Assembly (NCBI RefSeq): GCF_024137965.1
Contig: NZ_CP099975.1
Location: forward strand, 496,001-560,000
Direction of reading: 5' to 3'
DNA length: 64,000 bases
Source of the DNA: Halomonas sp. Y3
Lineage (GTDB): Bacteria; Pseudomonadota; Gammaproteobacteria; Pseudomonadales; Halomonadaceae
Shown: piece after piece, positions 1-64,000 of the stretch
How positions within the stretch are numbered: the first letter of the stretch is position 1
How the letters are laid out: every line of letters begins with the position of its first letter
Translations under genes and position numbers: made by a program
The notes under the pieces: model-generated
The model's database searches: none
What the model saw: the letters and a program-made list of their open reading frames with translations, nothing else
Told to the model about the DNA's origin: nothing

Positions 1-224
1 ACCTGCGCAGCGAGCCGGGCTACCACCCCAACGCCTGTATCATCCCGGGCTGGGCCATCAGCGCCATCGCCGTGGCCGAGAAGGGCTCGCTGCCCTCCTA
101 TGCCCACGGCTACTACCCGCGCAACAACGCCTTCTACAAGGAGTGGGATGCCATCGCGCGGGATCGCGACACCTTCACGGCCTGGATCGAAGAGAACGTC
201 ATGAACGCAGGGGGGAACGCCTGA
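1..224 (+). CDS. pcaI: 3-oxoadipate CoA-transferase subunit A, C-terminal part
   Basis: This is the last 73 codons of a gene that begins before the window, read in the frame starting at base 3 and ending in TGA at 222-224. The protein ends with residues such as IIPGWAISAIAVAEKG and a run of aromatic residues (SYAHGYYPRNNAFY), typical of the A subunit of glutaconate-type CoA-transferases, the CatI/PcaI class. With the next gene it would transfer CoA from succinyl-CoA to 3-oxoadipate in the cytoplasm. Its stop overlaps the start of pcaJ (TGATG), so the two subunits are translationally coupled, as is usual for this heterodimer. The assignment leans on the partner gene, which is complete. Confidence 0.85.
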   Translation, partial: LRSEPGYHPNACIIPGWAISAIAVAEKGSLPSYAHGYYPRNNAFYKEWDAIARDRDTFTAWIEENVMNAGGNA

Positions 225-997
225 TGAGCCTCGAATACACTTCCTCGGAGATGATGACCGTCACCGCGGCCCGCGCCCTGGAGAACGGCACCACCTGCTT
301 CGTCGGCATCGGCCTGCCCTCCGAGGCGGCCAACCTGGCGCGCCTGACCCACGCCCCCGACGTGGTGCTGATCTACGAATCCGGCACCCTGCAGACCAAG
401 CCCGACGTGCTGCCGCTCTCCATCGGTGACGGCGAGCTGGCCGAGACGGCGCTCACCACCGTGGCGGTGCCGGAGATGTTCCGTTACTGGCTGCAGGGCG
501 GAAAGATCGACGTGGGCTTTCTGGGCACCGCCCAGATCGACCGCTACTGCAACCTCAACACCACCCTGATCGGCGACTACCGCGAGCCCAAGGTGCGCCT
601 GCCGGGCGGCGGCGGCGCGCCGGAGATCGCGACCAATGCAGGAGAGGTCTTCATCACCCTGAAGCACTCCAAGCGCGCCTTCGTCGACCGGGTCGACTTC
701 GTCACCACCCTGGGCTTCGGCCGTGACGGCAAGGGTCGCGACGGCGTGCCCAATATCGGCAAGGGCCCGACCCGTGTGATCACCGACCTCTGCGTGATGA
801 AGCCGGACCCCGAGACCAAGGAGCTCGTCGTGGTGTCGCTCCATCCGGGCGTGACCCGCGAGGACGTGATCGAGGCCACCGGCTGGGAGATCCGCTTCGC
901 CGAGCGGCTCGAGACCACCCCCGAGCCCAGCGGGCAGGAGCTCGAGATCCTGCGGGATCTCAAGGACCGCACCGCCCGTGCCCACGCCGGCGAGTGA
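224..997 (+). CDS. pcaJ: 3-oxoadipate CoA-transferase subunit B
   Basis: Second subunit (257 aa) of 3-oxoadipate:succinyl-CoA CoA-transferase, which makes 3-oxoadipyl-CoA, the penultimate step of the beta-ketoadipate pathway. The sequence has the glutaconate-CoA-transferase B-subunit features: GIGLPSEAANLARLTHAP near residue 33, LIYESGTLQTKP near 52 and RLPGGGGAPEIA near 125. This resembles CatJ of chloroaromatic degraders more than the classical SCOT-like PcaJ of Pseudomonas putida. ATG at 224 was chosen over upstream in-frame codons because it overlaps the pcaI stop. pcaF follows after 35 bases. The pathway role is well supported by the adjacent pcaF and pcaDC. Confidence 0.92.
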   Translation: MSLEYTSSEMMTVTAARALENGTTCFVGIGLPSEAANLARLTHAPDVVLIYESGTLQTKPDVLPLSIGDGELAETALTTVAVPEMFRYWLQGGKIDVGFLGTAQIDRYCNLNTTLIGDYREPKVRLPGGGGAPEIATNAGEVFITLKHSKRAFVDRVDFVTTLGFGRDGKGRDGVPNIGKGPTRVITDLCVMKPDPETKELVVVSLHPGVTREDVIEATGWEIRFAERLETTPEPSGQELEILRDLKDRTARAHAGE

Positions 998-1032
998 CGC
1001 CGCGACCGCAGCGACTTTCAGGAGATAAGGCA

Positions 1033-2235
<1,203 letters not shown>

Positions 2236-2248
2236 CAGGAGAGTTTCC

Positions 2249-3427
2249 ATGGCATTTCTGAACATCAAGGGGCGCAGCGTCGCCTATCGTCTGCTCGGCG
2301 CCGAGGCCAACCCCCTGGTGGTGCTGGCGCACCCCCTGGGGATGAGCCAGGCGGTGTGGGACGACGTCCTGCCGGCGCTGCTGCAGCGTTACCGGGTGCT
2401 GACCTGGGACCTGCCCGGCCATGGCGCCAGCCAGGCCTGGGGCGAGGCGGCCATCGCCCCGTCCGACCTGGCCGCCGAGGCCCTGGCCCTGGCTGATCGC
2501 GCCGGCGCCGAGCGCTTCCACTTCGCCGGCACCTCCATCGGCGGCGTGGTGGGCCAGCAGCTGATTGCCGAGCACGCCGAGCGCCTGCTCTCCGCCACCC
2601 TGACCAACACCGGGGCGGTGATCGGCACTGCCGAGCTGTGGAGCACCCGCGCCGGCCGCATCCGCGAGGAGGGCCTGGCGGCGATGGCCGAGGAGATCGT
2701 GCCGCGCTGGTTCGCCCCGGCCTGCTTCGAGGCCGAGCCGGCTCTGAAGGCGGGCTGGTGCACCCAGATGGGCCGCGGCGACGATGACGCCTACGCCAGG
2801 CTCTGCGAGATGCTGGGCAGCCACGCCTTTACCGGCAAGCTCAGCGGGAAGGGCGTCAAGGTGCAGCTGCTGGGCGGCAGCGAGGACCTGGCCACCCCGC
2901 CGGCGACTCTCGAGGCCCTGGCCGCGGAGCTCGACGACGCGCCCCTGGAGATCCTCGAGGGCGTGGGCCACGTGCCCTCCGTGGAGGTGCCTGGCCTCTT
3001 CGCCGAGAAGCTGCTGGCGGTGATGGCGGTGGACCTGGGCGATGTCGGCAACCAGGGCGTCGACTACGCCACGGGCCTTGCGACCCGCAAGCAGGTGCTG
3101 GGCGAGGCCCATGTGGCGCGCTCCACCGAGAACGCCACCAGCCTGGACGCCCCCTTCCAGCAGATGATCACCCGCCTGGCCTGGGGCGAGCTGTGGAGCA
3201 ACGAGGATCTGACCCGGCGCGAGCGCAGCATGATCACCACCGGCATCCTGGCCGCCCTGGGCCGCGAGGAGCTCACGCTCCACCTCAAGACGGCGAAACG
3301 CATCGGCCTGAGCGAGGCGGAGCTTCGCCAGGTGCTGATGCACGTGGCCATCTACGGCGGCGTGCCGGCGGCCAACCACGCCTTCGCCCTGGCCAAGGAG
3401 CTGGGCTGGGGAGAGGCTGCCCGCTAA
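2249..3427 (+). CDS. pcaDC: PcaD-PcaC fusion: 3-oxoadipate enol-lactonase / 4-carboxymuconolactone decarboxylase
   Basis: A 392-residue two-domain protein. Residues 1 to about 258 form an alpha/beta hydrolase with nucleophile Ser96 in FAGTSIGGVVG, HPLG near residue 28 and a C-terminal GVGHVPSVE His motif: 3-oxoadipate enol-lactone hydrolase. Residues about 268-392 are a carboxymuconolactone decarboxylase domain (VDYATGLATRKQVLGEAHV, then ITRLAWGELWSN, then HVAIYGGVPAANHAF). The fusion joins two consecutive steps, as in PcaL of Rhodococcus and Streptomyces. The order here is lactonase first, as in PcaL. The start is 13 bases after the pcaF stop with AGGAGAG upstream. No separate pcaD or pcaC exists in the window. 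Confidence 0.93.
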   Translation: MAFLNIKGRSVAYRLLGAEANPLVVLAHPLGMSQAVWDDVLPALLQRYRVLTWDLPGHGASQAWGEAAIAPSDLAAEALALADRAGAERFHFAGTSIGGVVGQQLIAEHAERLLSATLTNTGAVIGTAELWSTRAGRIREEGLAAMAEEIVPRWFAPACFEAEPALKAGWCTQMGRGDDDAYARLCEMLGSHAFTGKLSGKGVKVQLLGGSEDLATPPATLEALAAELDDAPLEILEGVGHVPSVEVPGLFAEKLLAVMAVDLGDVGNQGVDYATGLATRKQVLGEAHVARSTENATSLDAPFQQMITRLAWGELWSNEDLTRRERSMITTGILAALGREELTLHLKTAKRIGLSEAELRQVLMHVAIYGGVPAANHAFALAKELGWGEAAR

Positions 3428-3495
3428 GTGACGGTCGGCCCCGCGTTCGGCGGGGCGGCTTCGGTGCCCCCTGAGGGCGCCGGCAGGAGGTGGAG

Positions 3496-4434
3496 ATGCT
3501 CAATGCCCGGATCAAGCTGCGTCACCTGCAGGCCTTCCTCGAGGTGGCGCGGCAGCGCAGCTTTGCGCGTGCCGCGGAGCGCCTGGCGATCACCCAGCCG
3601 GGGATCTCCAAGACCATCCGCGAGCTCGAGGAGACGCTGGGCACCAGCCTCTTCGATCGCACGCCCAAGGGGGTAGCCCTGAACCAGGCCGGCCTGACGC
3701 TGCTGCGCCATGCCGGGCCGGCGCTGCGGGCTCTGGAGGAGGGGGTCCAGGCCATCGGCGATACCGGTGGCGTGCGTCAGCTGCGGGTGGGGGCGCTCTC
3801 CACCGTGGAGAGCCGACTGCTCCCTGACGCGCTGCGGGGCTGGCACGCCGAGGGAACCCCCCATGCCGACGTTGGCGTCAGCGTGGTGACAGGCCCCAGC
3901 GCCTTCCTGCTCTCGCGGCTGAGGCGGGGCGAGCTGGATCTGGTGGTGGGGCGCATGACCGAGGCGCGCGAGATCCAGGACCTGGCCTTCGAGCATCTCT
4001 ACTACGAGCGGCTTCTGCTGGTGGTGCGTGCCGGCCACCCCCTGGCCGGCATGAGCTCGCTGCCCCCCGAGGCGCTGAGTGCCTACCCCTGGGTGCTGCC
4101 GCCGCCCCGGACCACCCTGCGCCAGCAGGTGGACAGCTTCTGCGTGCGCCACTCCCTGGCCCTGCCGGCGCGGCGCCTGGAGACGCTGTCGCTGCCGCTG
4201 AGCCGGGGCTACACCCTGGGCAGCGAGGCGATCTGGGTGGCGCCCGAGGAGGCCGTGGCCGAGAGCCTGGTGGCGGGAGAGCTCTGCGAGCTGTCGCTGT
4301 CGCTGGAGCAGCAGGGCGGCTCGGTGGGGCTCTGCACCAATGCCACGCTGCAGCCGTCCCTGGCCCTGGAGGCCTTCTGCGAGCGTCTCCGCGAGGTGGC
4401 GTCCCGGCTGGGACGCGGCGCGCCCTCGCCATAA
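3496..4434 (+). CDS. pcaQ: LysR-family activator of protocatechuate genes
   Basis: A 312-residue LysR regulator with an N-terminal winged helix-turn-helix at residues about 6-65 ([20 protein letters not shown], then [12 protein letters not shown]) and a substrate-binding domain behind it. The sequence type and position between pcaDC and pcaHG identify PcaQ, which in other bacteria answers to 3-carboxymuconate. I chose ATG 3496 over the in-frame GTG at 3490 because AGGAGG at 3485-3490 is then correctly spaced. The gene reads in the same direction as the enzymes, and its stop codon lies inside the palindrome that looks like its own operator for pcaHG. Confidence 0.85.
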
Positions 4435-4448
4435 CCCCTGGGTTATGG
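4429..4448. promoter_or_regulatory. PcaQ-type operator palindrome upstream of pcaHG
   Basis: A perfect 20-base palindrome, CCATAACCC-CT-GGGTTATGG. Its core ATAACC-N4-GGTTAT is almost the published PcaQ binding motif of Sinorhizobium meliloti (ATAACC-N4-GGTTAA). It is about 86 bases ahead of the pcaH start and includes the TAA stop of pcaQ (4432-4434). LysR proteins usually activate from such an upstream site. I could not assign a convincing -35/-10 pair between it and pcaH. Confidence 0.8.
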
Positions 4449-4534
4449 GGGCGGGGCGAGACGTCAATAGGCAAGCGGCCAGCAGGCAGCGACACTGCCT
4501 CAGGTCAATAACATCCACCCCGGAGACGATCGTC

Positions 4535-5257
4535 ATGCCGCAAGACAACAAGCGCTTCGTCGAGCGCGACCGCAACTGGCATCCGCCGGCCTATGCGCCC
4601 GGCTACAAGACCTCCGTGGCCCGCTCCCCGCAGCAGGCCCTGGTCAGCATGCAGAAGCCCACCGTATCGGAGCTCTCCGGCCCCGATTTCCGGCATCTGC
4701 GCATGGGGCCCCATGACAACGACCTGCTGCTCAACTTCAGCCAGGGCCAGGGGCTGCCCCAGGGCGAGCGCATCATCATGTTTGGCCGCGTGGTCGATCA
4801 GTTCGGCAAGCCGGTGCCCCACACCCTGGTGGAGATGTGGCAGGCCAACGCCGGTGGCCGCTATCGCCACAAGAACGATCGCTACCTGGCGCCCCTGGAT
4901 CCCAACTTCGGTGGCGTAGGCCGCTGCCTGACCGATGACCAGGGCTGGTACCGCTTCCGCACCATCAAGCCGGGCCCCTACCCCTGGCCCAACGACATGA
5001 ACAGCTGGCGTCCGTCCCACATCCACGTCTCGGTGATGGGCCCGTCGATCTCCACCCGCCTGATCACCCAGATGTACTTCGAGGGCGATCCGCTGATTCC
5101 GCTGTGCCCCATCGTCAATACCATCAAGGATCGCGACGCCGTCGAGACCATGATCGGTCGCCTGGACATGGCCCGCAGCAATCCCATGGACTGCCTGGCC
5201 TATCGCTTCGACCTGGTGGTACGCGGCGAGCTGCAGACCTATTTCGAAAACCAGTAA
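4535..5257 (+). CDS. pcaH: Protocatechuate 3,4-dioxygenase beta subunit
   Basis: A 240-residue iron-bearing subunit of the intradiol dioxygenase that opens protocatechuate to 3-carboxy-cis,cis-muconate. The four Fe(III) ligands of the Pseudomonas enzyme are present at a constant shift of two residues: Tyr110 ([10 protein letters not shown]), Tyr149 ([10 protein letters not shown]), His162 and His164 (PSHIHVSV). The ATG at 4535 has GGAG at 4522-4525; upstream in-frame sequence belongs to the pcaQ/pcaH gap. pcaG follows after 39 bases. Expression is probably controlled by PcaQ from the palindrome at 4429. Confidence 0.96.
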
Positions 5258-5296
5258 TCGGTTCGAGAACCAGTGACAGGATGGGGTAACCAGACA

Positions 5297-5929
5297 ATGA
5301 ACCAGCCGAATTCCCGACCCAGCAGCGAACTGATGCTGCGCGAGACCGCCTCCCAGACCGCCGGGCCCTACGTGCATATCGGCCTGGCCCTGGCCGCCGC
5401 CGGCAACCCGACCCGGGACGAGGAGATCTGGAACGAGATGGCCCGTGAAGGGGCAGAGGGCGAGCAGATCGAGGTCGTCGGCACCGTCATCGACGGCAAC
5501 GGCGACCTAGTGCGCGACGCCTTTATCGAGGCCTGGCAGGCCGATGCCAAGGGCGAGTACCAGCGCGAGTTCGACCTGAAGAAGCCGTTCAACAGCTTCG
5601 GTCGCACCGCCACCACCTTCGACCACGGCAGCGAATGGTCGCTCAAGACCATCAAGCCGGGCCCGGTGGCCCACGCCAGCGGCCAGCCCCAGGCGCCGCA
5701 CATCAACCTGTCGATCTTCGCCCGCGGGGTCAATATCCACCTGCAGACGCGTCTCTACTTCGAGGACGAGGCCGAGGCCAACGCGGCCTGCCCGGTGCTG
5801 ACCCGCATCGAGTCGCCGACCCGCCGCCAGACCCTGATCGCCCGCCGCGAGGAGGTCGACGGCAAGGTGCGCTATCGCCTCGATATTCGCCTGCAGGGCG
5901 AAGGCGAGACGGTCTTCTTCGATTTCTGA
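5297..5929 (+). CDS. pcaG: Protocatechuate 3,4-dioxygenase alpha subunit
   Basis: A 210-residue partner of PcaH. It shares the intradiol fold (TASQTAGPYVHIGLA near residue 20, TIKPGPVAHASGQPQAPHIN near 118) but lacks the Tyr/His iron ligands, as expected for the alpha subunit. The ATG at 5297 was chosen over a GTG at 5273 because known alpha subunits begin close to this point and a GGATGGGGT stretch precedes it. A strong hairpin follows the stop. Confidence 0.94.
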   Translation: MNQPNSRPSSELMLRETASQTAGPYVHIGLALAAAGNPTRDEEIWNEMAREGAEGEQIEVVGTVIDGNGDLVRDAFIEAWQADAKGEYQREFDLKKPFNSFGRTATTFDHGSEWSLKTIKPGPVAHASGQPQAPHINLSIFARGVNIHLQTRLYFEDEAEANAACPVLTRIESPTRRQTLIARREEVDGKVRYRLDIRLQGEGETVFFDF

Positions 5930-5963
5930 CGGACGCCCTGGCCTCCAGGGCTCCTGTCAGCTG

Positions 5964-5983
5964 CGCCGCCCTTCGGGGCGGCG
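5964..5983 (+). terminator. Hairpin after pcaG
   Basis: Perfect 8-bp stem CGCCGCCC / GGGCGGCG closed by a TTCG tetraloop, 35 bases after the pcaG stop and 93 bases before the BKACE gene. It lacks a run of T, so it may be a processing or stabilising stem or a partial terminator that lowers expression of the two downstream genes. Confidence 0.5.
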
Positions 5984-6075
5984 TTCGGCGTTTGATGCCG
6001 AACCACAGCCGTAGGGGGCACTCCCCCAATGATAACGAGCCATGGCACCGCCGAGGTGCCCAGAGAGAGGTCACG

Positions 6076-6909
6076 ATGTCCAACCCCTGCATCATCTGCG
6101 TCGCCATTACCGGCAGCCTGCCGCGCAAGGAGAACAACCCGGCCGTTCCCATCACCGTGGAGGAGCAGGTCGAGAGCACCCAGGCGGCCTTCGAGGCCGG
6201 TGCCACCATCGCCCACTGCCATGTGCGCAATGACGACCAGACCCCCAGCTCAGATCCGGAGAAGTTCGCGCGCCTGGTGGAAGGCCTGAAGAAGCACTGC
6301 CCGGGCATGATCATCCAGCTCTCCACCGGCGGCCGCTCCGGAGCCGGCGAAGAGCGTGGCGGCATGCTGCCGCTCAGGCCCGACATGGCGAGCCTCTCGG
6401 TGGGTTCCAACAACTTCCCCAACCGCGTCTACGAGAACTCCCCCCAGCTGGTCGACTGGCTGGCCGAGGAGATGCTCAAGTACGACGTCAAGCCCGAGAT
6501 CGAGGCCTTCGACCTGTCGCACATCCACCAGGCGGTGAACCTGTCGAAGCAGGGCAAGCTCAAGGCGCCGCTCTACGTGCAGTTCGTGATGGGCGTGAAG
6601 AACGCCATGCCGGCCGACAAGCCGACCTTCGACTTCTACATCGAGACCCTCAAGCGCCTGGCGCCGGATGCCCAGTGGTGCGGCGCCGGCGTCGGTTCCA
6701 ACCAGCTCAAGCTCAACGAGTGGTCCATCGCTGCCGGCGGCCATACCCGCACCGGCCTCGAGGACAACGTGCGCCTCGACCGCGACACCCTGGCCCCCTC
6801 CAACGCGGCCCTGGTCGAGCGCGCCGTGGCGCTGTGCGAGAAGTACGAGCGCCCGGTGGCCAGCTGGCAGCAGGCCCGCGAGATCCTCGGCCTCGGCCAG
6901 CCCGCCTGA
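6076..6909 (+). CDS. Beta-keto acid cleavage enzyme (BKACE, DUF849)
   Basis: A 277-residue TIM-barrel enzyme of the BKACE family, whose prototype Kce cleaves 3-keto-5-aminohexanoate with acetyl-CoA. The zinc ligands are visible: His47 and His49 in IAHCHVRNDD and Glu229 in RTGLEDNVRL. The family converts a beta-keto acid plus acetyl-CoA to acetoacetate and a new acyl-CoA, and some members are known to accept 3-oxoadipate, giving succinyl-CoA. Sitting directly behind pcaHG, 3-oxoadipate is the obvious candidate substrate, which would duplicate the PcaIJ/PcaF step. Substrate is inferred from context only. Confidence 0.88.
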   Translation: MSNPCIICVAITGSLPRKENNPAVPITVEEQVESTQAAFEAGATIAHCHVRNDDQTPSSDPEKFARLVEGLKKHCPGMIIQLSTGGRSGAGEERGGMLPLRPDMASLSVGSNNFPNRVYENSPQLVDWLAEEMLKYDVKPEIEAFDLSHIHQAVNLSKQGKLKAPLYVQFVMGVKNAMPADKPTFDFYIETLKRLAPDAQWCGAGVGSNQLKLNEWSIAAGGHTRTGLEDNVRLDRDTLAPSNAALVERAVALCEKYERPVASWQQAREILGLGQPA

Positions 6910-6929
6910 GTCACCCGCTCGAGTGACAT

Positions 6930-6956
6930 GCCGCCTGCCGTCTCACGGCGGGCGGC
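6930..6956 (+). terminator. Intergenic hairpin after the BKACE gene
   Basis: Arms 6930-6941 and 6945-6956 pair over 12 bp with one G-T pair and a 3-base loop. No T run follows, and the next gene starts 35 bases later in the same direction, so it may stabilise the upstream mRNA rather than end it. Confidence 0.4.
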
Positions 6957-6990
6957 GCTGGCATGAATTCGATACCAAGAGGGGAAGCGC

Positions 6991-7398
6991 ATGAACACGA
7001 CAATCGACGAACGCACGCCCGATCATGACGAGATCGTCCGTGTGGTAGAGCGCTATGTGGAGGGCTTTCAGGGCCGTCGGGACAAGCTAGAAGAGGCCTT
7101 CCACGAGGACGCCTGGATCCTGGCGGTGGACGCCGAGGGCGGCTTCAGCAAGGATCTGATCAGCGATCGCTTCGAGCGCTGGGCGGCGAGCCACCGTCCG
7201 GTAAAGAGCCGCTTCATTTCGGTGACCCAGGCCGGCGAGGTGGCCAGCGTGCTGCTGGGCTTCGACAACACCGAGACCCCGGCGGACTCCTGGGTGGACG
7301 TGCTGGCGCTGCTCAAGCTCGACGGCCGCTGGCAGATCACCCACAAGAGCGCCGTGCACAGCACCCGAGCGGCCTGGGCCAGCCCGGTCGCGTCCTGA
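6991..7398 (+). CDS. NTF2-fold / SnoaL-like protein (putative lumazine-binding type)
   Basis: A 135-residue protein with the cone-shaped NTF2 pattern: an N-terminal helix (EIVRVVERYVEGFQG), HEDAWILAVDAEGG near residue 37 and a C-terminal strand (LLKLDGRWQITHKSAVHS). Such proteins bind or isomerise small molecules; none of the residues tells me the reaction. It is the last gene of the pca group, well served by an AGAGGGGAAG ribosome site at 6979-6988. A helper role for BKACE or pca intermediates is possible but unproven. Confidence 0.7.
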   Translation: MNTTIDERTPDHDEIVRVVERYVEGFQGRRDKLEEAFHEDAWILAVDAEGGFSKDLISDRFERWAASHRPVKSRFISVTQAGEVASVLLGFDNTETPADSWVDVLALLKLDGRWQITHKSAVHSTRAAWASPVAS

Positions 7399-7405
7399 AT
7401 CAGGC

Positions 7406-7439
7406 CTGAGGCGGGCGCCGAGCGAGCGCCCGCCTTCAG
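7406..7439. terminator. Convergent terminator hairpin
   Basis: Stem CTGAGGCGGGCGC (7406-7418) pairs with 7426-7439 with a single bulged base. It lies between the convergent NTF2-fold gene and the sigma-54 activator and includes the activator's stop codon. It could serve both strands, although no T run is present. Confidence 0.5.
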
Positions 7440-9142
7440 CGCAGCCCGTACTTCTTGAGCCGGTAGGCGTAGGCGGGGCGGGTCATCCCCAGGCGGCGGG
7501 CGGCGGCGGCGATATTGCCCTCGCTCGCCGCCTGGGACGCAATCAGCATCTCCCTCTCGATATCCTCCAGCGTCAGGCCGGCCTCGAACAGCGCCTGGAT
7601 CTGCTGCTGCGCCGAGCCGGCGGCATCGTACCCCCGAGGAGCGGTCAGTCGGCCCTGCTCATCCAGCCCCTGACTCTTCTCCCGCTTGAGTGTCGGCACC
7701 TGGTAGTCGCCGAACAGCGCCCGCTCGGTGATGTGCTTGTGATCCGCGGTCAGGATCACCCCACGTTCGATGGTGTTCTTGAGCTCGCGAACGTTGCCGG
7801 GCCAGGCGTACTGGGTCAGGGCCGAGCGGGCCTGGTCGGAGAGGCCGAGGGTGCGGCGCTGGTAGTGGTGCTCGCAGCGGGTAAGGAAGTGCTCGGCCAG
7901 GGCGTGAATGTCCTCGCGTCGCTCGCGCAGGGGCGGCACGGTGAGGGTGAAGGCGTTGAGGCGAAAGAAGAGGTCGCGGCGAAAGCGCCCCTCCTCGACG
8001 CGCTGGTGAAGGTCGGTGTGGGTGGCGGCCACCACCCGCACATCCACCTCCCTGACCGCCTGACCGCCGACGCGTTCGATCTGCTGCTCCTGCAGGGCGC
8101 GCAGCAGGGCCGCCTGGGCGCGGGGCGAGAGCTCGGAGAGCTCATCCAGGAAGAGGGTGCCCCCGTGGGCGCGCTCGAAGCGCCCCAGGCGGGACTGGGT
8201 GGCGCCGGTGTAGGCGCCCTTCTCCACGCCGAACAGCTCCGACTCGATCAGCTCCGGCGGAATGGCGGCGCAGTTGACGGCGATAAAGGGGCCCTCGGCG
8301 CGCTGGCTCTGCTCGTGGAGCCGCCGGGCCAGGATCTCCTTGCCGGTGCCGGTCTCGCCCAGCAGCAGCACCGGCACCTCGGCGGCCGCGGCGCTGTCGA
8401 GCATGGCGAGCATCTCGCGAAATGCCGGGGCCGAGCCGATGGGGCTCCAGTCCTCGTCCCGGGAGCGTCGGGCGAGGTCCCCTTCCAGGGTCGCCACCCG
8501 GGCCTGGAGGTCATAGAGCTCGTCGATCAGCGGCGCTTCGCGCAGCAGGGCGGAGAAGGCCTCATGATCCGGCCACTCCTCGGCGAACCGGCCCACGATG
8601 CGGCACTGGACATCGCCGCAGCCCATGCACTCCACCTCCCGATACTGCACCTCGCGCTCCAGCAGCTGTGTCGCATAGCCGGAGGCGTAGCCCAGCAGGG
8701 TCCAGCAGACCGGGTCCTCCTGCACGCCCCGGGAGCGCCACACCTCCACCTCGAAGGAGCCCTTCCAGATGAACTCGCTGTAGAAGCGGTTGCGCTCGGG
8801 GTCGATATCGACGCTGACCGGGATCGCCTGCACGTGCCCCTGTAGCGCATGCAGCTGGGGGCCGGCAAGGAAGCTGTCGCGCAGCCCCAGCTGCTTGCCC
8901 CGCAGGGCCTCGCCCAGCTCGGCATCCTGCAGCCCCGAGTAGTAGCCCAGGCGGATAAACACGCCCCGGGCGCGCTCGATGCCCAGGGTGGTCACCAGCT
9001 CGTTGCGGAAGAAGGCCGAGGCCTGCAGCGACATCAGCAGCATGCGCTGCTCTCCCAGCCAGATCTGCCCCTCTTCCGGCAGGAAGCGCAGGGCATCCAT
9101 CAGGTCGCGGGCACTGGGATAGTCATGGGGCTTGGCAGGCAT
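7436..9142 (-). CDS. pchR: XylR/DmpR/MopR-type sigma-54-dependent activator, aromatic-sensing
   Basis: A 568-residue enhancer-binding protein: XylR_N plus V4R sensor (about 1-200), short linker, AAA+ domain with Walker A GETGTGKE (262-269), a GAYTGA loop, FLDELSELS Walker B, and a Fis-type helix-turn-helix in the last 30 residues. The structural zinc site of MopR (Cys155, Glu178, Cys181, Cys189) is kept with identical spacing as Cys146, Glu169, Cys172 and Cys180. GAFTGA has Tyr for Phe, a tolerated variant. ATG 9142 fits the DmpR N-terminus (MPxK) better than a GTG at 9178. It faces away from pchCXF, which it presumably activates with 4-cresol as ligand; the symbol is by context. Confidence 0.85.
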   Translation of the reverse strand: MPAKPHDYPSARDLMDALRFLPEEGQIWLGEQRMLLMSLQASAFFRNELVTTLGIERARGVFIRLGYYSGLQDAELGEALRGKQLGLRDSFLAGPQLHALQGHVQAIPVSVDIDPERNRFYSEFIWKGSFEVEVWRSRGVQEDPVCWTLLGYASGYATQLLEREVQYREVECMGCGDVQCRIVGRFAEEWPDHEAFSALLREAPLIDELYDLQARVATLEGDLARRSRDEDWSPIGSAPAFREMLAMLDSAAAAEVPVLLLGETGTGKEILARRLHEQSQRAEGPFIAVNCAAIPPELIESELFGVEKGAYTGATQSRLGRFERAHGGTLFLDELSELSPRAQAALLRALQEQQIERVGGQAVREVDVRVVAATHTDLHQRVEEGRFRRDLFFRLNAFTLTVPPLRERREDIHALAEHFLTRCEHHYQRRTLGLSDQARSALTQYAWPGNVRELKNTIERGVILTADHKHITERALFGDYQVPTLKREKSQGLDEQGRLTAPRGYDAAGSAQQQIQALFEAGLTLEDIEREMLIASQAASEGNIAAAARRLGMTRPAYAYRLKKYGLR

Positions 9143-9245
9143 GGCGATCTCGCTGAACACCGGGAAGTAAGCCGGCACAGGATAGCATTCCGGCCCGCCT
9201 CACGGTGCGCCGCGGGCTGGGAGAGGCGCTGCGGACGGGGTGCTG

Positions 9246-9268
9246 ATTTGCTCATGGGGTTACCAAAT
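9246..9268. promoter_or_regulatory. Candidate upstream activating site
   Basis: ATTTGCTCAT near the left end and CAAAT at the right end form an inverted repeat (ATTTG-N13-CAAAT). It lies about 95 bases upstream of the sigma-54-like element at 9363, the usual distance for XylR/DmpR enhancer sites, which often contain TTTGCTCA-like arms. The arms are short, so this is tentative. Confidence 0.35.
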
Positions 9269-9362
9269 GGTTAAGCGAAAATATCGAACAGATGTCCGCA
9301 TGCCGCACGGAAGGCGGGGGAAAGCCTCTGCAGGTCGTTGATGCCCGGCATCTTTTCGAATC

Positions 9363-9377
9363 CGGCACGGTTCTTGA
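9363..9377 (+). promoter_or_regulatory. Candidate sigma-54 promoter of pchC
   Basis: CGGCAC-N5-TTGA resembles the -24/-12 consensus TGGCAC-N5-TTGC with correct spacing. It keeps the GG at -24 but has A instead of the highly conserved C at -12. It is 116 bases ahead of pchC and downstream of the candidate enhancer. The overlapping TTGACA (9374-9379) has no matching -10 box at 16-18 bases. Confidence 0.4.
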
Positions 9378-9415
9378 CAGGGTAATGGCGTGGAGCAGGG
9401 CGCTAACCTCTTGTT

Positions 9416-9431
9416 TTATACGAAAGTATAA
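9416..9431. promoter_or_regulatory. Palindrome in the pchC leader
   Basis: TTATAC-GAAA-GTATAA is a perfect 6-bp inverted repeat, A/T-rich against a GC-rich background, 62 bases before pchC. It could be an operator or an RNA stem in the leader. No regulator can be assigned to it. Confidence 0.4.
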
Positions 9432-9493
9432 GACTGCTGATGGGCCCGCTCTGCTGACGACATGCCCTTGACGACAAGACGGGTGACACTGAC

Positions 9494-9868
9494 ATGCAAC
9501 ACACAACAACGCTGCCTCCCCGGCATCTCTCCGCCTACCGGCTCGGGGCTCTGGCCCTGTTCGGTGCCTTGCTGCTGCCCACCATGGCCTCGGCCAGCGA
9601 GCCTGAAGCTCGCGAGCCCGCCGAGGTCTACCGCCAGGTCTGTGCGCACTGCCATGCGACGGACAAGGCGGTCGGTCCGGTGATCACCAACGCCTTTCCC
9701 GAAGCGGCCCAGGAGAGCTGGGGAACCTATATCCAGCTGACGGCGCGCAATGGTCGCGCGGCGATGCCGGCCTTTCGTCACAGCGAGATCAGCGACGCCG
9801 AGCTGAAGGCGCTGAGTGCGGCCCTGGCCCGGGGCGAGCTGGCCGAGGACGACGGCGGTGAGGAGTGA
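9494..9868 (+). CDS. pchC: 4-cresol dehydrogenase cytochrome c subunit
   Basis: A 124-residue periplasmic c-type cytochrome. Residues 1 to about 35 are a signal peptide ending in ASA; the haem site is Cys50-Ala-His-Cys53-His54, and Met91 (AAMPAF) is the probable sixth ligand. In p-cresol methylhydroxylase this subunit takes electrons from the flavoprotein PchF. Gene order C-X-F matches the pchACXF cluster of Pseudomonas putida, except that the aldehyde dehydrogenase follows here. The start is the first ATG consistent with a signal peptide. Confidence 0.9.
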   Translation: MQHTTTLPPRHLSAYRLGALALFGALLLPTMASASEPEAREPAEVYRQVCAHCHATDKAVGPVITNAFPEAAQESWGTYIQLTARNGRAAMPAFRHSEISDAELKALSAALARGELAEDDGGEE

Positions 9869-9872
9869 TGCC

Positions 9873-10412
9873 ATGAAACTGACACGTCGACAGCTGCTCC
9901 GGAACGGCCTGCTGCTGGGCTCGGCGGCGCCGCTGACCATGGCCGCCGCCTGGGCCGGCCAGGCGACCCCGAGCGGGTCGCCCGTCCATGGCGCTATCTC
10001 TCTCTATGGCGTGGACCGCTCGACCACCGAGCTGGGCCTGGGGCTGCGCCAGAAAGGCTGGACGCCGCACTACGAAGGGCGCCTCGACCCCCTGGCGCTC
10101 AATGCGCTGCCGGCGGGAACGCTGGCGGCCGGCTTTACCGATGAGGCGGGCCTGGTGCTGCTGACCAGCCTGCTGAAGGGGCGCGGCAGGATACTGGCGC
10201 TGGGGCGTCATGAGGCGGGCCGTCACCACCTGTTGAGCCACCGTGGGGCCGTTGATGCCGGGCTGGCGACAGAGGCAGGCAGCTGGCAGTCCGCCCTGGG
10301 GCGCGAGTACGCCCGCCTGGCGCTGGCCGGCACCGGCAAGCGAGACGAGCACCGCTTCCAGCGGCCGGCCGACGCCGGCGGCCGCGAGCTGAGCTTCCTG
10401 GTACGGGTTTGA
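9873..10412 (+). CDS. pchX: PchX-like exported protein of unknown function
   Basis: A 179-residue protein starting 4 bases after the pchC stop. It has a Tat-like or Sec leader (KLTRRQLLRNGLLLGSAAP) with a twin arginine at residues 5-6. The mature part begins near residue 28 and has no motif I recognise. A gene of this size, position and leader, pchX, lies between pchC and pchF in Pseudomonas putida and has no established function. A role in assembling or exporting the flavocytochrome is a guess based on the leader and the gene order. Confidence 0.75.
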   Translation: MKLTRRQLLRNGLLLGSAAPLTMAAAWAGQATPSGSPVHGAISLYGVDRSTTELGLGLRQKGWTPHYEGRLDPLALNALPAGTLAAGFTDEAGLVLLTSLLKGRGRILALGRHEAGRHHLLSHRGAVDAGLATEAGSWQSALGREYARLALAGTGKRDEHRFQRPADAGGRELSFLVRV

Positions 10413-10443
10413 GCCCTCCCCACAATAAACGAGAGAACACCCC

Positions 10444-11994
10444 ATGAGCACGACACAGCGCATTCTTCCCAAGAACGTCAGCGCCGCTGATTTCGACGCC
10501 GCCCTCGGCCGCTTTCGCGAAACGCTTGGTGCCGACCGGGTGCTGGTCGATGATGAGCAGCTGGCGCCCTATACCAAGATCATGATGTCCGCCGACAAGG
10601 AGGACCATATTCCTTCGGCGGCGCTGCTGGCGGAAACCACCGAAGAAGTGCAGGCGATCGTGACGGTCTGCAACGAGGCCAGGATTCCGCTCTGGATGAT
10701 TGCGACCGGCAAGAACCTGGGCTACGGCTCGGCGGCGCCGGGGGAGACCGGCCAGGTGATTCTCGACCTGAGCCTCATGAATCGCATCCTCGAAGTGGAT
10801 CCGGACTCCTGCACGGCGCTGGTGGAGCCCGGCGTCACCTATCAGCAGCTCTATGACTACATCCAGGAGAAGGGCTACAAGCTGTGGCTCTCGGTGCCGG
10901 CACCCTCTGCCGTGGCCGGCCCGGTGGGTAATACCCTGGACCGCGGCGTGGGCTACACCCCCTACGGCGAGCACTTCATGTTCCAGTGCGGCATGGAGGT
11001 GGTGCTGGCCAACGGTGAGGTCGTTCGCACCGGCATGGGGGGGCTGGAGAACTCCACCTCCTGGCAGGTCTTCAAGTGGGGCTATGGTCCCTATGTCGAC
11101 GGGCTTTTCACCCAGTCCAACTACGGTATCGTGACCAAGATGGGCCTCTGGCTGATGCCGGAGCCGCCCGCCTATCGCCCCTTCCTGATCCAGTATCCGG
11201 ACCCAGAGGATATCGAAGAGATCGTCGAGATCATGCGTCCGCTGCGCATCAGCCAGGTCATCCCCAACGCCGTGGTGATCGCCCATACGCTCTACGACGT
11301 GGCGTCGCACCGGGAGCGCAAGGAGTTCTTCACCGGCGAGGGCAGCATCGACCGGGAGGCCATCGAGCGCATCAAGCAGGACGAGGGGGTCGGCGAGTGG
11401 AATATCTACGCCGCCCTCTACGGCACTCCGGAGCAGATCGAGGTCAACTGGAAGATTGTCGAGCAGGCCTTCAGCAAGAGCGGCAAGGCAAAGCTGCTCT
11501 ACGGGGAAGAGGCGGAGCAGGCGTCGGCCTCCTTTGGTTACCGGTCCGACCTGATGCGCGGCAACATGAACATGCAGGAGTTCGGCCTCTATAACTGGCG
11601 CGGGGGCGGTGGCTCCATGTGGTTCGCGCCGGTCTCCCAGGCCAAGGGCAGCGAGACCCGCGACCAGACCGAGCTCGCCCAGCAGATTCTCGGCAAGTAC
11701 GGCTTCGATTATGTGGGGGAGTACATCGTCGGCTGGCGAGACATGCACCATATCATCGACCTGCTCTACAACCGCCAGGACCCGGAGGAGACCCGGCGCG
11801 CCCACGCCTGCTTCGGAGAGCTGGTGGATGAGTTCAGCAAGCGTGGCTACGGCATCTACCGCGTCAATACCGGCTTCATGGATCAGGTGGCGGATACCTA
11901 TGGCGGCGCCATGCGCGAGCTGCACCGCACCCTGAAGCAGGCGCTGGACCCCAACGGCATTCTGGCGCCCGGCAAGTCCGGCATTCGCCTGTAA
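10444..11994 (+). CDS. pchF: 4-cresol dehydrogenase (hydroxylating) flavoprotein subunit
   Basis: A 516-residue vanillyl-alcohol-oxidase family flavoprotein that oxidises 4-cresol to a quinone methide, hydrates it to 4-hydroxybenzyl alcohol and oxidises this to the aldehyde. Key residues of the Pseudomonas enzyme recur one number lower: Tyr383 (FGLYNWRGGGG) for the covalent FAD attachment Tyr384, Tyr94 (GKNLGYGSA) for Tyr95, and Tyr472-Arg473 (GIYRVNTG) for Tyr473-Arg474. It has no signal peptide of its own, as in the known enzyme, so export with its partner is a real question that pchX may answer. RBS GAGAG precedes the ATG. Confidence 0.95.
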   Translation: MSTTQRILPKNVSAADFDAALGRFRETLGADRVLVDDEQLAPYTKIMMSADKEDHIPSAALLAETTEEVQAIVTVCNEARIPLWMIATGKNLGYGSAAPGETGQVILDLSLMNRILEVDPDSCTALVEPGVTYQQLYDYIQEKGYKLWLSVPAPSAVAGPVGNTLDRGVGYTPYGEHFMFQCGMEVVLANGEVVRTGMGGLENSTSWQVFKWGYGPYVDGLFTQSNYGIVTKMGLWLMPEPPAYRPFLIQYPDPEDIEEIVEIMRPLRISQVIPNAVVIAHTLYDVASHRERKEFFTGEGSIDREAIERIKQDEGVGEWNIYAALYGTPEQIEVNWKIVEQAFSKSGKAKLLYGEEAEQASASFGYRSDLMRGNMNMQEFGLYNWRGGGGSMWFAPVSQAKGSETRDQTELAQQILGKYGFDYVGEYIVGWRDMHHIIDLLYNRQDPEETRRAHACFGELVDEFSKRGYGIYRVNTGFMDQVADTYGGAMRELHRTLKQALDPNGILAPGKSGIRL

Positions 11995-12031
11995 CCGTCC
12001 GTCCCTGAACCGACCGTAAGGAAGAGAACCG

Positions 12032-13498
12032 ATGAGCACTGCATACAGCGATTTTCAGCTTCAGCCCATTGCCGGCGAGTGGCGCAAGGGCAGCGGTGAG
12101 CGCACCGCTCGGGTGACCAACCCCTACGACGGCAGCGAGCTGCTCGAGATCCAGCTGGCCACCCGGGATGACCTCGACGCCGCCTTCCTGGCCGCCGAGA
12201 AGGCCCAGGCCGCCTGGGCGGCGACCCCGCCGGCCCAGCGCAGCGCCCTGCTGCAGCGCGTCGTGGCGATCTTCGATGCCCGCAAGGAGGAGATCATCGA
12301 CTGGCTGATCCGCGAGTCGGGCAGCACCCGCCTCAAGGCCAACGTCGAGTGGGGGGCGGCCCGCGGCATCACCCAGGAGGCCGCCAGCATGCCGGGCCGG
12401 GTCCACGGCATGACCCTGGCCTCCAACGTGCCGGGCAAGGAGAACCGCGTCTATCGCAAGCCCCTGGGCGTGGTCGGCGTGATCAGCCCCTGGAACTTCC
12501 CGCTGCACCTCTCCCAGCGCTCCATCGCCCCGGCGCTGGCCCTGGGCAATGCCGTGGTGGTCAAGCCGGCCAGCGATACGCCGGTCACCGGCGGCCTGCT
12601 GCTCGCCAAGATCTTCGAGGAGGCCGGCCTGCCCGAGGGGCTGCTCAGCGTGGTGGTGGGTGCCGGCAGCGAGATCGGCGACGCCTTCGTCGAGCACCGC
12701 GTGCCGCGCCTGATCTCCTTCACCGGCTCCACCCAGGTGGGCCGCGGCATCGGCCGCATCGCCAGCGGCGGCGAGCATATCAAGAAGGTCTCCCTGGAGC
12801 TGGGCGGCAACAGCCCCTTCGTGGTGCTGGACGATGCCGATATCGAGCAGGCGGTGAATGCCGCGGCCATGGGCAAGTTCCTGCACCAGGGCCAGATCTG
12901 CATGGCGGTCAACCGCATCATCGTCGCCGAATCCCGCTATGACGCCTTCGTCGAGCGCTTCGTCGAGAAGGTCAAGGGACTCCAGGTGGGCGATCCCGAT
13001 GACATGGCCACCGTGGTGGGCCCGGTGATCAACGCCAAGCAGCGCGAGGGGCTGGAGGAGAAGATCGCCACCGCCAAGCGCGAAGGCGCCACCGTGCTGC
13101 TGGAGGGCGAGATCCAGGGCCAGCTGGTGCCGCCCCATGTGTTCGGCGACGTCACCGCGGAGATGGAGATCAGCCGCGAGGAGATCTTCGGTCCGCTGGT
13201 GGGCATCCAGAAGTCCCGGGACGAGGCCCACGCCCTGGAACTGGCCAACGGCACCGAGTACGGCCTCTCCAGCGCCGTGTTCAGCGGCGACCTGGCCCGC
13301 GGCCTGCGCTTCGCTCAGGGCATCAAGGCGGGCATGACCCACGTCAACGACATGCCGGTCAACGACGAGGCCCACGTGCCCTTCGGCGGCGAGAAGAACT
13401 CCGGCCTTGGCCGCTTCAACGGCGACTGGGCCATCGAGGAGTTCACCACCGACCACTGGATCAGCGTGCAGCATGAGCCGCGCGGTTATCCCTTCTGA
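12032..13498 (+). CDS. pchA: 4-hydroxybenzaldehyde dehydrogenase
   Basis: A 488-residue NAD(P)-dependent aldehyde dehydrogenase. Catalytic Cys290 lies in [11 protein letters not shown] and the general base Glu256 in [18 protein letters not shown] near residue 151 belongs to the cofactor site. It would turn 4-hydroxybenzaldehyde from PchF into 4-hydroxybenzoate. The family resemblance is to vanillin and benzaldehyde dehydrogenases, so a wider aromatic aldehyde range is likely. It lies 37 bases after pchF with AGGAAGAG before the ATG. Confidence 0.88.
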
Positions 13499-13516
13499 GC
13501 CAGATGGCCAGCGCCC

Positions 13517-13539
13517 CCTGCCGCCCCGAGGGTGGCAGG
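13517..13539 (+). terminator. Intercistronic hairpin after pchA
   Basis: CCTGCC (13517-13522) pairs with GGCAGG (13534-13539), extended inward by four more pairs including one G-T. No T run follows. It probably attenuates or stabilises the mRNA between pchA and the outer-membrane gene. Confidence 0.4.
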
Positions 13540-13569
13540 CGGCGGGCCACAACAAGAATAGAGACCGAG

Positions 13570-14481
13570 ATGACGACGTATCGCAAGAGAGCCGCCCTGG
13601 CGGCGCTGCTGACCGGCCTGGCCTCCGCGCCGGCGCTGGCGGTGAATGGCCACTACCCCCCGGGGATCGAGGGGCTGGGGGCGGCGACGGCACCGCCGGA
13701 AGGGGTCTACTACCGCGGCTACCTGCTGCACTACGACGTGGATCGCTTCAATGACGCTGGCGGCGATGCCGCGCCGGGGCGCAACAGCGGCTCCGTCACC
13801 GCCCTGGCCCATCGCTTCATCTGGATGACCGGGCAGCAGTTCCTCGGCGCCGACTACGGTGTGGAGGCGATCATCCCGACCCTCGATCTGCGCTTCGACC
13901 TGGATGTCGCCGGGGGCGACCGCTTCAGCGACAAGGGCGTCGGCGACCTGTTCGTGGGCCCGGTGATCCTGGGGTGGCACGGCGAGCAGTGGGACGCCAC
14001 CTTCGCCGCCGGCCACTGGTTCGATACCGCCAGCTTCGATGCCGACAACCCGGCCTCGGTGGGCAAGGGCTACGGCACCACCATGCTCACCCTGGGCGGC
14101 GTCTGGCACCTGGATGCCGACAGGAGCTGGAGCCTGTCGGCCCTGTCGCGCTATGAGATCAAGGGCAAGCAGGACGATACCGGGATCACGCCGGGCGACA
14201 GCTGGCTGCTGGAGTGGGGCATCGGGCATCGCTTGGCCAACGGCCTGGAGCTCGGCCTGGTGGGCTACGACGCCTGGCAGCTGGAGGCCGACAGGGGGGC
14301 GCCGACCAGCGACAAGGCCGAGCGTCATGCCGTCGGCGCCGAGGCCGGCTACTTCTGGCCCGCGGCCGGCATCATGCTCAAGGGGGCCTATTACCATGAG
14401 TACGACACCCGAGCCGGTGGCCTGAAGGGGCTCGAGAGCGAGGGCGATGCCTTCCGCCTGCAGCTCACCAAGTTCCTGTAG
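13570..14481 (+). CDS. Outer-membrane protein, MetA-pathway/SphA-like family
   Basis: A 303-residue beta-rich protein with a signal peptide (RKRAALAALLTGLASAPALA) and alternating aromatic strands ending in phenylalanine-leucine after QLTKF, a typical outer-membrane signature. It resembles the PF13557 family (putative MetA-pathway of phenol degradation), found in many aromatic gene clusters and thought to help hydrophobic substrates cross the outer membrane. ATG 13570 is the first giving a signal peptide. Position in the cresol cluster suggests uptake of 4-cresol or a relative; this is not proven for the family. Confidence 0.75.
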   Translation: MTTYRKRAALAALLTGLASAPALAVNGHYPPGIEGLGAATAPPEGVYYRGYLLHYDVDRFNDAGGDAAPGRNSGSVTALAHRFIWMTGQQFLGADYGVEAIIPTLDLRFDLDVAGGDRFSDKGVGDLFVGPVILGWHGEQWDATFAAGHWFDTASFDADNPASVGKGYGTTMLTLGGVWHLDADRSWSLSALSRYEIKGKQDDTGITPGDSWLLEWGIGHRLANGLELGLVGYDAWQLEADRGAPTSDKAERHAVGAEAGYFWPAAGIMLKGAYYHEYDTRAGGLKGLESEGDAFRLQLTKFL

Positions 14482-14529
14482 GCCCCCGTAGGCTCGCCCT
14501 GCGGGTCCGCGAGGATGAGCCATTCTATC

Positions 14530-14560
14530 GCCCCTGTCCGGCCATCGGTCGGCCAGGGGC
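14530..14560 (+). terminator. Intercistronic hairpin before the alcohol dehydrogenase
   Basis: GCCCCT (14530-14535) pairs with AGGGGC (14555-14560), with an inner GGCC/GGCC pair at 14540-14543 and 14551-14554. It has no T run and is 24 bases ahead of the next start codon, so a full terminator is unlikely. Confidence 0.35.
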
Positions 14561-14584
14561 CATGTTCAACTGAGGAGAAGATCC

Positions 14585-15676
14585 ATGCAGATCAAGGCGG
14601 CTGTTACCCTGGAGCAGGGGCGTGACTTCGAATGGCAGGCGGTGGAGCTGGCCGAGCCTGGCCTGGGCGAGGTGCGGGTGCGCATCGTGGCCACCGGCGT
14701 CTGCCACACCGACGCTGTGGCCCGGGATCTCGGCATCGCGCCCTTTCCCATCGTGCTGGGCCACGAAGGCGCCGGCGTGGTGGAGGCCCTCGGCGTGGGG
14801 GTGAGCGGGCTCGAGGTGGGCGACCACGTGGTGCTCTCCTTTGCCCACTGCGGCGGCTGCGGCCACTGCCTGACCGGCCATCCCACCGTCTGCGATACCT
14901 TCAACGAGCTCAACTTCGGCGGCGCCATGGATGACGGCAGCCACCGCCTGGCGCTGGGCGACGATGCCCTGGCCACCTTCTTCGGCCAGTCCTCCTTTGC
15001 CACCCACGCCGTGGTCAGCGCCCGTAATGCGGTCAAGGTGGACCCCGAGGTGGACCTGGCGCTGCTGGGCCCGCTGGGCTGCGGCATCCAGACCGGTGCC
15101 GGCACCGTGCTCAACCGCCTCAAGCCCGAATTCGGGTCGAGCCTGGTGGTCTATGGCTGCGGGGCGGTGGGGCTCTCCGCCATCATGGCGGCGCGCATTG
15201 CCGGCTGCCGGCAGATTATCGCGGTGGACGTCCACGACAGCCGCCTCGAGCTGGCGTGTGAGCTGGGCGCGACCCATGCGATCAACGGCCAGCAGGAAGA
15301 CACCGTCGAGCGGGTGCGTGAGATCACCGGCGGCGGCAGCCAGTTCGCCGTGGAGACCACCGGGGTGCCGGTCGTGGTGCGCCAGTCGCTGCAGGCGCTC
15401 AAGCCGCTGGGCGTCTCGGCCATCGTCGGCGTCACCCCCGAGGTGACCCTGGATGTGCACCACGACCTGATGGCCGAGGGCAAGTCGATGATCGGGGTGA
15501 TCGAGGGCGACTCCGTGCCGCGGGTCTTTATTCCGCAGCTGGTGGCCTACTTCAAGGAGGGGCGCTTCCCCTTCGACCGGCTGGTGAAGTTCTACGCGCC
15601 TGAGCAGATCAACGAGGCCTTCGAGGACTCGAAGAACGGTACCACCGTCAAGCCGGTGCTGAAGATCGCCGACTGA
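14585..15676 (+). CDS. Zinc-dependent aryl-alcohol dehydrogenase
   Basis: A 363-residue medium-chain alcohol dehydrogenase of the benzyl-alcohol dehydrogenase (XylB) type. Catalytic zinc ligands include Cys40 (TGVCHTD) and His60 (LGHEGAG); the structural zinc lobe is Cys89, Cys92, Cys95 and Cys103. The NAD site is VYGCGAVGLSAI. In this cluster the natural substrate would be 4-hydroxybenzyl alcohol, giving a soluble NAD-linked bypass of the second PchF oxidation. Start ATG 14585 follows GAGGAGA. Confidence 0.85.
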   Translation: MQIKAAVTLEQGRDFEWQAVELAEPGLGEVRVRIVATGVCHTDAVARDLGIAPFPIVLGHEGAGVVEALGVGVSGLEVGDHVVLSFAHCGGCGHCLTGHPTVCDTFNELNFGGAMDDGSHRLALGDDALATFFGQSSFATHAVVSARNAVKVDPEVDLALLGPLGCGIQTGAGTVLNRLKPEFGSSLVVYGCGAVGLSAIMAARIAGCRQIIAVDVHDSRLELACELGATHAINGQQEDTVERVREITGGGSQFAVETTGVPVVVRQSLQALKPLGVSAIVGVTPEVTLDVHHDLMAEGKSMIGVIEGDSVPRVFIPQLVAYFKEGRFPFDRLVKFYAPEQINEAFEDSKNGTTVKPVLKIAD

Positions 15677-15697
15677 CCCCGTACCTTCGGCCATCGC

Positions 15698-15732
15698 GAG
15701 GGGGCATCTGCCAGGGCAGGTGCCGCCTCTTT
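15698..15732 (+). terminator. Probable terminator of the cresol operon
   Basis: GAGG plus GGCATCTGCC (15698-15712) pairs with GGCAGGTGCC plus CCTC (15715-15729) with one mismatch, then TTT. It is 22 bases after the alcohol dehydrogenase stop and before the REP-like pair. Confidence 0.6.
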
Positions 15733-15764
15733 CTGGTTCATCGCAGACTGGCGTGAAATTTCCA

Positions 15765-15887
15765 TGTGGGAGCTCGGGTTCCCCGAGCGAATGGCGCCGC
15801 AGGCGCCCCGGCGGAGTTGCGTATGCTGGCAGCCGCCGCCCGGGAGGCCTTCGGCCTCCATTCGCCCGGCAGAGCCGGCCTCCCACA
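15765..15887. repeat. Inverted pair of REP-like elements
   Basis: The stretch begins TGTGGGAG and ends CTCCCACA, with GAATGG near 15791 answered by CCATTC near 15858. Each half holds its own palindrome: GCTCGGG-TTC-CCCGAGC on the left and GCCCGGCAGAGCCGGC on the right. This is the architecture of REP/BIME elements of gammaproteobacteria, which lie between operons. A copy elsewhere in the genome would prove it. Confidence 0.7.
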
Positions 15888-15937
15888 GGGTAGCTCCTTC
15901 AGATCAGATTCACGCCGATGTGCGAAGAACCCTTTTT

Positions 15938-16843
15938 CTATTCGGAGAACATCGCGAAGAGCAGGCCGCGCAGCCAGCGGTTGCCGGCGTCGCGGTGGTA
16001 GCGGCGATGCCAGAAGAGGTTGATGGGGATCTCGGGGAAGGGCAGGGGATGCTCCTGCACGGCCAGGCCGAAGCGCGCCCGGGTCGCCTCGGCGAACTTG
16101 TCGGTCACCGTGACCACCAGGTCGCTCTCGCTGATGATATAGGGCACGGCGGCGAAGTGGGGCAGCTGCAGCCGGACCGGGCGCTCGATGCCCGCCCGGG
16201 CCAGCTGCTCCTCGACGATACCGTGTCCGGTGCCCTTCGCCACCACCACCGCGTGGGTGGCGGCCCGGAAGTCGTTCATGTCGAAGCCGCCATCTGCCAG
16301 GGGGTGGCCCCTGCGCATCAGGCAGACATAGCGCTGCACGAAGAGCCGCTGCTGGTAGAAGCCGGCGCCCAGTTGGGGGATCAGGCCGACAGCCAGGTCG
16401 ATCCGTCCCTCCTCCATCTCGCGCTTCAGGTCCTCGTTGTGGCTGCGCACCGTGCTGAGCCGGACGCCGGGCGCCTCCCGGGCCAGATGCTCCAGCAGCC
16501 GCGGCAGGAAGACGATCTCGCCGATATCGGTCATCGCCAGCTGGAAGGTGCGTTCGCTGCTGGCCGGGTCGAAGTCATCGCCCAGGTTGAGGATCTCATG
16601 CAGCCGGGCCAGCGCCTCGGCGATGCCGGGGTGCAGCTGGTCCGCCCGTGGTGTCGGCGAAAGCCCCCTGGAGGTGCGTTCGAAGAGCTCATCGCCGAGG
16701 AGCCGGCGCAGGCGCTTGAGCGCGTGGCTGACGGCGGGCTGGGTCACGCCGAGCCGCTCGGCAACCCGCTGGGTGTTGCCCTCGCGGTAGAGCAGGTCGA
16801 AGACCACCAGCAGGTTCACGTCGATATCCGTCAGCCGCAGCAT
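15938..16843 (-). CDS. LysR-family regulator, NahR-like
   Basis: A 301-residue LysR protein with helix-turn-helix at residues about 5-65 (VNLLVVFDLLYREGNTQRVA, then VTQPAVSHALKRLRRLLGD). The start MLRLTDIDVNLLVVFD is typical of the NahR/NodD subgroup, which senses salicylate and related aromatics. It is divergent from the salicylate-hydroxylase-type gene, with 158 bases between the two starts, so it very likely regulates that gene. The effector is inferred. Confidence 0.82.
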   Translation of the reverse strand: MLRLTDIDVNLLVVFDLLYREGNTQRVAERLGVTQPAVSHALKRLRRLLGDELFERTSRGLSPTPRADQLHPGIAEALARLHEILNLGDDFDPASSERTFQLAMTDIGEIVFLPRLLEHLAREAPGVRLSTVRSHNEDLKREMEEGRIDLAVGLIPQLGAGFYQQRLFVQRYVCLMRRGHPLADGGFDMNDFRAATHAVVVAKGTGHGIVEEQLARAGIERPVRLQLPHFAAVPYIISESDLVVTVTDKFAEATRARFGLAVQEHPLPFPEIPINLFWHRRYHRDAGNRWLRGLLFAMFSE

Positions 16844-17001
16844 GCCCTGTCTCGCCTAATTGACTGTATTCAAGATGATATTACTTTCATTTATTTAAGG
16901 TATGAAGGCTGCTGCGTTGTGTGAATGTCGCAGGCGCCCTAGTCTGCGCGTCATCACTCTATGCCATGAACAAGAACAGCATTCCCGACGGAGAGCGCAG
17001 C
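16844..17001. promoter_or_regulatory. Divergent promoter region of the LysR and flavoprotein genes
   Basis: An A/T-rich stretch at 16855-16905 stands out from the GC-rich surroundings. It holds ATGATATTACTTTCAT (16874-16889), an ATGA-N8-TCAT inverted repeat of the size a LysR dimer would bind. No unambiguous -35/-10 pair could be fixed. Confidence 0.4.
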
Positions 17002-18315
17002 ATGTCCAATCACAATACCGCGTCCCCCTCTGATTCCCGCCTGTCCATCGCCATCATCGGCGGCGGCATCGGCGGCGTGGCCTTCGCCGTGGCCCTCTCC
17101 CGCTTCCCCGACCTCGACGTGCAGCTCTTCGAGGCGGCGCCGCAGTTTTCCGAGATCGGCGCCGGTGTCTCCTTCGGCCCCAACGCCGTGCGCGCCATCC
17201 AGCGGCTCGGCCTGGAGGCGGCCTACCGTCGCATCGCCGATTCCTCCCCGGCCCCCTTCGAGGACGTCTGGTTCGAGTGGCGCCGCGGCAGCGACGACGG
17301 CTACCTGACCGCCACCCTCGCGCCCGGCTGCGGGCAGTCCTCGGTGCATCGGGCGGACTTCCTGGACGCCATCGTGGCCCAGCTGCCCACCGGCATCGCC
17401 CATTTCGGCAAGCGCTGCGTCGAGGTCACCCAGGCGGGGGAGGGCGCCACCGCCCACTTCGCCGACGGCACCTCCTTCACCGCCGATATCCTGATCGGCT
17501 TCGACGGCATCAAGTCGGCGGTACGTGCCAACGTGCTGCCCGCCGAGGAGTGCGGCGAGATCGCACCCTTCTGGAGCGGCACCTACGCCTATCGCGGCAT
17601 GATCCCCACCGCCCGGCTGGAAGAGGCCCTGGAGGCCAGGGGCGCCGACCGGCGCCTGGCCCTGGTGCCCCAGATGTACCTGGGTCACGACCGTCACATC
17701 CTCACCTTCCCGGTCAAGCAGTCGGAGCTGATCAACGTGGTGGCCTTCATCACCGACCGTTCCAGCGCCGAGCCGCAGCTGCCCGAGGGGGAGGAGTGGG
17801 TCCAGGCCGTGAGCCAGGAGGAGATGCTGGAGGTCTTCGAGGGCTGGGGGGCAGCGTCCCAAGCCATCCTCGAGTGTATCCCCGAGCCGACCCGCTGGGC
17901 GCTGCACGAGCTGCCCGAACTGCCCCGCTACCACCGCGACCGGGTGCTGCTGGTGGGCGACGCCGCCCATGCACTGGTGCCCCACCAGGGCGCCGGTGCC
18001 GGCCAGGCGCTGGAGGATGCCCATGTGCTGGCCAGCCTGCTGGGCGATGAGGCCTGCACCCGAGACAGCGTGGAGCAGGTGCTGGCAGCCTTCGAGGCGG
18101 TTCGTCACGCGCGCACCTGCCGGGCGCAGCGCACCTCCCACGAGGCGGGCAACGTCTACGAGTACGCCGGCGAGGGCATCGGCGACGACGAGGCGAAGCT
18201 GATCGAGAACCTCCAGACCCGCTTCGACTGGCTCTGGAACCACGACCCCGAGGCGGATGTGGTGGCGGCAAGGCGCTGGCTGGAAGACGAAAGAGAACAC
18301 TCCCTCATCGCCTGA
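17002..18315 (+). CDS. FAD-dependent aromatic monooxygenase, salicylate-hydroxylase type
   Basis: A 437-residue class A flavoprotein monooxygenase. The FAD-binding GGGIGG is near residue 17, IGFDGIKSAVR near residue 165 is the second nucleotide motif, and VGDAAHALVPHQGAGAGQAL near residue 316 binds FAD ribityl. NahG, about 434 residues, hydroxylates and decarboxylates salicylate to catechol; 3-hydroxybenzoate 6-hydroxylase and 6-hydroxynicotinate monooxygenase are close relatives. The window has no catechol or gentisate dioxygenase, so the product's fate is unknown. ATG 17002 has GGAG at 16990-16993. Confidence 0.8.
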   Translation: MSNHNTASPSDSRLSIAIIGGGIGGVAFAVALSRFPDLDVQLFEAAPQFSEIGAGVSFGPNAVRAIQRLGLEAAYRRIADSSPAPFEDVWFEWRRGSDDGYLTATLAPGCGQSSVHRADFLDAIVAQLPTGIAHFGKRCVEVTQAGEGATAHFADGTSFTADILIGFDGIKSAVRANVLPAEECGEIAPFWSGTYAYRGMIPTARLEEALEARGADRRLALVPQMYLGHDRHILTFPVKQSELINVVAFITDRSSAEPQLPEGEEWVQAVSQEEMLEVFEGWGAASQAILECIPEPTRWALHELPELPRYHRDRVLLVGDAAHALVPHQGAGAGQALEDAHVLASLLGDEACTRDSVEQVLAAFEAVRHARTCRAQRTSHEAGNVYEYAGEGIGDDEAKLIENLQTRFDWLWNHDPEADVVAARRWLEDEREHSLIA

Positions 18316-18329
18316 GGGAGGTAGAGCCC

Positions 18330-18785
18330 CTACTTCTTGCGCGCCTCGATGATGCGGTCAAGGATGTCGAGCAACCCTTCTCGCTCCGCATCGCTCATGA
18401 AGGTCGTGAACTCCTGCTCCCCGGCCACAACCTTCTGATTGAGACGTTCGGTGAATGTCCTGCCCTTCTCGGTCAGGTAGAGGGCGTAGGAGCGACGGTC
18501 GTTCTTGGACTTGCGTCGCTCCACGACTTCCATGCCTTCCAGCTTGTCGATCGCCGCTACCATGGCGGAGCGGTCTACGTCCAGCGCCACCGATACCGCT
18601 GTCTGAGTCAGGCCCGGATTGTGGTAGATGATCGCTAGAATGCTGAAAAGCCCCGGTGTGATGCCTTCTCTGGCACAAGCCTCGAAAAAGACATCGAAGT
18701 AGACCATCTGGGCGCGTCTCAGCTTGTAGCCGAGCCGGGATTGCAGCATCGAGTAGTCAATGCCGTTGTCTTCAGCGCTGTTCAT
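18330..18785 (-). CDS. MarR-family regulator, CouR/BadR-like
   Basis: A 151-residue winged-helix repressor: LGYKLRRAQMVYFDVFFEA near residue 16, recognition region LTQTAVSVALDVDRSAMVAA, and DRRSYALYLTEKG wing. The LGYxLRRAQ start is typical of MarR proteins that answer to aryl-CoA thioesters, such as CouR (p-coumaroyl-CoA) and FerC (feruloyl-CoA). ATG 18785 was chosen because longer reading would run through the operator. It is divergent from the thioesterase gene; the palindrome between them recurs at three other promoters here, so this is the likely master repressor of the hydroxycinnamate genes. Confidence 0.82.
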   Translation of the reverse strand: MNSAEDNGIDYSMLQSRLGYKLRRAQMVYFDVFFEACAREGITPGLFSILAIIYHNPGLTQTAVSVALDVDRSAMVAAIDKLEGMEVVERRKSKNDRRSYALYLTEKGRTFTERLNQKVVAGEQEFTTFMSDAEREGLLDILDRIIEARKK

Positions 18786-18823
18786 ATGCCTGCTCTGGAT
18801 TCGCGGTGAGGTTGAAGTGGCTT

Positions 18824-18842
18824 CTGTTGTATAATTAAACAG
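18824..18842. promoter_or_regulatory. MarR-type operator, copy 1 (MarR / thioesterase)
   Basis: CTGTTGTATAATTAAACAG, arms CTGTT and AACAG. It encloses a TATAAT box at 18830-18835 on the plus strand. The shared core TGTTK-N7-AAACA is also found at 20005, 23109 and 59821. It lies between the MarR gene and the thioesterase gene, so it could repress both. Confidence 0.7.
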
Positions 18843-18950
18843 TTTGGTATGTTCTGGATATGCTACCAAGAGGCGGTTGCTCAGGATAGGGGAGGCGCCC
18901 ATGGCGTGACCTCGGCACCCGGGCTCTGGCGAAGAATCTGTGAGGACATC

Positions 18951-19364
18951 ATGCTGACTCATCATCATACGAGAGAGATCGAGTGGGGCGACTGCGACCC
19001 GGCGGGAATCGTTTTTCACCCGCGCTATCTGGCCTACTTCGATCACTGTACCAACCTGCTTTTCACCCAGGCCGGCTTTGAGCCGACCAGGCTGCAGGCA
19101 CGCTTCGATGTCATCGGTTACCCGGTAGTGGATCTACGCACGCGATTCCTTGAGCCCTGTCGCTACGGTGATGAGGTGTGCATCGAGACGCGGGTGGCCG
19201 AGTTCCGGAATAGCAGCTTCACGGTCCAGCACGTGCTAAAGCGCGGCGACACCGTGGCTGTCGAGGCCGAAGTGATCCGTGTTCTGGTAGGACGGCAAGC
19301 GGAGAATTCCCTGGGCATGCAGGGCAGACCGGTCCCGGAGGAGGTAAGAGTGGCCATGAGCTAG
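18951..19364 (+). CDS. 4-hydroxybenzoyl-CoA thioesterase family protein
   Basis: A 137-residue hotdog-fold thioesterase. GDCDPAGIVFHPRYLAYFD (residues 13-31) closely copies the active-site segment of the Pseudomonas CBS3 4-hydroxybenzoyl-CoA thioesterase; Asp16 corresponds to its catalytic Asp17. It would release 4-hydroxybenzoate or a related acid from the aroyl-CoA left after side-chain beta-oxidation. This fits the CoA ligase operon at 51-60 kb, which carries the same operator. TGAGGACATC before the ATG supplies the ribosome site. Confidence 0.85.
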   Translation: MLTHHHTREIEWGDCDPAGIVFHPRYLAYFDHCTNLLFTQAGFEPTRLQARFDVIGYPVVDLRTRFLEPCRYGDEVCIETRVAEFRNSSFTVQHVLKRGDTVAVEAEVIRVLVGRQAENSLGMQGRPVPEEVRVAMS

Positions 19365-19540
19365 AGCCAAGTCCTTGCTGCGTCGTTGTCGCCTTTGCAG
19401 ACGCTCGTGTCATCAGGAGGCGGTGGCCGGTGGCAGCGAGAGACGAGTTCCCGCGATGGTTGGCAGTGGCTTTGTGCCTCATGGGCGTTGAGCTTGTCGA
19501 CAATGGGGCATGCGGTTGTCGGTGGGAAAGAGGCAGGGGA

Positions 19541-19570
19541 TTGGACTAAAGTCTAGGTCTCGGGTATTCT
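19541..19570 (+). promoter_or_regulatory. Candidate promoter with ACTAAMGTC element, copy 1
   Basis: TTGGAC (19541-19546) and TATTCT (19565-19570) form a -35/-10 pair with 18 bases between them. The spacer is filled by GACTAAAGTCTAGGTCT (19544-19560), a sequence nearly repeated at 28162 and 42790 in front of other operons. It lies 37 bases ahead of the small ORF at 19607. Confidence 0.45.
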
Positions 19571-19606
19571 ATTAGCACTCTTATGGAATAGTCGGGGTCC
19601 AATACC

Positions 19607-19765
19607 ATGACCGTCGAGGCTTCGTCCCAGCACTCGCCAGCTAGCACCACCAGGTGTTCTTTCATCAAGCTCGCAGGCCGGGCCTGCTATGGGTTGCTCG
19701 AGCGGATGACAGAGAAATCATACCGTCGTCACGAGGCCTATCTCCGGGCCCTCTACGGCTACTGA
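19607..19765 (+). CDS. Small ORF, 52 aa, unknown function
   Basis: I do not recognise it. It codes for a basic peptide that ends in helices (LAGRACYGLLERMTEKSYRR then HEAYLRALYGY) and uses mostly G or C at third positions, as real genes here do. A plausible promoter stands just upstream and a 23-bp perfect hairpin 30 bases downstream, which together make a compact self-contained unit in a gap of 685 bases. The ribosome site is poor (CGGGG at 19592-19596). It might instead be the leader of an untranslated RNA. Confidence 0.45.
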   Translation: MTVEASSQHSPASTTRCSFIKLAGRACYGLLERMTEKSYRRHEAYLRALYGY

Positions 19766-19794
19766 ATGACGACGGGGAGGAGATTCCTCGTTTG

Positions 19795-19843
19795 CCATAC
19801 GAGAAGAGCCAGCGCAGCTACTGCGCTGGCTCTTCTCGTATGG
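19795..19843 (+). terminator. Very long perfect hairpin
   Basis: Arms 19795-19817 and 19821-19843 are perfectly complementary over 23 bp with a CTA loop. No T run follows. It is 29 bases after the small ORF stop. A stem this long and exact is unusual for a plain terminator and may be a protein or RNase site. The remaining bases up to 20004 hold no gene that I can support. Confidence 0.55.
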
Positions 19844-20004
19844 GGGCAAGGGTGGCCCAGTCGATGGGCCTAGGCATCGTGCGCGCTTCTTTGGGACCCA
19901 GGGTCTTCCCCTCGCTGGAAGCGGTGGCCTTCATACCAAAGTTGGGTATCGGACAGGGATGTGGGCTGGACTATAATCTGTCTTGAAATAGGTTGTTGAT
20001 CCTA

Positions 20005-20023
20005 TTGTTTACAAAATAAACAA
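20005..20023. promoter_or_regulatory. MarR-type operator, copy 2 (TRAP operon)
   Basis: TTGTTTACAAAATAAACAA, a perfect 7-bp inverted repeat with 5 central bases. It fits the TGTTK-N7-AAACA core of the site at 18824. It ends 26 bases before the TRAP binding-protein start and just before a TATAAC (20025-20030) that could be the -10 box. Confidence 0.7.
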
Positions 20024-20049
20024 ATATAACTTAGCCGACAAGGTGACCC

Positions 20050-21183
20050 ATGATGCACCGCCCTCTGTTCAAGACTCTAGCTATTGCCGCCACCGTGGGC
20101 AGCCTGGCGCTTGCCAGCCATGCCCAGGCCAGAGATCTGCGCCTGGCGCCCGGTGTGCCGCCTGCCCATCCGGCTCATACGCCGCTCTATACCGATTTCG
20201 TGGATCTGCTTCAGAGTGAGTCCGAAGGCCGCTTGGGTGGACGGATTCTGGGCACAGAAGTGGCGTCGCTCGGCAACATGCGTAATGCCATACGTAGCGG
20301 CCTGGTAGAGGCCGGCCTGCTGCTGCCCGCCTATTTCCCCGCCGACCTGCCGGAGATCAATCTGGTGGGCGATATGGCGCTGCTGGGTACCAACTCCTAC
20401 GCCATGGCCGGGGCCATGACCGAGTACATCGCTACCTGTGAGGCCTGCCAGGAAGAGCTCAAGCGCCTCGGCATCGTCTATACCAGCTCTCACTCCACCG
20501 ACACTTACCAGATCCTGACGACAACCCCGGTGGAGACGGCCGAGGATCTTCGTGGTCTGCGGCTGCGCGTCGGTGGTCCCCAGTATTCGCGCTGGGCGGA
20601 GGCGATGGGCGCCACGCCGGCCTCCATCCCGGTGGGTGAGACATTCGAGTCGCTCTCCCAGGGGGTCATCGATGGCACTGTGGCCTCCATCGCCGACATC
20701 ATCTCCTTCCGCCTGGAGGATGTGATCAGCCATGTCACCATGCATGACCTGGGGACCTTCCACAGCACGATCTCCCATGCCGTCGGACAGAGCGCCTGGC
20801 AGGCACTCTCTCCCGAGGATCGCGAGGCGCTGGCGATAGCCTCTACCAAGGCGAGTGCCCTGGCCATTCAGCGCTGGGCCTACGAGATGATCGATGAGTC
20901 CAAGGCGCTGGCGGAAGAGCACGGCATCGAGATCATCGAGCCCAGCGCCGACCTGCTCGCCACGAGTCAGGCGTTTGCTGAAGAGGACATCGAGAGAGCC
21001 GCCGAGCTGGCGGAGCGGCGCCACGGAGTGAGCGATGCCCGTAACAAGCTCGATCGTTTCATCGGGCTGGTCGACAAGTGGAATGCCATCGTCGAGGAGG
21101 TTGGCGAGGACCCCGAAGCGGTTGCTGACGCCATCAGGCGTGAAGTGTGGGACAGCGTTGACTTCGCGACCTACGGAACCTGA
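20050..21183 (+). CDS. TRAP transporter substrate-binding protein, DctP type
   Basis: A 377-residue periplasmic binding protein with a signal peptide (LFKTLAIAATVGSLALASHA). The DctP pattern is clear: DLRGLRLRVGGPQYSRWAEA near residue 172, with the conserved arginine that grips a carboxylate, then TPASIPVGETFESLSQGVID. Its place beside aroyl-CoA genes and its shared operator suggest uptake of an aromatic acid such as a hydroxycinnamate. Two ATGs lie in tandem (20050, 20053); the first is given. Confidence 0.88.
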   Translation: MMHRPLFKTLAIAATVGSLALASHAQARDLRLAPGVPPAHPAHTPLYTDFVDLLQSESEGRLGGRILGTEVASLGNMRNAIRSGLVEAGLLLPAYFPADLPEINLVGDMALLGTNSYAMAGAMTEYIATCEACQEELKRLGIVYTSSHSTDTYQILTTTPVETAEDLRGLRLRVGGPQYSRWAEAMGATPASIPVGETFESLSQGVIDGTVASIADIISFRLEDVISHVTMHDLGTFHSTISHAVGQSAWQALSPEDREALAIASTKASALAIQRWAYEMIDESKALAEEHGIEIIEPSADLLATSQAFAEEDIERAAELAERRHGVSDARNKLDRFIGLVDKWNAIVEEVGEDPEAVADAIRREVWDSVDFATYGT

Positions 21184-21192
21184 TGTCCATCA

Positions 21193-21221
21193 GCTCGAGG
21201 GCCGTGAACCGGCCCTCGAGC
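21193..21221 (+). other. Intercistronic hairpin between TRAP P and Q genes
   Basis: GCTCGAGGGCC (21193-21203) pairs perfectly with GGCCCTCGAGC (21211-21221). It lies 9 bases after the binding-protein stop and before AGGAGG of the next gene. Such stems usually protect the upstream mRNA so that more binding protein than permease is made. The other two TRAP operons in the window have one in the same place. Confidence 0.6.
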
Positions 21222-21245
21222 CTTTGCTGATGCAGGAGGTCCACG

Positions 21246-21764
21246 ATGGCCTTTCTTTACCGTCTTACCAATCAGGCTGCCGTAGGCCTGGCGATGCTGG
21301 GAACTCTGGGCATTCTGCTGATGGTGTCGCATGTCACGCTTGATGTCCTGCTGCGCGCTACCTTCTCGATTTCCATCCCGGCGACTGTCGAACTGGTAAC
21401 TCGCTACTACTTGATTACCCTGGCCTTGCTGCCACTTGGCTGGGTGGAGTGGCGCAAGGGCATGATCACGGTGGAGGCCCTGGAAGGCATGATGAGCCGG
21501 CGTCTCATCGTTATCTCCGACGTGCTGGTGTCGGTGGTATCGGCGGTGATCTATGGCGTGCTGACCCTGGCTACCTGGGACAAGGCGATGGAGCAGTACG
21601 CTATCGGCTCCTACGTCATGTCGCTCAACTTTCCCATGCCGGTCTGGCCAACCTACTTCGCACTGCCCGCGGCCTTTGCGCTGGCAGCAGTGGTCTGCGT
21701 CGTGCGTATCCCGGTCCTGGCCAAGGGGGGAGAGCTCCCCTCCAGCATGCAAGATGAAGGGTAA
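21246..21764 (+). CDS. TRAP transporter small permease, DctQ type
   Basis: A 172-residue inner-membrane protein with four hydrophobic segments (about 12-35, 50-70, 88-110 and 132-155) and the DctQ-like SIPATVELVTRYYLITLALLP and WVEWRKGMITVE segments. It partners the large permease that starts 5 bases after its stop. AGGAGGT at 21234-21240 is an optimal ribosome site. Confidence 0.88.
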   Translation: MAFLYRLTNQAAVGLAMLGTLGILLMVSHVTLDVLLRATFSISIPATVELVTRYYLITLALLPLGWVEWRKGMITVEALEGMMSRRLIVISDVLVSVVSAVIYGVLTLATWDKAMEQYAIGSYVMSLNFPMPVWPTYFALPAAFALAAVVCVVRIPVLAKGGELPSSMQDEG

Positions 21765-21769
21765 CCTCC

Positions 21770-23068
21770 ATGTCTGTTGAAGTTGGTTTCTACGGTCTTG
21801 CCATCTTGATGGTACTTCTGGTGCTGCGGGTGCCGGTTGCGCTCTCGCTAATCATTGTCTCCCTCGGTGGCATGACGGTGATGTTTGGCTGGAGCACTGC
21901 CATAGGGATGCTCTCCTCGACGCCCTATGAGTTCATTGCCAAGTGGACGCTGAGTGCGGTGCCCATGTTCTTGCTGATGGGGTTTGTCTGTTACCACACC
22001 GGGCTCACCAACGGGCTCTTCAATGCCGCCAAGGTAGTGTTTCGCTGGCTGCCTGGCGGAGTGGCGATCTCCAGTATCGTGGCCAGCTCGGGTTTCGCCG
22101 CCGTGAGTGGCTCGAGCGTGGCCTGCTCGGCGGCCATGGGGCGTATCGCCATTCCCGAGATGGTCCGCGGTGGTTACAAGCCAAGCTTTGCCTGCGGCAC
22201 CATCGCTGCCGGGGGGACCATCGGCGCTCTTATCCCGCCCAGCATTCTGATGATCGTGTATGGCGTCTTTGCCCAGGTCTCGATTACCCAGGTGTTCCTG
22301 GGGGGCATCACCATCGGCCTGCTGACTGCCCTGAGCTATAGCCTGGTCATTCTGACGGTCAGCTGGCTGCGCCCCGATATCGTGCCTCGTGAGGCAATCG
22401 GTGCCCGGGATGTGTCTGCTCGTCAGGCGCTGCTCGACATCTGGCCGGTGCTGGTGCTGGGGGTGCTGGTGTTCGGCGGTCTCTTTTCCGGGTTCTTTAC
22501 CGCCACCGAAGCGGGTGCGGTTGGCGCGGCCGGTGCCATTCTGATTGGCCTTGCGCTGAGGCGCCTGAGCGCCAAGACGATGAAGACCGCGCTGCTCGAG
22601 ACGCTGTCTACTACCTCGGCGCTGTTGATCATCGGCGTGGGTGCCAGCATGTTCACTCTCTTTCTGAGCCTGAGTGGGCTGGCCGGCTATATCACCGGCG
22701 CCGTTACCGGCTGGGACCCCACCTATTTGCAGCTGATGCTGGTGGTCGTGGTGATCTACCTGTTTCTCGGCCTCTTCATGGAGCCCTTCGGCGCCATGCT
22801 GGTCACCCTGCCAGTGCTGCTGCCGATCTTCGAGCTCTACGATGTCAGTCTGATCTGGTTCGGCGTGCTGCTGGTGAAATTGCTGGAGATTGGCATGATC
22901 ACGCCTCCGGTAGGCATGAACATCTTCGTGATCAAGGGCGTCGCGGGTCAGTACGCCTCGCTGATGGATATCTTCCGGGGCGTGTCGACCTTCCTGGTGG
23001 CCGACATCCTGGTGGTCGCGCTGGTGATCTTCTATCCGCAGATTGTGCTGCTGCTGACCAGCGGGTAA
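21770..23068 (+). CDS. TRAP transporter large permease, DctM type
   Basis: A 432-residue protein with about 12 hydrophobic segments, the ion-coupled channel of the TRAP system. Recognisable DctM motifs are SVACSAAMGRIAIPEMVRGG near residue 116 and AAGGTIGALIPPSILMIVYG near residue 145. With the binding protein and DctQ subunit it forms a sodium- or proton-driven importer. It ends the three-gene operon; a separate operator precedes the CoA-transferase gene that follows. Confidence 0.9.
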   Translation: MSVEVGFYGLAILMVLLVLRVPVALSLIIVSLGGMTVMFGWSTAIGMLSSTPYEFIAKWTLSAVPMFLLMGFVCYHTGLTNGLFNAAKVVFRWLPGGVAISSIVASSGFAAVSGSSVACSAAMGRIAIPEMVRGGYKPSFACGTIAAGGTIGALIPPSILMIVYGVFAQVSITQVFLGGITIGLLTALSYSLVILTVSWLRPDIVPREAIGARDVSARQALLDIWPVLVLGVLVFGGLFSGFFTATEAGAVGAAGAILIGLALRRLSAKTMKTALLETLSTTSALLIIGVGASMFTLFLSLSGLAGYITGAVTGWDPTYLQLMLVVVVIYLFLGLFMEPFGAMLVTLPVLLPIFELYDVSLIWFGVLLVKLLEIGMITPPVGMNIFVIKGVAGQYASLMDIFRGVSTFLVADILVVALVIFYPQIVLLLTSG

Positions 23069-23108
23069 CGGGGCATGTCTCGTCGAAGGCGGCGGTTTTC
23101 GCATAAAA

Positions 23109-23127
23109 ATGTTTGTTGATTAAACAA
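23109..23127. promoter_or_regulatory. MarR-type operator, copy 3 (CoA-transferase)
   Basis: ATGTTTGTTGATTAAACAA with core TGTTT-N7-AAACA, as at 20005. An ATG at 23127 overlaps it, which argues that translation really begins further on, at GTG 23172. It lies in the 103-base gap between the TRAP permease and the CoA-transferase. Confidence 0.65.
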
Positions 23128-23171
23128 TGTATTTCCCTGATGTTGAACGCTTTCGCAAGAGGGCCACACGA

Positions 23172-24731
23172 GTGAACAAGATCATCGACAGCACTACCGC
23201 GGCGGGCCTGATCCAGGATGGCGACACCGTCATCTGGACCACCGCCGGCCTGTGCGGCTTCGCCGAGGCCGTAGCCACGGCGCTGGAGGCCCGCTTCCTG
23301 GAAACCGGGGCACCCCGCCACCTGACCGTGGCACACAGCTGTGGCTGTGGGGACGGCAAGACGCGTGGCATGAACCACCTGGGCCATGCCGGTCTGGTCG
23401 ACCGGCTTATCAGCGGTCACACCGGTCAGGCGCCGCGCATGGGTGAGCTGATCCGCGAGAACCGAATCGAAGGCTACCTGCTGCCTCAGGGGGTGCTGGC
23501 GCACCTGTGGCGGCATATCGCCGGCAAGAAGCCCGGAGTGCTGAGCAAGGTGGGTCTGGGCACCTTCGTCGATCCGCGTCTCGAGGGCGGCAAGGCCAAC
23601 GAAGCCGCCGAGGAGGACCTGGTCAAGCTGGTCGAGCTCGAGGGCGAGGAGTGGCTACTGTACCGCACCTTCCCGGTAAACGTGGCGGTGATCCGGGCCA
23701 CGACCGCCGATGAGCGCGGAAACCTGAGCATGGAACGCGAGGCGATCTTCCTCGAACAGCTCTCCATGGCCCAGGCGGCGAAGAACAGCGGTGGCATTGT
23801 CATCGCCCAGGTGGAGTACCTGGCCCAGCAGGGCACTTTGCACCCCCAGCGGGTCAAGGTGCCGGGCGACCTGGTGGACTATGTGGTGGTGGCCGAGCCC
23901 GAGCACCATATGCAGACCATGTCCACGGGTTACAACCCGGCGCTCTCCGGTGACATCAAGGTGCCGCTGGGCGGTATCAAGCCGATGGCTCTGGACCCGC
24001 GCAAGGTAATCGCCCGCCGAGCCGCCATGGAGCTGGTGCCGGGCGGGGTGGTCAACCTCGGCATCGGCATGCCCGAAGGGGTCTCCAGCGTGGCGGCGGA
24101 GGAGGGCGTTAGCGACCTCATGACCCTGACCACGGAGCTGGGCACCTACGGCGGTGTACCCGCCAGCGGTGGCGACTTCGCTACCTCCTACAACGCCGAG
24201 GCGATCATCGACCACGGTTATCAGTTCGATTTCTACGACGGTGGCGGCCTAGACGTCTGCTTCCTGGGTCTGGCCCAGACCGATCACGAGGGCAACCTCA
24301 ATGTCAGCAAGTTCGGCGACAAGGTCGTTGGGCCAGGCGGATTCATCAATATCAGCCAGAACGCCCGCAAGGTGGTGTTCTGCGGCACCTTTACCAATGG
24401 TGGAGAGGTGGTCGTCGAGGACGATGGGATCCGGATCCAGCAGGAGGGGCATCGCCGCAAGTTCGTGCAGCGAGTCGATCAAATCACCTTCAGTGGCCGC
24501 TACGCCCAGGAGGTCGGCAAGCCGGTGCTCTTCGTCACCGAGCGCTGTGTCTTCGAGCTGATCGACGGTGAAGTCACGCTCACCGAGGTGGCCCCGGGTA
24601 TCGACATCGAGCATGACATTCTGGCGGCCATGGACTTCGTACCGCGCATCTCCAGTGAGCTTCGCGAGATGCCGGCCGAGCTCTTCCAGCCCCAATGGGG
24701 CGGCCTGCGCAAGCATCTGACACGCGATTGA
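23172..24731 (+). CDS. Acyl-CoA:acetate / propionate-type CoA-transferase
   Basis: A 519-residue single-chain family I CoA-transferase of the propionate CoA-transferase/YdiF group, both halves fused. The second half carries GIGMPEGVSSVAAEEG near residue 298 and the likely catalytic Glu322 in LTTELGTYGGVP, matching YdiF and Pct in place. It moves CoA between short or aromatic acids and acetyl-CoA. GTG 23172 is preferred over ATG 23127 because VNKIIDSTTAAGLIQDGD matches the usual family start and the operator occupies the upstream ATG; AAGAGGG lies at 23156-23162. The substrate pair is unknown; recycling CoA among hydroxycinnamates is plausible. Confidence 0.8.
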   Translation: MNKIIDSTTAAGLIQDGDTVIWTTAGLCGFAEAVATALEARFLETGAPRHLTVAHSCGCGDGKTRGMNHLGHAGLVDRLISGHTGQAPRMGELIRENRIEGYLLPQGVLAHLWRHIAGKKPGVLSKVGLGTFVDPRLEGGKANEAAEEDLVKLVELEGEEWLLYRTFPVNVAVIRATTADERGNLSMEREAIFLEQLSMAQAAKNSGGIVIAQVEYLAQQGTLHPQRVKVPGDLVDYVVVAEPEHHMQTMSTGYNPALSGDIKVPLGGIKPMALDPRKVIARRAAMELVPGGVVNLGIGMPEGVSSVAAEEGVSDLMTLTTELGTYGGVPASGGDFATSYNAEAIIDHGYQFDFYDGGGLDVCFLGLAQTDHEGNLNVSKFGDKVVGPGGFINISQNARKVVFCGTFTNGGEVVVEDDGIRIQQEGHRRKFVQRVDQITFSGRYAQEVGKPVLFVTERCVFELIDGEVTLTEVAPGIDIEHDILAAMDFVPRISSELREMPAELFQPQWGGLRKHLTRD

Positions 24732-24743
24732 GTATCAGGGTTG

Positions 24744-24782
24744 GGGTCGCCTCTCGAGTCAGCGGGAGGGGCCCCTTTTTTA
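24744..24782 (+). terminator. Terminator-like hairpin between CoA-transferase and thiolase
   Basis: GGGG (24744-24747) and CCTCTC (24751-24756) pair with GGGAGG (24765-24770) and CCCC (24773-24776), followed by six T. It is a good intrinsic terminator, yet the thiolase starts 22 bases later in the same direction, so readthrough or another promoter must supply the thiolase. Confidence 0.7.
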
Positions 24783-24803
24783 CCCCTCAAGGAGATCTTA
24801 CAC

Positions 24804-25994
24804 ATGTTCAAGAATGCCTATATCCCCTACGGCGGCTACTATTCCAGCCCATTCTGCAAATGGCAGGGCAGCCTGGCAAATATCAACGCCATTGAGCTGG
24901 GTGCCGCTACCAGCAAGCGCTGGTTGGCCAGTCGCGATATTGACCCCGAGATCATCGATTACCTCTACCTGGGAGTCTCGGTGGGGCAGAAGTCGATCTT
25001 CTACGGGGCGCCCTGGGCGGCGGCCATGATGGGGGCCGGTCATGCGCCGGGTCAGAATGTCACCCAGGCCTGCGCCACCGCGACCACCGCAATATTCAAT
25101 GCTGCCCTGGCGGTAGAGAGTGGCAGTTTCGACACCACCTACTGCCTGCTCGCCGATCGCACTTCCAACGGCCCCCATACCATCTGGCCCAATCCCAATG
25201 GGCCGGGCGGCGAAGTGATCGCCGAAAACTGGAACATGGACAACATCGCGGCGGATCCGGCGACCGGAAAGGATATGCTGACCACCGCCGAGAATGTGGC
25301 CCGCGAGCACGGTTTCAGCAGGGAGCAGGCCGATGAGCTGACCCTGAGGCGCTACCAGCAGTACGCCGAGGCGCTGGCCGAGGATCGCGCCTTTCAGAAA
25401 CGCTATATGTTTCCCCTGGAGGTGCCAGTCTCTCGTAGGGAGACTCGACGGGTGGAGGCCGATGAGGGGGTCACGGAGACCACGGCGGAGGGGCTTGCCA
25501 AGCTGCGTACGGTCCAGCCGGAGGGTATCCATACCTTCGGTTCACAGACCCATCCGGCCGATGGCAATGCCGGCCTTATCGTGACCACCCGTGAAAGGGC
25601 CGCCGAGCTCAGCACCGATCCTCGACTGGCCGTTCAGGTGGTGGCCTATGGTCACGCCCGTGCCAAACCGGCCCATATGCCCATGGCCCCGGCCAGCGCA
25701 GCGCAGCGCGCCCTGGACCAGGCCGGCCTGACCATCGGCCAGATGAAGTCGATCAAGAATCACTCGCCCTTCATCGTCAACGATCTGCACCTGGCCAGGG
25801 CGCTGGAAATCGAAGCCGGTACCTTCAACAACTACGGCACCTCCCTGGTGTTCGGTCACCCCCAGGGACCCACCCTGGCGCGTCTGCTGATCGAGGCCAT
25901 CGAGGAGACCGCCCTCAAGGGGGGGGGCTATGCGCTGGTGACCGGCTGTGCTGCAGGGGATTCCGCCGCAGCGCTGATCGTCAAGGTGGGGTGA
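24804..25994 (+). CDS. Thiolase family protein (acetyl-CoA C-acyltransferase)
   Basis: A 396-residue thiolase. The nucleophilic cysteine is in VTQACATATTAIF near residue 92, the conserved histidine in VFGHPQGPTLARL and the second cysteine in VTGCAAGDSAAA. The opening MFKNAYIPYGGYYSSPFCKW departs from degradative FadA/PcaF enzymes, indicating a special substrate. It probably does the last cleavage of aromatic side-chain beta-oxidation (3-oxo-arylpropanoyl-CoA to aroyl-CoA plus acetyl-CoA), since the CoA ligase operon at 51-60 kb has no thiolase. AAGGAG at 24789-24794 sets the start. Confidence 0.82.
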   Translation: MFKNAYIPYGGYYSSPFCKWQGSLANINAIELGAATSKRWLASRDIDPEIIDYLYLGVSVGQKSIFYGAPWAAAMMGAGHAPGQNVTQACATATTAIFNAALAVESGSFDTTYCLLADRTSNGPHTIWPNPNGPGGEVIAENWNMDNIAADPATGKDMLTTAENVAREHGFSREQADELTLRRYQQYAEALAEDRAFQKRYMFPLEVPVSRRETRRVEADEGVTETTAEGLAKLRTVQPEGIHTFGSQTHPADGNAGLIVTTRERAAELSTDPRLAVQVVAYGHARAKPAHMPMAPASAAQRALDQAGLTIGQMKSIKNHSPFIVNDLHLARALEIEAGTFNNYGTSLVFGHPQGPTLARLLIEAIEETALKGGGYALVTGCAAGDSAAALIVKVG

Positions 25995-26009
25995 TCGATC
26001 AGAGTGCTC

Positions 26010-26043
26010 CAGGCCGGAGAGTAGCAATCTCTACCCCGGCCTG
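26010..26043. terminator. Convergent terminator hairpin
   Basis: CAGGCCGG (26010-26017) pairs with CCGGCCTG (26036-26043), with an inner GTAG/CTAC. It lies between the thiolase and the MarR gene that read toward each other and overlaps the MarR stop. It can serve both strands. Confidence 0.55.
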
Positions 26044-26504
26044 TGGCTGTCCTGAGCTCGGCGATAGACACGCTGAAGGGTGTCCCGGAAGATCTGGAGG
26101 GTGTCGGCATCAAGCTCTCCAAAGATCTCGTGCTCGATATCGGCGATCACATGCTTGCATGTCTCCTGCAGGCGTTTGCCTTTGGCAGTAAGGCTAATGG
26201 CCAGCAGGCGTCGGTTCTCGGTGTTGGGCTCCCTCAGTATCAACCCACGCTTGTCCAGCTGCGTCAGGATGGGGCCCATGGTCTGGGGCGTCACGAAGAA
26301 GTGTCGTGACAGCTCCGCCGAGGAGAGGCCGCTGTAACGCCTGATGACCGAGAGAACGGTGTACTGCAGGGAGGTCAGGCCATGCTCCTTGAGAGCCGGG
26401 TCGATCCAGGAGTTACGGATGATGTTGGTAGTCTGGGCCAGCAGGTACGTAGTGCTTCGGCTCTGGCTTTGGCTCTGTTTCAGCTTGACGGCAGCATTAT
26501 CCAT
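26031..26504 (-). CDS. MarR-family regulator 2
   Basis: A 157-residue winged-helix protein: NIIRNSWIDPALKEHGLTSL near residue 27, recognition region LSSAELSRHFFVTPQTMGPI and wing ENRRLLAISLTAKGKRL. The N-terminal leader is rich in Ser and Gln (KLKQSQSQSRS). It heads the island at 26-49 kb. An A/T-rich double palindrome lies 61 bases upstream, and relatives of it precede the TAXI-TRAP operon and the porin, so this protein is the best candidate for their regulator. Its ligand is unknown. Confidence 0.82.
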   Translation of the reverse strand: MDNAAVKLKQSQSQSRSTTYLLAQTTNIIRNSWIDPALKEHGLTSLQYTVLSVIRRYSGLSSAELSRHFFVTPQTMGPILTQLDKRGLILREPNTENRRLLAISLTAKGKRLQETCKHVIADIEHEIFGELDADTLQIFRDTLQRVYRRAQDSHRPG

Positions 26505-26564
26505 GGGGTGTATCCCTTGCTTTCGATTGACAGGCGATGCGCTGGCGCGAGAGGTCCTGTTGGG

Positions 26565-26594
26565 ATCCTATCATATAAGGATGGCATATAAGCC
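26565..26594. promoter_or_regulatory. Double palindrome upstream of MarR 2
   Basis: ATCCT-ATCATATA-AGGAT (26565-26582) is followed directly by GGCATATAAGCC (26583-26594). Both resemble the palindrome AGCCTTATATAAGGCT at 49643. The position suggests autoregulation of the MarR gene. Confidence 0.5.
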
Positions 26595-26672
26595 GGGGTG
26601 ATGATCAAGAATGGTAGCCTGTCAGGATAGCGTAACCGCTATGCCTGGCACTTGCCGTAAGGCTGGCCAGAG

Positions 26673-26692
26673 GGGGAGGGCGTGCCCTCCCC
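26673..26692 (-). terminator. Hairpin after the amidohydrolase gene
   Basis: GGGGAGGGC (26673-26681) pairs with GCCCTCCCC (26684-26692), 8 bases past the stop of the minus-strand gene. No T run follows on the minus strand. Confidence 0.5.
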
Positions 26693-26700
26693 GGGGTTGA

Positions 26701-27690
26701 TTACTTCAGGTTCAGGTTATAAAGGCTGCAGCAGTTGCACTCGAAGAGGTTCCTGCGCTGTTCCTCGGTCAGCCAGTCGATCTCCTCAATGACAGGCTTG
26801 AGGTGGTCGAAGTCACGTCCGCTCACGGGATCGCGTGCACTGCCGGTGCCTGGCTTCTCGGTGCCGAACAGGACATTGTCGGTGCCGACGACCTTGAACA
26901 GGAACTCGAGGGCCTCCTTGGAGTAGTTACAGGTGTCGAAGTGAAGCTTCTTGAGCTTCTCGTCGAAGCTTTGCTCTTCCCCCTTGCGCACGTTCCAGGC
27001 TCGGAAGCGCCCCATCTGGTAAGGGATAGCACCGCCGCCATGGGGAATGACGATCTTGAGCGCCGGGAAGCGATCGAAGGTATCCGAGGTGAGCAGGGAG
27101 ATGACGGCGGTGCTTTCCTCGTTGATGAACTTCAGCGTATAGCTTTCACGCGGCTGGCAGCTGCCGGCAGAGTGGATCAGCGCCGGCACATCCAGTTCGA
27201 CCATCTTCTCGTAGAGGGGATGCCAGAAGGGGTCACCGAGGCCGGGCGGTGGCAGCTCATCACCCTCGGTGGGGTCCGGGTTGATCAGACAGCCGACGAA
27301 GCCGAGCTCCTTGACGCAGCGCTCCAGCTCCGACACAACGCGTACGGAGGGGCACTCATGTCGGTGCTGGGGAAGGCCGGCGACTCCACGGAAGCGGTCT
27401 GGAAACATCTCCACCAGGCGATAGATGACGTCGTTGACGTGCCGGTTCCAGAGTTCGGAGACGATGGCTGGTTTGAGAGAGTGCAGCTGCAGATAAGGGC
27501 GTGGGGAGATCAGCTGAATATCTGTCCCCACGGAGTCCATGATCTTGAGCAGAGCCTCACCTGAGGCTCGGATCGAGGCATCGGGAATTTTCGGATTGCC
27601 GGAAGGATTACCGCGTCCTCCAACCAGTTCGGTGAAGTACTTGTAGCTCTCCTGGGGCATGACGATATGAGCATGAGAATCGATAATCAT
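26701..27690 (-). CDS. 4-oxalomesaconate hydratase (LigJ type), amidohydrolase family
   Basis: A 329-residue metal-dependent amidohydrolase-fold protein. Metal ligands His6 and His8 lie in MIIDSHAHIV, a further His in LIHSAGS and another in IPHGGGAIPYQMGRFR. The segment CVKELGFVGCLINPDPTEGD and the IPHGGGAxPY motif match LigJ-type 4-oxalomesaconate hydratases better than aminocarboxymuconate-semialdehyde decarboxylases, the other close family. It would hydrate the ring-cleavage product of gallate to 4-carboxy-4-hydroxy-2-oxoadipate. The dioxygenase at 39 kb and the LigK-like proteins at 40-42 kb supply the steps before and after. It follows the RidA gene by 2 bases. Confidence 0.75.
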   Translation of the reverse strand: MIIDSHAHIVMPQESYKYFTELVGGRGNPSGNPKIPDASIRASGEALLKIMDSVGTDIQLISPRPYLQLHSLKPAIVSELWNRHVNDVIYRLVEMFPDRFRGVAGLPQHRHECPSVRVVSELERCVKELGFVGCLINPDPTEGDELPPPGLGDPFWHPLYEKMVELDVPALIHSAGSCQPRESYTLKFINEESTAVISLLTSDTFDRFPALKIVIPHGGGAIPYQMGRFRAWNVRKGEEQSFDEKLKKLHFDTCNYSKEALEFLFKVVGTDNVLFGTEKPGTGSARDPVSGRDFDHLKPVIEEIDWLTEEQRRNLFECNCCSLYNLNLK

Positions 27691-27692
27691 GA

Positions 27693-28085
27693 TTATTTTC
27701 CTTCTGGAATGATTGCGATCACTTCGATCTGCAGGTGCAGGGGAACGGGAAGCTCGGCCAGCTGAATATGCCGTGCCGGCCGGTCATCCGGGTCGGGAAA
27801 ATGTTTCAACCAGGCTTCGTTGATGAGGTCGCGAACGGCGTTGTCGCGGATGGAGATGGCCATCTTGCCGATATGGCCCAGGCTGGTACCGGCGGTATCG
27901 ACCAGGGACTGCAGGTGAGCGAAGACTAACTCTACCTGGCGTGCTGCGCTGTCGGCAGGTTGACCGGTTTCGGGATCGATGCCCGAGATGGCGGAAGAGA
28001 ACAGCAGGTTGCCGACTCGGGCGGCCCCGGGAATCGGAGCGCGGTGCCCGAACCCGGGAATCGAGATGCTGCGTTTTCCGGTCAT
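27693..28085 (-). CDS. RidA/YjgF-family protein
   Basis: A 130-residue trimeric-fold protein with the family marks GNLLFSSAISGIDPETGQ near residue 25 and RPARHIQLAELPVPLHLQIEV near residue 102; the arginine in RPAR is the family's substrate-binding residue. RidA proteins hydrolyse reactive enamines or imines; some homologues are 2-aminomuconate deaminases in aromatic pathways. Here it may hydrolyse or tautomerise an enol product before LigJ; this is speculative. It is first in the minus-strand pair with the hydratase. Confidence 0.8.
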   Translation of the reverse strand: MTGKRSISIPGFGHRAPIPGAARVGNLLFSSAISGIDPETGQPADSAARQVELVFAHLQSLVDTAGTSLGHIGKMAISIRDNAVRDLINEAWLKHFPDPDDRPARHIQLAELPVPLHLQIEVIAIIPEGK

Positions 28086-28472
28086 GGAAATTCTCCTTCT
28101 TTCTTGTTGTTTAAGGGCCAGTGGCCCCTGATGCTTTCGCTCCGGGGGCTCTGGTGTTTCATACTAAAGTCGATGTCTGTGGCTGTTTCTCGCTCCTCAT
28201 TGCATGAACTTTCTTTTTATTTCAATAGTTTGTCATGGCTCTCGGAGAGCTGTCTGGTCTCGTTATTTCACCTGGGAAGCGGCTTGACAAAACGTCTTCG
28301 CGGCGACACGATGTATGTAAGGTTCCCTGATAAAGAAAAGAAAAGCAACCCCCGACGTCCAGCCTCTTGTCACCGTCTCGCCACCGCCGAGATCCGGGAG
28401 CCCGCCTCCGTGACACCTGGCCGAGGAGCCGACATAGCCAATCGGGTTGAGAAGGATACAAGGAGAATAACG
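28086..28472. promoter_or_regulatory. Divergent promoter region of the RidA-LigJ and Rieske operons
   Basis: 387 bases without a supported gene. It contains GGGCCA-G-TGGCCC (28115-28127) near the RidA start and the element TACTAAAGTCGATGTCT (28162-28178), which matches sites at 19544 and 42790. A TTGACA is at 28284-28289 without a fitting -10 box. The frame of the Rieske gene stays open through most of this region but its codon use is unlike a gene. Confidence 0.5.
28162..28178. promoter_or_regulatory. ACTAAMGTC element, copy 2
   Basis: TACTAAAGTCGATGTCT shares 14 of 17 bases with GACTAAAGTCTAGGTCT (19544) and with GACTAACGTCTATGTCT (42790). It lies between the divergent RidA and Rieske genes. 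Its binding protein is unknown. Confidence 0.45.
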
Positions 28473-29702
28473 ATGCCTATGACACCGCAAGAAAATGATC
28501 GCCTGACTCGTGTAGAGAACGGTGCCCCCATGGGGCAGATGCTGCGCCAGTGGCACTGGCTGCCGGCGGTCCCCTCACTGTCGCTCGAGGCCGGCGGCAC
28601 TCCCATCCGCGTGCGTCTGCTGGGGGACAACTATGTCGTATTCCGCTCCGATGATGGCCGGGTGGCCTGTTTCGATGAGCAGTGCCCACACCGCAAGGCG
28701 TCACTGGCGGTAGCGCGCAACGAGGACAATGCCCTTACCTGTCTGTTCCATGGCTGGAAGTTCAGCGTGACTGGCGAGATGATCGAGGCGCCCAATCATA
28801 CCGGCGATCAGGTCAGCTTCTGTCAGAAGGTCAAGTTCAACAGCTACAGGATATGTGAAGCCGGCGGTATCGTCTGGGTATGGCTCGGGGAGGGTGAGAC
28901 TCCCCCCGCCTTCCCCGAGCTGCCCTTTACCTCCCTGCCCGAGGACCAGCGGGCCGTGGCCTGCCAGGAAATTCCCACCAACTGGGTGCAGGGTGTCGAA
29001 GCCTCCATGGATACCTCTCATGTGGGCGTGCTGCACTCCTCCTCCACCGAGCTGACCTCCGGCAAGTCGCAGCGCATGCACATGACCAGGGTGCGGGCGC
29101 CTCGCCTCGAGTTCGAGGAGATGACTTACGGGTTCCGCTATGCGGCCCTGCGCCCTCTGGGTGAAGATGAGCAGTATGTACGTGTCAACAACTTCGTGAT
29201 GCCCTGGTACGGCATTATCTGTCCCCCTGAAGAGGGTGGGCCGGGCACCGTCTTCTTCAGCGTGCCGGTGGATGATACCCATCACCGTGCCTGGTTCGTC
29301 CATTTCAATACCAGCCGTCCCCTGGGGGTGACACCCTTTACTATTGGCTCGGATCTGATGGATTTTCCGCCGCTGCCGCCCGGCGACGAGACCAACAACT
29401 GGGGCCAGGATCGTGGTGTCATGGCGCGTGGTCACTTCAGCGGCTTCCCTCAGCACTTCGGTACCGAGGACTTCGCCATCTTCCTGGGCCAGGGGCCGAT
29501 CGTGGACCGGACCACCGAGCAGCTCTGCTCCGCCGATGGTGCCGTGCTGCGGGTGCGCAACCTGCTGCTGCGTGCCGCCGAGCAGCATGAAAACGGCAAG
29601 CCGGCTCCCTCCGCCGAGGAGCTGAAGTACGCCGAGATTCGCTCCGTGGGTGGCGTCATCCCGGAGGAACAGGACTGGCGTGTCCTGGTGGATGGCGAGT
29701 GA
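28473..29702 (+). CDS. Rieske non-haem iron oxygenase, phthalate-dioxygenase/VanA-like
   Basis: A 409-residue oxygenase component. The Rieske [2Fe-2S] ligands are Cys71-x-His73 (DEQCPHRKAS) and Cys90-x2-His93 (LTCLFHGWKF); the catalytic iron ligands are His183 and His188 in DTSHVGVLHSS behind the bridging Asp180. The opening (ENDRLTRVENGAPMGQMLRQ) is that of the phthalate 4,5-dioxygenase group, which includes O-demethylases. No reductase is adjacent; the one at 48.6 kb could serve it. In this island it could demethylate a methoxylated aromatic ring or hydroxylate it. AGGAG at 28461 sets the ATG. Confidence 0.85.
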   Translation: MPMTPQENDRLTRVENGAPMGQMLRQWHWLPAVPSLSLEAGGTPIRVRLLGDNYVVFRSDDGRVACFDEQCPHRKASLAVARNEDNALTCLFHGWKFSVTGEMIEAPNHTGDQVSFCQKVKFNSYRICEAGGIVWVWLGEGETPPAFPELPFTSLPEDQRAVACQEIPTNWVQGVEASMDTSHVGVLHSSSTELTSGKSQRMHMTRVRAPRLEFEEMTYGFRYAALRPLGEDEQYVRVNNFVMPWYGIICPPEEGGPGTVFFSVPVDDTHHRAWFVHFNTSRPLGVTPFTIGSDLMDFPPLPPGDETNNWGQDRGVMARGHFSGFPQHFGTEDFAIFLGQGPIVDRTTEQLCSADGAVLRVRNLLLRAAEQHENGKPAPSAEELKYAEIRSVGGVIPEEQDWRVLVDGE

Positions 29703-29773
29703 CGATTCCTGATGTGATGGACGTGCGTCGGCCAACCCGCGGGGTTGGTCGGCCCAGAGGAGACAACAACACA

Positions 29774-31927
29774 ATGCTTACTACGCCACTTCTGCATGGA
29801 GAGCGACAGCTCCATGACGTCAGTCGTCTGCTCCATCCCCGCTCCATCGCGGTGGTGGGGGTGTCCGACAGCGAGCGTTCCTTCGGCAATTTCGTGCTCT
29901 CCAATCTCGAGAGCTTCGACTACACCGGCCAACTCCACCTGGTCAGCCGATCTTCCAGCGAGGTACAGGGACGGGCCTGCGTGGGCTCCATCGACGACTT
30001 GCCGGAGGGTGTCGATGTGGCGGTGTTGACGGTGCCGGCCTCGGCGGTCATCGAGTCGGTGCGTGCCTGCGGGCGGCGCGGTATCGGGGCGGCGGTGGTG
30101 TTCGCTTCCGGGTTTTCCGAGGCCGGCGAGGAGGGCGAGCGTCAGCAGGCGGAGCTCACGCGGGTCGCCGCTGAGGGCGGTGTCATGGTAGTAGGGCCCA
30201 ACTGCATGGGGCTCAGCAACCTGGTCGATGGGATACCACTGACCTTCGAGCCACAGATGCTGGGCCCTGACTACAGTGCCAGACTGCGTCAGGAGAGTCA
30301 GCCGGGGGTTGCAGTGGTGGCCCAGAGCGGCGCCATGTCCAACAACCTTCGTGATGCCCTGATTGCCAATGGCCTGCCGGTCATGCATGCCGTCTCCACC
30401 GGCAACGAGGCGGTGCTGAGTATCGAGGATCATCTGGCTTATCTGGTCGATGAGCCGCGTGTCGGGGTCATTGCTCTCTATGTGGAGCAGGTGCGCTACC
30501 CGGAACTCTTTCTGGCGCAGGTGGCCCGGGCCCGCCAGGCCGGCAAGCCTGTCGTCATGTTGATGCCCGGGCGCAGCGCTCGCGCCAGGGATGCAGTGCA
30601 GTCCCATACCGGCGCCCTGGCAGGCAACCATGCAGCGGCCTGCGTGCGGCTGCGTGCCGAAGGGGTGCTGCTGGTGGATACCCTGGATGAACTGTTCGAC
30701 GTGACCGCCATCCTGCACAGGTTTCCCGAGCCGCCGGCGGCACCGCCGGCTCTGCTGACCAATTCCGGGGCGATCAAGAACTGTGCTCTGGACCTGGGCG
30801 AGGATATCGGCTTGACTTTCCCCGCCTTTGCCGACTCCACCGTGTCGGGGCTCGGGGCCATTCTGCCCTCCTATGCCGTGGCGGAGAACCCGCTGGACTT
30901 CACCACCATCAGCGCCAGGGATCCGGAAGCCTATACCCGGCTGTGTCGGGTGGTAGTGGAGGATGCCGGCATCGGCGGCGTCATGGTGGCGATGATGGGG
31001 GGGCCCAGGGTCGGTCAACTCGACAAGGCGCGTCATCTGGTACCTGCCATCGCCCAGTGCCACAAGCCCGCGGCGCTGATCATCCTCGGTGACCAGACCG
31101 AGCTGATCCCGGAGTTTCGCCAGGCCATTAAGGAGAGCGGCGTGCCCTTCTTCCGCTCCGTAGACCGGGCGGTACGCGCCTTCACCCGGGTGGAGCAGTA
31201 TGGCCGCAGCCTGCGGCGCCAGCGCGCCGAGCCGGGCGAACGCCGGCTCCCGGTGCTGCCTGGCAGCGGGCTGCATGCCGAGTATCGCTGCAAGCAGTGG
31301 CTTGCCGACATGGGGGTCGCCTTTCCCGCGGGGCGGCTGGCCACCAGCGCCGACGAAGCCGTGGCGGTCGCCGAGCAGGTCGGCTATCCCGTGGTACTCA
31401 AGGCTCAGTCCGCCGACCTTCCTCACAAGTCCGATGCCGGTGGTGTGGTAGTCGGTCTGGCCGATGAGCAGGCGCTGCGTCAAGGCTGGGAGCGTCTGCA
31501 GTCGGCGGTAGCATCGGCTCGGCCCGAGCTGACCCTGGACGGGGTGCTGGTGGAGGCCATGGGCCGCAGCGGCGTCGAGCTGATCGTCGGTGCACGCCGC
31601 GACCCTCAGTGGGGGCCGGTGGTGATGGTCGGCCTGGGAGGCGTCTGGATCGAGGCGCTCAAGGATGTGCGTCTGCTGCCCGCCGATGTGCCTCAGGAAG
31701 CGATCGCGCAGGAGGTCCTCGCCCTCAAGGGGGCCGCCCTGCTGACCGGTCTGCGCGGCAGCGAGCCGGTGGATATTGCCGCCATCGCCGAGGTGGTCGC
31801 CCGGGTCGGGGAGGTCATGCAGAGCTGCCCTGAGGTGGAGGAGATCGACATCAATCCGCTGGTGGCCTATCCCGATGGCGTCGTGGCACTGGATGCGCTG
31901 GTCGTGACCAGCCCGCAACACTACTAG
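29774..31927 (+). CDS. ADP-forming acyl-CoA synthetase (FerA-like family)
   Basis: A 717-residue fused NDP-forming acyl-CoA ligase: CoA-binding domain (residues about 15-140, HPRSIAVVGVSDSERSFGNF), two succinyl-CoA-ligase-like domains, and a C-terminal ATP-grasp domain (VVLKAQSADLPHKSDAGGVV near 543). The phosphohistidine is His278 in QSHTGALAG. FerA, the feruloyl-CoA synthetase of Sphingobium SYK-6, belongs to this family, which suits a cluster that degrades an aryl acid with a side chain. It has a different mechanism from the AMP-forming ligase at 58 kb, so the two probably act on different substrates. Confidence 0.85.
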   Translation: MLTTPLLHGERQLHDVSRLLHPRSIAVVGVSDSERSFGNFVLSNLESFDYTGQLHLVSRSSSEVQGRACVGSIDDLPEGVDVAVLTVPASAVIESVRACGRRGIGAAVVFASGFSEAGEEGERQQAELTRVAAEGGVMVVGPNCMGLSNLVDGIPLTFEPQMLGPDYSARLRQESQPGVAVVAQSGAMSNNLRDALIANGLPVMHAVSTGNEAVLSIEDHLAYLVDEPRVGVIALYVEQVRYPELFLAQVARARQAGKPVVMLMPGRSARARDAVQSHTGALAGNHAAACVRLRAEGVLLVDTLDELFDVTAILHRFPEPPAAPPALLTNSGAIKNCALDLGEDIGLTFPAFADSTVSGLGAILPSYAVAENPLDFTTISARDPEAYTRLCRVVVEDAGIGGVMVAMMGGPRVGQLDKARHLVPAIAQCHKPAALIILGDQTELIPEFRQAIKESGVPFFRSVDRAVRAFTRVEQYGRSLRRQRAEPGERRLPVLPGSGLHAEYRCKQWLADMGVAFPAGRLATSADEAVAVAEQVGYPVVLKAQSADLPHKSDAGGVVVGLADEQALRQGWERLQSAVASARPELTLDGVLVEAMGRSGVELIVGARRDPQWGPVVMVGLGGVWIEALKDVRLLPADVPQEAIAQEVLALKGAALLTGLRGSEPVDIAAIAEVVARVGEVMQSCPEVEEIDINPLVAYPDGVVALDALVVTSPQHY

Positions 31928-31940
31928 GCGAGAACGAATC

Positions 31941-33122
31941 ATGAGACTGGAATTTACACCTGAAGAAGAGGCCTTCCGCCAGGAGGTCCGGGCATTCGTC
32001 GAGGCGGAACTGGATCCCGCGATCAGGGCCAAGGTCGAGCGCGGCCTGCGCCTCGAGAAGGTCGATTATGTGGCCTGGTACACCAGGCTCCATGAGAAGG
32101 GCTGGATCACCCCGGGCTGGCCGGAGGAGCATGGCGGCCCCGGCTGGACCCCGATCCAGAAGTATCTCTTCGACGAGGAGACCCTGCTGGGAGGCGCACC
32201 TCGGATCATCGCCAGCGGTATCAACATGCTGGGGCCAGTGCTGATCGCCTTCGGCACTCCCGAGCAGAAGGAGAAGTACCTGCCGGCCATCCGTCGCAGC
32301 GAGAGCTGGTGGGCCCAGGGCTTTTCCGAGCCCGGCTCCGGCTCCGATCTGGCCTCCATGCGCACCACCGCCGTGCGCGATGGGGACCACTACATCGTCA
32401 ATGGCCACAAGATCTGGACCTCCTACGCCCACTTCTGCGACAAGCTGTTCTGCCTGGTCAAGACCGACAGGGAGGCCAAGCCTCAGGAGGGGATCTCCTT
32501 CCTGCTGATAGATCTGGACACTCCCGGCATCGAAGTGCGCCCGATCAAGCTCTACGAGGGGGGTAACGACCTCAACGAGGTGTTCCTGGACAACGTTCGG
32601 GTGCCGGTGGAGAACCTGATCGGCGAGGAGAACAAGGGCTGGACCTACGCCAAGTATCTGCTGGGGCACGAGCGCACCGGTATCGCCGGTATCGGGGCTT
32701 CCAAGCAGCAATTACTGCGGGTCAAGCGGCTGCTGGCCGAGCAGGGCATGGAGGGGGAGCCTCACTTCCGGCGCCGGGTCGCCGAGCTGGAGATCGAGCT
32801 GCTGGCCCTGGAGGCCACCGGGCTGCGTATCCTCGGCGAGAATCAGGTCTTCAGTGCACCGGGGGCCGAGGCCTCGATGCTCAAGGTGCGCGGTACCGAG
32901 CTGCGCCAGGATATCTTCGAGCTTCTCTACGAAGTCGCCGGCCCGGCCGCCATTCCCTTCTCCGAGGAGGCCATGCGGCTGGAGGGCGAAGATCCGCTGA
33001 TCGGCGATGATGAGCGTGCTTCGCTGGCAGCCAACTTCCTGGATTCCCGGAAGCTATCCATCTACGGCGGCACCAACGAGGTGCAGCGCAACGTCACGGC
33101 CCAAATGTTGCTGCGAGGTTAG
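31941..33122 (+). CDS. Acyl-CoA dehydrogenase, large subunit type
   Basis: A 393-residue acyl-CoA dehydrogenase with FSEPGSGSDLASMRTTAVRD near residue 130 (flavin and substrate loop) and IYGGTNEVQRNVTAQMLLRG at the end. At the usual catalytic Glu of medium-chain enzymes (YEGT) it has Gly (YGGT); a Glu in LLGHERTGIAG may act instead, as in the isovaleryl-CoA branch. A second, divergent dehydrogenase follows after 9 bases, the arrangement of alpha2beta2 enzymes such as PimCD and actinobacterial steroid ChsE pairs. It would desaturate an aryl-acyl-CoA. Confidence 0.85.
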   Translation: MRLEFTPEEEAFRQEVRAFVEAELDPAIRAKVERGLRLEKVDYVAWYTRLHEKGWITPGWPEEHGGPGWTPIQKYLFDEETLLGGAPRIIASGINMLGPVLIAFGTPEQKEKYLPAIRRSESWWAQGFSEPGSGSDLASMRTTAVRDGDHYIVNGHKIWTSYAHFCDKLFCLVKTDREAKPQEGISFLLIDLDTPGIEVRPIKLYEGGNDLNEVFLDNVRVPVENLIGEENKGWTYAKYLLGHERTGIAGIGASKQQLLRVKRLLAEQGMEGEPHFRRRVAELEIELLALEATGLRILGENQVFSAPGAEASMLKVRGTELRQDIFELLYEVAGPAAIPFSEEAMRLEGEDPLIGDDERASLAANFLDSRKLSIYGGTNEVQRNVTAQMLLRG

Positions 33123-33131
33123 GAGACGATC

Positions 33132-34253
33132 ATGGATTTCTCGATTAGCGAAGAGCAGTTGCAGCTGCGGGATGCGGTCAAGCGGTTCTGCGACGGTGAG
33201 TATCCCCAGGAGCGCCGAGGACAGCCGGTGAGTATCGACCGCCGGCGTGAGCGCTGGGGCATGATGGCCGAGCTGGGCCTGACCGGGCTGATCCTCAGCG
33301 AGGCCTGTGGCGGTAGTGATCTGGGCATGGTGGAGCAGATGGGGGTTCTCGAGGAGCTGGGGCGCTGTTTGAGCCCCGAACCCTATCTCTCCACGGCCGT
33401 TATATCAGCAAGCCTTATACAGTCAATGGGAAATGCCGAGCAGCGGGAGCGGTGGCTGGCGCCAATCGCTGCCGGCGAGCTGCGCATGGCCCTGGCCCTG
33501 GATGAGCCCCGGGGACGCTATGCCTACGCGACGATGGCATGTCGGCTGACCCCCGAGGGGGATGGCTATCGCCTGGATGGGGAGAAGTGCCTGGTACTGG
33601 ATGGACCCTATGCCGATGCCTATGTGGTGGCGGCCCGGCATGAGGGAAGCCTGCAGCTGCTGGTGGTGCCTGCGGATGCGGCGGGGTTGACCCGGACCGC
33701 CGGCACCACCCTGGATGCTCGCGAAATCGCCACGCTCGGCTTCGCCGGGGTGTTGGTGTCCCCCTCGCAGCATCTGGCCGAGGGGGAGAGGGCCGAGCAG
33801 GCTCTCCAGGCAGTACTGAACCGCGCTTCGGCGGCGCTGTGTGCCGAGTCGGTGGGTGCCATGACCGAGCTGGTGGAGCAGACCCGCGAGTTCCTCAAGG
33901 TGCGCAAGCAATTCGGTGCCCCTCTGGGCAAGTTTCAGGCGCTGCAGCATCGTCTCGTCGACATGGTGATCGCCCTGGAACAGTCCCGTTCCATGGCTGC
34001 TCTGGCGGCTATGGCCGTCGATGAGGCGGGTGACAGGAAGTGCCTAAAACTGGTCTCCGCTGCCCGAGTCAGCGTGGCCCGAGCCGCACGGCTGATCGCC
34101 AAGGAGGCGGTGCAGATGCACGGTGCCATGGGCATGACCGACGAGTGTCAGGTGGGGCACTACGTCAAGCGCCTGATGGTCACCGAGCGTCTGTTCGGCG
34201 ACGTCTCTTATCACCTGGAAAGTTTCGAGAACACTACCGCGACGGCGGCGTAA
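33132..34253 (+). CDS. Acyl-CoA dehydrogenase, small subunit type
   Basis: A 373-residue partner of the preceding gene. It keeps the fold marks RKQFGAPLGKFQALQHRLVD near residue 258 and AVQMHGAMGMTDECQVGHYV near residue 322, but the middle loop is reduced (ALDEPRGRYAYATMA instead of a canonical TEPxAGSD). This degeneration is usual for the partner subunit of heterotetrameric enzymes. Close spacing (9 bases) to the large subunit supports co-assembly. It may bind FAD jointly with its partner. Confidence 0.83.
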   Translation: MDFSISEEQLQLRDAVKRFCDGEYPQERRGQPVSIDRRRERWGMMAELGLTGLILSEACGGSDLGMVEQMGVLEELGRCLSPEPYLSTAVISASLIQSMGNAEQRERWLAPIAAGELRMALALDEPRGRYAYATMACRLTPEGDGYRLDGEKCLVLDGPYADAYVVAARHEGSLQLLVVPADAAGLTRTAGTTLDAREIATLGFAGVLVSPSQHLAEGERAEQALQAVLNRASAALCAESVGAMTELVEQTREFLKVRKQFGAPLGKFQALQHRLVDMVIALEQSRSMAALAAMAVDEAGDRKCLKLVSAARVSVARAARLIAKEAVQMHGAMGMTDECQVGHYVKRLMVTERLFGDVSYHLESFENTTATAA

Positions 34254-34295
34254 GTCTCAGGACACCTCATCAACAACAAGGCTAGGAGCCAAGAT

Positions 34296-35243
34296 ATGAG
34301 CAACCTCACTACCGAATCCCTCGACGGCAACCTCAAGAACACCCTCCAGGACAAGGTGATCCTGGTCACCGGCGCCGGCAACGGCATCGGGCGCGCCATT
34401 GCCCACTACTGTGCCGCCCAGGGTGCCAGGGTGGTGGTCAACGACTTCGGTACCAGCCTGACCGGCGACAAGGAAGAGACCAGCCCCGCCGAGAAGGTGG
34501 TCAACGAGATCAAGGAGGCCGGCGGTCAGGCCGTGGCCAACCAGGATAGCGTCTCGGACCCTGAAGGCGCCCAGCGCATGGTGGATCTGGGCGTAGAGAC
34601 CTGGGGGCGTATCGATGGAGTGGTCAACAACGCCGGCGTGCTGCGCGACAAGATCTTCCACAAGATGAGCCTGGAAGATTGGAAGCTGGTCATCGATACC
34701 CATCTCAATGGCTCCTTCTATACCTCCATCGCCGCGGCGCAACACTTCAAGGCCCAGGGCTCCGGTGCCTTCGTGCACATGACTTCCCCGACCGGCGTGG
34801 TGGGCATGCTGGGGCAGGCCAACTACGGGGCCGCCAAGTCCGGGATCATCGGGCTCTCCAAGGCCATCGCCCTGGACATGCAGCGCGCCGGGGTGCGCTC
34901 CAACACCGTCTCTCCCTCCGCCTTTACCCGCATGCTCGACAATATCGTGGCCGAGACCCCGGAGCAGAAGGCGCGACTCGCCAAGGCCAAGCTCAATACC
35001 CCCGAGAAGGTGGCGCCGCTTATCGCCTATCTGCTCTCCGACCTGGCCGAGGGAATCACCGGGCAGATCTTCGGGGTACGCCGCAACGAGCTGATGCTGT
35101 TCAACCAGATTCGCCCGATTCGCTCCGTGTCCTACGGGGACGGCTGGACCCAGGAAGCGATCCACGACAGCGCCATGCCCTCCATGAAGCGATTCTTCAC
35201 GCCTCTGGACGGCGGCGAATACTTTGCCTGGGACTCCATGTAA
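34296..35243 (+). CDS. SDR-family 3-hydroxyacyl-CoA dehydrogenase (HSD17B4/MFE-2 type)
   Basis: A 315-residue short-chain dehydrogenase. NAD site TGAGNGIGRAIAHYCAAQGA near residue 29, NNAGVLRDKIF near residue 110, and catalytic Tyr and Lys in YGAAKSGIIGLSKA. The insert VNDFGTSLTGDKEETSP is characteristic of the dehydrogenase domain of peroxisomal multifunctional enzyme 2. It would oxidise the 3-hydroxyacyl-CoA made by the MaoC hydratase next door. Confidence 0.83.
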   Translation: MSNLTTESLDGNLKNTLQDKVILVTGAGNGIGRAIAHYCAAQGARVVVNDFGTSLTGDKEETSPAEKVVNEIKEAGGQAVANQDSVSDPEGAQRMVDLGVETWGRIDGVVNNAGVLRDKIFHKMSLEDWKLVIDTHLNGSFYTSIAAAQHFKAQGSGAFVHMTSPTGVVGMLGQANYGAAKSGIIGLSKAIALDMQRAGVRSNTVSPSAFTRMLDNIVAETPEQKARLAKAKLNTPEKVAPLIAYLLSDLAEGITGQIFGVRRNELMLFNQIRPIRSVSYGDGWTQEAIHDSAMPSMKRFFTPLDGGEYFAWDSM

Positions 35244-35302
35244 CAGACGCCGGGGGCGAGGCGATGCGCCTGGCCCCGGCACGATACAACAAGGACAAAG
35301 CC

Positions 35303-36163
35303 ATGCCGATCAATCGAGAATTCCTGATCAATTGGGAGATGGAGCCGGTAGTTCAGCGCTACACGGACAAGGACACCATGCTGTTCGCCCTGAGCCTGGG
35401 GCTGGGCATGGATCCCGAGGATCCCAGGCAGCTGCAGTATGTCTATGAAGAGGGGCTCCAGGCGTTTCCCACCATGCCGTTGGTGCTCTGCTCCCCGCAG
35501 GGCTGGGCGGTTCACCCCGAGGCGGGAATCAACTACCGCATGATGGTGCACAGCGAGCAGCGCCTGAAGATCCACAAGCCGCTCCCCCCGGCGGGCACCC
35601 TGCGCGCGGTGACTCGGGTCGATGATGTCATCGACAAGGGAGAGGGGCGCGGCGCCATCCTCTATCTCAGCCGTGACATCCACGACGACGAGAGCGGTGA
35701 GCTGCTGGCCACGGTGAGCGGTACCGCCTTCGCTCGTGCAGATGGTGGTTTCGGGGGGCCGAGCGGACCCATGATCGAGCCCCACAGGCTGCCGGAAGGA
35801 GAAGCCGAGTATCGCCTCGAGGCCACCACCTCCCCCCAGATGGCGCTGCTGTACCGCCTCAACGGGGATCGCAACCCTATCCATGCCTCCCCGGAAATCG
35901 CCCGCAGTGCCAGGTTTCCACGCCCGATCCTGCACGGCCTGGCCACCTACGGGGTCGCCGCCAATCTGCTGATCAACGAGTTTGCGGGCGGTGATCCGAC
36001 CCGACTTCAGGAGTACAACGCGCGCTTCTCGGCGCCCTTCTTCCCCGGTGAAACCCTCACCGTGGAAGCCTGGAAGAAGGGCAACGAGATCTCCTTCCGT
36101 GCCTTCGTCGCCGAGCGCGACGCGGTGGTTCTCAACAACGGCTATGCGGTGCTGACATCATGA
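35303..36163 (+). CDS. MaoC-like enoyl-CoA hydratase 2
   Basis: A 286-residue double-hotdog hydratase of the MFE-2 hydratase-2 type. The hydratase motif LNGDRNPIHASPEIARSA near residue 192 holds the catalytic Asp and His, followed by PILHGLATYG. It adds water to a 2-enoyl-CoA with R stereochemistry, which matches the MFE-2-like dehydrogenase upstream. ATG 35303 follows AAGGACAAAG. Its stop overlaps the thiolase start (ATGA). Confidence 0.85.
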   Translation: MPINREFLINWEMEPVVQRYTDKDTMLFALSLGLGMDPEDPRQLQYVYEEGLQAFPTMPLVLCSPQGWAVHPEAGINYRMMVHSEQRLKIHKPLPPAGTLRAVTRVDDVIDKGEGRGAILYLSRDIHDDESGELLATVSGTAFARADGGFGGPSGPMIEPHRLPEGEAEYRLEATTSPQMALLYRLNGDRNPIHASPEIARSARFPRPILHGLATYGVAANLLINEFAGGDPTRLQEYNARFSAPFFPGETLTVEAWKKGNEISFRAFVAERDAVVLNNGYAVLTS

Positions 36164-37323
36164 GTCTCAATGGCAAGGCATACATCGTAGGTGCCTACGA
36201 GCACCCCACCCGCCGGGCTGACGATATCTCGGTGGCGCGACTTCATGCGGAAGTGGCCAAGGGCGCCCTGGAGGATGCGGGGCTGAGCAAGTCCGATATC
36301 GACGGTTATTTCTGTGCCGGCGATGCGCCGGGGCTGGGTGCCACCAGCATGGTGGAGTACCTGGGGCTCAAGGTGCGTCACGTGGACACCACCGAGTGTG
36401 GTGGCTCGGCCCCCATCCTGCACGTGGCCCACGCCGCCGAAGCCATCGCCGCCGGGCGCTGCAATATCGCCCTGGTGACCCTGGCCGGGCGTCCGCGGGC
36501 CGCCGGTGCCTCCCTGGCGCTCAAGGCGCCCGATCCGGATGCCCCGGACCTGCCCTTCGAGCTTCCCTTCGGGCCGGCGACCCAGAACCTCTACGCCATG
36601 GTGGCGCGCCGCCATATGCATGAATTCGGTACCACCAGCGAACAGCTGGCATGGATCAAGGTGGCTGCCTCGCAGCATGCACAGCACAATCCCAACGCCA
36701 TGCTGCGCAACCCGGTGACCGTGGAAGAGGTGGTCAACTCGCCGATGATCTCCGACCCACTGCATCGGCTGGACTGCTGTGTCATGAGCGACGGCGGCGG
36801 CGCCGTGATCGTGGCACGTCCCGAGATCGCCGCCCAGTTGGGACGCCCGGCGGTCAAGGTGCTGGGCGCCGGAGAGGCCCAGAAGGATGGCCAGGCGGGG
36901 CAGATCGATCTGACCTATTCGGCGGCGGCCTGGTCCGGTCCGGCAGCCTTCGAGATGGCGGGCGTCACCCCCGGTGACATCAAGTATGCCTCCCTCTACG
37001 ACAGCTTCACCATCACCGTGCTGATGCAGCTCGAGGACCTGGGCTTCTGCCGCAAGGGAGAAGGCGGCCGCTTCGTGGCCGACGGCAACCTGATCTCCGG
37101 TCAGGGCCGGCTGCCCTTCAACACCGACGGTGGAGGCCTGTGCAACAACCACCCCGCCAATCGTGGCGGCATGACCAAGATCATCGAGGCGGTGCGCCAG
37201 CTGCGCGGTGAGGCCGCGCCAGCGGTGCAGGTTGCCAACTGTGACCTGGCCATTGCCAGCGGCATCGGCGGGGCACTCGCCTCACGCCATACCGCAGGCA
37301 CCATTATTCTGGGGAGGGAGTGA
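36160..37323 (+). CDS. SCP2-type thiolase / aldolase-like protein
   Basis: A 387-residue thiolase-fold protein of the lipid-transfer (SCP-x, Ltp2) group. TTECGGSAPILHVAHAAEAI near residue 78 holds the possible nucleophilic cysteine; CNNHPANRGG near residue 328 holds the histidine. Members of this group work with a DUF35 protein, and one is encoded right after it. Some cleave 3-oxoacyl-CoA; Ltp2 instead splits a 3-hydroxyacyl-CoA by retro-aldol reaction. Which applies here cannot be told from sequence. Confidence 0.8.
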   Translation: MSLNGKAYIVGAYEHPTRRADDISVARLHAEVAKGALEDAGLSKSDIDGYFCAGDAPGLGATSMVEYLGLKVRHVDTTECGGSAPILHVAHAAEAIAAGRCNIALVTLAGRPRAAGASLALKAPDPDAPDLPFELPFGPATQNLYAMVARRHMHEFGTTSEQLAWIKVAASQHAQHNPNAMLRNPVTVEEVVNSPMISDPLHRLDCCVMSDGGGAVIVARPEIAAQLGRPAVKVLGAGEAQKDGQAGQIDLTYSAAAWSGPAAFEMAGVTPGDIKYASLYDSFTITVLMQLEDLGFCRKGEGGRFVADGNLISGQGRLPFNTDGGGLCNNHPANRGGMTKIIEAVRQLRGEAAPAVQVANCDLAIASGIGGALASRHTAGTIILGRE

Positions 37324-37324
37324 G

Positions 37325-37726
37325 ATGGCAGATGTAAAGCAAGCAAGGCCCGAACCGAAGTCACCACAGATGGATGTGGAGGCCTTCTGGGCCGCCGCCG
37401 AGCGGGAAGAACTGCTGATCAAGGAGTGCCAGGCCTGTGGGGAGCCCCACTTCTATCCGCGCATGGTCTGTCCTCACTGCCTCAGCGACCGTGTCGAGTG
37501 GAAGGCGGTCAGCGGCAGGGGAGAGATCTACTCCTACAGCACCCTGATGCGCAAGGGACAGCCCGGCCACACCATCGCCTTCGTGCGGCTGGAGGAGGGG
37601 GTGACCCTGATGACCAATATCATCGATGCCGATCCGCAGCGTCTGTCCATCGGACAGCCGGTGCGTGCCGTCTTTCGCCGGCTCAAGGAAGAGGGTCCCA
37701 CGCTGCCACTGTTCGTTCCGGCATGA
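37325..37726 (+). CDS. DUF35 OB-fold zinc-ribbon partner of the thiolase
   Basis: A 133-residue protein with a zinc ribbon (CQACGEPHFYPRMVCPHCLS, two Cys-x2-Cys pairs at residues about 36-53) and a following OB fold (GEIYSYSTLMRKGQPGHTIA). Such proteins bind thiolase-like partners and acyl-CoA, as ChsH2 and the Ltp2 partner do. It starts 1 base after the thiolase stop, so a complex with that protein is very likely. Confidence 0.87.
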   Translation: MADVKQARPEPKSPQMDVEAFWAAAEREELLIKECQACGEPHFYPRMVCPHCLSDRVEWKAVSGRGEIYSYSTLMRKGQPGHTIAFVRLEEGVTLMTNIIDADPQRLSIGQPVRAVFRRLKEEGPTLPLFVPA

Positions 37727-37761
37727 TGGCATCGACTTCTTGACCCAATGTGGAGCCTGAC

Positions 37762-38967
37762 ATGCTGAACACCAACAATCATAACGGCCCCCTCTCGCGT
37801 TTCACCGTGATTGACGCCAGCCGCGTGCGCGCGGGCCCCACCGCCATTCGGCTCTTTGCCGACATGGGGGCGCGAGTGATCAAGCTCGAGATTCCCGATG
37901 GGGCGCCGGGCGGTGATGACATGATCGGCGCGCGGGATCATGACCGGGCCGACTTCGAGAACCTGCATCGCAACAAGGAGAGCCTGACTCTCAATCTCAA
38001 GGCCGAGGAGGGCAAGGCGATCTTCCGAGACCTGATCCGCAATGCCGATATCTTCATCGAGAACTACCGTCCCGACGTCAAGTACAAGCTCGGTATCGAC
38101 TATGAATCGCTGCGTGTGCTCAACCCTCGTCTGGTCTATGCGAGCATTTCCGGTTTCGGTCAGGACGGCCCCTATAGCAAGCGCCCGGGGTTCGACTCCA
38201 TTGCCCAGGGCATGGGAGGGCTGATGTCCATCACCGGTGAGCCGGGGCGAGGTCCGGCTCGCGTTGGTATCCCCCTGGCTGATCTGTGTGCCGGCCACTT
38301 CTGTGCCCAGGGCATCCTGGTGGCGCTGCTCGAGCGAGAGGCGTCCGGCGAAGGGCAGTGGGTGCAGACCAACCTGCTGGAGTCCCAGATCGCCATGCTC
38401 GATTTCCAGGCGGCCAAGTGGCTGATCGATGGGCAGGTGTCGGGGCAGAATGGCAACGAGCACCCCCTTACCGTGCCGACCGGCGTCTATGCCACCCGTG
38501 ATGGTTATCTGAATCTCGCCGCCATCGGCCAGACCATGTGGGTGCGCCTGTGTCAGGTGCTCGGGGTTCCCGAGCTGGTCGAGGAACCGGGCTTCGAGTC
38601 GGATGCCATGCGTGTCAAGAATCGCGATCGGGTCAATGCAGCCATCGAAGGGTTCTTCCGGGAGCGCACCACGGCGGAGTGGATCGATGCGCTTAACGAG
38701 GCCGGTGTGCCCTGCGGCCCTATCTATGGTATCGACAGGATGTTCGAGGATGAACAGGTCCAGCATCTGGATGTGACCTGGGATATCGATCATCCGGTAC
38801 GCGGCTCCCTGGAGGTGGTCAACACGCCGATTCGGCTGTCCCGCTTTCCGCGTCCCGAGAAGGCTAGGCCGGCTCCTGAGAAGGGGGAACATACCGATCG
38901 CATCCTGACGGAACTGGGACTCTCTCCCGCACGGATCGATGAGCTGAAGCAGCGACACGTCGTTTAG
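37762..38967 (+). CDS. Family III CoA-transferase (CaiB/Frc type)
   Basis: A 401-residue CoA-transferase with the family's N-terminal Rossmann part (VIDASRVRAGPTAIRLFADM, then GARVIKLE) and catalytic Asp174 in GIPLADLCAG. It moves CoA from one acid to another, here perhaps from a product acyl-CoA to the incoming aromatic acid, which would save ATP relative to the synthetase at 29.8 kb. GGAG at 37752-37755 supports the ATG at 37762. Donor and acceptor are unknown. Confidence 0.85.
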   Translation: MLNTNNHNGPLSRFTVIDASRVRAGPTAIRLFADMGARVIKLEIPDGAPGGDDMIGARDHDRADFENLHRNKESLTLNLKAEEGKAIFRDLIRNADIFIENYRPDVKYKLGIDYESLRVLNPRLVYASISGFGQDGPYSKRPGFDSIAQGMGGLMSITGEPGRGPARVGIPLADLCAGHFCAQGILVALLEREASGEGQWVQTNLLESQIAMLDFQAAKWLIDGQVSGQNGNEHPLTVPTGVYATRDGYLNLAAIGQTMWVRLCQVLGVPELVEEPGFESDAMRVKNRDRVNAAIEGFFRERTTAEWIDALNEAGVPCGPIYGIDRMFEDEQVQHLDVTWDIDHPVRGSLEVVNTPIRLSRFPRPEKARPAPEKGEHTDRILTELGLSPARIDELKQRHVV

Positions 38968-39010
38968 GCGGCGGGGTGTCAATAACCAACAACAGACAGG
39001 AGCTTTGCCC

Positions 39011-40018
39011 ATGGCTAGATTAACGGCCGCATTCGGAACCTCGCACAGCATCATGCTGACGTCCCGCAAGGAGGACTGGCAGTACGGGTTCAAGGAGGTT
39101 GACCCCCGTAATCCGCACTACTTCGACCGTGAAGGCAACCATCGCACCTATGAAGAGCTGTTGGCGGTAGCGCCGGTCGACTCCGAATCGATGGTGACTC
39201 CCGAGTTGATGGCCGAGCGCTTCGATGCTGCCGACTCGGCGATGAACCAGCTTCGGGATCGAATCGCCGAGGCCGAGCTGGATGTCCTGCTGGTAGCTGG
39301 TGATGATCAGACGGAGCTGTTTCGGCTCACCAACATGCCGGCCATCGCCATCTACTATGGCGAGACCATTCGCAACGCCAAGCGTGAAGAGCTTAGCGAG
39401 GACGACAGCTGGTATCGTCATGCCCGGGCTCAGCGTCAGGAGCCGGACGGTGACGTGCATTACCCGGTGGATAGCGAGCTTGCCGAGTGGCTGATTCGTC
39501 GTCTCTCCGACAAGGAGTTCGACATCACAGCCCTGGCCGGCCTCGAGGGCGAGCAGTTCGAGGGGCATGCCTTCTCCTTCCCTCACCGTCGCTACCTCTC
39601 GCATGCTCGGCTTCCCGTGGTACCGATCATGGTCAATACCTTCGACCCCCCCAATCAGCCTACGGCCAAGCGTTGCGTGGCCCTGGGGCGTGCACTGCGC
39701 GAGCTGATTGCCGAGTATCCGAAGGACCTGAAGGTAGGGATCATGGCCTCTGGGGGGCTGTCCCACTTCGTGGTCGATGAAGAGTTCGATCACCGGCTGA
39801 TCGAGGCTTTCCGCAACGGCGATCTGGAGTATCTGGCCGCGATCGATCCGCGTCGCCTCAAGGCCGGGAGCTCGGAAATCCGCAACTGGATCGTGGTGGC
39901 GGCAGCGGCAACCGACCTTGAGCTGGACTGGGCCGAGTATGTGCCCGGCTATCGCACCCCGGCGCTGACGGGGACGGGGCTGTGCTTCGCCAGTTGGAAA
40001 CCTGTGAGCCAAATATAA
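39011..40018 (+). CDS. LigB-type extradiol ring-cleavage dioxygenase
   Basis: A 335-residue class III extradiol dioxygenase. Iron ligand His12 is in FGTSHSIM and the catalytic His252 in ASGGLSHFVVDEE, as in LigB, DesB and DesZ. The size and the SGGLSHFVVDEE context are closest to 3-O-methylgallate and protocatechuate 4,5 dioxygenase catalytic chains; there is no separate LigA-like small-subunit gene beside it. I cannot assign the second iron histidine with certainty. With the LigJ- and LigK-like genes it defines a meta-cleavage branch independent of pcaHG. Confidence 0.82.
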   Translation: MARLTAAFGTSHSIMLTSRKEDWQYGFKEVDPRNPHYFDREGNHRTYEELLAVAPVDSESMVTPELMAERFDAADSAMNQLRDRIAEAELDVLLVAGDDQTELFRLTNMPAIAIYYGETIRNAKREELSEDDSWYRHARAQRQEPDGDVHYPVDSELAEWLIRRLSDKEFDITALAGLEGEQFEGHAFSFPHRRYLSHARLPVVPIMVNTFDPPNQPTAKRCVALGRALRELIAEYPKDLKVGIMASGGLSHFVVDEEFDHRLIEAFRNGDLEYLAAIDPRRLKAGSSEIRNWIVVAAAATDLELDWAEYVPGYRTPALTGTGLCFASWKPVSQI

Positions 40019-40029
40019 GGGTGACTGAT

Positions 40030-40704
40030 ATGTCGGATGATTTCCTGACTCGTCTGCGCCGCCTGGATTGCTGTGCGCTCTCCGATGCCCTGGACAAGCT
40101 GGAACTGCCCGGTGCGGTGACGGGCCTGTCGCAGTTCGCCGGTACCCGGCGAATCTCGGGGCGTGTCATCACCGTCAAGCTGGAAGCGGTGGAGGCATTG
40201 TCTTCCAGGGCCCCCGAGAGGCCGCCGCGCCATCTCTGCTGCAGTGCCATCGAGAAGGGGGGGGCGGACAATGTGATTGTCGTCGAGCAGCGCACCGGTC
40301 TCGATGCGGGCAGCTGGGGAGGATTGCTGTCGCTGGGCGCCAAGATGCGCGGTATTGCCGGGGTCGTCGCCGAGGGGCCTGTGCGGGATATCGACGAGGC
40401 CCGGGAGATGGGATTCCCCGTCTTTGCTCGCACCCTGACCTCCCGGACGGCTCGGGGCCGGGTCGCCGAGGTGGGCACCGATGTGCCTGTTCGAGTCGGC
40501 GAGGTCCATGTCGAGGCGGGCGATTATGTGGCCGCCGACAACAGCGCCGTGATCCTGATTCCGGCCAGCCGTATCGAGGAGGTCATCGAGACCGCCGAGA
40601 TGGTCGTGCGCAAGGAAGCTGTCATGGCCAAGGCGATACTCACAGGCCAGCCCATCGGCGATGTGATGGACGGCAACTACGAACATATGCTGGAGAACGG
40701 ATGA
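40030..40704 (+). CDS. RraA/LigK-family protein 1
   Basis: A 224-residue protein of the RraA fold, which includes 4-carboxy-4-hydroxy-2-oxoadipate (CHA) aldolases. The metal and substrate pair Arg119-Asp120 (EGPVRDIDEARE) is present, but the loop usually reading GE reads GG here (SWGGLLSLGAK), and the insert CCSAIEKGGADN is unusual. It may be an aldolase with altered substrate, or a decarboxylase. Its stop overlaps the next start (ATGATG). Confidence 0.72.
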   Translation: MSDDFLTRLRRLDCCALSDALDKLELPGAVTGLSQFAGTRRISGRVITVKLEAVEALSSRAPERPPRHLCCSAIEKGGADNVIVVEQRTGLDAGSWGGLLSLGAKMRGIAGVVAEGPVRDIDEAREMGFPVFARTLTSRTARGRVAEVGTDVPVRVGEVHVEAGDYVAADNSAVILIPASRIEEVIETAEMVVRKEAVMAKAILTGQPIGDVMDGNYEHMLENG

Positions 40705-41360
40705 TGAGCAACGACAACAACGTGGCCCGCGCGGCGAAGCTGGATACCGCTACCCTGAGTGACGCTCTGGACAAGCACGGCATCGACGGGCAGTGCTATC
40801 GCATTGCTCCCCGCGATGGTGATTTTCGGATGACGGGGCGCGCCTACACCCTCAAGTACGGGCCGGCCAGCAGCCCGCCCGGCACCGTGGGTGACTATAT
40901 CGACGATGTTCCGCCCGGCAGTGTACTGGTGCTGGATAACCAGGGGCGTGATGACGCCACCGTATGGGGCGATATCCTGACCGAGATCGCCCATCGTCGC
41001 GGCATCGCCGGTACGGTGATCGACGGTGTCTGCCGGGATGTGGCGCTATGTCGTGAGTTGGGCTACCCGGTCTATTCTCGTGGCCACTGGATGCGCACCG
41101 GCAAGGATCGGGTGCAGGTCGAGGCCACCAATGTGCCGGTCAATATCGGTCACGCCAGGGTGGCTCCGGGTGATCTGCTGCGTGGCGATGCCGATGGTGT
41201 GGTAGTTATCCCCAGCGAGCACGAGGAGGCGGTGCTGAAGACCGCCGAGGCCATCGAGGCGGCCGAGAACGGCATTCGCGAAGCGGCGCGCAGTGGCATG
41301 CGCCTGGACGAGGCCCGGTCTCAGTTTCGCTATCACCAGCTGCAGACTGCCGAACAGTGA
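40701..41360 (+). CDS. RraA/LigK-family protein 2
   Basis: A 219-residue second member of the tandem. Arg112-Asp113 (DGVCRDVALCRE) is kept; the preceding loop reads VWGDILTEIAHRRG, with Asp where CHA aldolases have Glu. Sequence identity between the three tandem copies is low by eye, so they are old paralogues, not recent duplicates. It overlaps copy 1 by four bases, implying translational coupling. Confidence 0.75.
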   Translation: MMSNDNNVARAAKLDTATLSDALDKHGIDGQCYRIAPRDGDFRMTGRAYTLKYGPASSPPGTVGDYIDDVPPGSVLVLDNQGRDDATVWGDILTEIAHRRGIAGTVIDGVCRDVALCRELGYPVYSRGHWMRTGKDRVQVEATNVPVNIGHARVAPGDLLRGDADGVVVIPSEHEEAVLKTAEAIEAAENGIREAARSGMRLDEARSQFRYHQLQTAEQ

Positions 41361-41372
41361 GGAGGACCAGTC

Positions 41373-41993
41373 ATGACCATCAGTGACGACCTGCTGCAGC
41401 GTGCCGCCGAGCTGCCTACGGCAACCCTGCACGAGGCCTATGGCAAGCGCGGCAATCTGCCGTCTGCCATCAAGCCGGTATCACCGGGCTTCCGGGTCTG
41501 CGGCCGGGCGGTAACGGTGCATGGTCCGGGAGGTGATAACGTGTGGATCCACCGTGCCATCTACGAGGCCCAGCCGGGCGATGTACTGGTGGTGTGCACC
41601 AACAGTACCTACGAGCATGGCTACTGGGGAGAGATCATGTCCACGGCGGCCCTGGAGCGCGGACTCGCCGGCGTGGTAATCGACGGTGGGGCTCGCGATG
41701 GCGGTCTGCTGGCCGAGTTCGGGTTTCCCGTCTTCTCTCGGGGGCTCTGTATCAAGGGGACGGGCAAGGACCTGAATGCCGTCGCCTGGATCAACAAGCC
41801 GGTGATGATCGGAGATGTCGTGGTAACCTCTGGTGACCTGATCGTGGGGGATCAAGATGGGGTCGTGGCCATTCCCCGGACCGTGGTGCCTACCGTTGTC
41901 GAGGCGGCCGAGCGTCGAGAAGCCGAAGAGGGGCAGATCCTCGAGCGTCTCAGGGCTGGAGAAACCACACTCGCCATCTATGGTTGGCGTTGA
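41373..41993 (+). CDS. RraA/LigK-family protein 3, probable CHA aldolase
   Basis: A 206-residue protein, the most canonical of the three: YWGEIMSTAALERGLAG carries the Glu of the aldolase loop and DGGARDGGLLAEFGFPVFSR the Arg108-Asp109 pair. This is the pattern of LigK/ProA-type aldolases that split 4-carboxy-4-hydroxy-2-oxoadipate to pyruvate and oxaloacetate with a divalent metal. It would complete the LigJ branch. GAGGAG at 41360-41365 precedes the ATG. Confidence 0.8.
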   Translation: MTISDDLLQRAAELPTATLHEAYGKRGNLPSAIKPVSPGFRVCGRAVTVHGPGGDNVWIHRAIYEAQPGDVLVVCTNSTYEHGYWGEIMSTAALERGLAGVVIDGGARDGGLLAEFGFPVFSRGLCIKGTGKDLNAVAWINKPVMIGDVVVTSGDLIVGDQDGVVAIPRTVVPTVVEAAERREAEEGQILERLRAGETTLAIYGWR

Positions 41994-42009
41994 GCCAGGG
42001 AGATGCAGC

Positions 42010-42765
42010 ATGACGGCAAGCGCACCGCTCCTGGAAATGGATGGACACCTGGCTACGCTGACACTCAATCGCCCAGAGCAGGGCAATCGCCTGAGCGATG
42101 ATGATCTCGATGTGCTGATTCGGCACTGTGCGACGCTGGACGACTCGGCGGCACGAGTGGTGCATATTCGAGCGCTGGGACGTCACTTCTGTGCCGGTTA
42201 TAACTTCGCCGATCTCGCCTCAGGAGGGAGAGGAGAGCGATTCGAGGCCGCTATGGATGCGCTGGCGCGGCTCCGTCCTGTTACGCTTGCTGAGGTGCAG
42301 GGCGGTGTCTTCGGCGGAGCCAGTGATCTGCTTCTGGCCTGTGATTTCAGGGTTGGCAGTCAGGCGGCTCGTGTCAGCATGCCGGCGGCACGGATTGGCC
42401 TGCATCTCTATGGTGGTATCCTGCGTCGTTATGTGACGCGGCTGGGGCTGAATGCAGCCAAGCGAATGATACTAAATGCTGAGCCGCTTGATGCCGAGCA
42501 GATGTTTCAGATTGGTCTGCTGACCCATGCGCCCTGTGCAGAGGTCGAGCTGGAAGCCAGAAGTCGTGAGATCATCGACAACCTCCTGACGCTCGCTCCT
42601 CTGGCTCTGGAAGGCATGAAACGCCACCTGAATAGCATCGCGGAGGGTGGCCTGGATAGGGCACAGCTGCAGCGGGACATCGATGATTGTGTAGTATCCC
42701 GTGACTTTCAGGAAGGCCTGCATGCAATCAACGAAAAGCGCCGGGCGGTCTTCGAGGGCTGTTAA
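42010..42765 (+). CDS. Enoyl-CoA hydratase/isomerase family protein
   Basis: A 251-residue crotonase-fold protein. The oxyanion-hole segments are FCAGYNFADLA near residue 60 and GGVFGGASDLLLACDFRVGS near residue 97. Catalytic acids are not typical: where mitochondrial hydratase has two Glu, only Gly/Ala and hydrophobic residues are obvious, so it could be an isomerase, a feruloyl-CoA hydratase-lyase (FerB/Ech type) or a ring hydrolase. It ends the plus-strand run that starts at 28.5 kb. Confidence 0.75.
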   Translation: MTASAPLLEMDGHLATLTLNRPEQGNRLSDDDLDVLIRHCATLDDSAARVVHIRALGRHFCAGYNFADLASGGRGERFEAAMDALARLRPVTLAEVQGGVFGGASDLLLACDFRVGSQAARVSMPAARIGLHLYGGILRRYVTRLGLNAAKRMILNAEPLDAEQMFQIGLLTHAPCAEVELEARSREIIDNLLTLAPLALEGMKRHLNSIAEGGLDRAQLQRDIDDCVVSRDFQEGLHAINEKRRAVFEGC

Positions 42766-42789
42766 CCTATTTCACTAACATCTTATGTA

Positions 42790-42806
42790 GACTAACGTCT
42801 ATGTCT
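42790..42806. promoter_or_regulatory. ACTAAMGTC element, copy 3
   Basis: GACTAACGTCTATGTCT is a near-copy of the elements at 19544 and 28162. It lies 115 bases upstream of the TAXI-TRAP start, and the porin-like palindrome at 42853 is downstream of it, so this promoter may take two inputs. Confidence 0.45.
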
Positions 42807-42852
42807 TGGGTGTGGACATGCCGGCGACAATGATGCAGTCTCACAATAAGCT

Positions 42853-42868
42853 AGCCTTATATAAGTAT
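42853..42868. promoter_or_regulatory. Palindrome related to the porin operator (TAXI-TRAP promoter)
   Basis: AGCCTTATATAAGTAT agrees at 14 of 16 positions with the perfect palindrome AGCCTTATATAAGGCT at 49643. It is 53 bases before the binding-protein start and could mark a MarR 2 operator. Confidence 0.55.
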
Positions 42869-42920
42869 GGCTTATCCTCACCGGCAGTCCTGAACAATAA
42901 AGACAAGAGGAGCACGACAC

Positions 42921-44078
42921 ATGAAGACCCCTTCGACCATCAAGACCCTAGCCCTGGCCATCGGTCTGGGCCTCCCGCTGACCGCTCTCGCAGAGCCCAC
43001 CTTCCCGCGGGTATCTGTCTGGACCGCTTATGATACCGGTTCGACCTACTACATCCAGGCATCGGCCCTGGGTGGTCTGCTGCGGGAACACCAGAACAGC
43101 AATATCCGCATCATTCCTGGCCGCAACGACGTGGCGCGCATGACACCGCTGAAAAGTGGCCAAGCAAGCTACACCATCAGTGGTATTGCTACCTATTTTG
43201 CCCAGGAAGGGGTGATGCTCTTCAACTCCAACGAGTGGGGTCCGCAGCCTCTGCGGGTGGTATCGGCCAACTTTGGTGGGCAAGCCATCGGCCTGGCGGC
43301 ATCCGGCGCTTCCGGCATCGAGACGCCGGCTGACCTGGAGGGCAAACGCGTCGCCTATGTGTTGGGCGGGGATGCCATGAATATGACCACAGCCGCGGTG
43401 CTCTCCTATGCGGGCCTCACCTGGGATGATGTGCGGAAGGTGGAGATCGGAAGCCCTCTGGAGGCGATCGACTCTGTGCTCAATGGCGTCGCCGATGCCA
43501 TGCCGGGCTCAACGGGAAACCCCCTGATCGAGCGCTTGAGCGGCAGCCCCGGTGGCCTTTCCTGGGTGCAGCTTCCGTCGGATACCCCCGAAGGGGAAGC
43601 CGCCTGGCAGCGTATCGCCGAGACAGTGCCCTACTATCAGCCGATTACCGCCACTGAAGGCGTAAATATCAGTGAGGATGATCCCTGGCATAGCGGTGGC
43701 TATGCACTGCCCATTCTGGCCACGATGGAGAGTCAAGAGGAGGATGAGGTCTACGCACTGGTCAAGTTCATGGACGAACACTTTGAGACTTTTAACCGTC
43801 AGGCTCCTGCGGCATCGGGGTGGTCGATGGAGCGACAGAATTTCGAGTGGATCATGCCCTATCACGATGGAGCCATTCGCTACTTCAAGGAGAAGGGTGC
43901 CTGGAGCGATGACCACCAGGCGCACAATGATGACTTGGTGCGACGCCAGGAGGTTCTGGCCAATGCCTGGGGCACCTATATGCAAAATGGCGGTGGGGTG
44001 AACTTTAGTTCAGAGGAGTGGAGTGATTTTCGGGCTGAAGCGCTAGAGAGTGCCGGTTTCATTCCGGGCCTGCTGTAA
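42921..44078 (+). CDS. TAXI-type TRAP substrate-binding protein
   Basis: A 385-residue periplasmic protein with a signal peptide (TIKTLALAIGLGLPLTALA). The TAXI family start appears as YDTGSTYYIQASALGGLL, and GRNDVARMTPLKSGQASYTI follows. TAXI proteins bind anions and pair with a fused 4TM-12TM permease, which is the next gene. Ligand unknown, presumably the aromatic substrate of this island. Confidence 0.87.
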   Translation: MKTPSTIKTLALAIGLGLPLTALAEPTFPRVSVWTAYDTGSTYYIQASALGGLLREHQNSNIRIIPGRNDVARMTPLKSGQASYTISGIATYFAQEGVMLFNSNEWGPQPLRVVSANFGGQAIGLAASGASGIETPADLEGKRVAYVLGGDAMNMTTAAVLSYAGLTWDDVRKVEIGSPLEAIDSVLNGVADAMPGSTGNPLIERLSGSPGGLSWVQLPSDTPEGEAAWQRIAETVPYYQPITATEGVNISEDDPWHSGGYALPILATMESQEEDEVYALVKFMDEHFETFNRQAPAASGWSMERQNFEWIMPYHDGAIRYFKEKGAWSDDHQAHNDDLVRRQEVLANAWGTYMQNGGGVNFSSEEWSDFRAEALESAGFIPGLL

Positions 44079-44095
44079 GCCCTGATGTATCTGCT

Positions 44096-44123
44096 GAGCA
44101 GATCCATTACGGTGGGTCTGCTC
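44096..44123 (+). other. Intercistronic hairpin in the TAXI-TRAP operon
   Basis: GAGCAGATCC (44096-44105) pairs with GGGTCTGCTC (44114-44123) over 10 bp with one T-G pair, 17 bases after the binding-protein stop. It parallels the stems at 21193 and 62446. Confidence 0.55.
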
Positions 44124-44157
44124 GCCCCCCTGCTCCTCATATGATCGAGTGCAAGAA

Positions 44158-46104
44158 ATGTCCGAAACCATACCTCATCGTCCAATTATTCTGAGATACA
44201 TGCTGATAGCGGTGGCGATATTTTCGACACTGACGGCCATCTATCAGGTGTTCAATATTGGTTTCTATACTGGCTACTCCATGTTCGACGTTCAGTACAT
44301 CTATGTGCTGATGTCCATGCTCTTGCCGGTTGTGTTTCTGGCCATTCCTGCCAGTGTCGGAACCCGTGTCGCCAGGGTTCCATGGTATGACTGGATACTG
44401 GCAACTACTTCTTTGGCATGCTGTGGGTTCTTTGCTGCCAATGCAGTCAATGCAATCCATCGTGGGTGGGAGTTCGCTGCACCTGAGCACGTTATCTACA
44501 TGAGCTATCTGATGTGGATCTTGGTGTTGGAGGCGGTACGCCGCTGCGGTGGCTGGGCAATTTTCACCGTTGTTCTGCTGATGTCATGCTTTCCGCTCTT
44601 TGCAGACTGGCTGCCGGATAGCTTGGCAGGCATGTCAACACCAATCGAGCAGGTGGCGATCTATCATGCCCTCAGTGCGGAGAGCATTCTGGGGATTCCG
44701 GTACAGGCCTACGGAAAGCTTGTGATAGGCTTTTTGCTCTTTGGCACTGCACTTCAGTTCACCGGTGGAGGAAAGTTCTTCCTGGATCTTGCCTTTGCAT
44801 TACTGGGAAAAGTGCGAGGTGGTCCCGCTAAGGTGTCTATTTTCTCCAGTGGCCTCATGGGCTCAATGTCCGGCAGCGTCATCACCAATGTGCTGACAAC
44901 AGGTCCTCTGTCCATTCCCGCCATGCGCCGCGTTGGGTTTTCCAAAACCTACGCGGCAGGTGTTGAGACCTGCGCCTCAACCGGGGGGGTTCTCATGCCA
45001 CCTGTCATGGGAGCCGCTGCATTTATCATGGCAGTGTTTCTTGATGTTCCCTATGGACAGATAGCCCTGGCTGCCGCTATTCCATCGGCACTCTACTTCT
45101 ACGGTCTTTTTATACAAATTGATTTCTTTGCCGCTCGCAAGGGACTCAAGGGACTGGAAGAGAAGGAGCTTCCCAAGCTCGGAGAGACCTTCAAGGCGGG
45201 TTGGCACTACTTGTTTGTCTTTGCCTTGCTGATCTGGATGCTGCTGGTCATGAATCGTGAAGCGGTTGCTCCCTTCTATGCTACGGCGCTTCTTATTGTC
45301 ATTAATCAGGTGCGTAAAACAACCCGATGGGACCTCAAAGATCTCCTGGGTTTTATTGAGATAAGCGGGCTGAGGTTGGTGGAATTGCTAGGCTTGATGG
45401 CCGGCATAGGGATGATCATGGGTGGCCTGGCAGTGACGGGGATGTCTGGTACCATCGCGACTGACCTCCTCTTTATCGCAGGTGGCAACCCGATGGTGCT
45501 CTTGCTGATGGGGGCGCTGACAAGCTTTATCCTGGGAATCGGTATGCCGATCACAGCCGCCTACATCTTCCTCGCGATTGCATTGGCTCCAGCACTCGTG
45601 GATGCGGGTCTTAATCCGGTTGCTGTGCATATGTTCATTCTTTACTGGGGTATGCTGAGTTTTATTACTCCTCCTGTCGCAACTGGCGCCTTTACTGCCG
45701 CCAAGGTTGCAGGCAGCCACCCCATGAAGACCGGCTTCATGTCCATGCAGCTGGGTAGCATCATCTACTTTATCCCCTTTTTCTTCGTGATGGAGCCTGC
45801 TCTCCTGCTGCAGGGAACTCCCGGCGAAATCATCAAGGCGGTCATCTCTGCGCTGATCGGAATCGCACTGGTGGCGGGTGGATTGCAGGGGTATCTGCCG
45901 AAGCTTGGATCTCTGGCGAATGCAGGCTTCTTGCAGTGGCCAGTAAGAGTCCTGTTCATTGTGGGTGGCCTGCTTGTGGCTATGCCACATAATCCGCTCA
46001 TCAATGTTCCTGAGGCCGGCATGCTCGCATTGGCTATTGGCTGCCTGACGTTGGCAACGCTGCTCAGCTTCCTGCTGCGCAGAAAGTGTCTGGCTGCCGG
46101 TTAG
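44158..46104 (+). CDS. TRAP permease, fused 4TM/12TM (TAXI-associated)
   Basis: A 648-residue inner-membrane protein with about 18 hydrophobic segments. The DctM-like stretches SGLMGSMSGSVITNVLTTGP near residue 239 and TGGVLMPPVMGAAAFIMAVF near residue 278 mark the large permease part; the N-terminal 130 residues replace a separate small subunit. ATG 44158 is taken; a GTG at 44149 is possible. This and the next gene are visibly richer in A/T than the pca and pch regions, a sign of a different origin. Confidence 0.9.
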   Translation: MSETIPHRPIILRYMLIAVAIFSTLTAIYQVFNIGFYTGYSMFDVQYIYVLMSMLLPVVFLAIPASVGTRVARVPWYDWILATTSLACCGFFAANAVNAIHRGWEFAAPEHVIYMSYLMWILVLEAVRRCGGWAIFTVVLLMSCFPLFADWLPDSLAGMSTPIEQVAIYHALSAESILGIPVQAYGKLVIGFLLFGTALQFTGGGKFFLDLAFALLGKVRGGPAKVSIFSSGLMGSMSGSVITNVLTTGPLSIPAMRRVGFSKTYAAGVETCASTGGVLMPPVMGAAAFIMAVFLDVPYGQIALAAAIPSALYFYGLFIQIDFFAARKGLKGLEEKELPKLGETFKAGWHYLFVFALLIWMLLVMNREAVAPFYATALLIVINQVRKTTRWDLKDLLGFIEISGLRLVELLGLMAGIGMIMGGLAVTGMSGTIATDLLFIAGGNPMVLLLMGALTSFILGIGMPITAAYIFLAIALAPALVDAGLNPVAVHMFILYWGMLSFITPPVATGAFTAAKVAGSHPMKTGFMSMQLGSIIYFIPFFFVMEPALLLQGTPGEIIKAVISALIGIALVAGGLQGYLPKLGSLANAGFLQWPVRVLFIVGGLLVAMPHNPLINVPEAGMLALAIGCLTLATLLSFLLRRKCLAAG

Positions 46105-46131
46105 GCAATGGAAAGTCTGTGAGGAGTAGAG

Positions 46132-47328
46132 ATGATGCACGCAGGAAGGTTGGCATTGTTGGTGGCTGCAAATACGGCGCTGGCGCCTCTCGCCATTGAT
46201 GCCTACCTTCCTGCCTTGCCGCAGATCGCCAATGAGCTTGGGACCAGCATTCATCGCGCCGAGATCTCCATCAGTATCTTCCTGGCAGGTTTTGCCGTAG
46301 GGCAGCTGGTCTGTGGGCCATTGTCCGATCGTCTAGGGCGTAAGCCAGTGCTCCTGACAGGGTTGCTGGTATTCGTGACTGCAAGTGTCATGCTTGCCTT
46401 TGCATCATCGCTGAGTGAACTTCTTGTATGGCGCTTTATTCAAGCGCTTGGGGGAGGGGCCAGCGTGGTCAACTCTTCCGCCATTGTGCGCGACTGTTTC
46501 AAGGGAAGAGAGGCGGCAACGGTGATGTCCACCATGGCAATGATCATGATGGTAGCGCCGCTGGCGGCGCCGGCAGTCGGTAGCCTTCTTCTGCTCACTT
46601 CCGGATGGCAGGCAATCTTTGTCTTCCTGGCTGTCTATGCTTGTATAGTGCTGCTGGTGGTGGCGACAAGGCTTCCGGAAACCTCGTCGGGAAGGTGCAA
46701 GGAGATCACGCCAGTCGGTGTGATCAGGGATTATGCCTCGGTTCTTGCACATCGAGAATCCCTGGGATATATCTGCGCCGTTTCCATGTCGTTCTCCGGA
46801 CTTCTCGCCTTTGTCACGGCCTCTCCTTTCGTTTATATGGATCTTCTTGGTATTTCGGCTTCGTCCTATCCCTTTGTCTTTGGCGCAAACGTGGTTTTTG
46901 TCGCGACTTGCAGCAGGATCAATGTGCGCTTGCTCAGGCACCGAAGTCCAAGGCAGAACCTCCTGCTGGGTATCGGTATTCAGCTGGTCTCTTCTTTAGG
47001 CCTTGTCATGGTTTCCCTTTCCGGCGTCGTGACCATTTACAGTGTGGTGCCATTGGTCATGATCTTCGTGGGTGCCATCGGTCTGGTGACGCCCAATGCT
47101 ATCGCGTCAGTACTTGAGAATTTTCCCCATATCAGCGCGACTGCTGCGGCCCTGATGGGAGGAGTCAAGTTTATCTGTGCAGGATTCGTCGGATTCCTGG
47201 TGGCCTTCTTCGAGGTGGACAGCATCTGGCCTATGGTTCTGATGATGCTAGGTGTTTCCATCGTTGGAAATCTGAGCCTGCGATGGTTGACATCACCAGA
47301 AGGACAAAAACAACAACTGGAGAGTTAG
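46132..47328 (+). CDS. MFS transporter, Bcr/CflA drug-resistance type
   Basis: A 398-residue 12-segment permease. Typical marks are LAPLAIDAYLPALPQIANEL near residue 19, the loop motif GPLSDRLGRKPVLL near residue 63 and VRDCFKGREAATVMSTMAM near residue 118. It belongs to the Bcr/CflA family of exporters. In an aromatic operon it may expel toxic intermediates or excess substrate. It is 3 bases ahead of the Rieske gene, so co-transcription is certain enough. Confidence 0.85.
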   Translation: MMHAGRLALLVAANTALAPLAIDAYLPALPQIANELGTSIHRAEISISIFLAGFAVGQLVCGPLSDRLGRKPVLLTGLLVFVTASVMLAFASSLSELLVWRFIQALGGGASVVNSSAIVRDCFKGREAATVMSTMAMIMMVAPLAAPAVGSLLLLTSGWQAIFVFLAVYACIVLLVVATRLPETSSGRCKEITPVGVIRDYASVLAHRESLGYICAVSMSFSGLLAFVTASPFVYMDLLGISASSYPFVFGANVVFVATCSRINVRLLRHRSPRQNLLLGIGIQLVSSLGLVMVSLSGVVTIYSVVPLVMIFVGAIGLVTPNAIASVLENFPHISATAAALMGGVKFICAGFVGFLVAFFEVDSIWPMVLMMLGVSIVGNLSLRWLTSPEGQKQQLES

Positions 47329-47331
47329 TCG

Positions 47332-48612
47332 ATGTTGTCGAATGAGCTGAATGAGTGCCTGACGCGTGTCGGGCCTGATACACCCATGGGTAAGGTGCTC
47401 CGTCGCCACTGGCACCCCATAGCAGGTGTCGACGAGCTGGAGCGTTCACCGACCAAGCCTATCAGGCTGCTGGGTGAGGATCTCGTTCTGTACAGGGACA
47501 AGAGTGGTGACTATGGCCTGCTGGATCGCCACTGTGCCCATCGGCGTGCTGATCTCAGCCAGGGGATCGTGGAACAGCACGGGATTCGATGCTTCTATCA
47601 TGGTTGGCAGTATGATGCTACAGGGCAGTGCACCCAGCAGCCTTTCGAAGAGCAGGTGGATCCGGCAGGCTCCCTCTGCGCTCGCACGCGTCTCAAGGCC
47701 TACTCTGTCAAGCCTGCCGGCGGCATGCTCTGGGCCTATCTTGGGCCTTTCCCTGCTCCTGAGCTTCCTGACTGGGAGGCGTTTCACTGGGCCAATGGTT
47801 TCGTTCAGGTCGTCTTTTCCGAGGTTCCCTGCAACTGGCTTCAAGCGCAGGAAAACTCCATCGACCCCGTTCACTTCGAGTGGACGCATGCTAACTGGAG
47901 CCGTCGGCAGCGTGATGATGGTGCCGAATATGTACCGACTCATACGAAGCTGAATTTTGAGGAGTTCGAGCACGGTTTTCTCTATAAGCGCGTCTGTGAA
48001 GATACCTCCGAGGAAGATCCGCTCTGGACAATTGGCCGTGTCTGCCTGTGGCCGCATGGTTTCTTCCTTGGCGATCACTTCGAGTGGCGAGTTCCCATAG
48101 ACGACGAGAACATGCTCAGCGTCACCTGGTCCTTCATACGCGTGCCCAGAGAGAGTGAGCCATATGACCAGCAGCATATTCCAAGCTGGTATTCGCCAAT
48201 TCAGGATAGTCAGGGAAATTGGATCACAACGCATGTGATCAACCAGGATATTGTGGCCTGGGTCGGACAGGGACGTATCACCGATAGAACCAGGGAAACT
48301 CTGGGAGCGAGTGATCGAGGCATTGCGCTACTTCGACGTCGCTTGCTCGATGATATTGATGCCGTAGAGGCGGGACGAGATCCGAAGGGCGTGTTGAGAG
48401 ATCCACCCCCAGAGGGTGGTCTGTATCTTCCCAGCGATCATCGTGAATTCTTTCTCCTCGGCCTGCCTCGGGAAGCATATCTTCGACATCCCAAGTGGGG
48501 CCGTCTGCTTACCCAGTTCATCTTCCATGCCGGGCAGCCTGAAGCGGTCAGGGCTGCCTGCGAGGTGGCTACCGGCGTGCCGATGAAGCGCGATGGTCTT
48601 ATCGACCTGTAG
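47332..48612 (+). CDS. Rieske non-haem iron oxygenase 2
   Basis: A 426-residue oxygenase. Rieske ligands Cys68-x-His70 (DRHCAHRRAD) and Cys87-x2-His90 (IRCFYHGWQY); catalytic iron His181 and His186 (DPVHFEWTHANW) behind Asp178. It shares the phthalate-dioxygenase-like N-terminus with the enzyme at 28.5 kb but is clearly different in the substrate domain. Its reductase is encoded 29 bases downstream, so this is a two-component system, possibly an aromatic O-demethylase. Confidence 0.86.
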   Translation: MLSNELNECLTRVGPDTPMGKVLRRHWHPIAGVDELERSPTKPIRLLGEDLVLYRDKSGDYGLLDRHCAHRRADLSQGIVEQHGIRCFYHGWQYDATGQCTQQPFEEQVDPAGSLCARTRLKAYSVKPAGGMLWAYLGPFPAPELPDWEAFHWANGFVQVVFSEVPCNWLQAQENSIDPVHFEWTHANWSRRQRDDGAEYVPTHTKLNFEEFEHGFLYKRVCEDTSEEDPLWTIGRVCLWPHGFFLGDHFEWRVPIDDENMLSVTWSFIRVPRESEPYDQQHIPSWYSPIQDSQGNWITTHVINQDIVAWVGQGRITDRTRETLGASDRGIALLRRRLLDDIDAVEAGRDPKGVLRDPPPEGGLYLPSDHREFFLLGLPREAYLRHPKWGRLLTQFIFHAGQPEAVRAACEVATGVPMKRDGLIDL

Positions 48613-48641
48613 TCACTATCCATCCCAGCGAGGTTACCCCC

Positions 48642-49616
48642 ATGAGTCAGGTAGAAGAAATCCTCCAAGTCAGAGTCCAGTCGATCACCTTCGAGGCTGA
48701 AGGCATTCTCAGCTATGAGTTAAGGCCCGTGGCGCCGCGCCGTGAGCTGCCCGCTTTTTCTCCTGGTGCTCATGTCGACCTGCACTTGAGTAACGGCCTG
48801 ATTCGGAGCTATTCGCTCTTCAACTCTCAGGAGCAGGGTGGCTGCTATCGCGTTGCAGTCAACCTCGATGCCAACAGCCGAGGAGGTTCGCGCTTCATGC
48901 ACAGTAGTGTCGGTGCGGGGGACATTCTCACCATCGGCCTGCCCAGAAACAACTTTCCCCTCTATGAAGAGGCCGAACATACCGTTCTGATTGCCGGTGG
49001 CATTGGTATCACGCCTCTCTTCGCCATGCTGAAGCGTCTTGAGGCACTAGGCAGGAGGTGGACGCTCTACTACTCCACGCGATCTCGAAAGAATACCGCC
49101 TTTATCAAGGAGCTCGAGGCAGTCAATGCGCAAAGCAGTCACGGCAGGGTGGTCTTCCACTTCGATCAGGAAAGTGCCGGGGGCTTCCTGAATTTCTCCG
49201 ATATCGTGGCCTCCCAGGCAGCCTCGACGCACTTCTACTGCTGCGGACCGCTGCCCATGCTGGAGGCCTTCGAGGCGGCAACCGCCGATCTTCCCGATGA
49301 CTGTGTACATGTCGAGTATTTCGCCGCCAAGGAGTCGGCGGACACCTCGGGGGGGTTTACTGTGGAGTTGGCCAGGTCCGGGAAGAGCTTCTACGTGCCG
49401 GCCGGGAAAACCATCCTCGATGTGCTGATCGAGGGGGGGCAGCAGCCTCTCTACTCCTGCCAGGAGGGGATCTGTGGCACCTGCGAGGTGGCGGTGCTTG
49501 AGGGGGAGCCGGATCATCGCGATCTCGTGCTCTCTGCAAAGCAGCAGAGGGAGGGACACAGCATGATGATCTGCTGCTCCGGCTGCAGGGGGGAGCGGCT
49601 GGTGCTTGACCTCTGA
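48642..49616 (+). CDS. Rieske oxygenase reductase, phthalate-dioxygenase-reductase/VanB type
   Basis: A 324-residue class IA reductase: FMN domain (RSYSLFNS near residue 54), NAD domain (VLIAGGIGITPLFAMLKRLE near residue 113 and YCCGPLPMLEAFE), and C-terminal plant-type [2Fe-2S] with Cys273, Cys278, Cys281 and a Cys at 311 or 312 (YSCQEGICGTCEVAV). It passes electrons from NADH to the Rieske protein upstream and perhaps also to the one at 28.5 kb, which has no reductase of its own. Confidence 0.92.
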   Translation: MSQVEEILQVRVQSITFEAEGILSYELRPVAPRRELPAFSPGAHVDLHLSNGLIRSYSLFNSQEQGGCYRVAVNLDANSRGGSRFMHSSVGAGDILTIGLPRNNFPLYEEAEHTVLIAGGIGITPLFAMLKRLEALGRRWTLYYSTRSRKNTAFIKELEAVNAQSSHGRVVFHFDQESAGGFLNFSDIVASQAASTHFYCCGPLPMLEAFEAATADLPDDCVHVEYFAAKESADTSGGFTVELARSGKSFYVPAGKTILDVLIEGGQQPLYSCQEGICGTCEVAVLEGEPDHRDLVLSAKQQREGHSMMICCSGCRGERLVLDL

Positions 49617-49642
49617 CTTTTTTTTCTGGTAAAAGGTAAGCC

Positions 49643-49658
49643 AGCCTTATATAAGGCT
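49643..49658. promoter_or_regulatory. Perfect palindrome upstream of the porin
   Basis: AGCCTTATATAAGGCT, 40 bases before the porin ATG and A/T-rich enough to include a -10-like TATAAG. Close relatives are at 42853 and 26583. The best candidate binder is MarR 2. Confidence 0.6.
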
Positions 49659-49697
49659 GACAGATAAATTACAATGCAAACAATCAAGGAAGCATCT

Positions 49698-50867
49698 ATG
49701 GCTGCCTATAACAATATGATTCGGCGTGGAGCGCTCTTTTCTCTCTCATCCTTGGCGCTAGCGGTATCTCTTTCAGCCCAGGCCTATCAGTTCGAGGTGG
49801 GCGATACCACCGCCAGCATTTACGGCTATGCCAAGCTTGATCTGATCTACGATGTCGACAACGATTTAGGGGTGTTTGGGGCCAACCCCAACGTCGCCCT
49901 TGACGGTGAGCAAGTGTCGACGGGCCATACCCGCCTGCATGCAAACCAGAGTCGTCTCGCCTTCGAGACATCGACACCAACGGAACAAGGTGCTCTGCGT
50001 ACCGTCATTGAAGGTGACTTCTATGGCGGCGGCGGAGGCCAGTTCCGCCTGCGCCACGCCTATGGTGAATGGAATGGCATTCGAGCTGGCCAGTCTGAAA
50101 CCAATTTTGGCACGATCCTCGGCATGACTCGTATCATCGACTTCAAGCCCCAGCCTGGGCTGGCTAATGGAGCCCGCCAGGGACAGCTTCGCTACACGAC
50201 GGGTGGCTTCTCGGTTGCCTTGGAAGAGCCGGGTGCTCTGGGTGGGGGAGTGGCGTCTGGCTTTAGTGCCGTTAATGGCCGTCCTGCAGTGCATCCTAAC
50301 AACAAGAACAGTGTTCCAGATGTCACCATGCGCTATAGCGGACAAGCAGGTGATTTTCGCTACGGTACGTCTGCCTTGCTTCGTCGCCTTGGTGTAGATG
50401 ATGGAGCCGAGAAGAATAGCGCCACAGCCTGGGCCTTGAACCTTGAGGGTGAGTACCGAGTTTCATCTGCCGTTACCCTGCGGGGCTCCGTCACCCATGG
50501 GGATGGTGTGGGTGGGTATATTGAAGAGGCTGCTGGGGCATCGGCTTATGTCGATCCTGTTTCCGGAGAAGTCAAGACAATTCGAGCCACCGGTGCAACG
50601 GCTAGCATCCAGCTCGCAGCCGGCCCAGGGAATATTAACTTGGGGTATGGATATACGACGGCCGACCTCGATGGCGCAGTTCAAGATGGTGTGGCAAATG
50701 CCGAGCTTGCCAATGAAACCATGACTGATATTCACTTGAATTATATCTGGTCGCCTATCAGAAATGTTAGCTATGGCGTTGAGGTAAGCCGCCATACCCG
50801 AAAAATTGCCAACGGGGATGATGGTGACGCCGTTCGGCTTCAAGGGATGGTCATGTACCGTTTCTGA
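49698..50867 (+). CDS. DcaP-like outer-membrane porin
   Basis: A 389-residue porin with a signal peptide (RRGALFSLSSLALAVSLSAQ) and the DcaP-family opening ASIYGYAKLDLIYDVDND just after it; it ends in RLQGMVMYRF with the C-terminal Phe needed for outer-membrane insertion. DcaP porins admit dicarboxylates and phthalates, so it suits an aromatic acid island. AAGGAAG at 49686 favours ATG 49698 over ATG 49674. It is probably regulated through the palindrome at 49643. Confidence 0.85.
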   Translation: MAAYNNMIRRGALFSLSSLALAVSLSAQAYQFEVGDTTASIYGYAKLDLIYDVDNDLGVFGANPNVALDGEQVSTGHTRLHANQSRLAFETSTPTEQGALRTVIEGDFYGGGGGQFRLRHAYGEWNGIRAGQSETNFGTILGMTRIIDFKPQPGLANGARQGQLRYTTGGFSVALEEPGALGGGVASGFSAVNGRPAVHPNNKNSVPDVTMRYSGQAGDFRYGTSALLRRLGVDDGAEKNSATAWALNLEGEYRVSSAVTLRGSVTHGDGVGGYIEEAAGASAYVDPVSGEVKTIRATGATASIQLAAGPGNINLGYGYTTADLDGAVQDGVANAELANETMTDIHLNYIWSPIRNVSYGVEVSRHTRKIANGDDGDAVRLQGMVMYRF

Positions 50868-50914
50868 CGCAGAGGTTTGCTGTTCCTGAGTACGTTGCTG
50901 TTCCGATCTGCTTG

Positions 50915-50938
50915 CCCCGGACTCTCCGGGGCTTTTTT
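50915..50938 (+). terminator. Intrinsic terminator after the porin
   Basis: CCCCGGA (50915-50921) pairs with TCCGGGG (50925-50931), followed by C and six T. It is the clearest intrinsic terminator in the window and separates the porin from the convergent ETF-QO gene. Confidence 0.85.
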
Positions 50939-50941
50939 AGT

Positions 50942-52609
50942 TTACATGTTAGGGTAGTTGGGCCCGCCGCCGCCCTCCGGCGCCACCCAGGTGATGTTCT
51001 GGGCCGGGTCCTTGATGTCGCAGGTCTTGCAGTGCACGCAGTTCTGGAAGTTGATCTGGAACCGCGGCTTGCCGTCGTCGTCCTCCACAACCTCGTAGAC
51101 CCCGGCCGGGCAGTAGCGGCTTGCCGGCTCGGCGTACTCGGGCAGGTTGTCGCGGATCGGCAGCTCCGGGTCGGCGAGCCTCAGGTGGCAGGGCTGGTCC
51201 TCCTCGTGGTTGGTGTTCGACAGGAACACCGAGGAGAGCTTGTCGAAGGAGAGCTTGCCGTCGGGCTTGGGGTAGTCGATCTTCTCGAATTCGGCGGCCG
51301 GCTTGAGGGCCGCGTGGTCCGGCGTGGTGTCGTGGACGTTGGGCAGCTTGCCGCCGAGCAGCTGGTTGACGAAGTTGTAGGCGCCGCCGCCGAGGGTGCC
51401 GTACTTGTGGATCGCCGGGCCGAAGCTCGCGCTCTCCTTGAGCTCGGCGTAGGCCCAGCTTGCCTCCCACTTCTCGGTAAAGGCGGTGAGCTCCTGGCCC
51501 CCTTCGTCACCGCCGGCGATCGCCTCGAAGACCGCCTCGGCGGCTACCAGGCCCGACTTCATGGCGGTGTGCAGCCCCTTGATCTTGGCGAAGTTGAGGG
51601 TGCCGGCGTCGCAGCCGATCAGCAGGCCGCCGGGGAAGGTCATCTTCGGCAGGCAGTTGAGGCCGCCCTTGACGATGGCCCGGGCGCCGTAGGCGACGCG
51701 CTTGCCGCCCTCCAGGTGCTTCGCCAGCACCGGGTGGTGCTTCATGCGCTGGAACTCGTCGAAGGGGGAGAGCCAGGGGTTCTGGTAGGAGAGGTCCATG
51801 ATCAGGCCGACCACCACCTGCTGGTTGTCGGCGTGGTAGAGGAACCAGCCGCCGTGGGTGTTCTTGTCCAGCGGCCAGCCGGAGCCGTGCAGCACCAGGC
51901 CGGGCTCATGCTGCTCCGCCGGGATGTCCCACAGCTCCTTCAAGCCGATGCCGTAGTGCTGGGGGTCCTTGCCCTCGGCCAGGTCATACGCCTCGATCAG
52001 ACGCTTGCCGATATGGCCCCGGGCGCCCTCGGCGAAGAGGGTGTACCTGGCGCGCAGCTCCATGCCCGGCATGTAGCTGTCCTTGGGCTCGCCGTCGGCG
52101 CCCACGCCCATGTCACCGATCAGGAGGCCCTTGACCACGCCCTCCTCGACGATCGCCTCCTGGGCGGCGAAGCCGGGGAAGATCTCCACCCCGAGCCCCT
52201 CGGCCTGCTCGGCCAGCCAGCGGCAGAGGTTGCCGGCGCTGATCACATAGCGAGGCATGTCGCCGCCGGTGTTGTGCATGCTCTTCGGCACCAGGGCGTT
52301 GGGCAGCGTCAAAGCCTTCTCGGCGTCCTTGAGCAGGTAGACCTCGTCGCGGGTCGCCGGGGTGGTCAGGGGCGCGCCGCGCTCCTCCCAGTCGGGGAAG
52401 AGCTCGGCCAGGGCGCGGGGCTCGAAGACGGCGCCGGAGAGGATATGGGCGCCCACCTCGGAGCCCTTCTCCACCACGCAGACAGTCAGTTCCTGTTCGG
52501 CGGCATTGGCCTGCTGCATCAGTCGGCACGCGGCGGCCAGCCCCGAGGGGCCGGCGCCGACGATCACCACATCGAATTCTATCGAATCGCGTTCTACTTG
52601 TTCTGTCAC
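50942..52609 (-). CDS. Electron transfer flavoprotein-ubiquinone oxidoreductase
   Basis: A 555-residue ETF dehydrogenase. The FAD site is VVIVGAGPSGLAAACRLMQQ near residue 14; the C-terminal [4Fe-4S] cluster lies in CPAGVYEV with INFQNCVHCKTCDIKDP. It feeds electrons from acyl-CoA dehydrogenases via ETF to the quinone pool at the inner membrane. The GTG start at 52609 is 9 bases after TGGAG on the minus strand. It is the last gene of the ligase-to-ETF-QO operon. Confidence 0.95.
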   Translation of the reverse strand: MTEQVERDSIEFDVVIVGAGPSGLAAACRLMQQANAAEQELTVCVVEKGSEVGAHILSGAVFEPRALAELFPDWEERGAPLTTPATRDEVYLLKDAEKALTLPNALVPKSMHNTGGDMPRYVISAGNLCRWLAEQAEGLGVEIFPGFAAQEAIVEEGVVKGLLIGDMGVGADGEPKDSYMPGMELRARYTLFAEGARGHIGKRLIEAYDLAEGKDPQHYGIGLKELWDIPAEQHEPGLVLHGSGWPLDKNTHGGWFLYHADNQQVVVGLIMDLSYQNPWLSPFDEFQRMKHHPVLAKHLEGGKRVAYGARAIVKGGLNCLPKMTFPGGLLIGCDAGTLNFAKIKGLHTAMKSGLVAAEAVFEAIAGGDEGGQELTAFTEKWEASWAYAELKESASFGPAIHKYGTLGGGAYNFVNQLLGGKLPNVHDTTPDHAALKPAAEFEKIDYPKPDGKLSFDKLSSVFLSNTNHEEDQPCHLRLADPELPIRDNLPEYAEPASRYCPAGVYEVVEDDDGKPRFQINFQNCVHCKTCDIKDPAQNITWVAPEGGGGPNYPNM

Positions 52610-52633
52610 GTTTTATCTCCAGCAAAGGAAAAT

Positions 52634-52660
52634 GGCGGTCAGGAGCTATCCTGGACCGCC
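52634..52660 (-). other. Hairpin between etfA and ETF-QO genes
   Basis: GGCGGTCAGGA (52634-52644) pairs with TCCT-G-GACCGCC (52649-52660) with one bulged base. It lies in the 103-base gap and may lower or protect expression of the distal gene. Confidence 0.45.
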
Positions 52661-52712
52661 AGCGTGTACAGGCCGGTGTACCCGGGCTGGAGCATGGAAA
52701 AAGGGCTTGCTA

Positions 52713-53639
52713 TCACACCTTGCTTTCCAGCTCCGGCAGGACCTCGAACAGGTCGCCGACCAATCCATAATCGGCCACCTGGAAGATCGGCGCCTCCTCG
52801 TCCTTGTTGATGGCGACGATCACCTTGGAGTCCTTCATGCCGGCCAGGTGCTGGATCGCACCCGAGATGCCCACGGCGATGTAGAGCTCAGGCGCGACGA
52901 TCTTGCCGGTCTGGCCCACCTGCATGTCGTTGGGCACGAAGCCGGCGTCCACCGCGGCGCGGGAGGCACCGATGGCCGCACCCAGCTTGTCGGCGATGCC
53001 GTCGAGCAGCGTGAAGTTCTCGCCGTTGCCCATGCCGCGGCCGCCGGAGATCACCACCTTGGCCGCACCCAGCTCGGGGCGGTCGGACTTGGCCAGCTCC
53101 TCCTTGACGAAGGTGGACTGGGCATTCTCCGCCACGAAATCGACCGCTTCCACTCTGGCGGAGCCGCTTTCGCCGACGGCATCGAAGCCGGTGCTGCGCA
53201 CGGTGATCACCTTGAGGGCGTCATCGCTCTGCACCGTGGCGATGGCGTTGCCGGCGTAGATCGGACGCTTGAAGGTGTCCGGGGATTCGACGGCGATGAT
53301 CTCGGAGATCTGCGCCACATCGCGCAGGGCGGCGACCCGGGGCAGCACGTTCTTGCCGGTGGTGGAGGCCGCCGCCAGCAGGTGGCTGTAGTCGCCGGCA
53401 AGCTCCGCCACCAGCGCCGCGGTGGGCTCGGCCAGCAGGTGGGCGTAGGCGGCGCTGTCGGCCACGCGGACCTTGCTGACGCCGTCCAGCCTGGCCGCGG
53501 CCTCGACAACGGCACCCACGCCTTCACCGGCCACCAGCACGTCGATATCGCCGCCGATAGCCTGGGCGGCGGCAACCACATGGGCGGTAGCGCCGGCCAG
53601 GGCGCCATCGTGATGTTCAGCGAGTACCAGAATGCTCAT
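52713..53639 (-). CDS. etfA: Electron transfer flavoprotein alpha subunit
   Basis: A 308-residue FAD-binding subunit. The family FAD motif is seen as [20 protein letters not shown] (ISGGRGMG) near residue 200 and [20 protein letters not shown] near residue 260. ATG 53639 was chosen because AGGAGC lies 7 bases upstream and [11 protein letters not shown] is the usual start. It forms a heterodimer with EtfB, encoded just upstream, and serves the acyl-CoA dehydrogenase of the same operon. Confidence 0.95.
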
Positions 53640-53653
53640 GAGATCAGCTCCTA

Positions 53654-54403
53654 TCAAAGCACTTTGGCTTCGTTCTTGAGTTTGTCGACCAGCTCATCCA
53701 CGGAGCCCACCTTGACGCCGCCCTGGCGCTCGGCCGGCGGCTCGACCTTGAGCAGCTTGACTCGACTGCCTACCGAAATGCCGAGATCCGCCGGGGACTT
53801 GACGTCCAGCGGCTTCTTCTTGGCCTTCATGATATCGGGCAGCTTGGCGTAGCGCGGCTCGTTAAGGCGCAAATCCGTCGTCACAATCGCAGGAAGCGTG
53901 AGCTCGACGGTCTGCAGGCCGCCGTCTACCTCGCGGGTCACCTGCACCTTGTCTCCCTCGACGTTGACCGCCGAGGCGAAGGTGCCCTGGGGCAGGCCGG
54001 TCAGGGCGGCGAGCATCTGGCCGGTCTGGTTGTTGTCGCTGTCGATGGCCTGCTTGCCGAGGATCACCAGGCCCGGCTGCTCCTCCTCGACCAGCTTGGC
54101 CAGCGCCTTGGCGGCACCCAGGGACTCGACGCGCTCGTCGGTCTCGACGTGGATGGCGCGATCGGCACCCAGCGCCAGGGCGGTACGCAGCTGCTCCTGG
54201 GCGGCCTTGGGACCGATGGTGACGGCGACGATCTCGGTGGCCACGCCCTTCTCCTTCAGGCGCACCGCCTCTTCCACGGCGATCTCGCAGAAGGGGTTCA
54301 TGGCCATCTTGACGTTGGTGAGATCGACGTCGGAGTGATCCGGCTTGACCCGGATCTTGACGTTGTAGTCGATGACGCGTTTGACCGCGACGAGGACTTT
54401 CAT
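53654..54403 (-). CDS. etfB: Electron transfer flavoprotein beta subunit
   Basis: A 249-residue partner of EtfA with the standard start [20 protein letters not shown] and the signature [20 protein letters not shown] near residue 183, which docks onto acyl-CoA dehydrogenases. AMP-binding [17 protein letters not shown] is near residue 125. It precedes etfA by 14 bases. GAAAGGAGATAG supplies its ribosome site. Confidence 0.96.
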
Positions 54404-54463
54404 GATCTATCTCCTTTCGAGGGGGCGGGCAGGCGTGCAGCGCCTGCTCATCGCCAGTCGTGA

Positions 54464-56248
54464 TTAGAGGGCGCTATCGTTGAGACGGGTCAGCACCGGG
54501 CCTGCATGGCGCAGGGTATGTCCATGGGCCATGGCCTGGGGGGCCTGAGTGGCCATGTAGAAGCGGGCCTGTTCGACGAGCCCTTCCAGGTAGTCCGAAT
54601 CACCGTCGTCGCCCGCAAGTCGTGCGTCCGCGGCGAGTGCCAGGCGGGCCATCTGCCAGGCGCCACAGGCGATGCCCAGCAGGTGAAGCAGAGGTACGGC
54701 GCCAGCGTAGAGATCGGCGGTGTCGGCCTTGTGATCGAGCAGCCAATCGGTGATCTCCTCCAGGAGTGTCGCCTGGTCATGCAGTGGTTCTGCCAGATCT
54801 CCGAGCCGCTGATGGGCGTCGAGCCTTGCGGTAGTCTCGCGAACATCGGCGATCAGCTCGCGCAGTGTCGCCCCCTCCTCGCGCAGGATCTTGCGGCCCA
54901 GCAGGTCGTTGGCCTGGATGCCTGTGGTACCTTCGTAAATGGTGATGATGCGGGCGTCGCGGAACAGCTGGGCGACCCCGGTTTCCTCCACGAAACCCAT
55001 CCCGCCGAACACCTGAATCGCCTCGTCGCAGAGGTCATTACCCACCTCGGTGCACCAGCCCTTGGCGACGGGCATCAGCAGGTCGACATAGCGGCGGTAC
55101 TTGTCGGCGACCTCGGCCTCCGGGTGGTGGCGTGCCACATCGAACCAGCCGGCGGCGGTATAGAGCAGGCCGCGCATGGCCATCAGCCGAGCGCGCATGG
55201 ACACCAGCATGCGCTTCACGTCCGGGTGAATGAGAATCGGCTTGCCGGCTTCGCCGGTAACGATATCGCGCCCCTGAACGCGCTCACGGGCATAGTCCAG
55301 AGCCGCCTGATAGGCGCGCTCGCCAAGCGCCACACCCTGCACGCCCACGTTGAAGCGCGCATCGTTCATCATGACGAACATGGTGGCCAACCCCTGGTGC
55401 GGCTCACCGACCAGGTAGCCCAGGGCGCCATCGCTGTCGCCATAGCTCAGGGTGCAGGTGGGGCTTCCGTGGATTCCCATCTTGTGCTCGATGGAGATGC
55501 AGCGGATATCGTTCTTCTCCCCGGGCTCGCCACGCTCGTCGAGCAGGTACTTGGGGACCAGAAAAAGCGACAGTCCTTTGACACCGGGCGGGGCGTCGGG
55601 CAGGCGGGCTAATACCAGGTGCACGATGTTGGGAGTGAGTTCATGTTCGCCGTAGGAGATATAGATCTTCTGTCCGAACAGGCGGTAGGCTCCATCTGCG
55701 GCCGACTCGGCTCGCATGCGCGTGGCAGCCAGGTCCGAGCCTGCCTGCGGCTCGGTGAGGTTCATGGTGGCGGCCCATTCGCCGCTGACGATCTTCTCCA
55801 GCCAGGTGCTTTTCTGCTCCTCGCTCGCGGCTATCATCATCGCTTCGGTCTGGCCGACATTCAGCTGGGGTAGCATGGCGAAGGCCATGTTGGTGGAGAA
55901 CCACATCTCCCACACCGGGGTGGAGACGAGCTTGGGTAACCCCTGGCCGCCGTGCTCTTGGGGCAGAGAGAGGCCGACCCAGCCGGCATCGCGGAACTGG
56001 TCGTACGCCTCCTGCCAGCCATCGGGGGTGATCACGCGCCCCTCTTCCAAGCGGCAGCCCTGACGATCACCGACCGGGTTGATGGGGGCAAGCACGCCGG
56101 AAGCGAACTTGCCGGCCTCTTCCAGCACGGCGCTCACCAGGTCGGCGGAAGCGTCCTCGCAGCCGGGTAATCCGGCGATTTCCTCGAGGCCAGCGAGCTC
56201 GTCGAGAATGAACTGCATATCACGCAGCGGTGCCGAGTAGTCGATCAT
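54464..56248 (-). CDS. Acyl-CoA dehydrogenase, DmdC-like (phenylpropanoyl-CoA type)
   Basis: A 594-residue dehydrogenase, larger than usual because of a C-terminal helical extension (from about residue 460) seen in the DmdC (methylmercaptopropionyl-CoA dehydrogenase) group. TEPQAGSDLAATRMRAES near residue 169 is the flavin loop and IYEGTTGIQANDLLGRK near residue 436 holds the catalytic Glu. In this operon it could desaturate phenylpropanoyl-CoA (dihydrocinnamoyl) to cinnamoyl-CoA, letting saturated side chains enter the pathway. Confidence 0.87.
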   Translation of the reverse strand: MIDYSAPLRDMQFILDELAGLEEIAGLPGCEDASADLVSAVLEEAGKFASGVLAPINPVGDRQGCRLEEGRVITPDGWQEAYDQFRDAGWVGLSLPQEHGGQGLPKLVSTPVWEMWFSTNMAFAMLPQLNVGQTEAMMIAASEEQKSTWLEKIVSGEWAATMNLTEPQAGSDLAATRMRAESAADGAYRLFGQKIYISYGEHELTPNIVHLVLARLPDAPPGVKGLSLFLVPKYLLDERGEPGEKNDIRCISIEHKMGIHGSPTCTLSYGDSDGALGYLVGEPHQGLATMFVMMNDARFNVGVQGVALGERAYQAALDYARERVQGRDIVTGEAGKPILIHPDVKRMLVSMRARLMAMRGLLYTAAGWFDVARHHPEAEVADKYRRYVDLLMPVAKGWCTEVGNDLCDEAIQVFGGMGFVEETGVAQLFRDARIITIYEGTTGIQANDLLGRKILREEGATLRELIADVRETTARLDAHQRLGDLAEPLHDQATLLEEITDWLLDHKADTADLYAGAVPLLHLLGIACGAWQMARLALAADARLAGDDGDSDYLEGLVEQARFYMATQAPQAMAHGHTLRHAGPVLTRLNDSAL

Positions 56249-56307
56249 GCTAAGGCCCTTCGAATCGTTTATCTACGGTCCCGTCTCGAGGCACGGGGTA
56301 GAGGACA

Positions 56308-57078
56308 TTACTTGGCGGCCATGCGTAGGGAGCCATCGAGGCGGATGGTCTCCCCGTTGAGCATGGTGTTGTCGACGATATGGCAGGCCAGGCGTGCGAA
56401 TTCGTCGGGCTCACCCAGTCGCCTTGGGAAAGGAATGGAGGCAGCCAGGCCCTGCTGCACCTCTTCCGGCAGGGTCTTCATCAAGGGGGTCATGAAGAGC
56501 CCGGGGGCGATGGTCATCACGCGGATGCCGTGACGCGCCAGCTCCCTGGCCATGGGCAGGGTCATGGCGACGATGCCGCCCTTGGAGGCCGCATAGCCTG
56601 CCTGGCCGATCTGGCCGTCGAAGGCCGCCACCGAGGCGGTATTGATGATCACGCCGCGTTCGCCGTCTTCCTGAGACTCGCCTCTGGCCATGGCGGCGGC
56701 GGCCACGCGGGCCATGTTGAAGCTGCCGTTGAGATTGATATCGACAATGCGCGAGAAGGTGTCGAGAGGCTGTGGGTTGCCGTCGCGGTCGAGTACCTTG
56801 GCCGGATTGCCGATGCCGGCACAGTTGACTAGCCCATGGAGCCCTCCGAAGGCTTCCACGGCGAGGTCGACGGCCGCTGTAGCCTCCTGTTCGTCGGTGA
56901 CGTTGGTGCGCTGGAATCGGGCGTGTTCACCGAGCTCCTGAGCCAGGGCTTCGCCGCGTTCGACGTTGAGATCGGCGATCACGACCCGGCCGCCCGCGGC
57001 ATGGAGGGCACGTACCGTCGCTTCACCGAGCCCTGAGGCGCCACCGGTAACGACAAAGGCATTGTCCTGGAATTTCAT
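56308..57078 (-). CDS. 3-hydroxyacyl-CoA dehydrogenase, SDR type (HSD10-like)
   Basis: A 256-residue short-chain dehydrogenase: NAD site [20 protein letters not shown] near residue 10, [16 protein letters not shown] near residue 85 and catalytic Tyr and Lys in [12 protein letters not shown]. The close pattern of type 2 (HSD10) dehydrogenases fits oxidation of 3-hydroxy-3-arylpropanoyl-CoA to the 3-oxo compound, the step between the hydratase and a thiolase. The start is preceded by AAGGAGAATG on the minus strand. Confidence 0.87.
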
Positions 57079-57103
57079 GGCATTCTCCTTGTTTTAAAGC
57101 CGA

Positions 57104-57874
57104 TCAGGTGCGAGGCCCCTGGCCCTTGCGTTGCAGGAACTCACCGATACGTGCGGCCACCTCGGGACTTGTCTGAGTCAGCGCGGCGGTCAGGGACTCG
57201 ACGAAGAGGCCGTCTTCGCTGGCCATGTTGTCGATGCGCGAGATGGCCGACACCATGGCCCAGTTGGCCATGGGGGCATTCTCGGCGATGCGTTCGGCGA
57301 GCTGACGCGCCTTGGTCAGGCTCTCGCCCTCACCGACCACATGGTGGGAGAGCCCCAGGCGCTGGCCTTCCTCCGCCTCCAGGATGCGACCGGTAAGCAT
57401 CATCTCGCACATGCGGCCGGCGCCGATGATGCCGGCGACGCGTACCGAGGCGCCACCGCCCACGAAGATGCCGTGGCGGCCTTCCGGCAGCTGGTAGATG
57501 GTGCTGGGCTCGGCGACCCGCACATGGGTGGCGGTGGCCAGTTCCAGGCCGCCGCCGATGACCGCGCCCTGCATGGCGGCAACCACCGGGATTCCCCCGT
57601 TCTGCAAACGGTCGAAGATGCGATGCCAGCCGCGTGAGTGCTGCATCACGCCGAAGGGATCGCGATGCTGATGCTCGGAGAGATCCAGCCCGGCGCAGAA
57701 GTGCTTGCCCTCGGCGGCGAGAATGATCACGCGGGTGTCTTCCGGTGTTGCCACCAGGGCCTGTTCCAGCGCATCGAGCAGGCGGTCGCTGACGGCGTTG
57801 CGTTTCTCCGGGCGTGCAAGGGTGATGGTATAGATGCTGTTGTCCAGCGATGTCTTGACGAGGGTGTCGTTCAT
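57104..57874 (-). CDS. Enoyl-CoA hydratase, hydroxycinnamoyl-CoA type
   Basis: A 256-residue crotonase-fold protein. Oxyanion-hole parts are FCAGLDLSEHQHRDPFG near residue 61 and GAVIGGGLELATATHVRVAE near residue 103. With an SDR dehydrogenase next to it in place of an aldehyde product enzyme, hydration rather than retro-aldol cleavage to a benzaldehyde seems more likely, but a lyase (Ech) cannot be ruled out. ATG 57874 matches the usual family start better than upstream codons. Confidence 0.83.
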   Translation of the reverse strand: MNDTLVKTSLDNSIYTITLARPEKRNAVSDRLLDALEQALVATPEDTRVIILAAEGKHFCAGLDLSEHQHRDPFGVMQHSRGWHRIFDRLQNGGIPVVAAMQGAVIGGGLELATATHVRVAEPSTIYQLPEGRHGIFVGGGASVRVAGIIGAGRMCEMMLTGRILEAEEGQRLGLSHHVVGEGESLTKARQLAERIAENAPMANWAMVSAISRIDNMASEDGLFVESLTAALTQTSPEVAARIGEFLQRKGQGPRT

Positions 57875-57911
57875 GATGGTTCTCGATAATCTCGATAAGG
57901 AAGTCGGCGGG

Positions 57912-59765
57912 TTACAGGGTGATGACGCGGCCGTCGAGCCGCTCGGCATACAGCGCTTCGACGAGCTCGGCGCGACGCGTCAGGACCTGGCGCTGGTTGA
58001 TATAGGCCTTGTCGGTAATCTCGCCGGCCTCCAGGGAGGGGGGCTCCTCGAGCAGCATGGCGCGGGCTGGATAGGTCGAGCTGCCGCCTTTGGCTTTAAG
58101 CGTTTGCATGGCCTTGCGAACGTGATCGACGAGGATGGGGTGGGCGATGAGTTCGGCGACCGATGCATCGTCGGCAAGGTCGGGGCATAGGCGTCGGCAT
58201 TCGCCCACGTTGGGGAAGATCAGGAAGCCAATCTCGTCACGATCATGACCGGTTACCACGATGTCGAGGCCTGCGGGATTGAGGGCCTCGAGTCCCGCCA
58301 TGCGCAGTGAGCCCACATGCACCCAAGTGCCGGTCAGGAGCTTGAAATCCTCACCGACTCGGCCATCGAAGAGCAGCCCCATCTCGGGGCACTCGGGGTC
58401 CACGAACTCCACGGCGTCACCGATCATGTAGAAACCCTCGTCGTCGAAGGCCTGCTTCGTCAGCTCCGGCTGCTTCCAGTAGCCCTGGAAGACGTTGGGG
58501 CCCTTGATGCGTACCTCCAGCTTGTCAGCACCGGGCACCAGCTTGAGAGTGGTGCCCGGAATTGGTACGCCTATGACGCCTGAGCGTACCGCCGGGAAGT
58601 GGCAATCCGTGCAGATCGGAGCCGTTTCCGTTGAACCCCAGGAGGAGGTGATCATGATGTCCTCGCCCGAGGTCTCCCGAGCCATCTCTTCCAGTGCCTG
58701 CCAGAGGTGATTGGGCAGGGCCGCGGCAGCATAGAAGATGACCTTCAGCCGGGCGAAAAAGGCCTTGCGAAGCGTTTCGTCCTTGCGCAGCAGTGGAACC
58801 AGCATGTCGTAGGCGCGTGGCACGCTGAAGTAGACAGTGGGCGAGACCTCCTTGAGGTTGCGCGCGGTCTTCTCGATCAAGGTGGGGGTCGGCTTGCCGT
58901 CATCCAGGTAGAGCGTCCCGCCCCAGCGCAGGATGATATTGAAGTTGTGATTGCCGCCGAAGGTGTGACTCCAGGGCAGCCAGTCCAGCATGATGGTCGG
59001 CTCCTTGGTGAGAAGCGGCCACACCAGTTCCTTGGCCTTCTGGTTGGAACACAGCATGCGTTGGGTATTGGGGACGGCCTTGGGGGTATTGACGGACCCT
59101 GAGGTGAACAGGAACTTGGCAATGGTCTCGGGCGTGATGGTGGCGAAGGCTGCCATCACCGCTGACTCATCACCATGTTGCTCCAGCTCGGCGAAGGGGG
59201 TGGCATCCTCCGTCTCGTTGCTGCGGCTCCCGGCCACGATGATGGCGTCGTGGCTGTCTGCGATATTGTTCAGAGCAGGACGATAGGCCTCGACGGGATC
59301 AGCATAGATGACGCCGGGCTCCAGCAGCTGGATCTGGCTCTTGAGCTTGACATGATCCTTGGACATCAGCGAGCTGCCGGGAGAGATCGAGCAGGGCGGC
59401 ACGCCAATATGCATGGCGGCCGTCATGAGCAGGGCATGCTCGATGCTGTTCTCCGAGAGAATCACTAGCGGTCGCTCGGGGGAGAGGTCCTGCCGTAGTA
59501 GCCAGGTGGCGATGGCAATCACCCGGCAGCGTGCCTCTCCATAGGTGAGCCTTTGCCAGTTGCCCTGGCCATCGCGTTCCGCCAGCCAGGTTCTATCCGG
59601 TGCCTCTCGAGCCCAGTGCTCCAGCCACTCGCCGCTGCAGCGGTCATAGGTACCGAGGTGCACCTCGGAGTTCATCAGTTGGCTGCCGTCATCCCGGTGT
59701 TCCAGGCACACCTGTGGATCCATGAAGTCGGGCACTTGTTCTTGGTAGCACTGGGAGGCTGTCAT
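57912..59765 (-). CDS. fcs: Feruloyl/4-coumaroyl-CoA synthetase (AMP-forming)
   Basis: A 617-residue adenylate-forming ligase with the P-loop FLFTSGSVNTPKAVPNTQRM near residue 225, where the second half (VNTPKAV) departs from the usual TGxPKG, as in feruloyl-CoA synthase relatives. Motif SSWGSTETAPIC near residue 375 and a C-terminal Lys region (ITDKAYINQRQVL) follow. It would activate 4-coumarate, ferulate or similar acids. AAGGAG, 8 bases before the ATG at 59765, is strong. It heads the operon that runs to ETF-QO, with the MarR-type operator 56 bases upstream. Confidence 0.85.
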   Translation of the reverse strand: MTASQCYQEQVPDFMDPQVCLEHRDDGSQLMNSEVHLGTYDRCSGEWLEHWAREAPDRTWLAERDGQGNWQRLTYGEARCRVIAIATWLLRQDLSPERPLVILSENSIEHALLMTAAMHIGVPPCSISPGSSLMSKDHVKLKSQIQLLEPGVIYADPVEAYRPALNNIADSHDAIIVAGSRSNETEDATPFAELEQHGDESAVMAAFATITPETIAKFLFTSGSVNTPKAVPNTQRMLCSNQKAKELVWPLLTKEPTIMLDWLPWSHTFGGNHNFNIILRWGGTLYLDDGKPTPTLIEKTARNLKEVSPTVYFSVPRAYDMLVPLLRKDETLRKAFFARLKVIFYAAAALPNHLWQALEEMARETSGEDIMITSSWGSTETAPICTDCHFPAVRSGVIGVPIPGTTLKLVPGADKLEVRIKGPNVFQGYWKQPELTKQAFDDEGFYMIGDAVEFVDPECPEMGLLFDGRVGEDFKLLTGTWVHVGSLRMAGLEALNPAGLDIVVTGHDRDEIGFLIFPNVGECRRLCPDLADDASVAELIAHPILVDHVRKAMQTLKAKGGSSTYPARAMLLEEPPSLEAGEITDKAYINQRQVLTRRAELVEALYAERLDGRVITL

Positions 59766-59820
59766 TATTGGCTCCTTGCTGTCTGCCGGCTGGGGGGCAA
59801 GCATATGTTGCTAGAAAATA

Positions 59821-59839
59821 CTGTTGTATTTATAAACAA
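59821..59839. promoter_or_regulatory. MarR-type operator, copy 4 (CoA ligase operon)
   Basis: CTGTTGTATTTATAAACAA, with core TGTTG-N7-AAACA. It matches the site at 18824 in 15 of 19 positions. It lies in the promoter region of the minus-strand ligase operon and links it to the distant thioesterase, TRAP and CoA-transferase genes. Confidence 0.65.
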
Positions 59840-60011
59840 TAAAGAGACTACAACAGCTTCCTGGCCGGGTCATGTCTCTGGCGCTACGTCTTTGGTCTAG
59901 TGCCGGAGCTCAGCGGGGCGGGGAGCTATCGAGCGGTGATGATGCGCGGGTGCTGGCGTCCTTAGGGGCACATCAAGATGGCACCAGCCGGCTGACGATT
60001 GGCACAGGCCG

Positions 60012-60056
60012 AACCGACAAGGCCCCGAGAGCGATGCTCTCGGGGCCTTGTCGGTT
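60012..60056 (-). terminator. Very long perfect hairpin after MarR 3
   Basis: Arms 60012-60032 and 60036-60056 are perfectly complementary over 21 bp with a GAT loop. No T run follows on either strand. It is 23 bases past the MarR 3 stop and resembles the hairpin at 19795 in design but not sequence. The rest of the 314-base gap (59840-60011) holds nothing I can support. Confidence 0.6.
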
Positions 60057-60079
60057 GGGGGGAATTGGCTATGAGGCGG

Positions 60080-60550
60080 TCAGCCGGCGTTGCGCACCGG
60101 CACTCGGCTGAGATGGTTGTTCTCGTCGGCCAGGGTCTGCAGCAGCCGGCAGAGGGTTTCGCGCTCATCCGCTTCCAGGGGGGCGAGGATCTCCTCCTGC
60201 ACCTCGGCCACGGAAGGCTCCGCAGCGTGGCGCAGGCGCTCCCCCTCCTGGGTCAGGGTCACCAGCATGGCGCGGCGATCCTCGGGGTTGCGCTGGCGAG
60301 TCACCAGGCCACGCTCCTCCAGCTTCCTTACCACCACGGCCACGGTATTGCGGTCCAGGGCCGTATGGCCCCCCAGGGTGATCTGGTCGATGGAGCCATG
60401 CTCCTCCAGCGCGCAGAGGATGATGTACTGCAGCTGAGTCAGCTGATGGATCTCGCACTTGCGCAGGAAGATCGCCACGCTGATCTGATGGCAGCGCCGG
60501 AGCAGGTTGCCGGGAAACTGGCTGGCTTCCGAGAAGGGGGCTGCGGTCAT
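60080..60550 (-). CDS. MarR-family regulator 3, MobR-like by position
   Basis: A 156-residue winged-helix protein: HQLTQLQYIILCALEEHGSI near residue 35, recognition helix ITLGGHTALDRNTVAVVVRK and wing NPEDRRAMLVTLTQEGERL. It is last in the TRAP operon that points away from the mobA-like gene. In Comamonas testosteroni the MarR protein MobR represses mobA and is released by 3-hydroxybenzoate; the same role is likely here. Paired inverted operators in the divergent region fit a dimer. Confidence 0.8.
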   Translation of the reverse strand: MTAAPFSEASQFPGNLLRRCHQISVAIFLRKCEIHQLTQLQYIILCALEEHGSIDQITLGGHTALDRNTVAVVVRKLEERGLVTRQRNPEDRRAMLVTLTQEGERLRHAAEPSVAEVQEEILAPLEADERETLCRLLQTLADENNHLSRVPVRNAG

Positions 60551-60638
60551 GGTCAGGCTCTACTCGAGGGTGGACGGGGCGCTAACTTAGCAGAATCAGG
60601 GAGTTCGGGCACCCGCCGGGCCAGGCCGGCGGGTAGCA

Positions 60639-61898
60639 TCAGCGGAAGACGCTGACCAGCCAGGGGTTGAAGATGGTCACCAGGATCACCAGGCAGGCCG
60701 CTAGCACGAAGGGCATGATCCATCTGGTGATGCGCGGCAGACTGACGTTGCTGATCGCCGAGGCGACGTAGAGACCGGCGCCCACCGGCGGCGTCAGCAG
60801 CCCCAGGCTCAGGGTCATGCAGGTGACGATGCCGAAGTGGATGGGATCGATGCCGTAGCTCTGCTGGGCCACCGGCAGCAGGATCGGCACCAGGATGATC
60901 AGGGCGGCGATGCCGTCGAGCACCATGCCCACCACGATCAGCATCACGAAGACCAGCAGCATGAAGACCAGCGGGCTCTCGGTGGCGCCCTGCATCAGTC
61001 CCGCCACCTGCTGGGGAATCTGGTTGTAGACCAGCACCCAGCCGAAGGCCTTGGCCGCGGCGATCAGGAACAGCACGATGGCGGTGTTGCGCGCCGTCCG
61101 CTGGAGCACTCCGGGGAGCTGTCCCCACTTCAGCTCGCGGAACACCAGGCCGCCGATGAGCAGCGCCATCAGGGTCGCCACCGCCGCCGACTCGGTGGGG
61201 GTGACGACGCCGAAGGCGATGCCGCCGACGATGACCAGCGGGATGACCAGGGTCAGCAGGGCGCCCCGGGTGGCACCCCACAGCGGGATAGCTTGCTTGT
61301 TGCCGGTGTCCCGCTTCTTCGCCCGCCCGGCCATCAGCGCGATCAGGCCGCTGATCAGCAGGAAGAGGACCAGGCCCGGAAGGATGCCGCCCAGGAACAT
61401 CGCCCCGATCGAGACCTGGGCGATCACGCCATAGATGATGAAGACCATGGAGGGCGGGATGATCGGCCCCAGCAGGCCGCTGCCCGCGGTGAGCGCGGCG
61501 GCGAACCCCTTGTCGTAGCCGTCGCGCTCCATCTCCGGGGTCATGACCCGGCTCATGATGGCGATCTGCGCCGTGGCGGAGCCCATGATGGAGGCCAGCA
61601 TCAGGTTCGAGGTGAGGGAGACATAGGCGATGCTGTGGGGGATCCAGGCGAACCAGGCGCGGGCCGCGAGGATGATCCGGCGGGTAATGCCCCCCTCGTT
61701 CATGATCTCCCCCAGCAGGATGAAGAGCGGGATCGCCAGCAGGTCGAACACCTCCAGGGAGCCGAAGATCACCTGGGGCAGGTTGTCGAGCAGGCGGTAG
61801 TTGCCGGAGGTGATGATGAAGGTGAAGGTCGAGGCCAGCAGCACGAAGGCGATGGGCATGCCGAGCAGCATGAAGAGCAGGAAGGCGGCCAGGGTCAT
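60639..61898 (-). CDS. TRAP transporter large permease, DctM type
   Basis: A 419-residue permease with about 12 hydrophobic segments; DctM marks are LASIMGSATAQIAIMSRVMT near residue 100 and GSGLLGPIIPPSMVFIIYGV near residue 138. ATG 61898 starts 4 bases after the DctQ stop; the longer frame upstream is out of keeping with the family. It belongs to the third TRAP system, probably for 3-hydroxybenzoate, as judged by the divergent monooxygenase. Confidence 0.9.
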   Translation of the reverse strand: MTLAAFLLFMLLGMPIAFVLLASTFTFIITSGNYRLLDNLPQVIFGSLEVFDLLAIPLFILLGEIMNEGGITRRIILAARAWFAWIPHSIAYVSLTSNLMLASIMGSATAQIAIMSRVMTPEMERDGYDKGFAAALTAGSGLLGPIIPPSMVFIIYGVIAQVSIGAMFLGGILPGLVLFLLISGLIALMAGRAKKRDTGNKQAIPLWGATRGALLTLVIPLVIVGGIAFGVVTPTESAAVATLMALLIGGLVFRELKWGQLPGVLQRTARNTAIVLFLIAAAKAFGWVLVYNQIPQQVAGLMQGATESPLVFMLLVFVMLIVVGMVLDGIAALIILVPILLPVAQQSYGIDPIHFGIVTCMTLSLGLLTPPVGAGLYVASAISNVSLPRITRWIMPFVLAACLVILVTIFNPWLVSVFR

Positions 61899-61902
61899 GC
61901 GG

Positions 61903-62421
61903 TCACTCCTCGTCGCTGGCCAGGGTGAAGACCGTGCGTGAGCGGTCCGGCAGCCTGGCGATGAGGTGGAAGATGGAGGTGGCACAGAAGATCGGCACGA
62001 TCAGGTAGAAGTGCCACTTGGGCCAGTCGAGGGTGATGGCGATATCGAAGGCGACCGAAGGCGAGCGCAGCCACCCGATGGAGTACCAGAGCATCACCGC
62101 CAGGATCGCCAGGCAGACCAGCTCGGTCAGCCAGTAGCAGGCCCGCTGGGCCGGTGCGGGCAGCAGGCCCACCAGCATGGTCAGGCGCACGTGCTGGTCG
62201 TGGTGGATCGCGATGGAGATGGCCAGAAAGGCCATCCAGATCAGGATGTAGACCGCCAGCTCGTTGGCAAAGTAGAGCGGGCTGTTGAGCACATAGCGGG
62301 CAAAGACATTGGCGATCAGCACCACGCTGAAGGCGGCAATCAGCAGGCTGCAGAGAAACTGCTCGACCCGGGCCAGCCCGTGGCTGGCCCGGCTCAGCCA
62401 GGTATCGTGTCGGGTGTTCAT
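61903..62421 (-). CDS. TRAP transporter small permease, DctQ type
   Basis: A 172-residue four-segment membrane protein (about 18-40, 52-72, 92-114, 134-158) with the DctQ-like NSPLYFANELAVYILIWMAF and IHHDQHVRLTML segments. It pairs with the large permease downstream and follows the binding-protein gene by 63 bases that hold a strong hairpin. Confidence 0.88.
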   Translation of the reverse strand: MNTRHDTWLSRASHGLARVEQFLCSLLIAAFSVVLIANVFARYVLNSPLYFANELAVYILIWMAFLAISIAIHHDQHVRLTMLVGLLPAPAQRACYWLTELVCLAILAVMLWYSIGWLRSPSVAFDIAITLDWPKWHFYLIVPIFCATSIFHLIARLPDRSRTVFTLASDEE

Positions 62422-62445
62422 GGGGCTCTCTTCCGGTACGGGCTT

Positions 62446-62477
62446 CCGGTACGGGGCGCCTGGGCGCCTCGTACCGG
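62446..62477 (-). other. Intercistronic hairpin between TRAP P and Q genes
   Basis: Arms 62446-62460 and 62463-62477 pair over 15 bases with one mismatch, right after the binding-protein stop on the minus strand. It parallels the stems at 21193 and 44096. Confidence 0.6.
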
Positions 62478-62484
62478 TCTAGCC

Positions 62485-63495
62485 TTATCTGGCGGCGTCA
62501 AGCAGCTCGGCGGACTGCTGCTGGAAGGCCTGGATCAGCGGATGGTCGCCGAAGCGCTCCGCGAAAGCCTGGTTGGCCGGGGCGAAGACGCTTTCGGCAT
62601 CCTCGAGGATGAAGACATCGATGGCTTCCTGGAGGGTGGCGAGGTTGCGCTGTTCGGCCTCGATCTGCGCTTCGATGCCCCAGGCCAGGGCCTCCTCCAT
62701 GGCCTCGTCGATGATCTGGCGCTGCTCGTCGGAGAGGGAGGCTCGGGTCGCCTGGCTCATCACCGAGACGGCGGGGAAGGCCATATGGCTGGTCAGGGTC
62801 AGGTGCTCGGCGACCTCGTAGAAGCCGGAGCCTACCAGGGCGTCCAGGTCGATATCCACGCCGTCGAGCATGCGATTCTGCAGCGCCTGGTAGACGTCCG
62901 GCAGGCTGATGGGGGTAGGGCGGGCATCCATGGCGCGCCACCAGGTGTTCATGGCGGCGAAGGGGATGATGCGCATGTTCTTGCGGGCGACATCGTCCAC
63001 GCCTTCGACGCGGGTATCGCGCATCAGGATATGGCGCATGCCGGCGAAGGTGTAGCCGAAGGCGTGCAGTCCCTTGCTCTCCAGGTTGGCCAGCATCTCC
63101 CGGGCGGCCTCGGTCTCGGTGGCCTTGGCCGCCTCCTCGACGCTGTCGAACAGGAAGGGGGTGAACCAGCCGACCATGGAGGGTTCGCGCTGGCTGGTCA
63201 GCGCCGCGGTCATGATGCCCATGTCGAGCAGGCCGGTCTCCATCTGGGAGAACATGGCGGACTCGTCACCCAGCTGGCCGGCGGGGAAGAGGGCGATGGT
63301 CAGCTCGCCGTCGCTGCGCTCGGCCACGGCCTCGGCAAACTGCTCGGCGCTCTGGCTCCAGATGTGCTGGGGCGGGGTGATCATCCCCAGGCGCAGCTCC
63401 TTGGCCAAGGCGGGGGCGCTGGCGGCCAGCAGGGAGGCCGAGAGCAGCGTCAGGGCCAGGGGGCGACGAACGGTTTGGCGTGCGGTGGTTGTCAT
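62485..63495 (-). CDS. TRAP transporter substrate-binding protein, DctP type
   Basis: A 336-residue periplasmic protein with a signal peptide (RRPLALTLLSASLLAASAPA). DctP features are DVARKNMRIIPFAAMNTWWR near residue 168 with the carboxylate-binding Arg, and ARPTPISLPDVYQALQNRML after it. It is first in a P-Q-M-MarR operon. The divergent mobA-like gene suggests a hydroxybenzoate ligand. Confidence 0.9.
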   Translation of the reverse strand: MTTTARQTVRRPLALTLLSASLLAASAPALAKELRLGMITPPQHIWSQSAEQFAEAVAERSDGELTIALFPAGQLGDESAMFSQMETGLLDMGIMTAALTSQREPSMVGWFTPFLFDSVEEAAKATETEAAREMLANLESKGLHAFGYTFAGMRHILMRDTRVEGVDDVARKNMRIIPFAAMNTWWRAMDARPTPISLPDVYQALQNRMLDGVDIDLDALVGSGFYEVAEHLTLTSHMAFPAVSVMSQATRASLSDEQRQIIDEAMEEALAWGIEAQIEAEQRNLATLQEAIDVFILEDAESVFAPANQAFAERFGDHPLIQAFQQQSAELLDAAR

Positions 63496-63559
63496 TGTCG
63501 GCTCGCTTGTCGGTGGTCAGGGATCGGCGGACAGAGAGGTGGTCACTTTTTGATCTGTG

Positions 63560-63637
63560 TCAGTATTGTGATCATCACATAGATGATCAATTATCCGAAA
63601 GTCGGGTTGTCCGCCGCGAAACCGATCACAATACTGA
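63560..63637. promoter_or_regulatory. Paired inverted operators between TRAP and mobA-like genes
   Basis: TCAGTATTGTGATC (63560-63573) and its exact reverse complement GATCACAATACTGA (63624-63637) lie 50 bases apart, one toward each divergent gene. The first overlaps a further palindrome TGTGAT-C-ATCACA (63567-63579). A dimeric regulator such as MarR 3 could bind both and control the two promoters together. Confidence 0.65.
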
Positions 63638-63734
63638 TGAATATCGGGGTGGCAGATGACTGCCGCCGAAAGCCTCGACCCCCTGATCGACCCCCAACAA
63701 CGATGACCCGTAGCGCACGGGATGGAGCGAAACG

Positions 63735-64000
63735 ATGCAGTACTTCCTCGACGGTTACCGCAGCGGCGACCCGCGAATTCAACCCCTGGCCGAAGGGCGC
63801 AGCGAGGAGCAGGGTCCGCTGCCGGAGGAGGTGGATGTGCTCATCGTCGGCACCGGCCCCGCCGGGCTGCTGCTGGCCGCCCAGCTCTCGACCTTCCCGG
63901 GGATCGTCACCCGCGTAGTGGAGAAGGCCGACGGGCCCCTCGAGGTCGGGCGCGCCGACGGGATCGCCTGCCGCACGGTGGAGATGTTCGAGGCCTTCGG
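63735..64000 (+). CDS. mobA: 3-hydroxybenzoate 4-monooxygenase-like flavoprotein, N-terminal part
   Basis: The first 88 residues of a class A flavoprotein monooxygenase that runs off the window. MQYFLDGYRSGDP, then VDVLIVGTGPAGLLLAAQLS (FAD Rossmann motif) and RADGIACRTVEMFEAFG match the MobA/phenol 2-monooxygenase group; the N-terminus is most like MobA. MobA turns 3-hydroxybenzoate into protocatechuate, which the pca genes consume. The C-terminal substrate domain is not visible, so phenol 2-monooxygenase remains possible. Confidence 0.78.
   Translation, partial: MQYFLDGYRSGDPRIQPLAEGRSEEQGPLPEEVDVLIVGTGPAGLLLAAQLSTFPGIVTRVVEKADGPLEVGRADGIACRTVEMFEAF

Follow-up and report, generated by a model that had tools for sequence, protein, structure and literature searches.

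A gene island in Halomonas sp. Y3 that may couple side-chain shortening to LigZ/LigY-like ring cleavage of a plant-type aromatic acid

The window analyzed here, a stretch of 64,000 nucleotides from Halomonas sp. Y3, carries an island of genes for aromatic ring oxidation and cleavage, acyl-CoA metabolism, and transport (Table 1). Profile searches recovered all gene classes that an earlier note had read from the DNA as open frames in place and with domain support. Judged by gene class alone, the complement of arylpropanoid-CoA β-oxidation (ligase, dehydrogenase, hydratase, 3-hydroxyacyl dehydrogenase, and thiolase) is assembled in one unit. Furthermore, the island runs past the ends it had been given and includes EtfA/EtfB, ACAD, SDR, ECH, and Fcs-like ligase genes at 52.7-59.8 kb, since these also adjoin the island in a genome matching H. 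cerina (G092), where ACAD3, SDR2, ECH2, and the Fcs-like ligase are 74-91% identical. ETF-QO, EtfA, and EtfB presumably serve as electron sink for the acyl-CoA dehydrogenases. A gene set for protocatechuate 3,4-cleavage lies within the window as well.

Table 1. Features of the island and its surroundings, with window coordinates, strand, and the basis of each assignment (scores in bits).
Feature	Coordinates	Strand	Basis
Salicylate 1-monooxygenase	16921..18315	+	TIGR03219 598.7, cut-off 446
MarR-type regulator	26031..26504	-	HpaR/MarR-type models, below cut-offs; beside AmidoH in both other Halomonadaceae
AmidoH, LigY-like metal-dependent C-C hydrolase, PF04909	26701..27690	-	Structure match, trees
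RidA family protein	27693..28085	-	Domain models
Rieske1, LigXa_C/phthalate-dioxygenase-type oxygenase	28473..29702	+	PF19301 132.7
ADP-forming acyl-CoA synthetase, FerA-like type	29774..31927	+	Domain models; named by type, without FerA sequence comparison
ACAD1, PimC-like acyl-CoA dehydrogenase	31941..33122	+	TIGR03204 407, below cut-off 623.85
ACAD2, PimD-like acyl-CoA dehydrogenase	33132..34253	+	TIGR03203 275, below cut-off 652.7
SDR, 3-hydroxyacyl-CoA dehydrogenase candidate	34296..35243	+	Domain models
MaoC/MFE-2-type hydratase	35303..36163	+	PF22622 and PF01575
SCP2-type thiolase	36160..37323	+	NF006010 718.6, cut-off 462
DUF35, ChsH2-type Zn ribbon and OB fold	37325..37726	+	Domain models
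Family III CoA-transferase	37762..38967	+	PF02515 394
LigZ-like class III extradiol dioxygenase, LigB family	39011..40018	+	35.5% to SYK-6 LigZ; tree
RraA1, candidate hydratase of the C5 fragment	40030..40704	+	Motif; match in SYK-6
RraA2, candidate HMG aldolase	40704..41360	+	Motif; match in SYK-6
RraA3, LigK-like RraA protein	41373..41993	+	NF006731 186, cut-off 179; TIGR02798 169, below 304.5
Enoyl-CoA hydratase (ECH) family protein	42010..42765	+	PF00378
TAXI-type TRAP substrate-binding protein and fused permease	42921..46104	+	TIGR02122 178; permease by sequence
Bcr/CflA-type MFS transporter	46132..47328	+	Profile match
Rieske2, LigXa-clade oxygenase, predicted O-demethylase	47332..48612	+	Identity to LigXa, tree
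FAD/NAD and 2Fe-2S reductase	48642..49616	+	General reductase models alone, all below cut-off
Porin, presumed uptake	49674..50867	+	By sequence; retained in both other Halomonadaceae
ETF-QO, EtfA, EtfB	50942..54403	-	By sequence; EtfA and EtfB adjoin island in G092
Second side-chain set: ACAD3, SDR2, ECH2, Fcs-like acyl-CoA ligase	54464..59804	-	Profile matches

The island was found in 3 of 250 Halomonadaceae genomes, and Rieske2 is missing from the G092 copy. Among 12 Burkholderiales-like genomes, picked for a close AmidoH, 8 carry both the side-chain and the ring-cleavage arm, 1 has a cluster truncated by the end of its contig, and the remaining 3 have ring-only modules; identities range from 38 to 84% per protein. 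Within the Burkholderiales clusters, SDR has a single weak match, the MaoC/MFE-2-type hydratase has none, and an ECH2-like gene (44-47%) is present. RidA occurs in 20 of 39 mapped loci, including every one of the 12 with a complete or partial side-chain arm. Because the two-arm set is found again in distant genomes, it is beyond chance, and the genes for side-chain β-oxidation and ring cleavage make up a single conserved unit, as had been proposed. Ring-only modules devoid of the side-chain arm were seen in G705, G730, and G742.

The dioxygenase is the only PF02900 match in the genome. In the tree, it sits on the same side as LigZ, in a subclade of its own, and outside the protocatechuate/gallate-type clade, whose branch has an SH-aLRT of 97 and a length of 3.04; this is a quick tree that includes one long row picked in error, and in which that clade comprises 6 rows and, of its 4 SYK-6 rows, LigB alone is identified (beside LigJ), with DesB and DesZ unlabelled. 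Moreover, the enzyme shares Q100 and F253 with LigZ, where protocatechuate/gallate-type enzymes have H and Q. These results argue against gallate or 3-O-methylgallate, which the earlier note had favored as ring substrate.

The amidohydrolase, previously taken to be of the LigJ type, has LigY (5vn5, 286 bits) as its best solved relative, ahead of LigJ (222 bits), and is 43.5% identical to SYK-6 LigY. In the tree, it groups with LigY (95/87) and is excluded from the LigJ clade (20 rows, 100/99), while an AU test does not reject its grouping with LigJ (p 0.31). At 30 columns distinguishing LigY from LigJ, it is LigY-like in 12, LigJ-like in 7, and neither in 11. A separate LigJ (64-67% to that of SYK-6) stands alongside AmidoH in 4 cluster-bearing genomes (G582, G876, G892, and G839). 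G876 holds, in addition, both a separate LigY (67%) and an AmidoH ortholog (72%); therefore, AmidoH probably acts on a substrate other than that of LigY. The only PF04909 matches in the Halomonas genome are AmidoH and a dihydroorotase, with neither a LigI-type protein nor a LigW-family decarboxylase among them, which bears out the reported absence of LigI.

Of the 3 RraA proteins, all described earlier as LigK-like, only RraA3 closely resembles LigK-type aldolases. RraA1 and RraA2 instead match the pair of RraA genes that SYK-6 carries between ligZ and ligY (54% and 76%, respectively). Of the nine proteins with a counterpart at the SYK-6 locus, RraA2 is the best conserved (others, 34-56%), as expected if its substrate is a product independent of the ring substituent R. 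RraA1 and RraA2 occur together in 31 of 32 loci; the remaining one, in G705, stops at a contig edge. The metal motif of HMG/CHA aldolases of the RraA fold is said to be either D-x20-RD or G-x20-RD-x2-E/D (reportedly from work by Mazurkewich in 2014). The motif G-x20-RDxxE is found in all 35 relatives of RraA1 and D-x20-RD in all 33 of RraA2, and the motif is mixed among relatives of RraA3, which itself has E-x20-RD and is not present in all modules. Two motifs are mentioned in PMC5065237. In a control comparison of loci of about 4 kb, neither RraA1 nor RraA2 occurred in any of 24 LigJ-type loci vs 12 and 7, respectively, of 29 LigY-type loci; RraA3-type genes occurred in 15 of the 24.

These distributions bear on the reading originally put forward, in which chain shortening of a sinapate-type acid gives syringate, demethylation follows, and the ring is opened at the stage of 3-O-methylgallate or gallate; AmidoH would then be the oxalomesaconate hydratase, and the roles of CHA aldolase and oxaloacetate decarboxylase would fall to the RraA proteins. 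While every gene class for this scheme is present, RraA3 scores over a CHA-aldolase cut-off, the AU test is compatible with AmidoH joining LigJ, and weak growth on syringate is reported in PMC7540876 for a marine Halomonas isolate, the position and H/Q residues of the dioxygenase, the coexistence of LigJ with AmidoH, and the absence of RraA1 and RraA2 from the LigJ-type loci speak against it. LigJ- and LigK-type steps after cleavage are likewise not supported, and we regard the scheme as very unlikely.

Rieske2 is 56.1% identical to SYK-6 LigXa over 426 aa (525 bits) and lies within the LigXa clade, while Rieske1 (27.7%) forms its own clade; contrary to the tree, the Pfam LigXa_C model (PF19301) scores Rieske1 (132.7) far above Rieske2 (47.3). 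The closest solved relatives of Rieske1 are 7fjl (239 bits) and 7fhr (205 bits), and 7fhr, a putative phthalate 4,5-dioxygenase, is also the best for Rieske2. A phthalate-type affiliation, named earlier as an outcome that would refute the proposed pathway, is partly echoed by the solved relatives of both proteins and contradicted for Rieske2 by the tree. The adjacent reductase is presumably the partner of these oxygenases.

The closest known system is the SYK-6 DDVA locus, whose pathway breaks down linked lignin units and which shares with the island the ADP-forming synthetase (44% to a gene at the ligZ locus), ECH, SCP2 thiolase, DUF35, RraA1, and RraA2; hydrolase, MFS, LigZ-like, LigY-like, and LigXa-like genes have counterparts among the SYK-6 DDVA genes as well. 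However, dioxygenase and hydrolase form separate subclades, the island has one reductase gene where a table in PMC12997858 gives LigXc and LigXd for SYK-6, and RidA (not found in the SYK-6 lig locus), RraA3, the ACAD pair, the CoA-transferase, and Rieske1 are extra. With gallate/3-O-methylgallate and protocatechuate 4,5-cleavage (DesB/DesZ/LigAB, LigJ, LigK), the island has in common the class III dioxygenase superfamily, PF04909, and RraA-type proteins, but neither its dioxygenase nor its amidohydrolase is placed in those clades, and the genome has no LigI-type protein. Benzylsuccinate β-oxidation employs a CoA-transferase and a dehydrogenase, and the island resembles it in pairing an SCP2 thiolase with DUF35 (as in BbsAB) and in its family III CoA-transferase, ACAD, and SDR; yet its scores fall well short of the Bbs cut-offs (BbsB, 143 vs 750; BbsA, 26.7 vs 250), and its ring cleavage is oxygenolytic. 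In Paenibacillus sp. B2, the mhqPOD pathway for DDVA likewise has a proposed CHPD hydration, attributed to UxuA, followed by an RraA-family HMG aldolase (PMC12673573), its demethylase and dioxygenase being unrelated to LigX/LigZ according to Table 2 of that paper. In the open-access literature searched, no pathway with the combination of side-chain and ring-cleavage genes was described, in agreement with the earlier note.

Gene content, linkage, conservation, and family placement are read directly from sequence, and from these we infer all enzymatic activities. The island is probably one coherent, uncharacterised gene set for the use of a plant-type aromatic acid, and we consider it likely that this acid bears a side chain of three carbons and, at ring position 5, a substituent R attached through carbon. 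Its side chain would be ligated to CoA by the synthetase, dehydrogenated by ACAD1/ACAD2, hydrated via MaoC or ECH, oxidized by the SDR, and thiolyzed by the SCP2 thiolase with DUF35 under release of acetyl-CoA, giving a ring-5-substituted vanillate-type acid; the family III transferase would remove its CoA and hand it to the next substrate. Rieske2 and/or Rieske1, sharing the reductase, could then produce 5-R-protocatechuate by O-demethylation or hydroxylation, which the LigZ-like enzyme would cut adjacent to R. AmidoH is predicted to hydrolyze the C-C bond, yielding R-COOH and 4-carboxy-2-hydroxypenta-2,4-dienoate (CHPD), and the C5 piece would be hydrated (candidate, RraA1) and aldol-cleaved (candidate, RraA2) to two pyruvates. 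Salicylate 1-monooxygenase may possibly handle an ortho-hydroxylated R-COOH, its tie to the island being presumed.

As to R, the strongest single option, if a tentative one, is a biaryl of the 5-5' type (diferulate or DDVA-like). A strict version, itself only a modest possibility, has 5,5'-diferulate or its dihydro form converted to DDVA and on through LigX/Z/Y-like steps. This is consistent with the SYK-6 genes preceding ligZ, which include a hydrolase of the BD-FAE type (106 bits; Abhydrolase_3, 83 bits) in addition to side-chain genes, with the clade of Rieske2, and with Polymorphobacter, in which LigY (70%), LigZ-like, and RraA1-3 genes occur together with an ADP-forming synthetase and a hydroxycinnamoyl-CoA hydratase/lyase. 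On the other side, Rieske2 is not universal, being missing from the G092 cluster and 3 of 9 Burkholderiales side-chain clusters, and a genome search for LigW-family (PF04909) decarboxylases and VanA found neither, so that these enzymes could not finish the classical DDVA route here, although a decarboxylase of some other family might; together with the separate LigY in G876, this disfavors plain DDVA as substrate.

Alternatively, the acyl-CoA arm could act downstream and degrade the R-COOH released by AmidoH from a 5-substituted benzoate, with R being a multi-carbon alkyl, prenyl, or dicarboxylate group. The ACAD pair does resemble pimeloyl-CoA dehydrogenase subunits, below cut-off, and the ring-only modules imply that the arm is separable, yet the SYK-6 locus has the ADP-forming synthetase, thiolase, and DUF35 although its R-COOH, 5-carboxyvanillate, is chainless, and we consider this option unlikely. 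Improbable, too, is that R is hydrogen and that ferulate-type acids feed a hydrolytic branch of the 4,5-pathway, in which protocatechuate-type cleavage is followed by hydrolysis to formate and CHPD: the ring genes would presumably serve and LigW would be unneeded, but a second protocatechuate route would be redundant beside the 3,4-cleavage set of the window.

Under the favored reading of a 5-C-substituted substrate, LigXZY-type logic would be extended to halophiles and Burkholderiales, with a side-chain arm added. Two consortia from a study of marine lignin, of which one consisted of Halomonas to 91.6%, were considered to have an incomplete biphenyl pathway, and ligZ is reported as annotated in neither (PMC10269927); a LigZ as divergent as the one described here could escape such annotation. 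RraA1 offers a concrete candidate for the CHPD hydratase of the SYK-6 route, a step listed as not identified in Table 2 of PMC12673573. More speculatively, the island may represent a third hydrolytic meta-cleavage lineage, beside LigY and not LigJ, for 5-C-substituted phenylpropanoids, possibly cell-wall diferulates, common to Halomonas-type bacteria and Burkholderiales and ring-only elsewhere, with RraA1 as CHPD hydratase in SYK-6 also. If true, this would assign the RraA fold a new role in catalysis.

All gene classes listed in the earlier note are present in the island at their positions and are backed by domain searches; the enzyme activities given for them here are predicted ones. A counterpart of the ring arm is found in the genome G1059, which is SYK-6 or a near copy, because one of its proteins is 100% identical to the LigY sequence of 5vn5. 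Locus tags described for SYK-6 are SLG_07720 (ligZ), 07750 (ligY) and 07770 (ligXa) in the available part of PMC12997858, and LigZ and LigXa were picked by family and position beside LigY. The gene order of this locus reveals that in SYK-6, like in the island, acyl-CoA genes adjoin ring-cleavage genes (Table). No discussion of these acyl-CoA genes was found in the accessible parts of PMC12997858, PMC12673573, PMC6874591 (DDVA uptake) and PMC11323797 (beta-5 dimer catabolism). An open frame with a NACHT domain lies between SYK-6 ligY and ligXa (L111:10267-13290, minus strand), and a second SYK-6 module (L112, G1059:C1:2089500-2109000) combines RraA1-3 with a LigY-like protein (61%), a dioxygenase of LigZ type and a gene resembling Rieske1.

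Table. Genes of the SYK-6 locus in order, their island counterparts, and further features of the window
Order in SYK-6	SYK-6 gene	Identity to island protein	Feature in window	Window position (strand)
1	synthetase	44%	synthetase	
2	ECH	45%	ECH	
3	SCP2 thiolase	35%	SCP2 thiolase	
4	DUF35	34%	DUF35	
5	BD-FAE-type hydrolase			
6	MFS			
7	LigZ	36%	dioxygenase	39011-40018 (+)
8	RraA1	54%	RraA1	40030-40704
9	RraA2	76%	RraA2	40704-41360
10	LigY	43%	AmidoH (PF04909)	26701-27690 (-)
11	LigXa	56%	Rieske2	47332-48612
			RraA3	41373-41993
			Rieske1	28473-29702
			dioxygenase residue 100	39308-39310
			salicylate 1-monooxygenase	16921-18315
			protocatechuate 3,4-cleavage genes	994-6909

The dioxygenase matched gallate dioxygenase and LigB at 35 bits and shares 35.5% identity with LigZ across its full length. 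In a quick tree, SYK-6 LigB (encoded beside LigJ), three more SYK-6 enzymes and two others form one clade (97, branch length 3.04), with the dioxygenase and LigZ on the opposite side; this tree omits duplicated rows as well as three second copies that were long (L053, L012, L013), and the SYK-6 reference L127, a wrong pick, was disregarded. Position 100 of the dioxygenase corresponds to the second iron-ligand histidine in LigB. Here, histidine is found in all 6 protocatechuate/gallate-type rows and in 8 of 47 LigZ-side rows, the remaining 39, including LigZ and the dioxygenase itself, having glutamine. Position 253 is F in 47/47 LigZ-side rows and Q in 6/6 protocatechuate/gallate-type rows.

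The assignment of the amidohydrolase AmidoH as a LigJ-type hydratase in the earlier note was rejected at the level of the clade: the closest solved structures are LigY (286 bits) and then LigJ (222 bits), and a careful 54-row tree groups AmidoH with LigY at 95/87, outside the LigJ clade (20 rows, 100/99). Joining AmidoH to LigJ was not rejected in an AU test (p 0.31), and among 30 columns telling LigY from LigJ, AmidoH agrees with LigY in 12, with LigJ in 7 and with neither in 11; the groups for both comparisons were named after viewing a first AmidoH tree, from which 13 locus prefixes had been left out as duplicates, a removal by which G826, G839, G876, G892, G705 and G730 also lost their sole complete AmidoH frames. 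The tree, the AU test and the split of the 30 columns together mark AmidoH as a separate branch, closer to LigY. Membership in the LigJ clade is rejected on the structure-relative scores, the trees, the coexistence of LigJ and the locus control described below, the deep grouping being left open by the AU test. A PF04909 search of 5 of the 8 Burkholderiales genomes with two-arm clusters (G582, G826, G876, G892, G839) placed LigJ elsewhere in at least 4 genomes (G582, G876, G892, G839; 64-67%) among the 30 loci listed, and G876 also has a separate LigY (67%). Since LigJ, and in G876 LigY, coexists with it, the cluster AmidoH is probably neither LigJ nor LigY in function. RraA had no match in the 19.5 kb read at the G876 LigY locus, and RraA1, RraA2 and RraA3 are all present in the big cluster of this genome, which would fit a lower pathway common to both.

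In the locus control (about 4 kb each), RraA1 and RraA2 were found at none of 24 LigJ-type loci, 15 of which have an RraA3-type gene, while 29 LigY-type loci contained RraA1 in 12 and RraA2 in 7 cases. RraA1 accompanies RraA2 in 31/32 loci, and the motifs G-x20-RDxxE (RraA1, 35/35) and D-x20-RD (RraA2, 33/33) are invariant. We infer that RraA2 is an HMG aldolase and that RraA1 is a candidate for the hydratase; the alkene hydration step of SYK-6 is listed as not identified in the available part of PMC12673573. RidA is a weaker candidate, because it had no match in the SYK-6 lig locus. The loci L118, L119 and L120 combine a LigY-type AmidoH with RraA1 and RraA2, without a LigB-family dioxygenase in the fetched stretch. 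Furthermore, AmidoH, RidA and RraA1/RraA2 occur on plasmids of unrelated bacteria (L027, Rhodococcus koreensis; L026 and L056, Bradyrhizobium; L055, pNL1), with two P450 genes adjoining the set in Bradyrhizobium.

Within the family, dioxygenase matches at E <= 1e-20 were obtained in 4 of 250 genomes, including Halomonas sp. Y3 (G000, 4.11 Mb, two contigs, window at G000:C1:496001-560000). The island is present in 3 of these (G000, the H. cerina-like G092, which has the genus code of G000, and G236), the fourth (G043) having only a 37% relative. Across the phylum, AmidoH was matched at E <= 1e-60 in 27 of 398 genomes; besides G000, 72% identity was reached in the Burkholderiales-like G582 only, with at most 42% in other places. 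The family of G582 has AmidoH at E <= 1e-90 in 12 of 299 genomes (64-74% identity), and flanking DNA was fetched for all 12. Two-arm clusters were found in 8 (G582, G826, G839, G876, G874, G797, G892, G873; 38-84% identity per protein). In them, the synthetase, ACAD1, ACAD2, SCP2 thiolase, DUF35, CoA-transferase, LigB-type dioxygenase, RraA1-3 and ECH all point the same way, and RidA, AmidoH, Rieske1, ECH2 and the reductase point the other way. The G768 cluster runs into a contig edge, and G705, G730 and G742 harbor the ring module without the side-chain arm. In these clusters, MaoC had no match and SDR one weak match; just past ECH2, G582 encodes a further SDR and a 3-hydroxyacyl-CoA dehydrogenase. 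The thiolase is common (136 plasmid-search records at E <= 1e-60), and the plasmid records carrying it gave no substrate clue, the C. metallidurans record being without annotation.

Two other pathways were set aside by their descriptions in the accessible text. Lumichrome (riboflavin) catabolism was considered because an extradiol enzyme, hydrolase, hydratase and aldolase occur together there, and was set aside because its hydratase LumY is annotated as a cupin and LumE is 46 kDa (PMC12746152); 4-hydroxypyridine catabolism employs an amidohydrolase of a different family (PMC7356986).

Concerning the Rieske oxygenases, Rieske2 (56.1% identity to LigXa) lies inside the LigXa clade, and Rieske1 (27.7%) forms its own clade with those of side-chain clusters; counter to the tree, the Pfam LigXa_C model scores Rieske1 at 132.7 bits and Rieske2 at 47.3. 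Counting G768, Rieske2 occurs in 6 of 9 side-chain clusters, as well as in 3/3 ring-only modules; it is missing from the H. cerina-like cluster and from G826, G839 and G797. The 6 Rieske matches of G000 comprise Rieske1, Rieske2, two BenA-like proteins just below the cut-off, one ring-hydroxylating type and one weak match. Among 10 genomes searched, VanA_C was found in 7, including G092, and in none of G000, G236 and G839. The absence of VanA and of a LigW-family decarboxylase from the genome argues against the plain pathway for the 5-5' biaryl DDVA in Halomonas sp. Y3; in their place, the role could fall to Rieske1, to the salicylate monooxygenase encoded at 16921 or to a decarboxylase from a different family. 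This salicylate 1-monooxygenase (598.7 bits) is encoded upstream of a DctPQM transporter, a CoA-transferase and a thiolase, and in sphingomonads and G876, weak relatives (25-31%) are located close to LigY-type genes. The 3,4-cleavage region encodes pcaF, a fused PcaDC-like protein (just below the cut-off), PcaQ, PcaH and a 3-oxoadipate:acetyl-CoA acetyltransferase. Protocatechuate, if formed, would be taken up by these genes at 1-7 kb.
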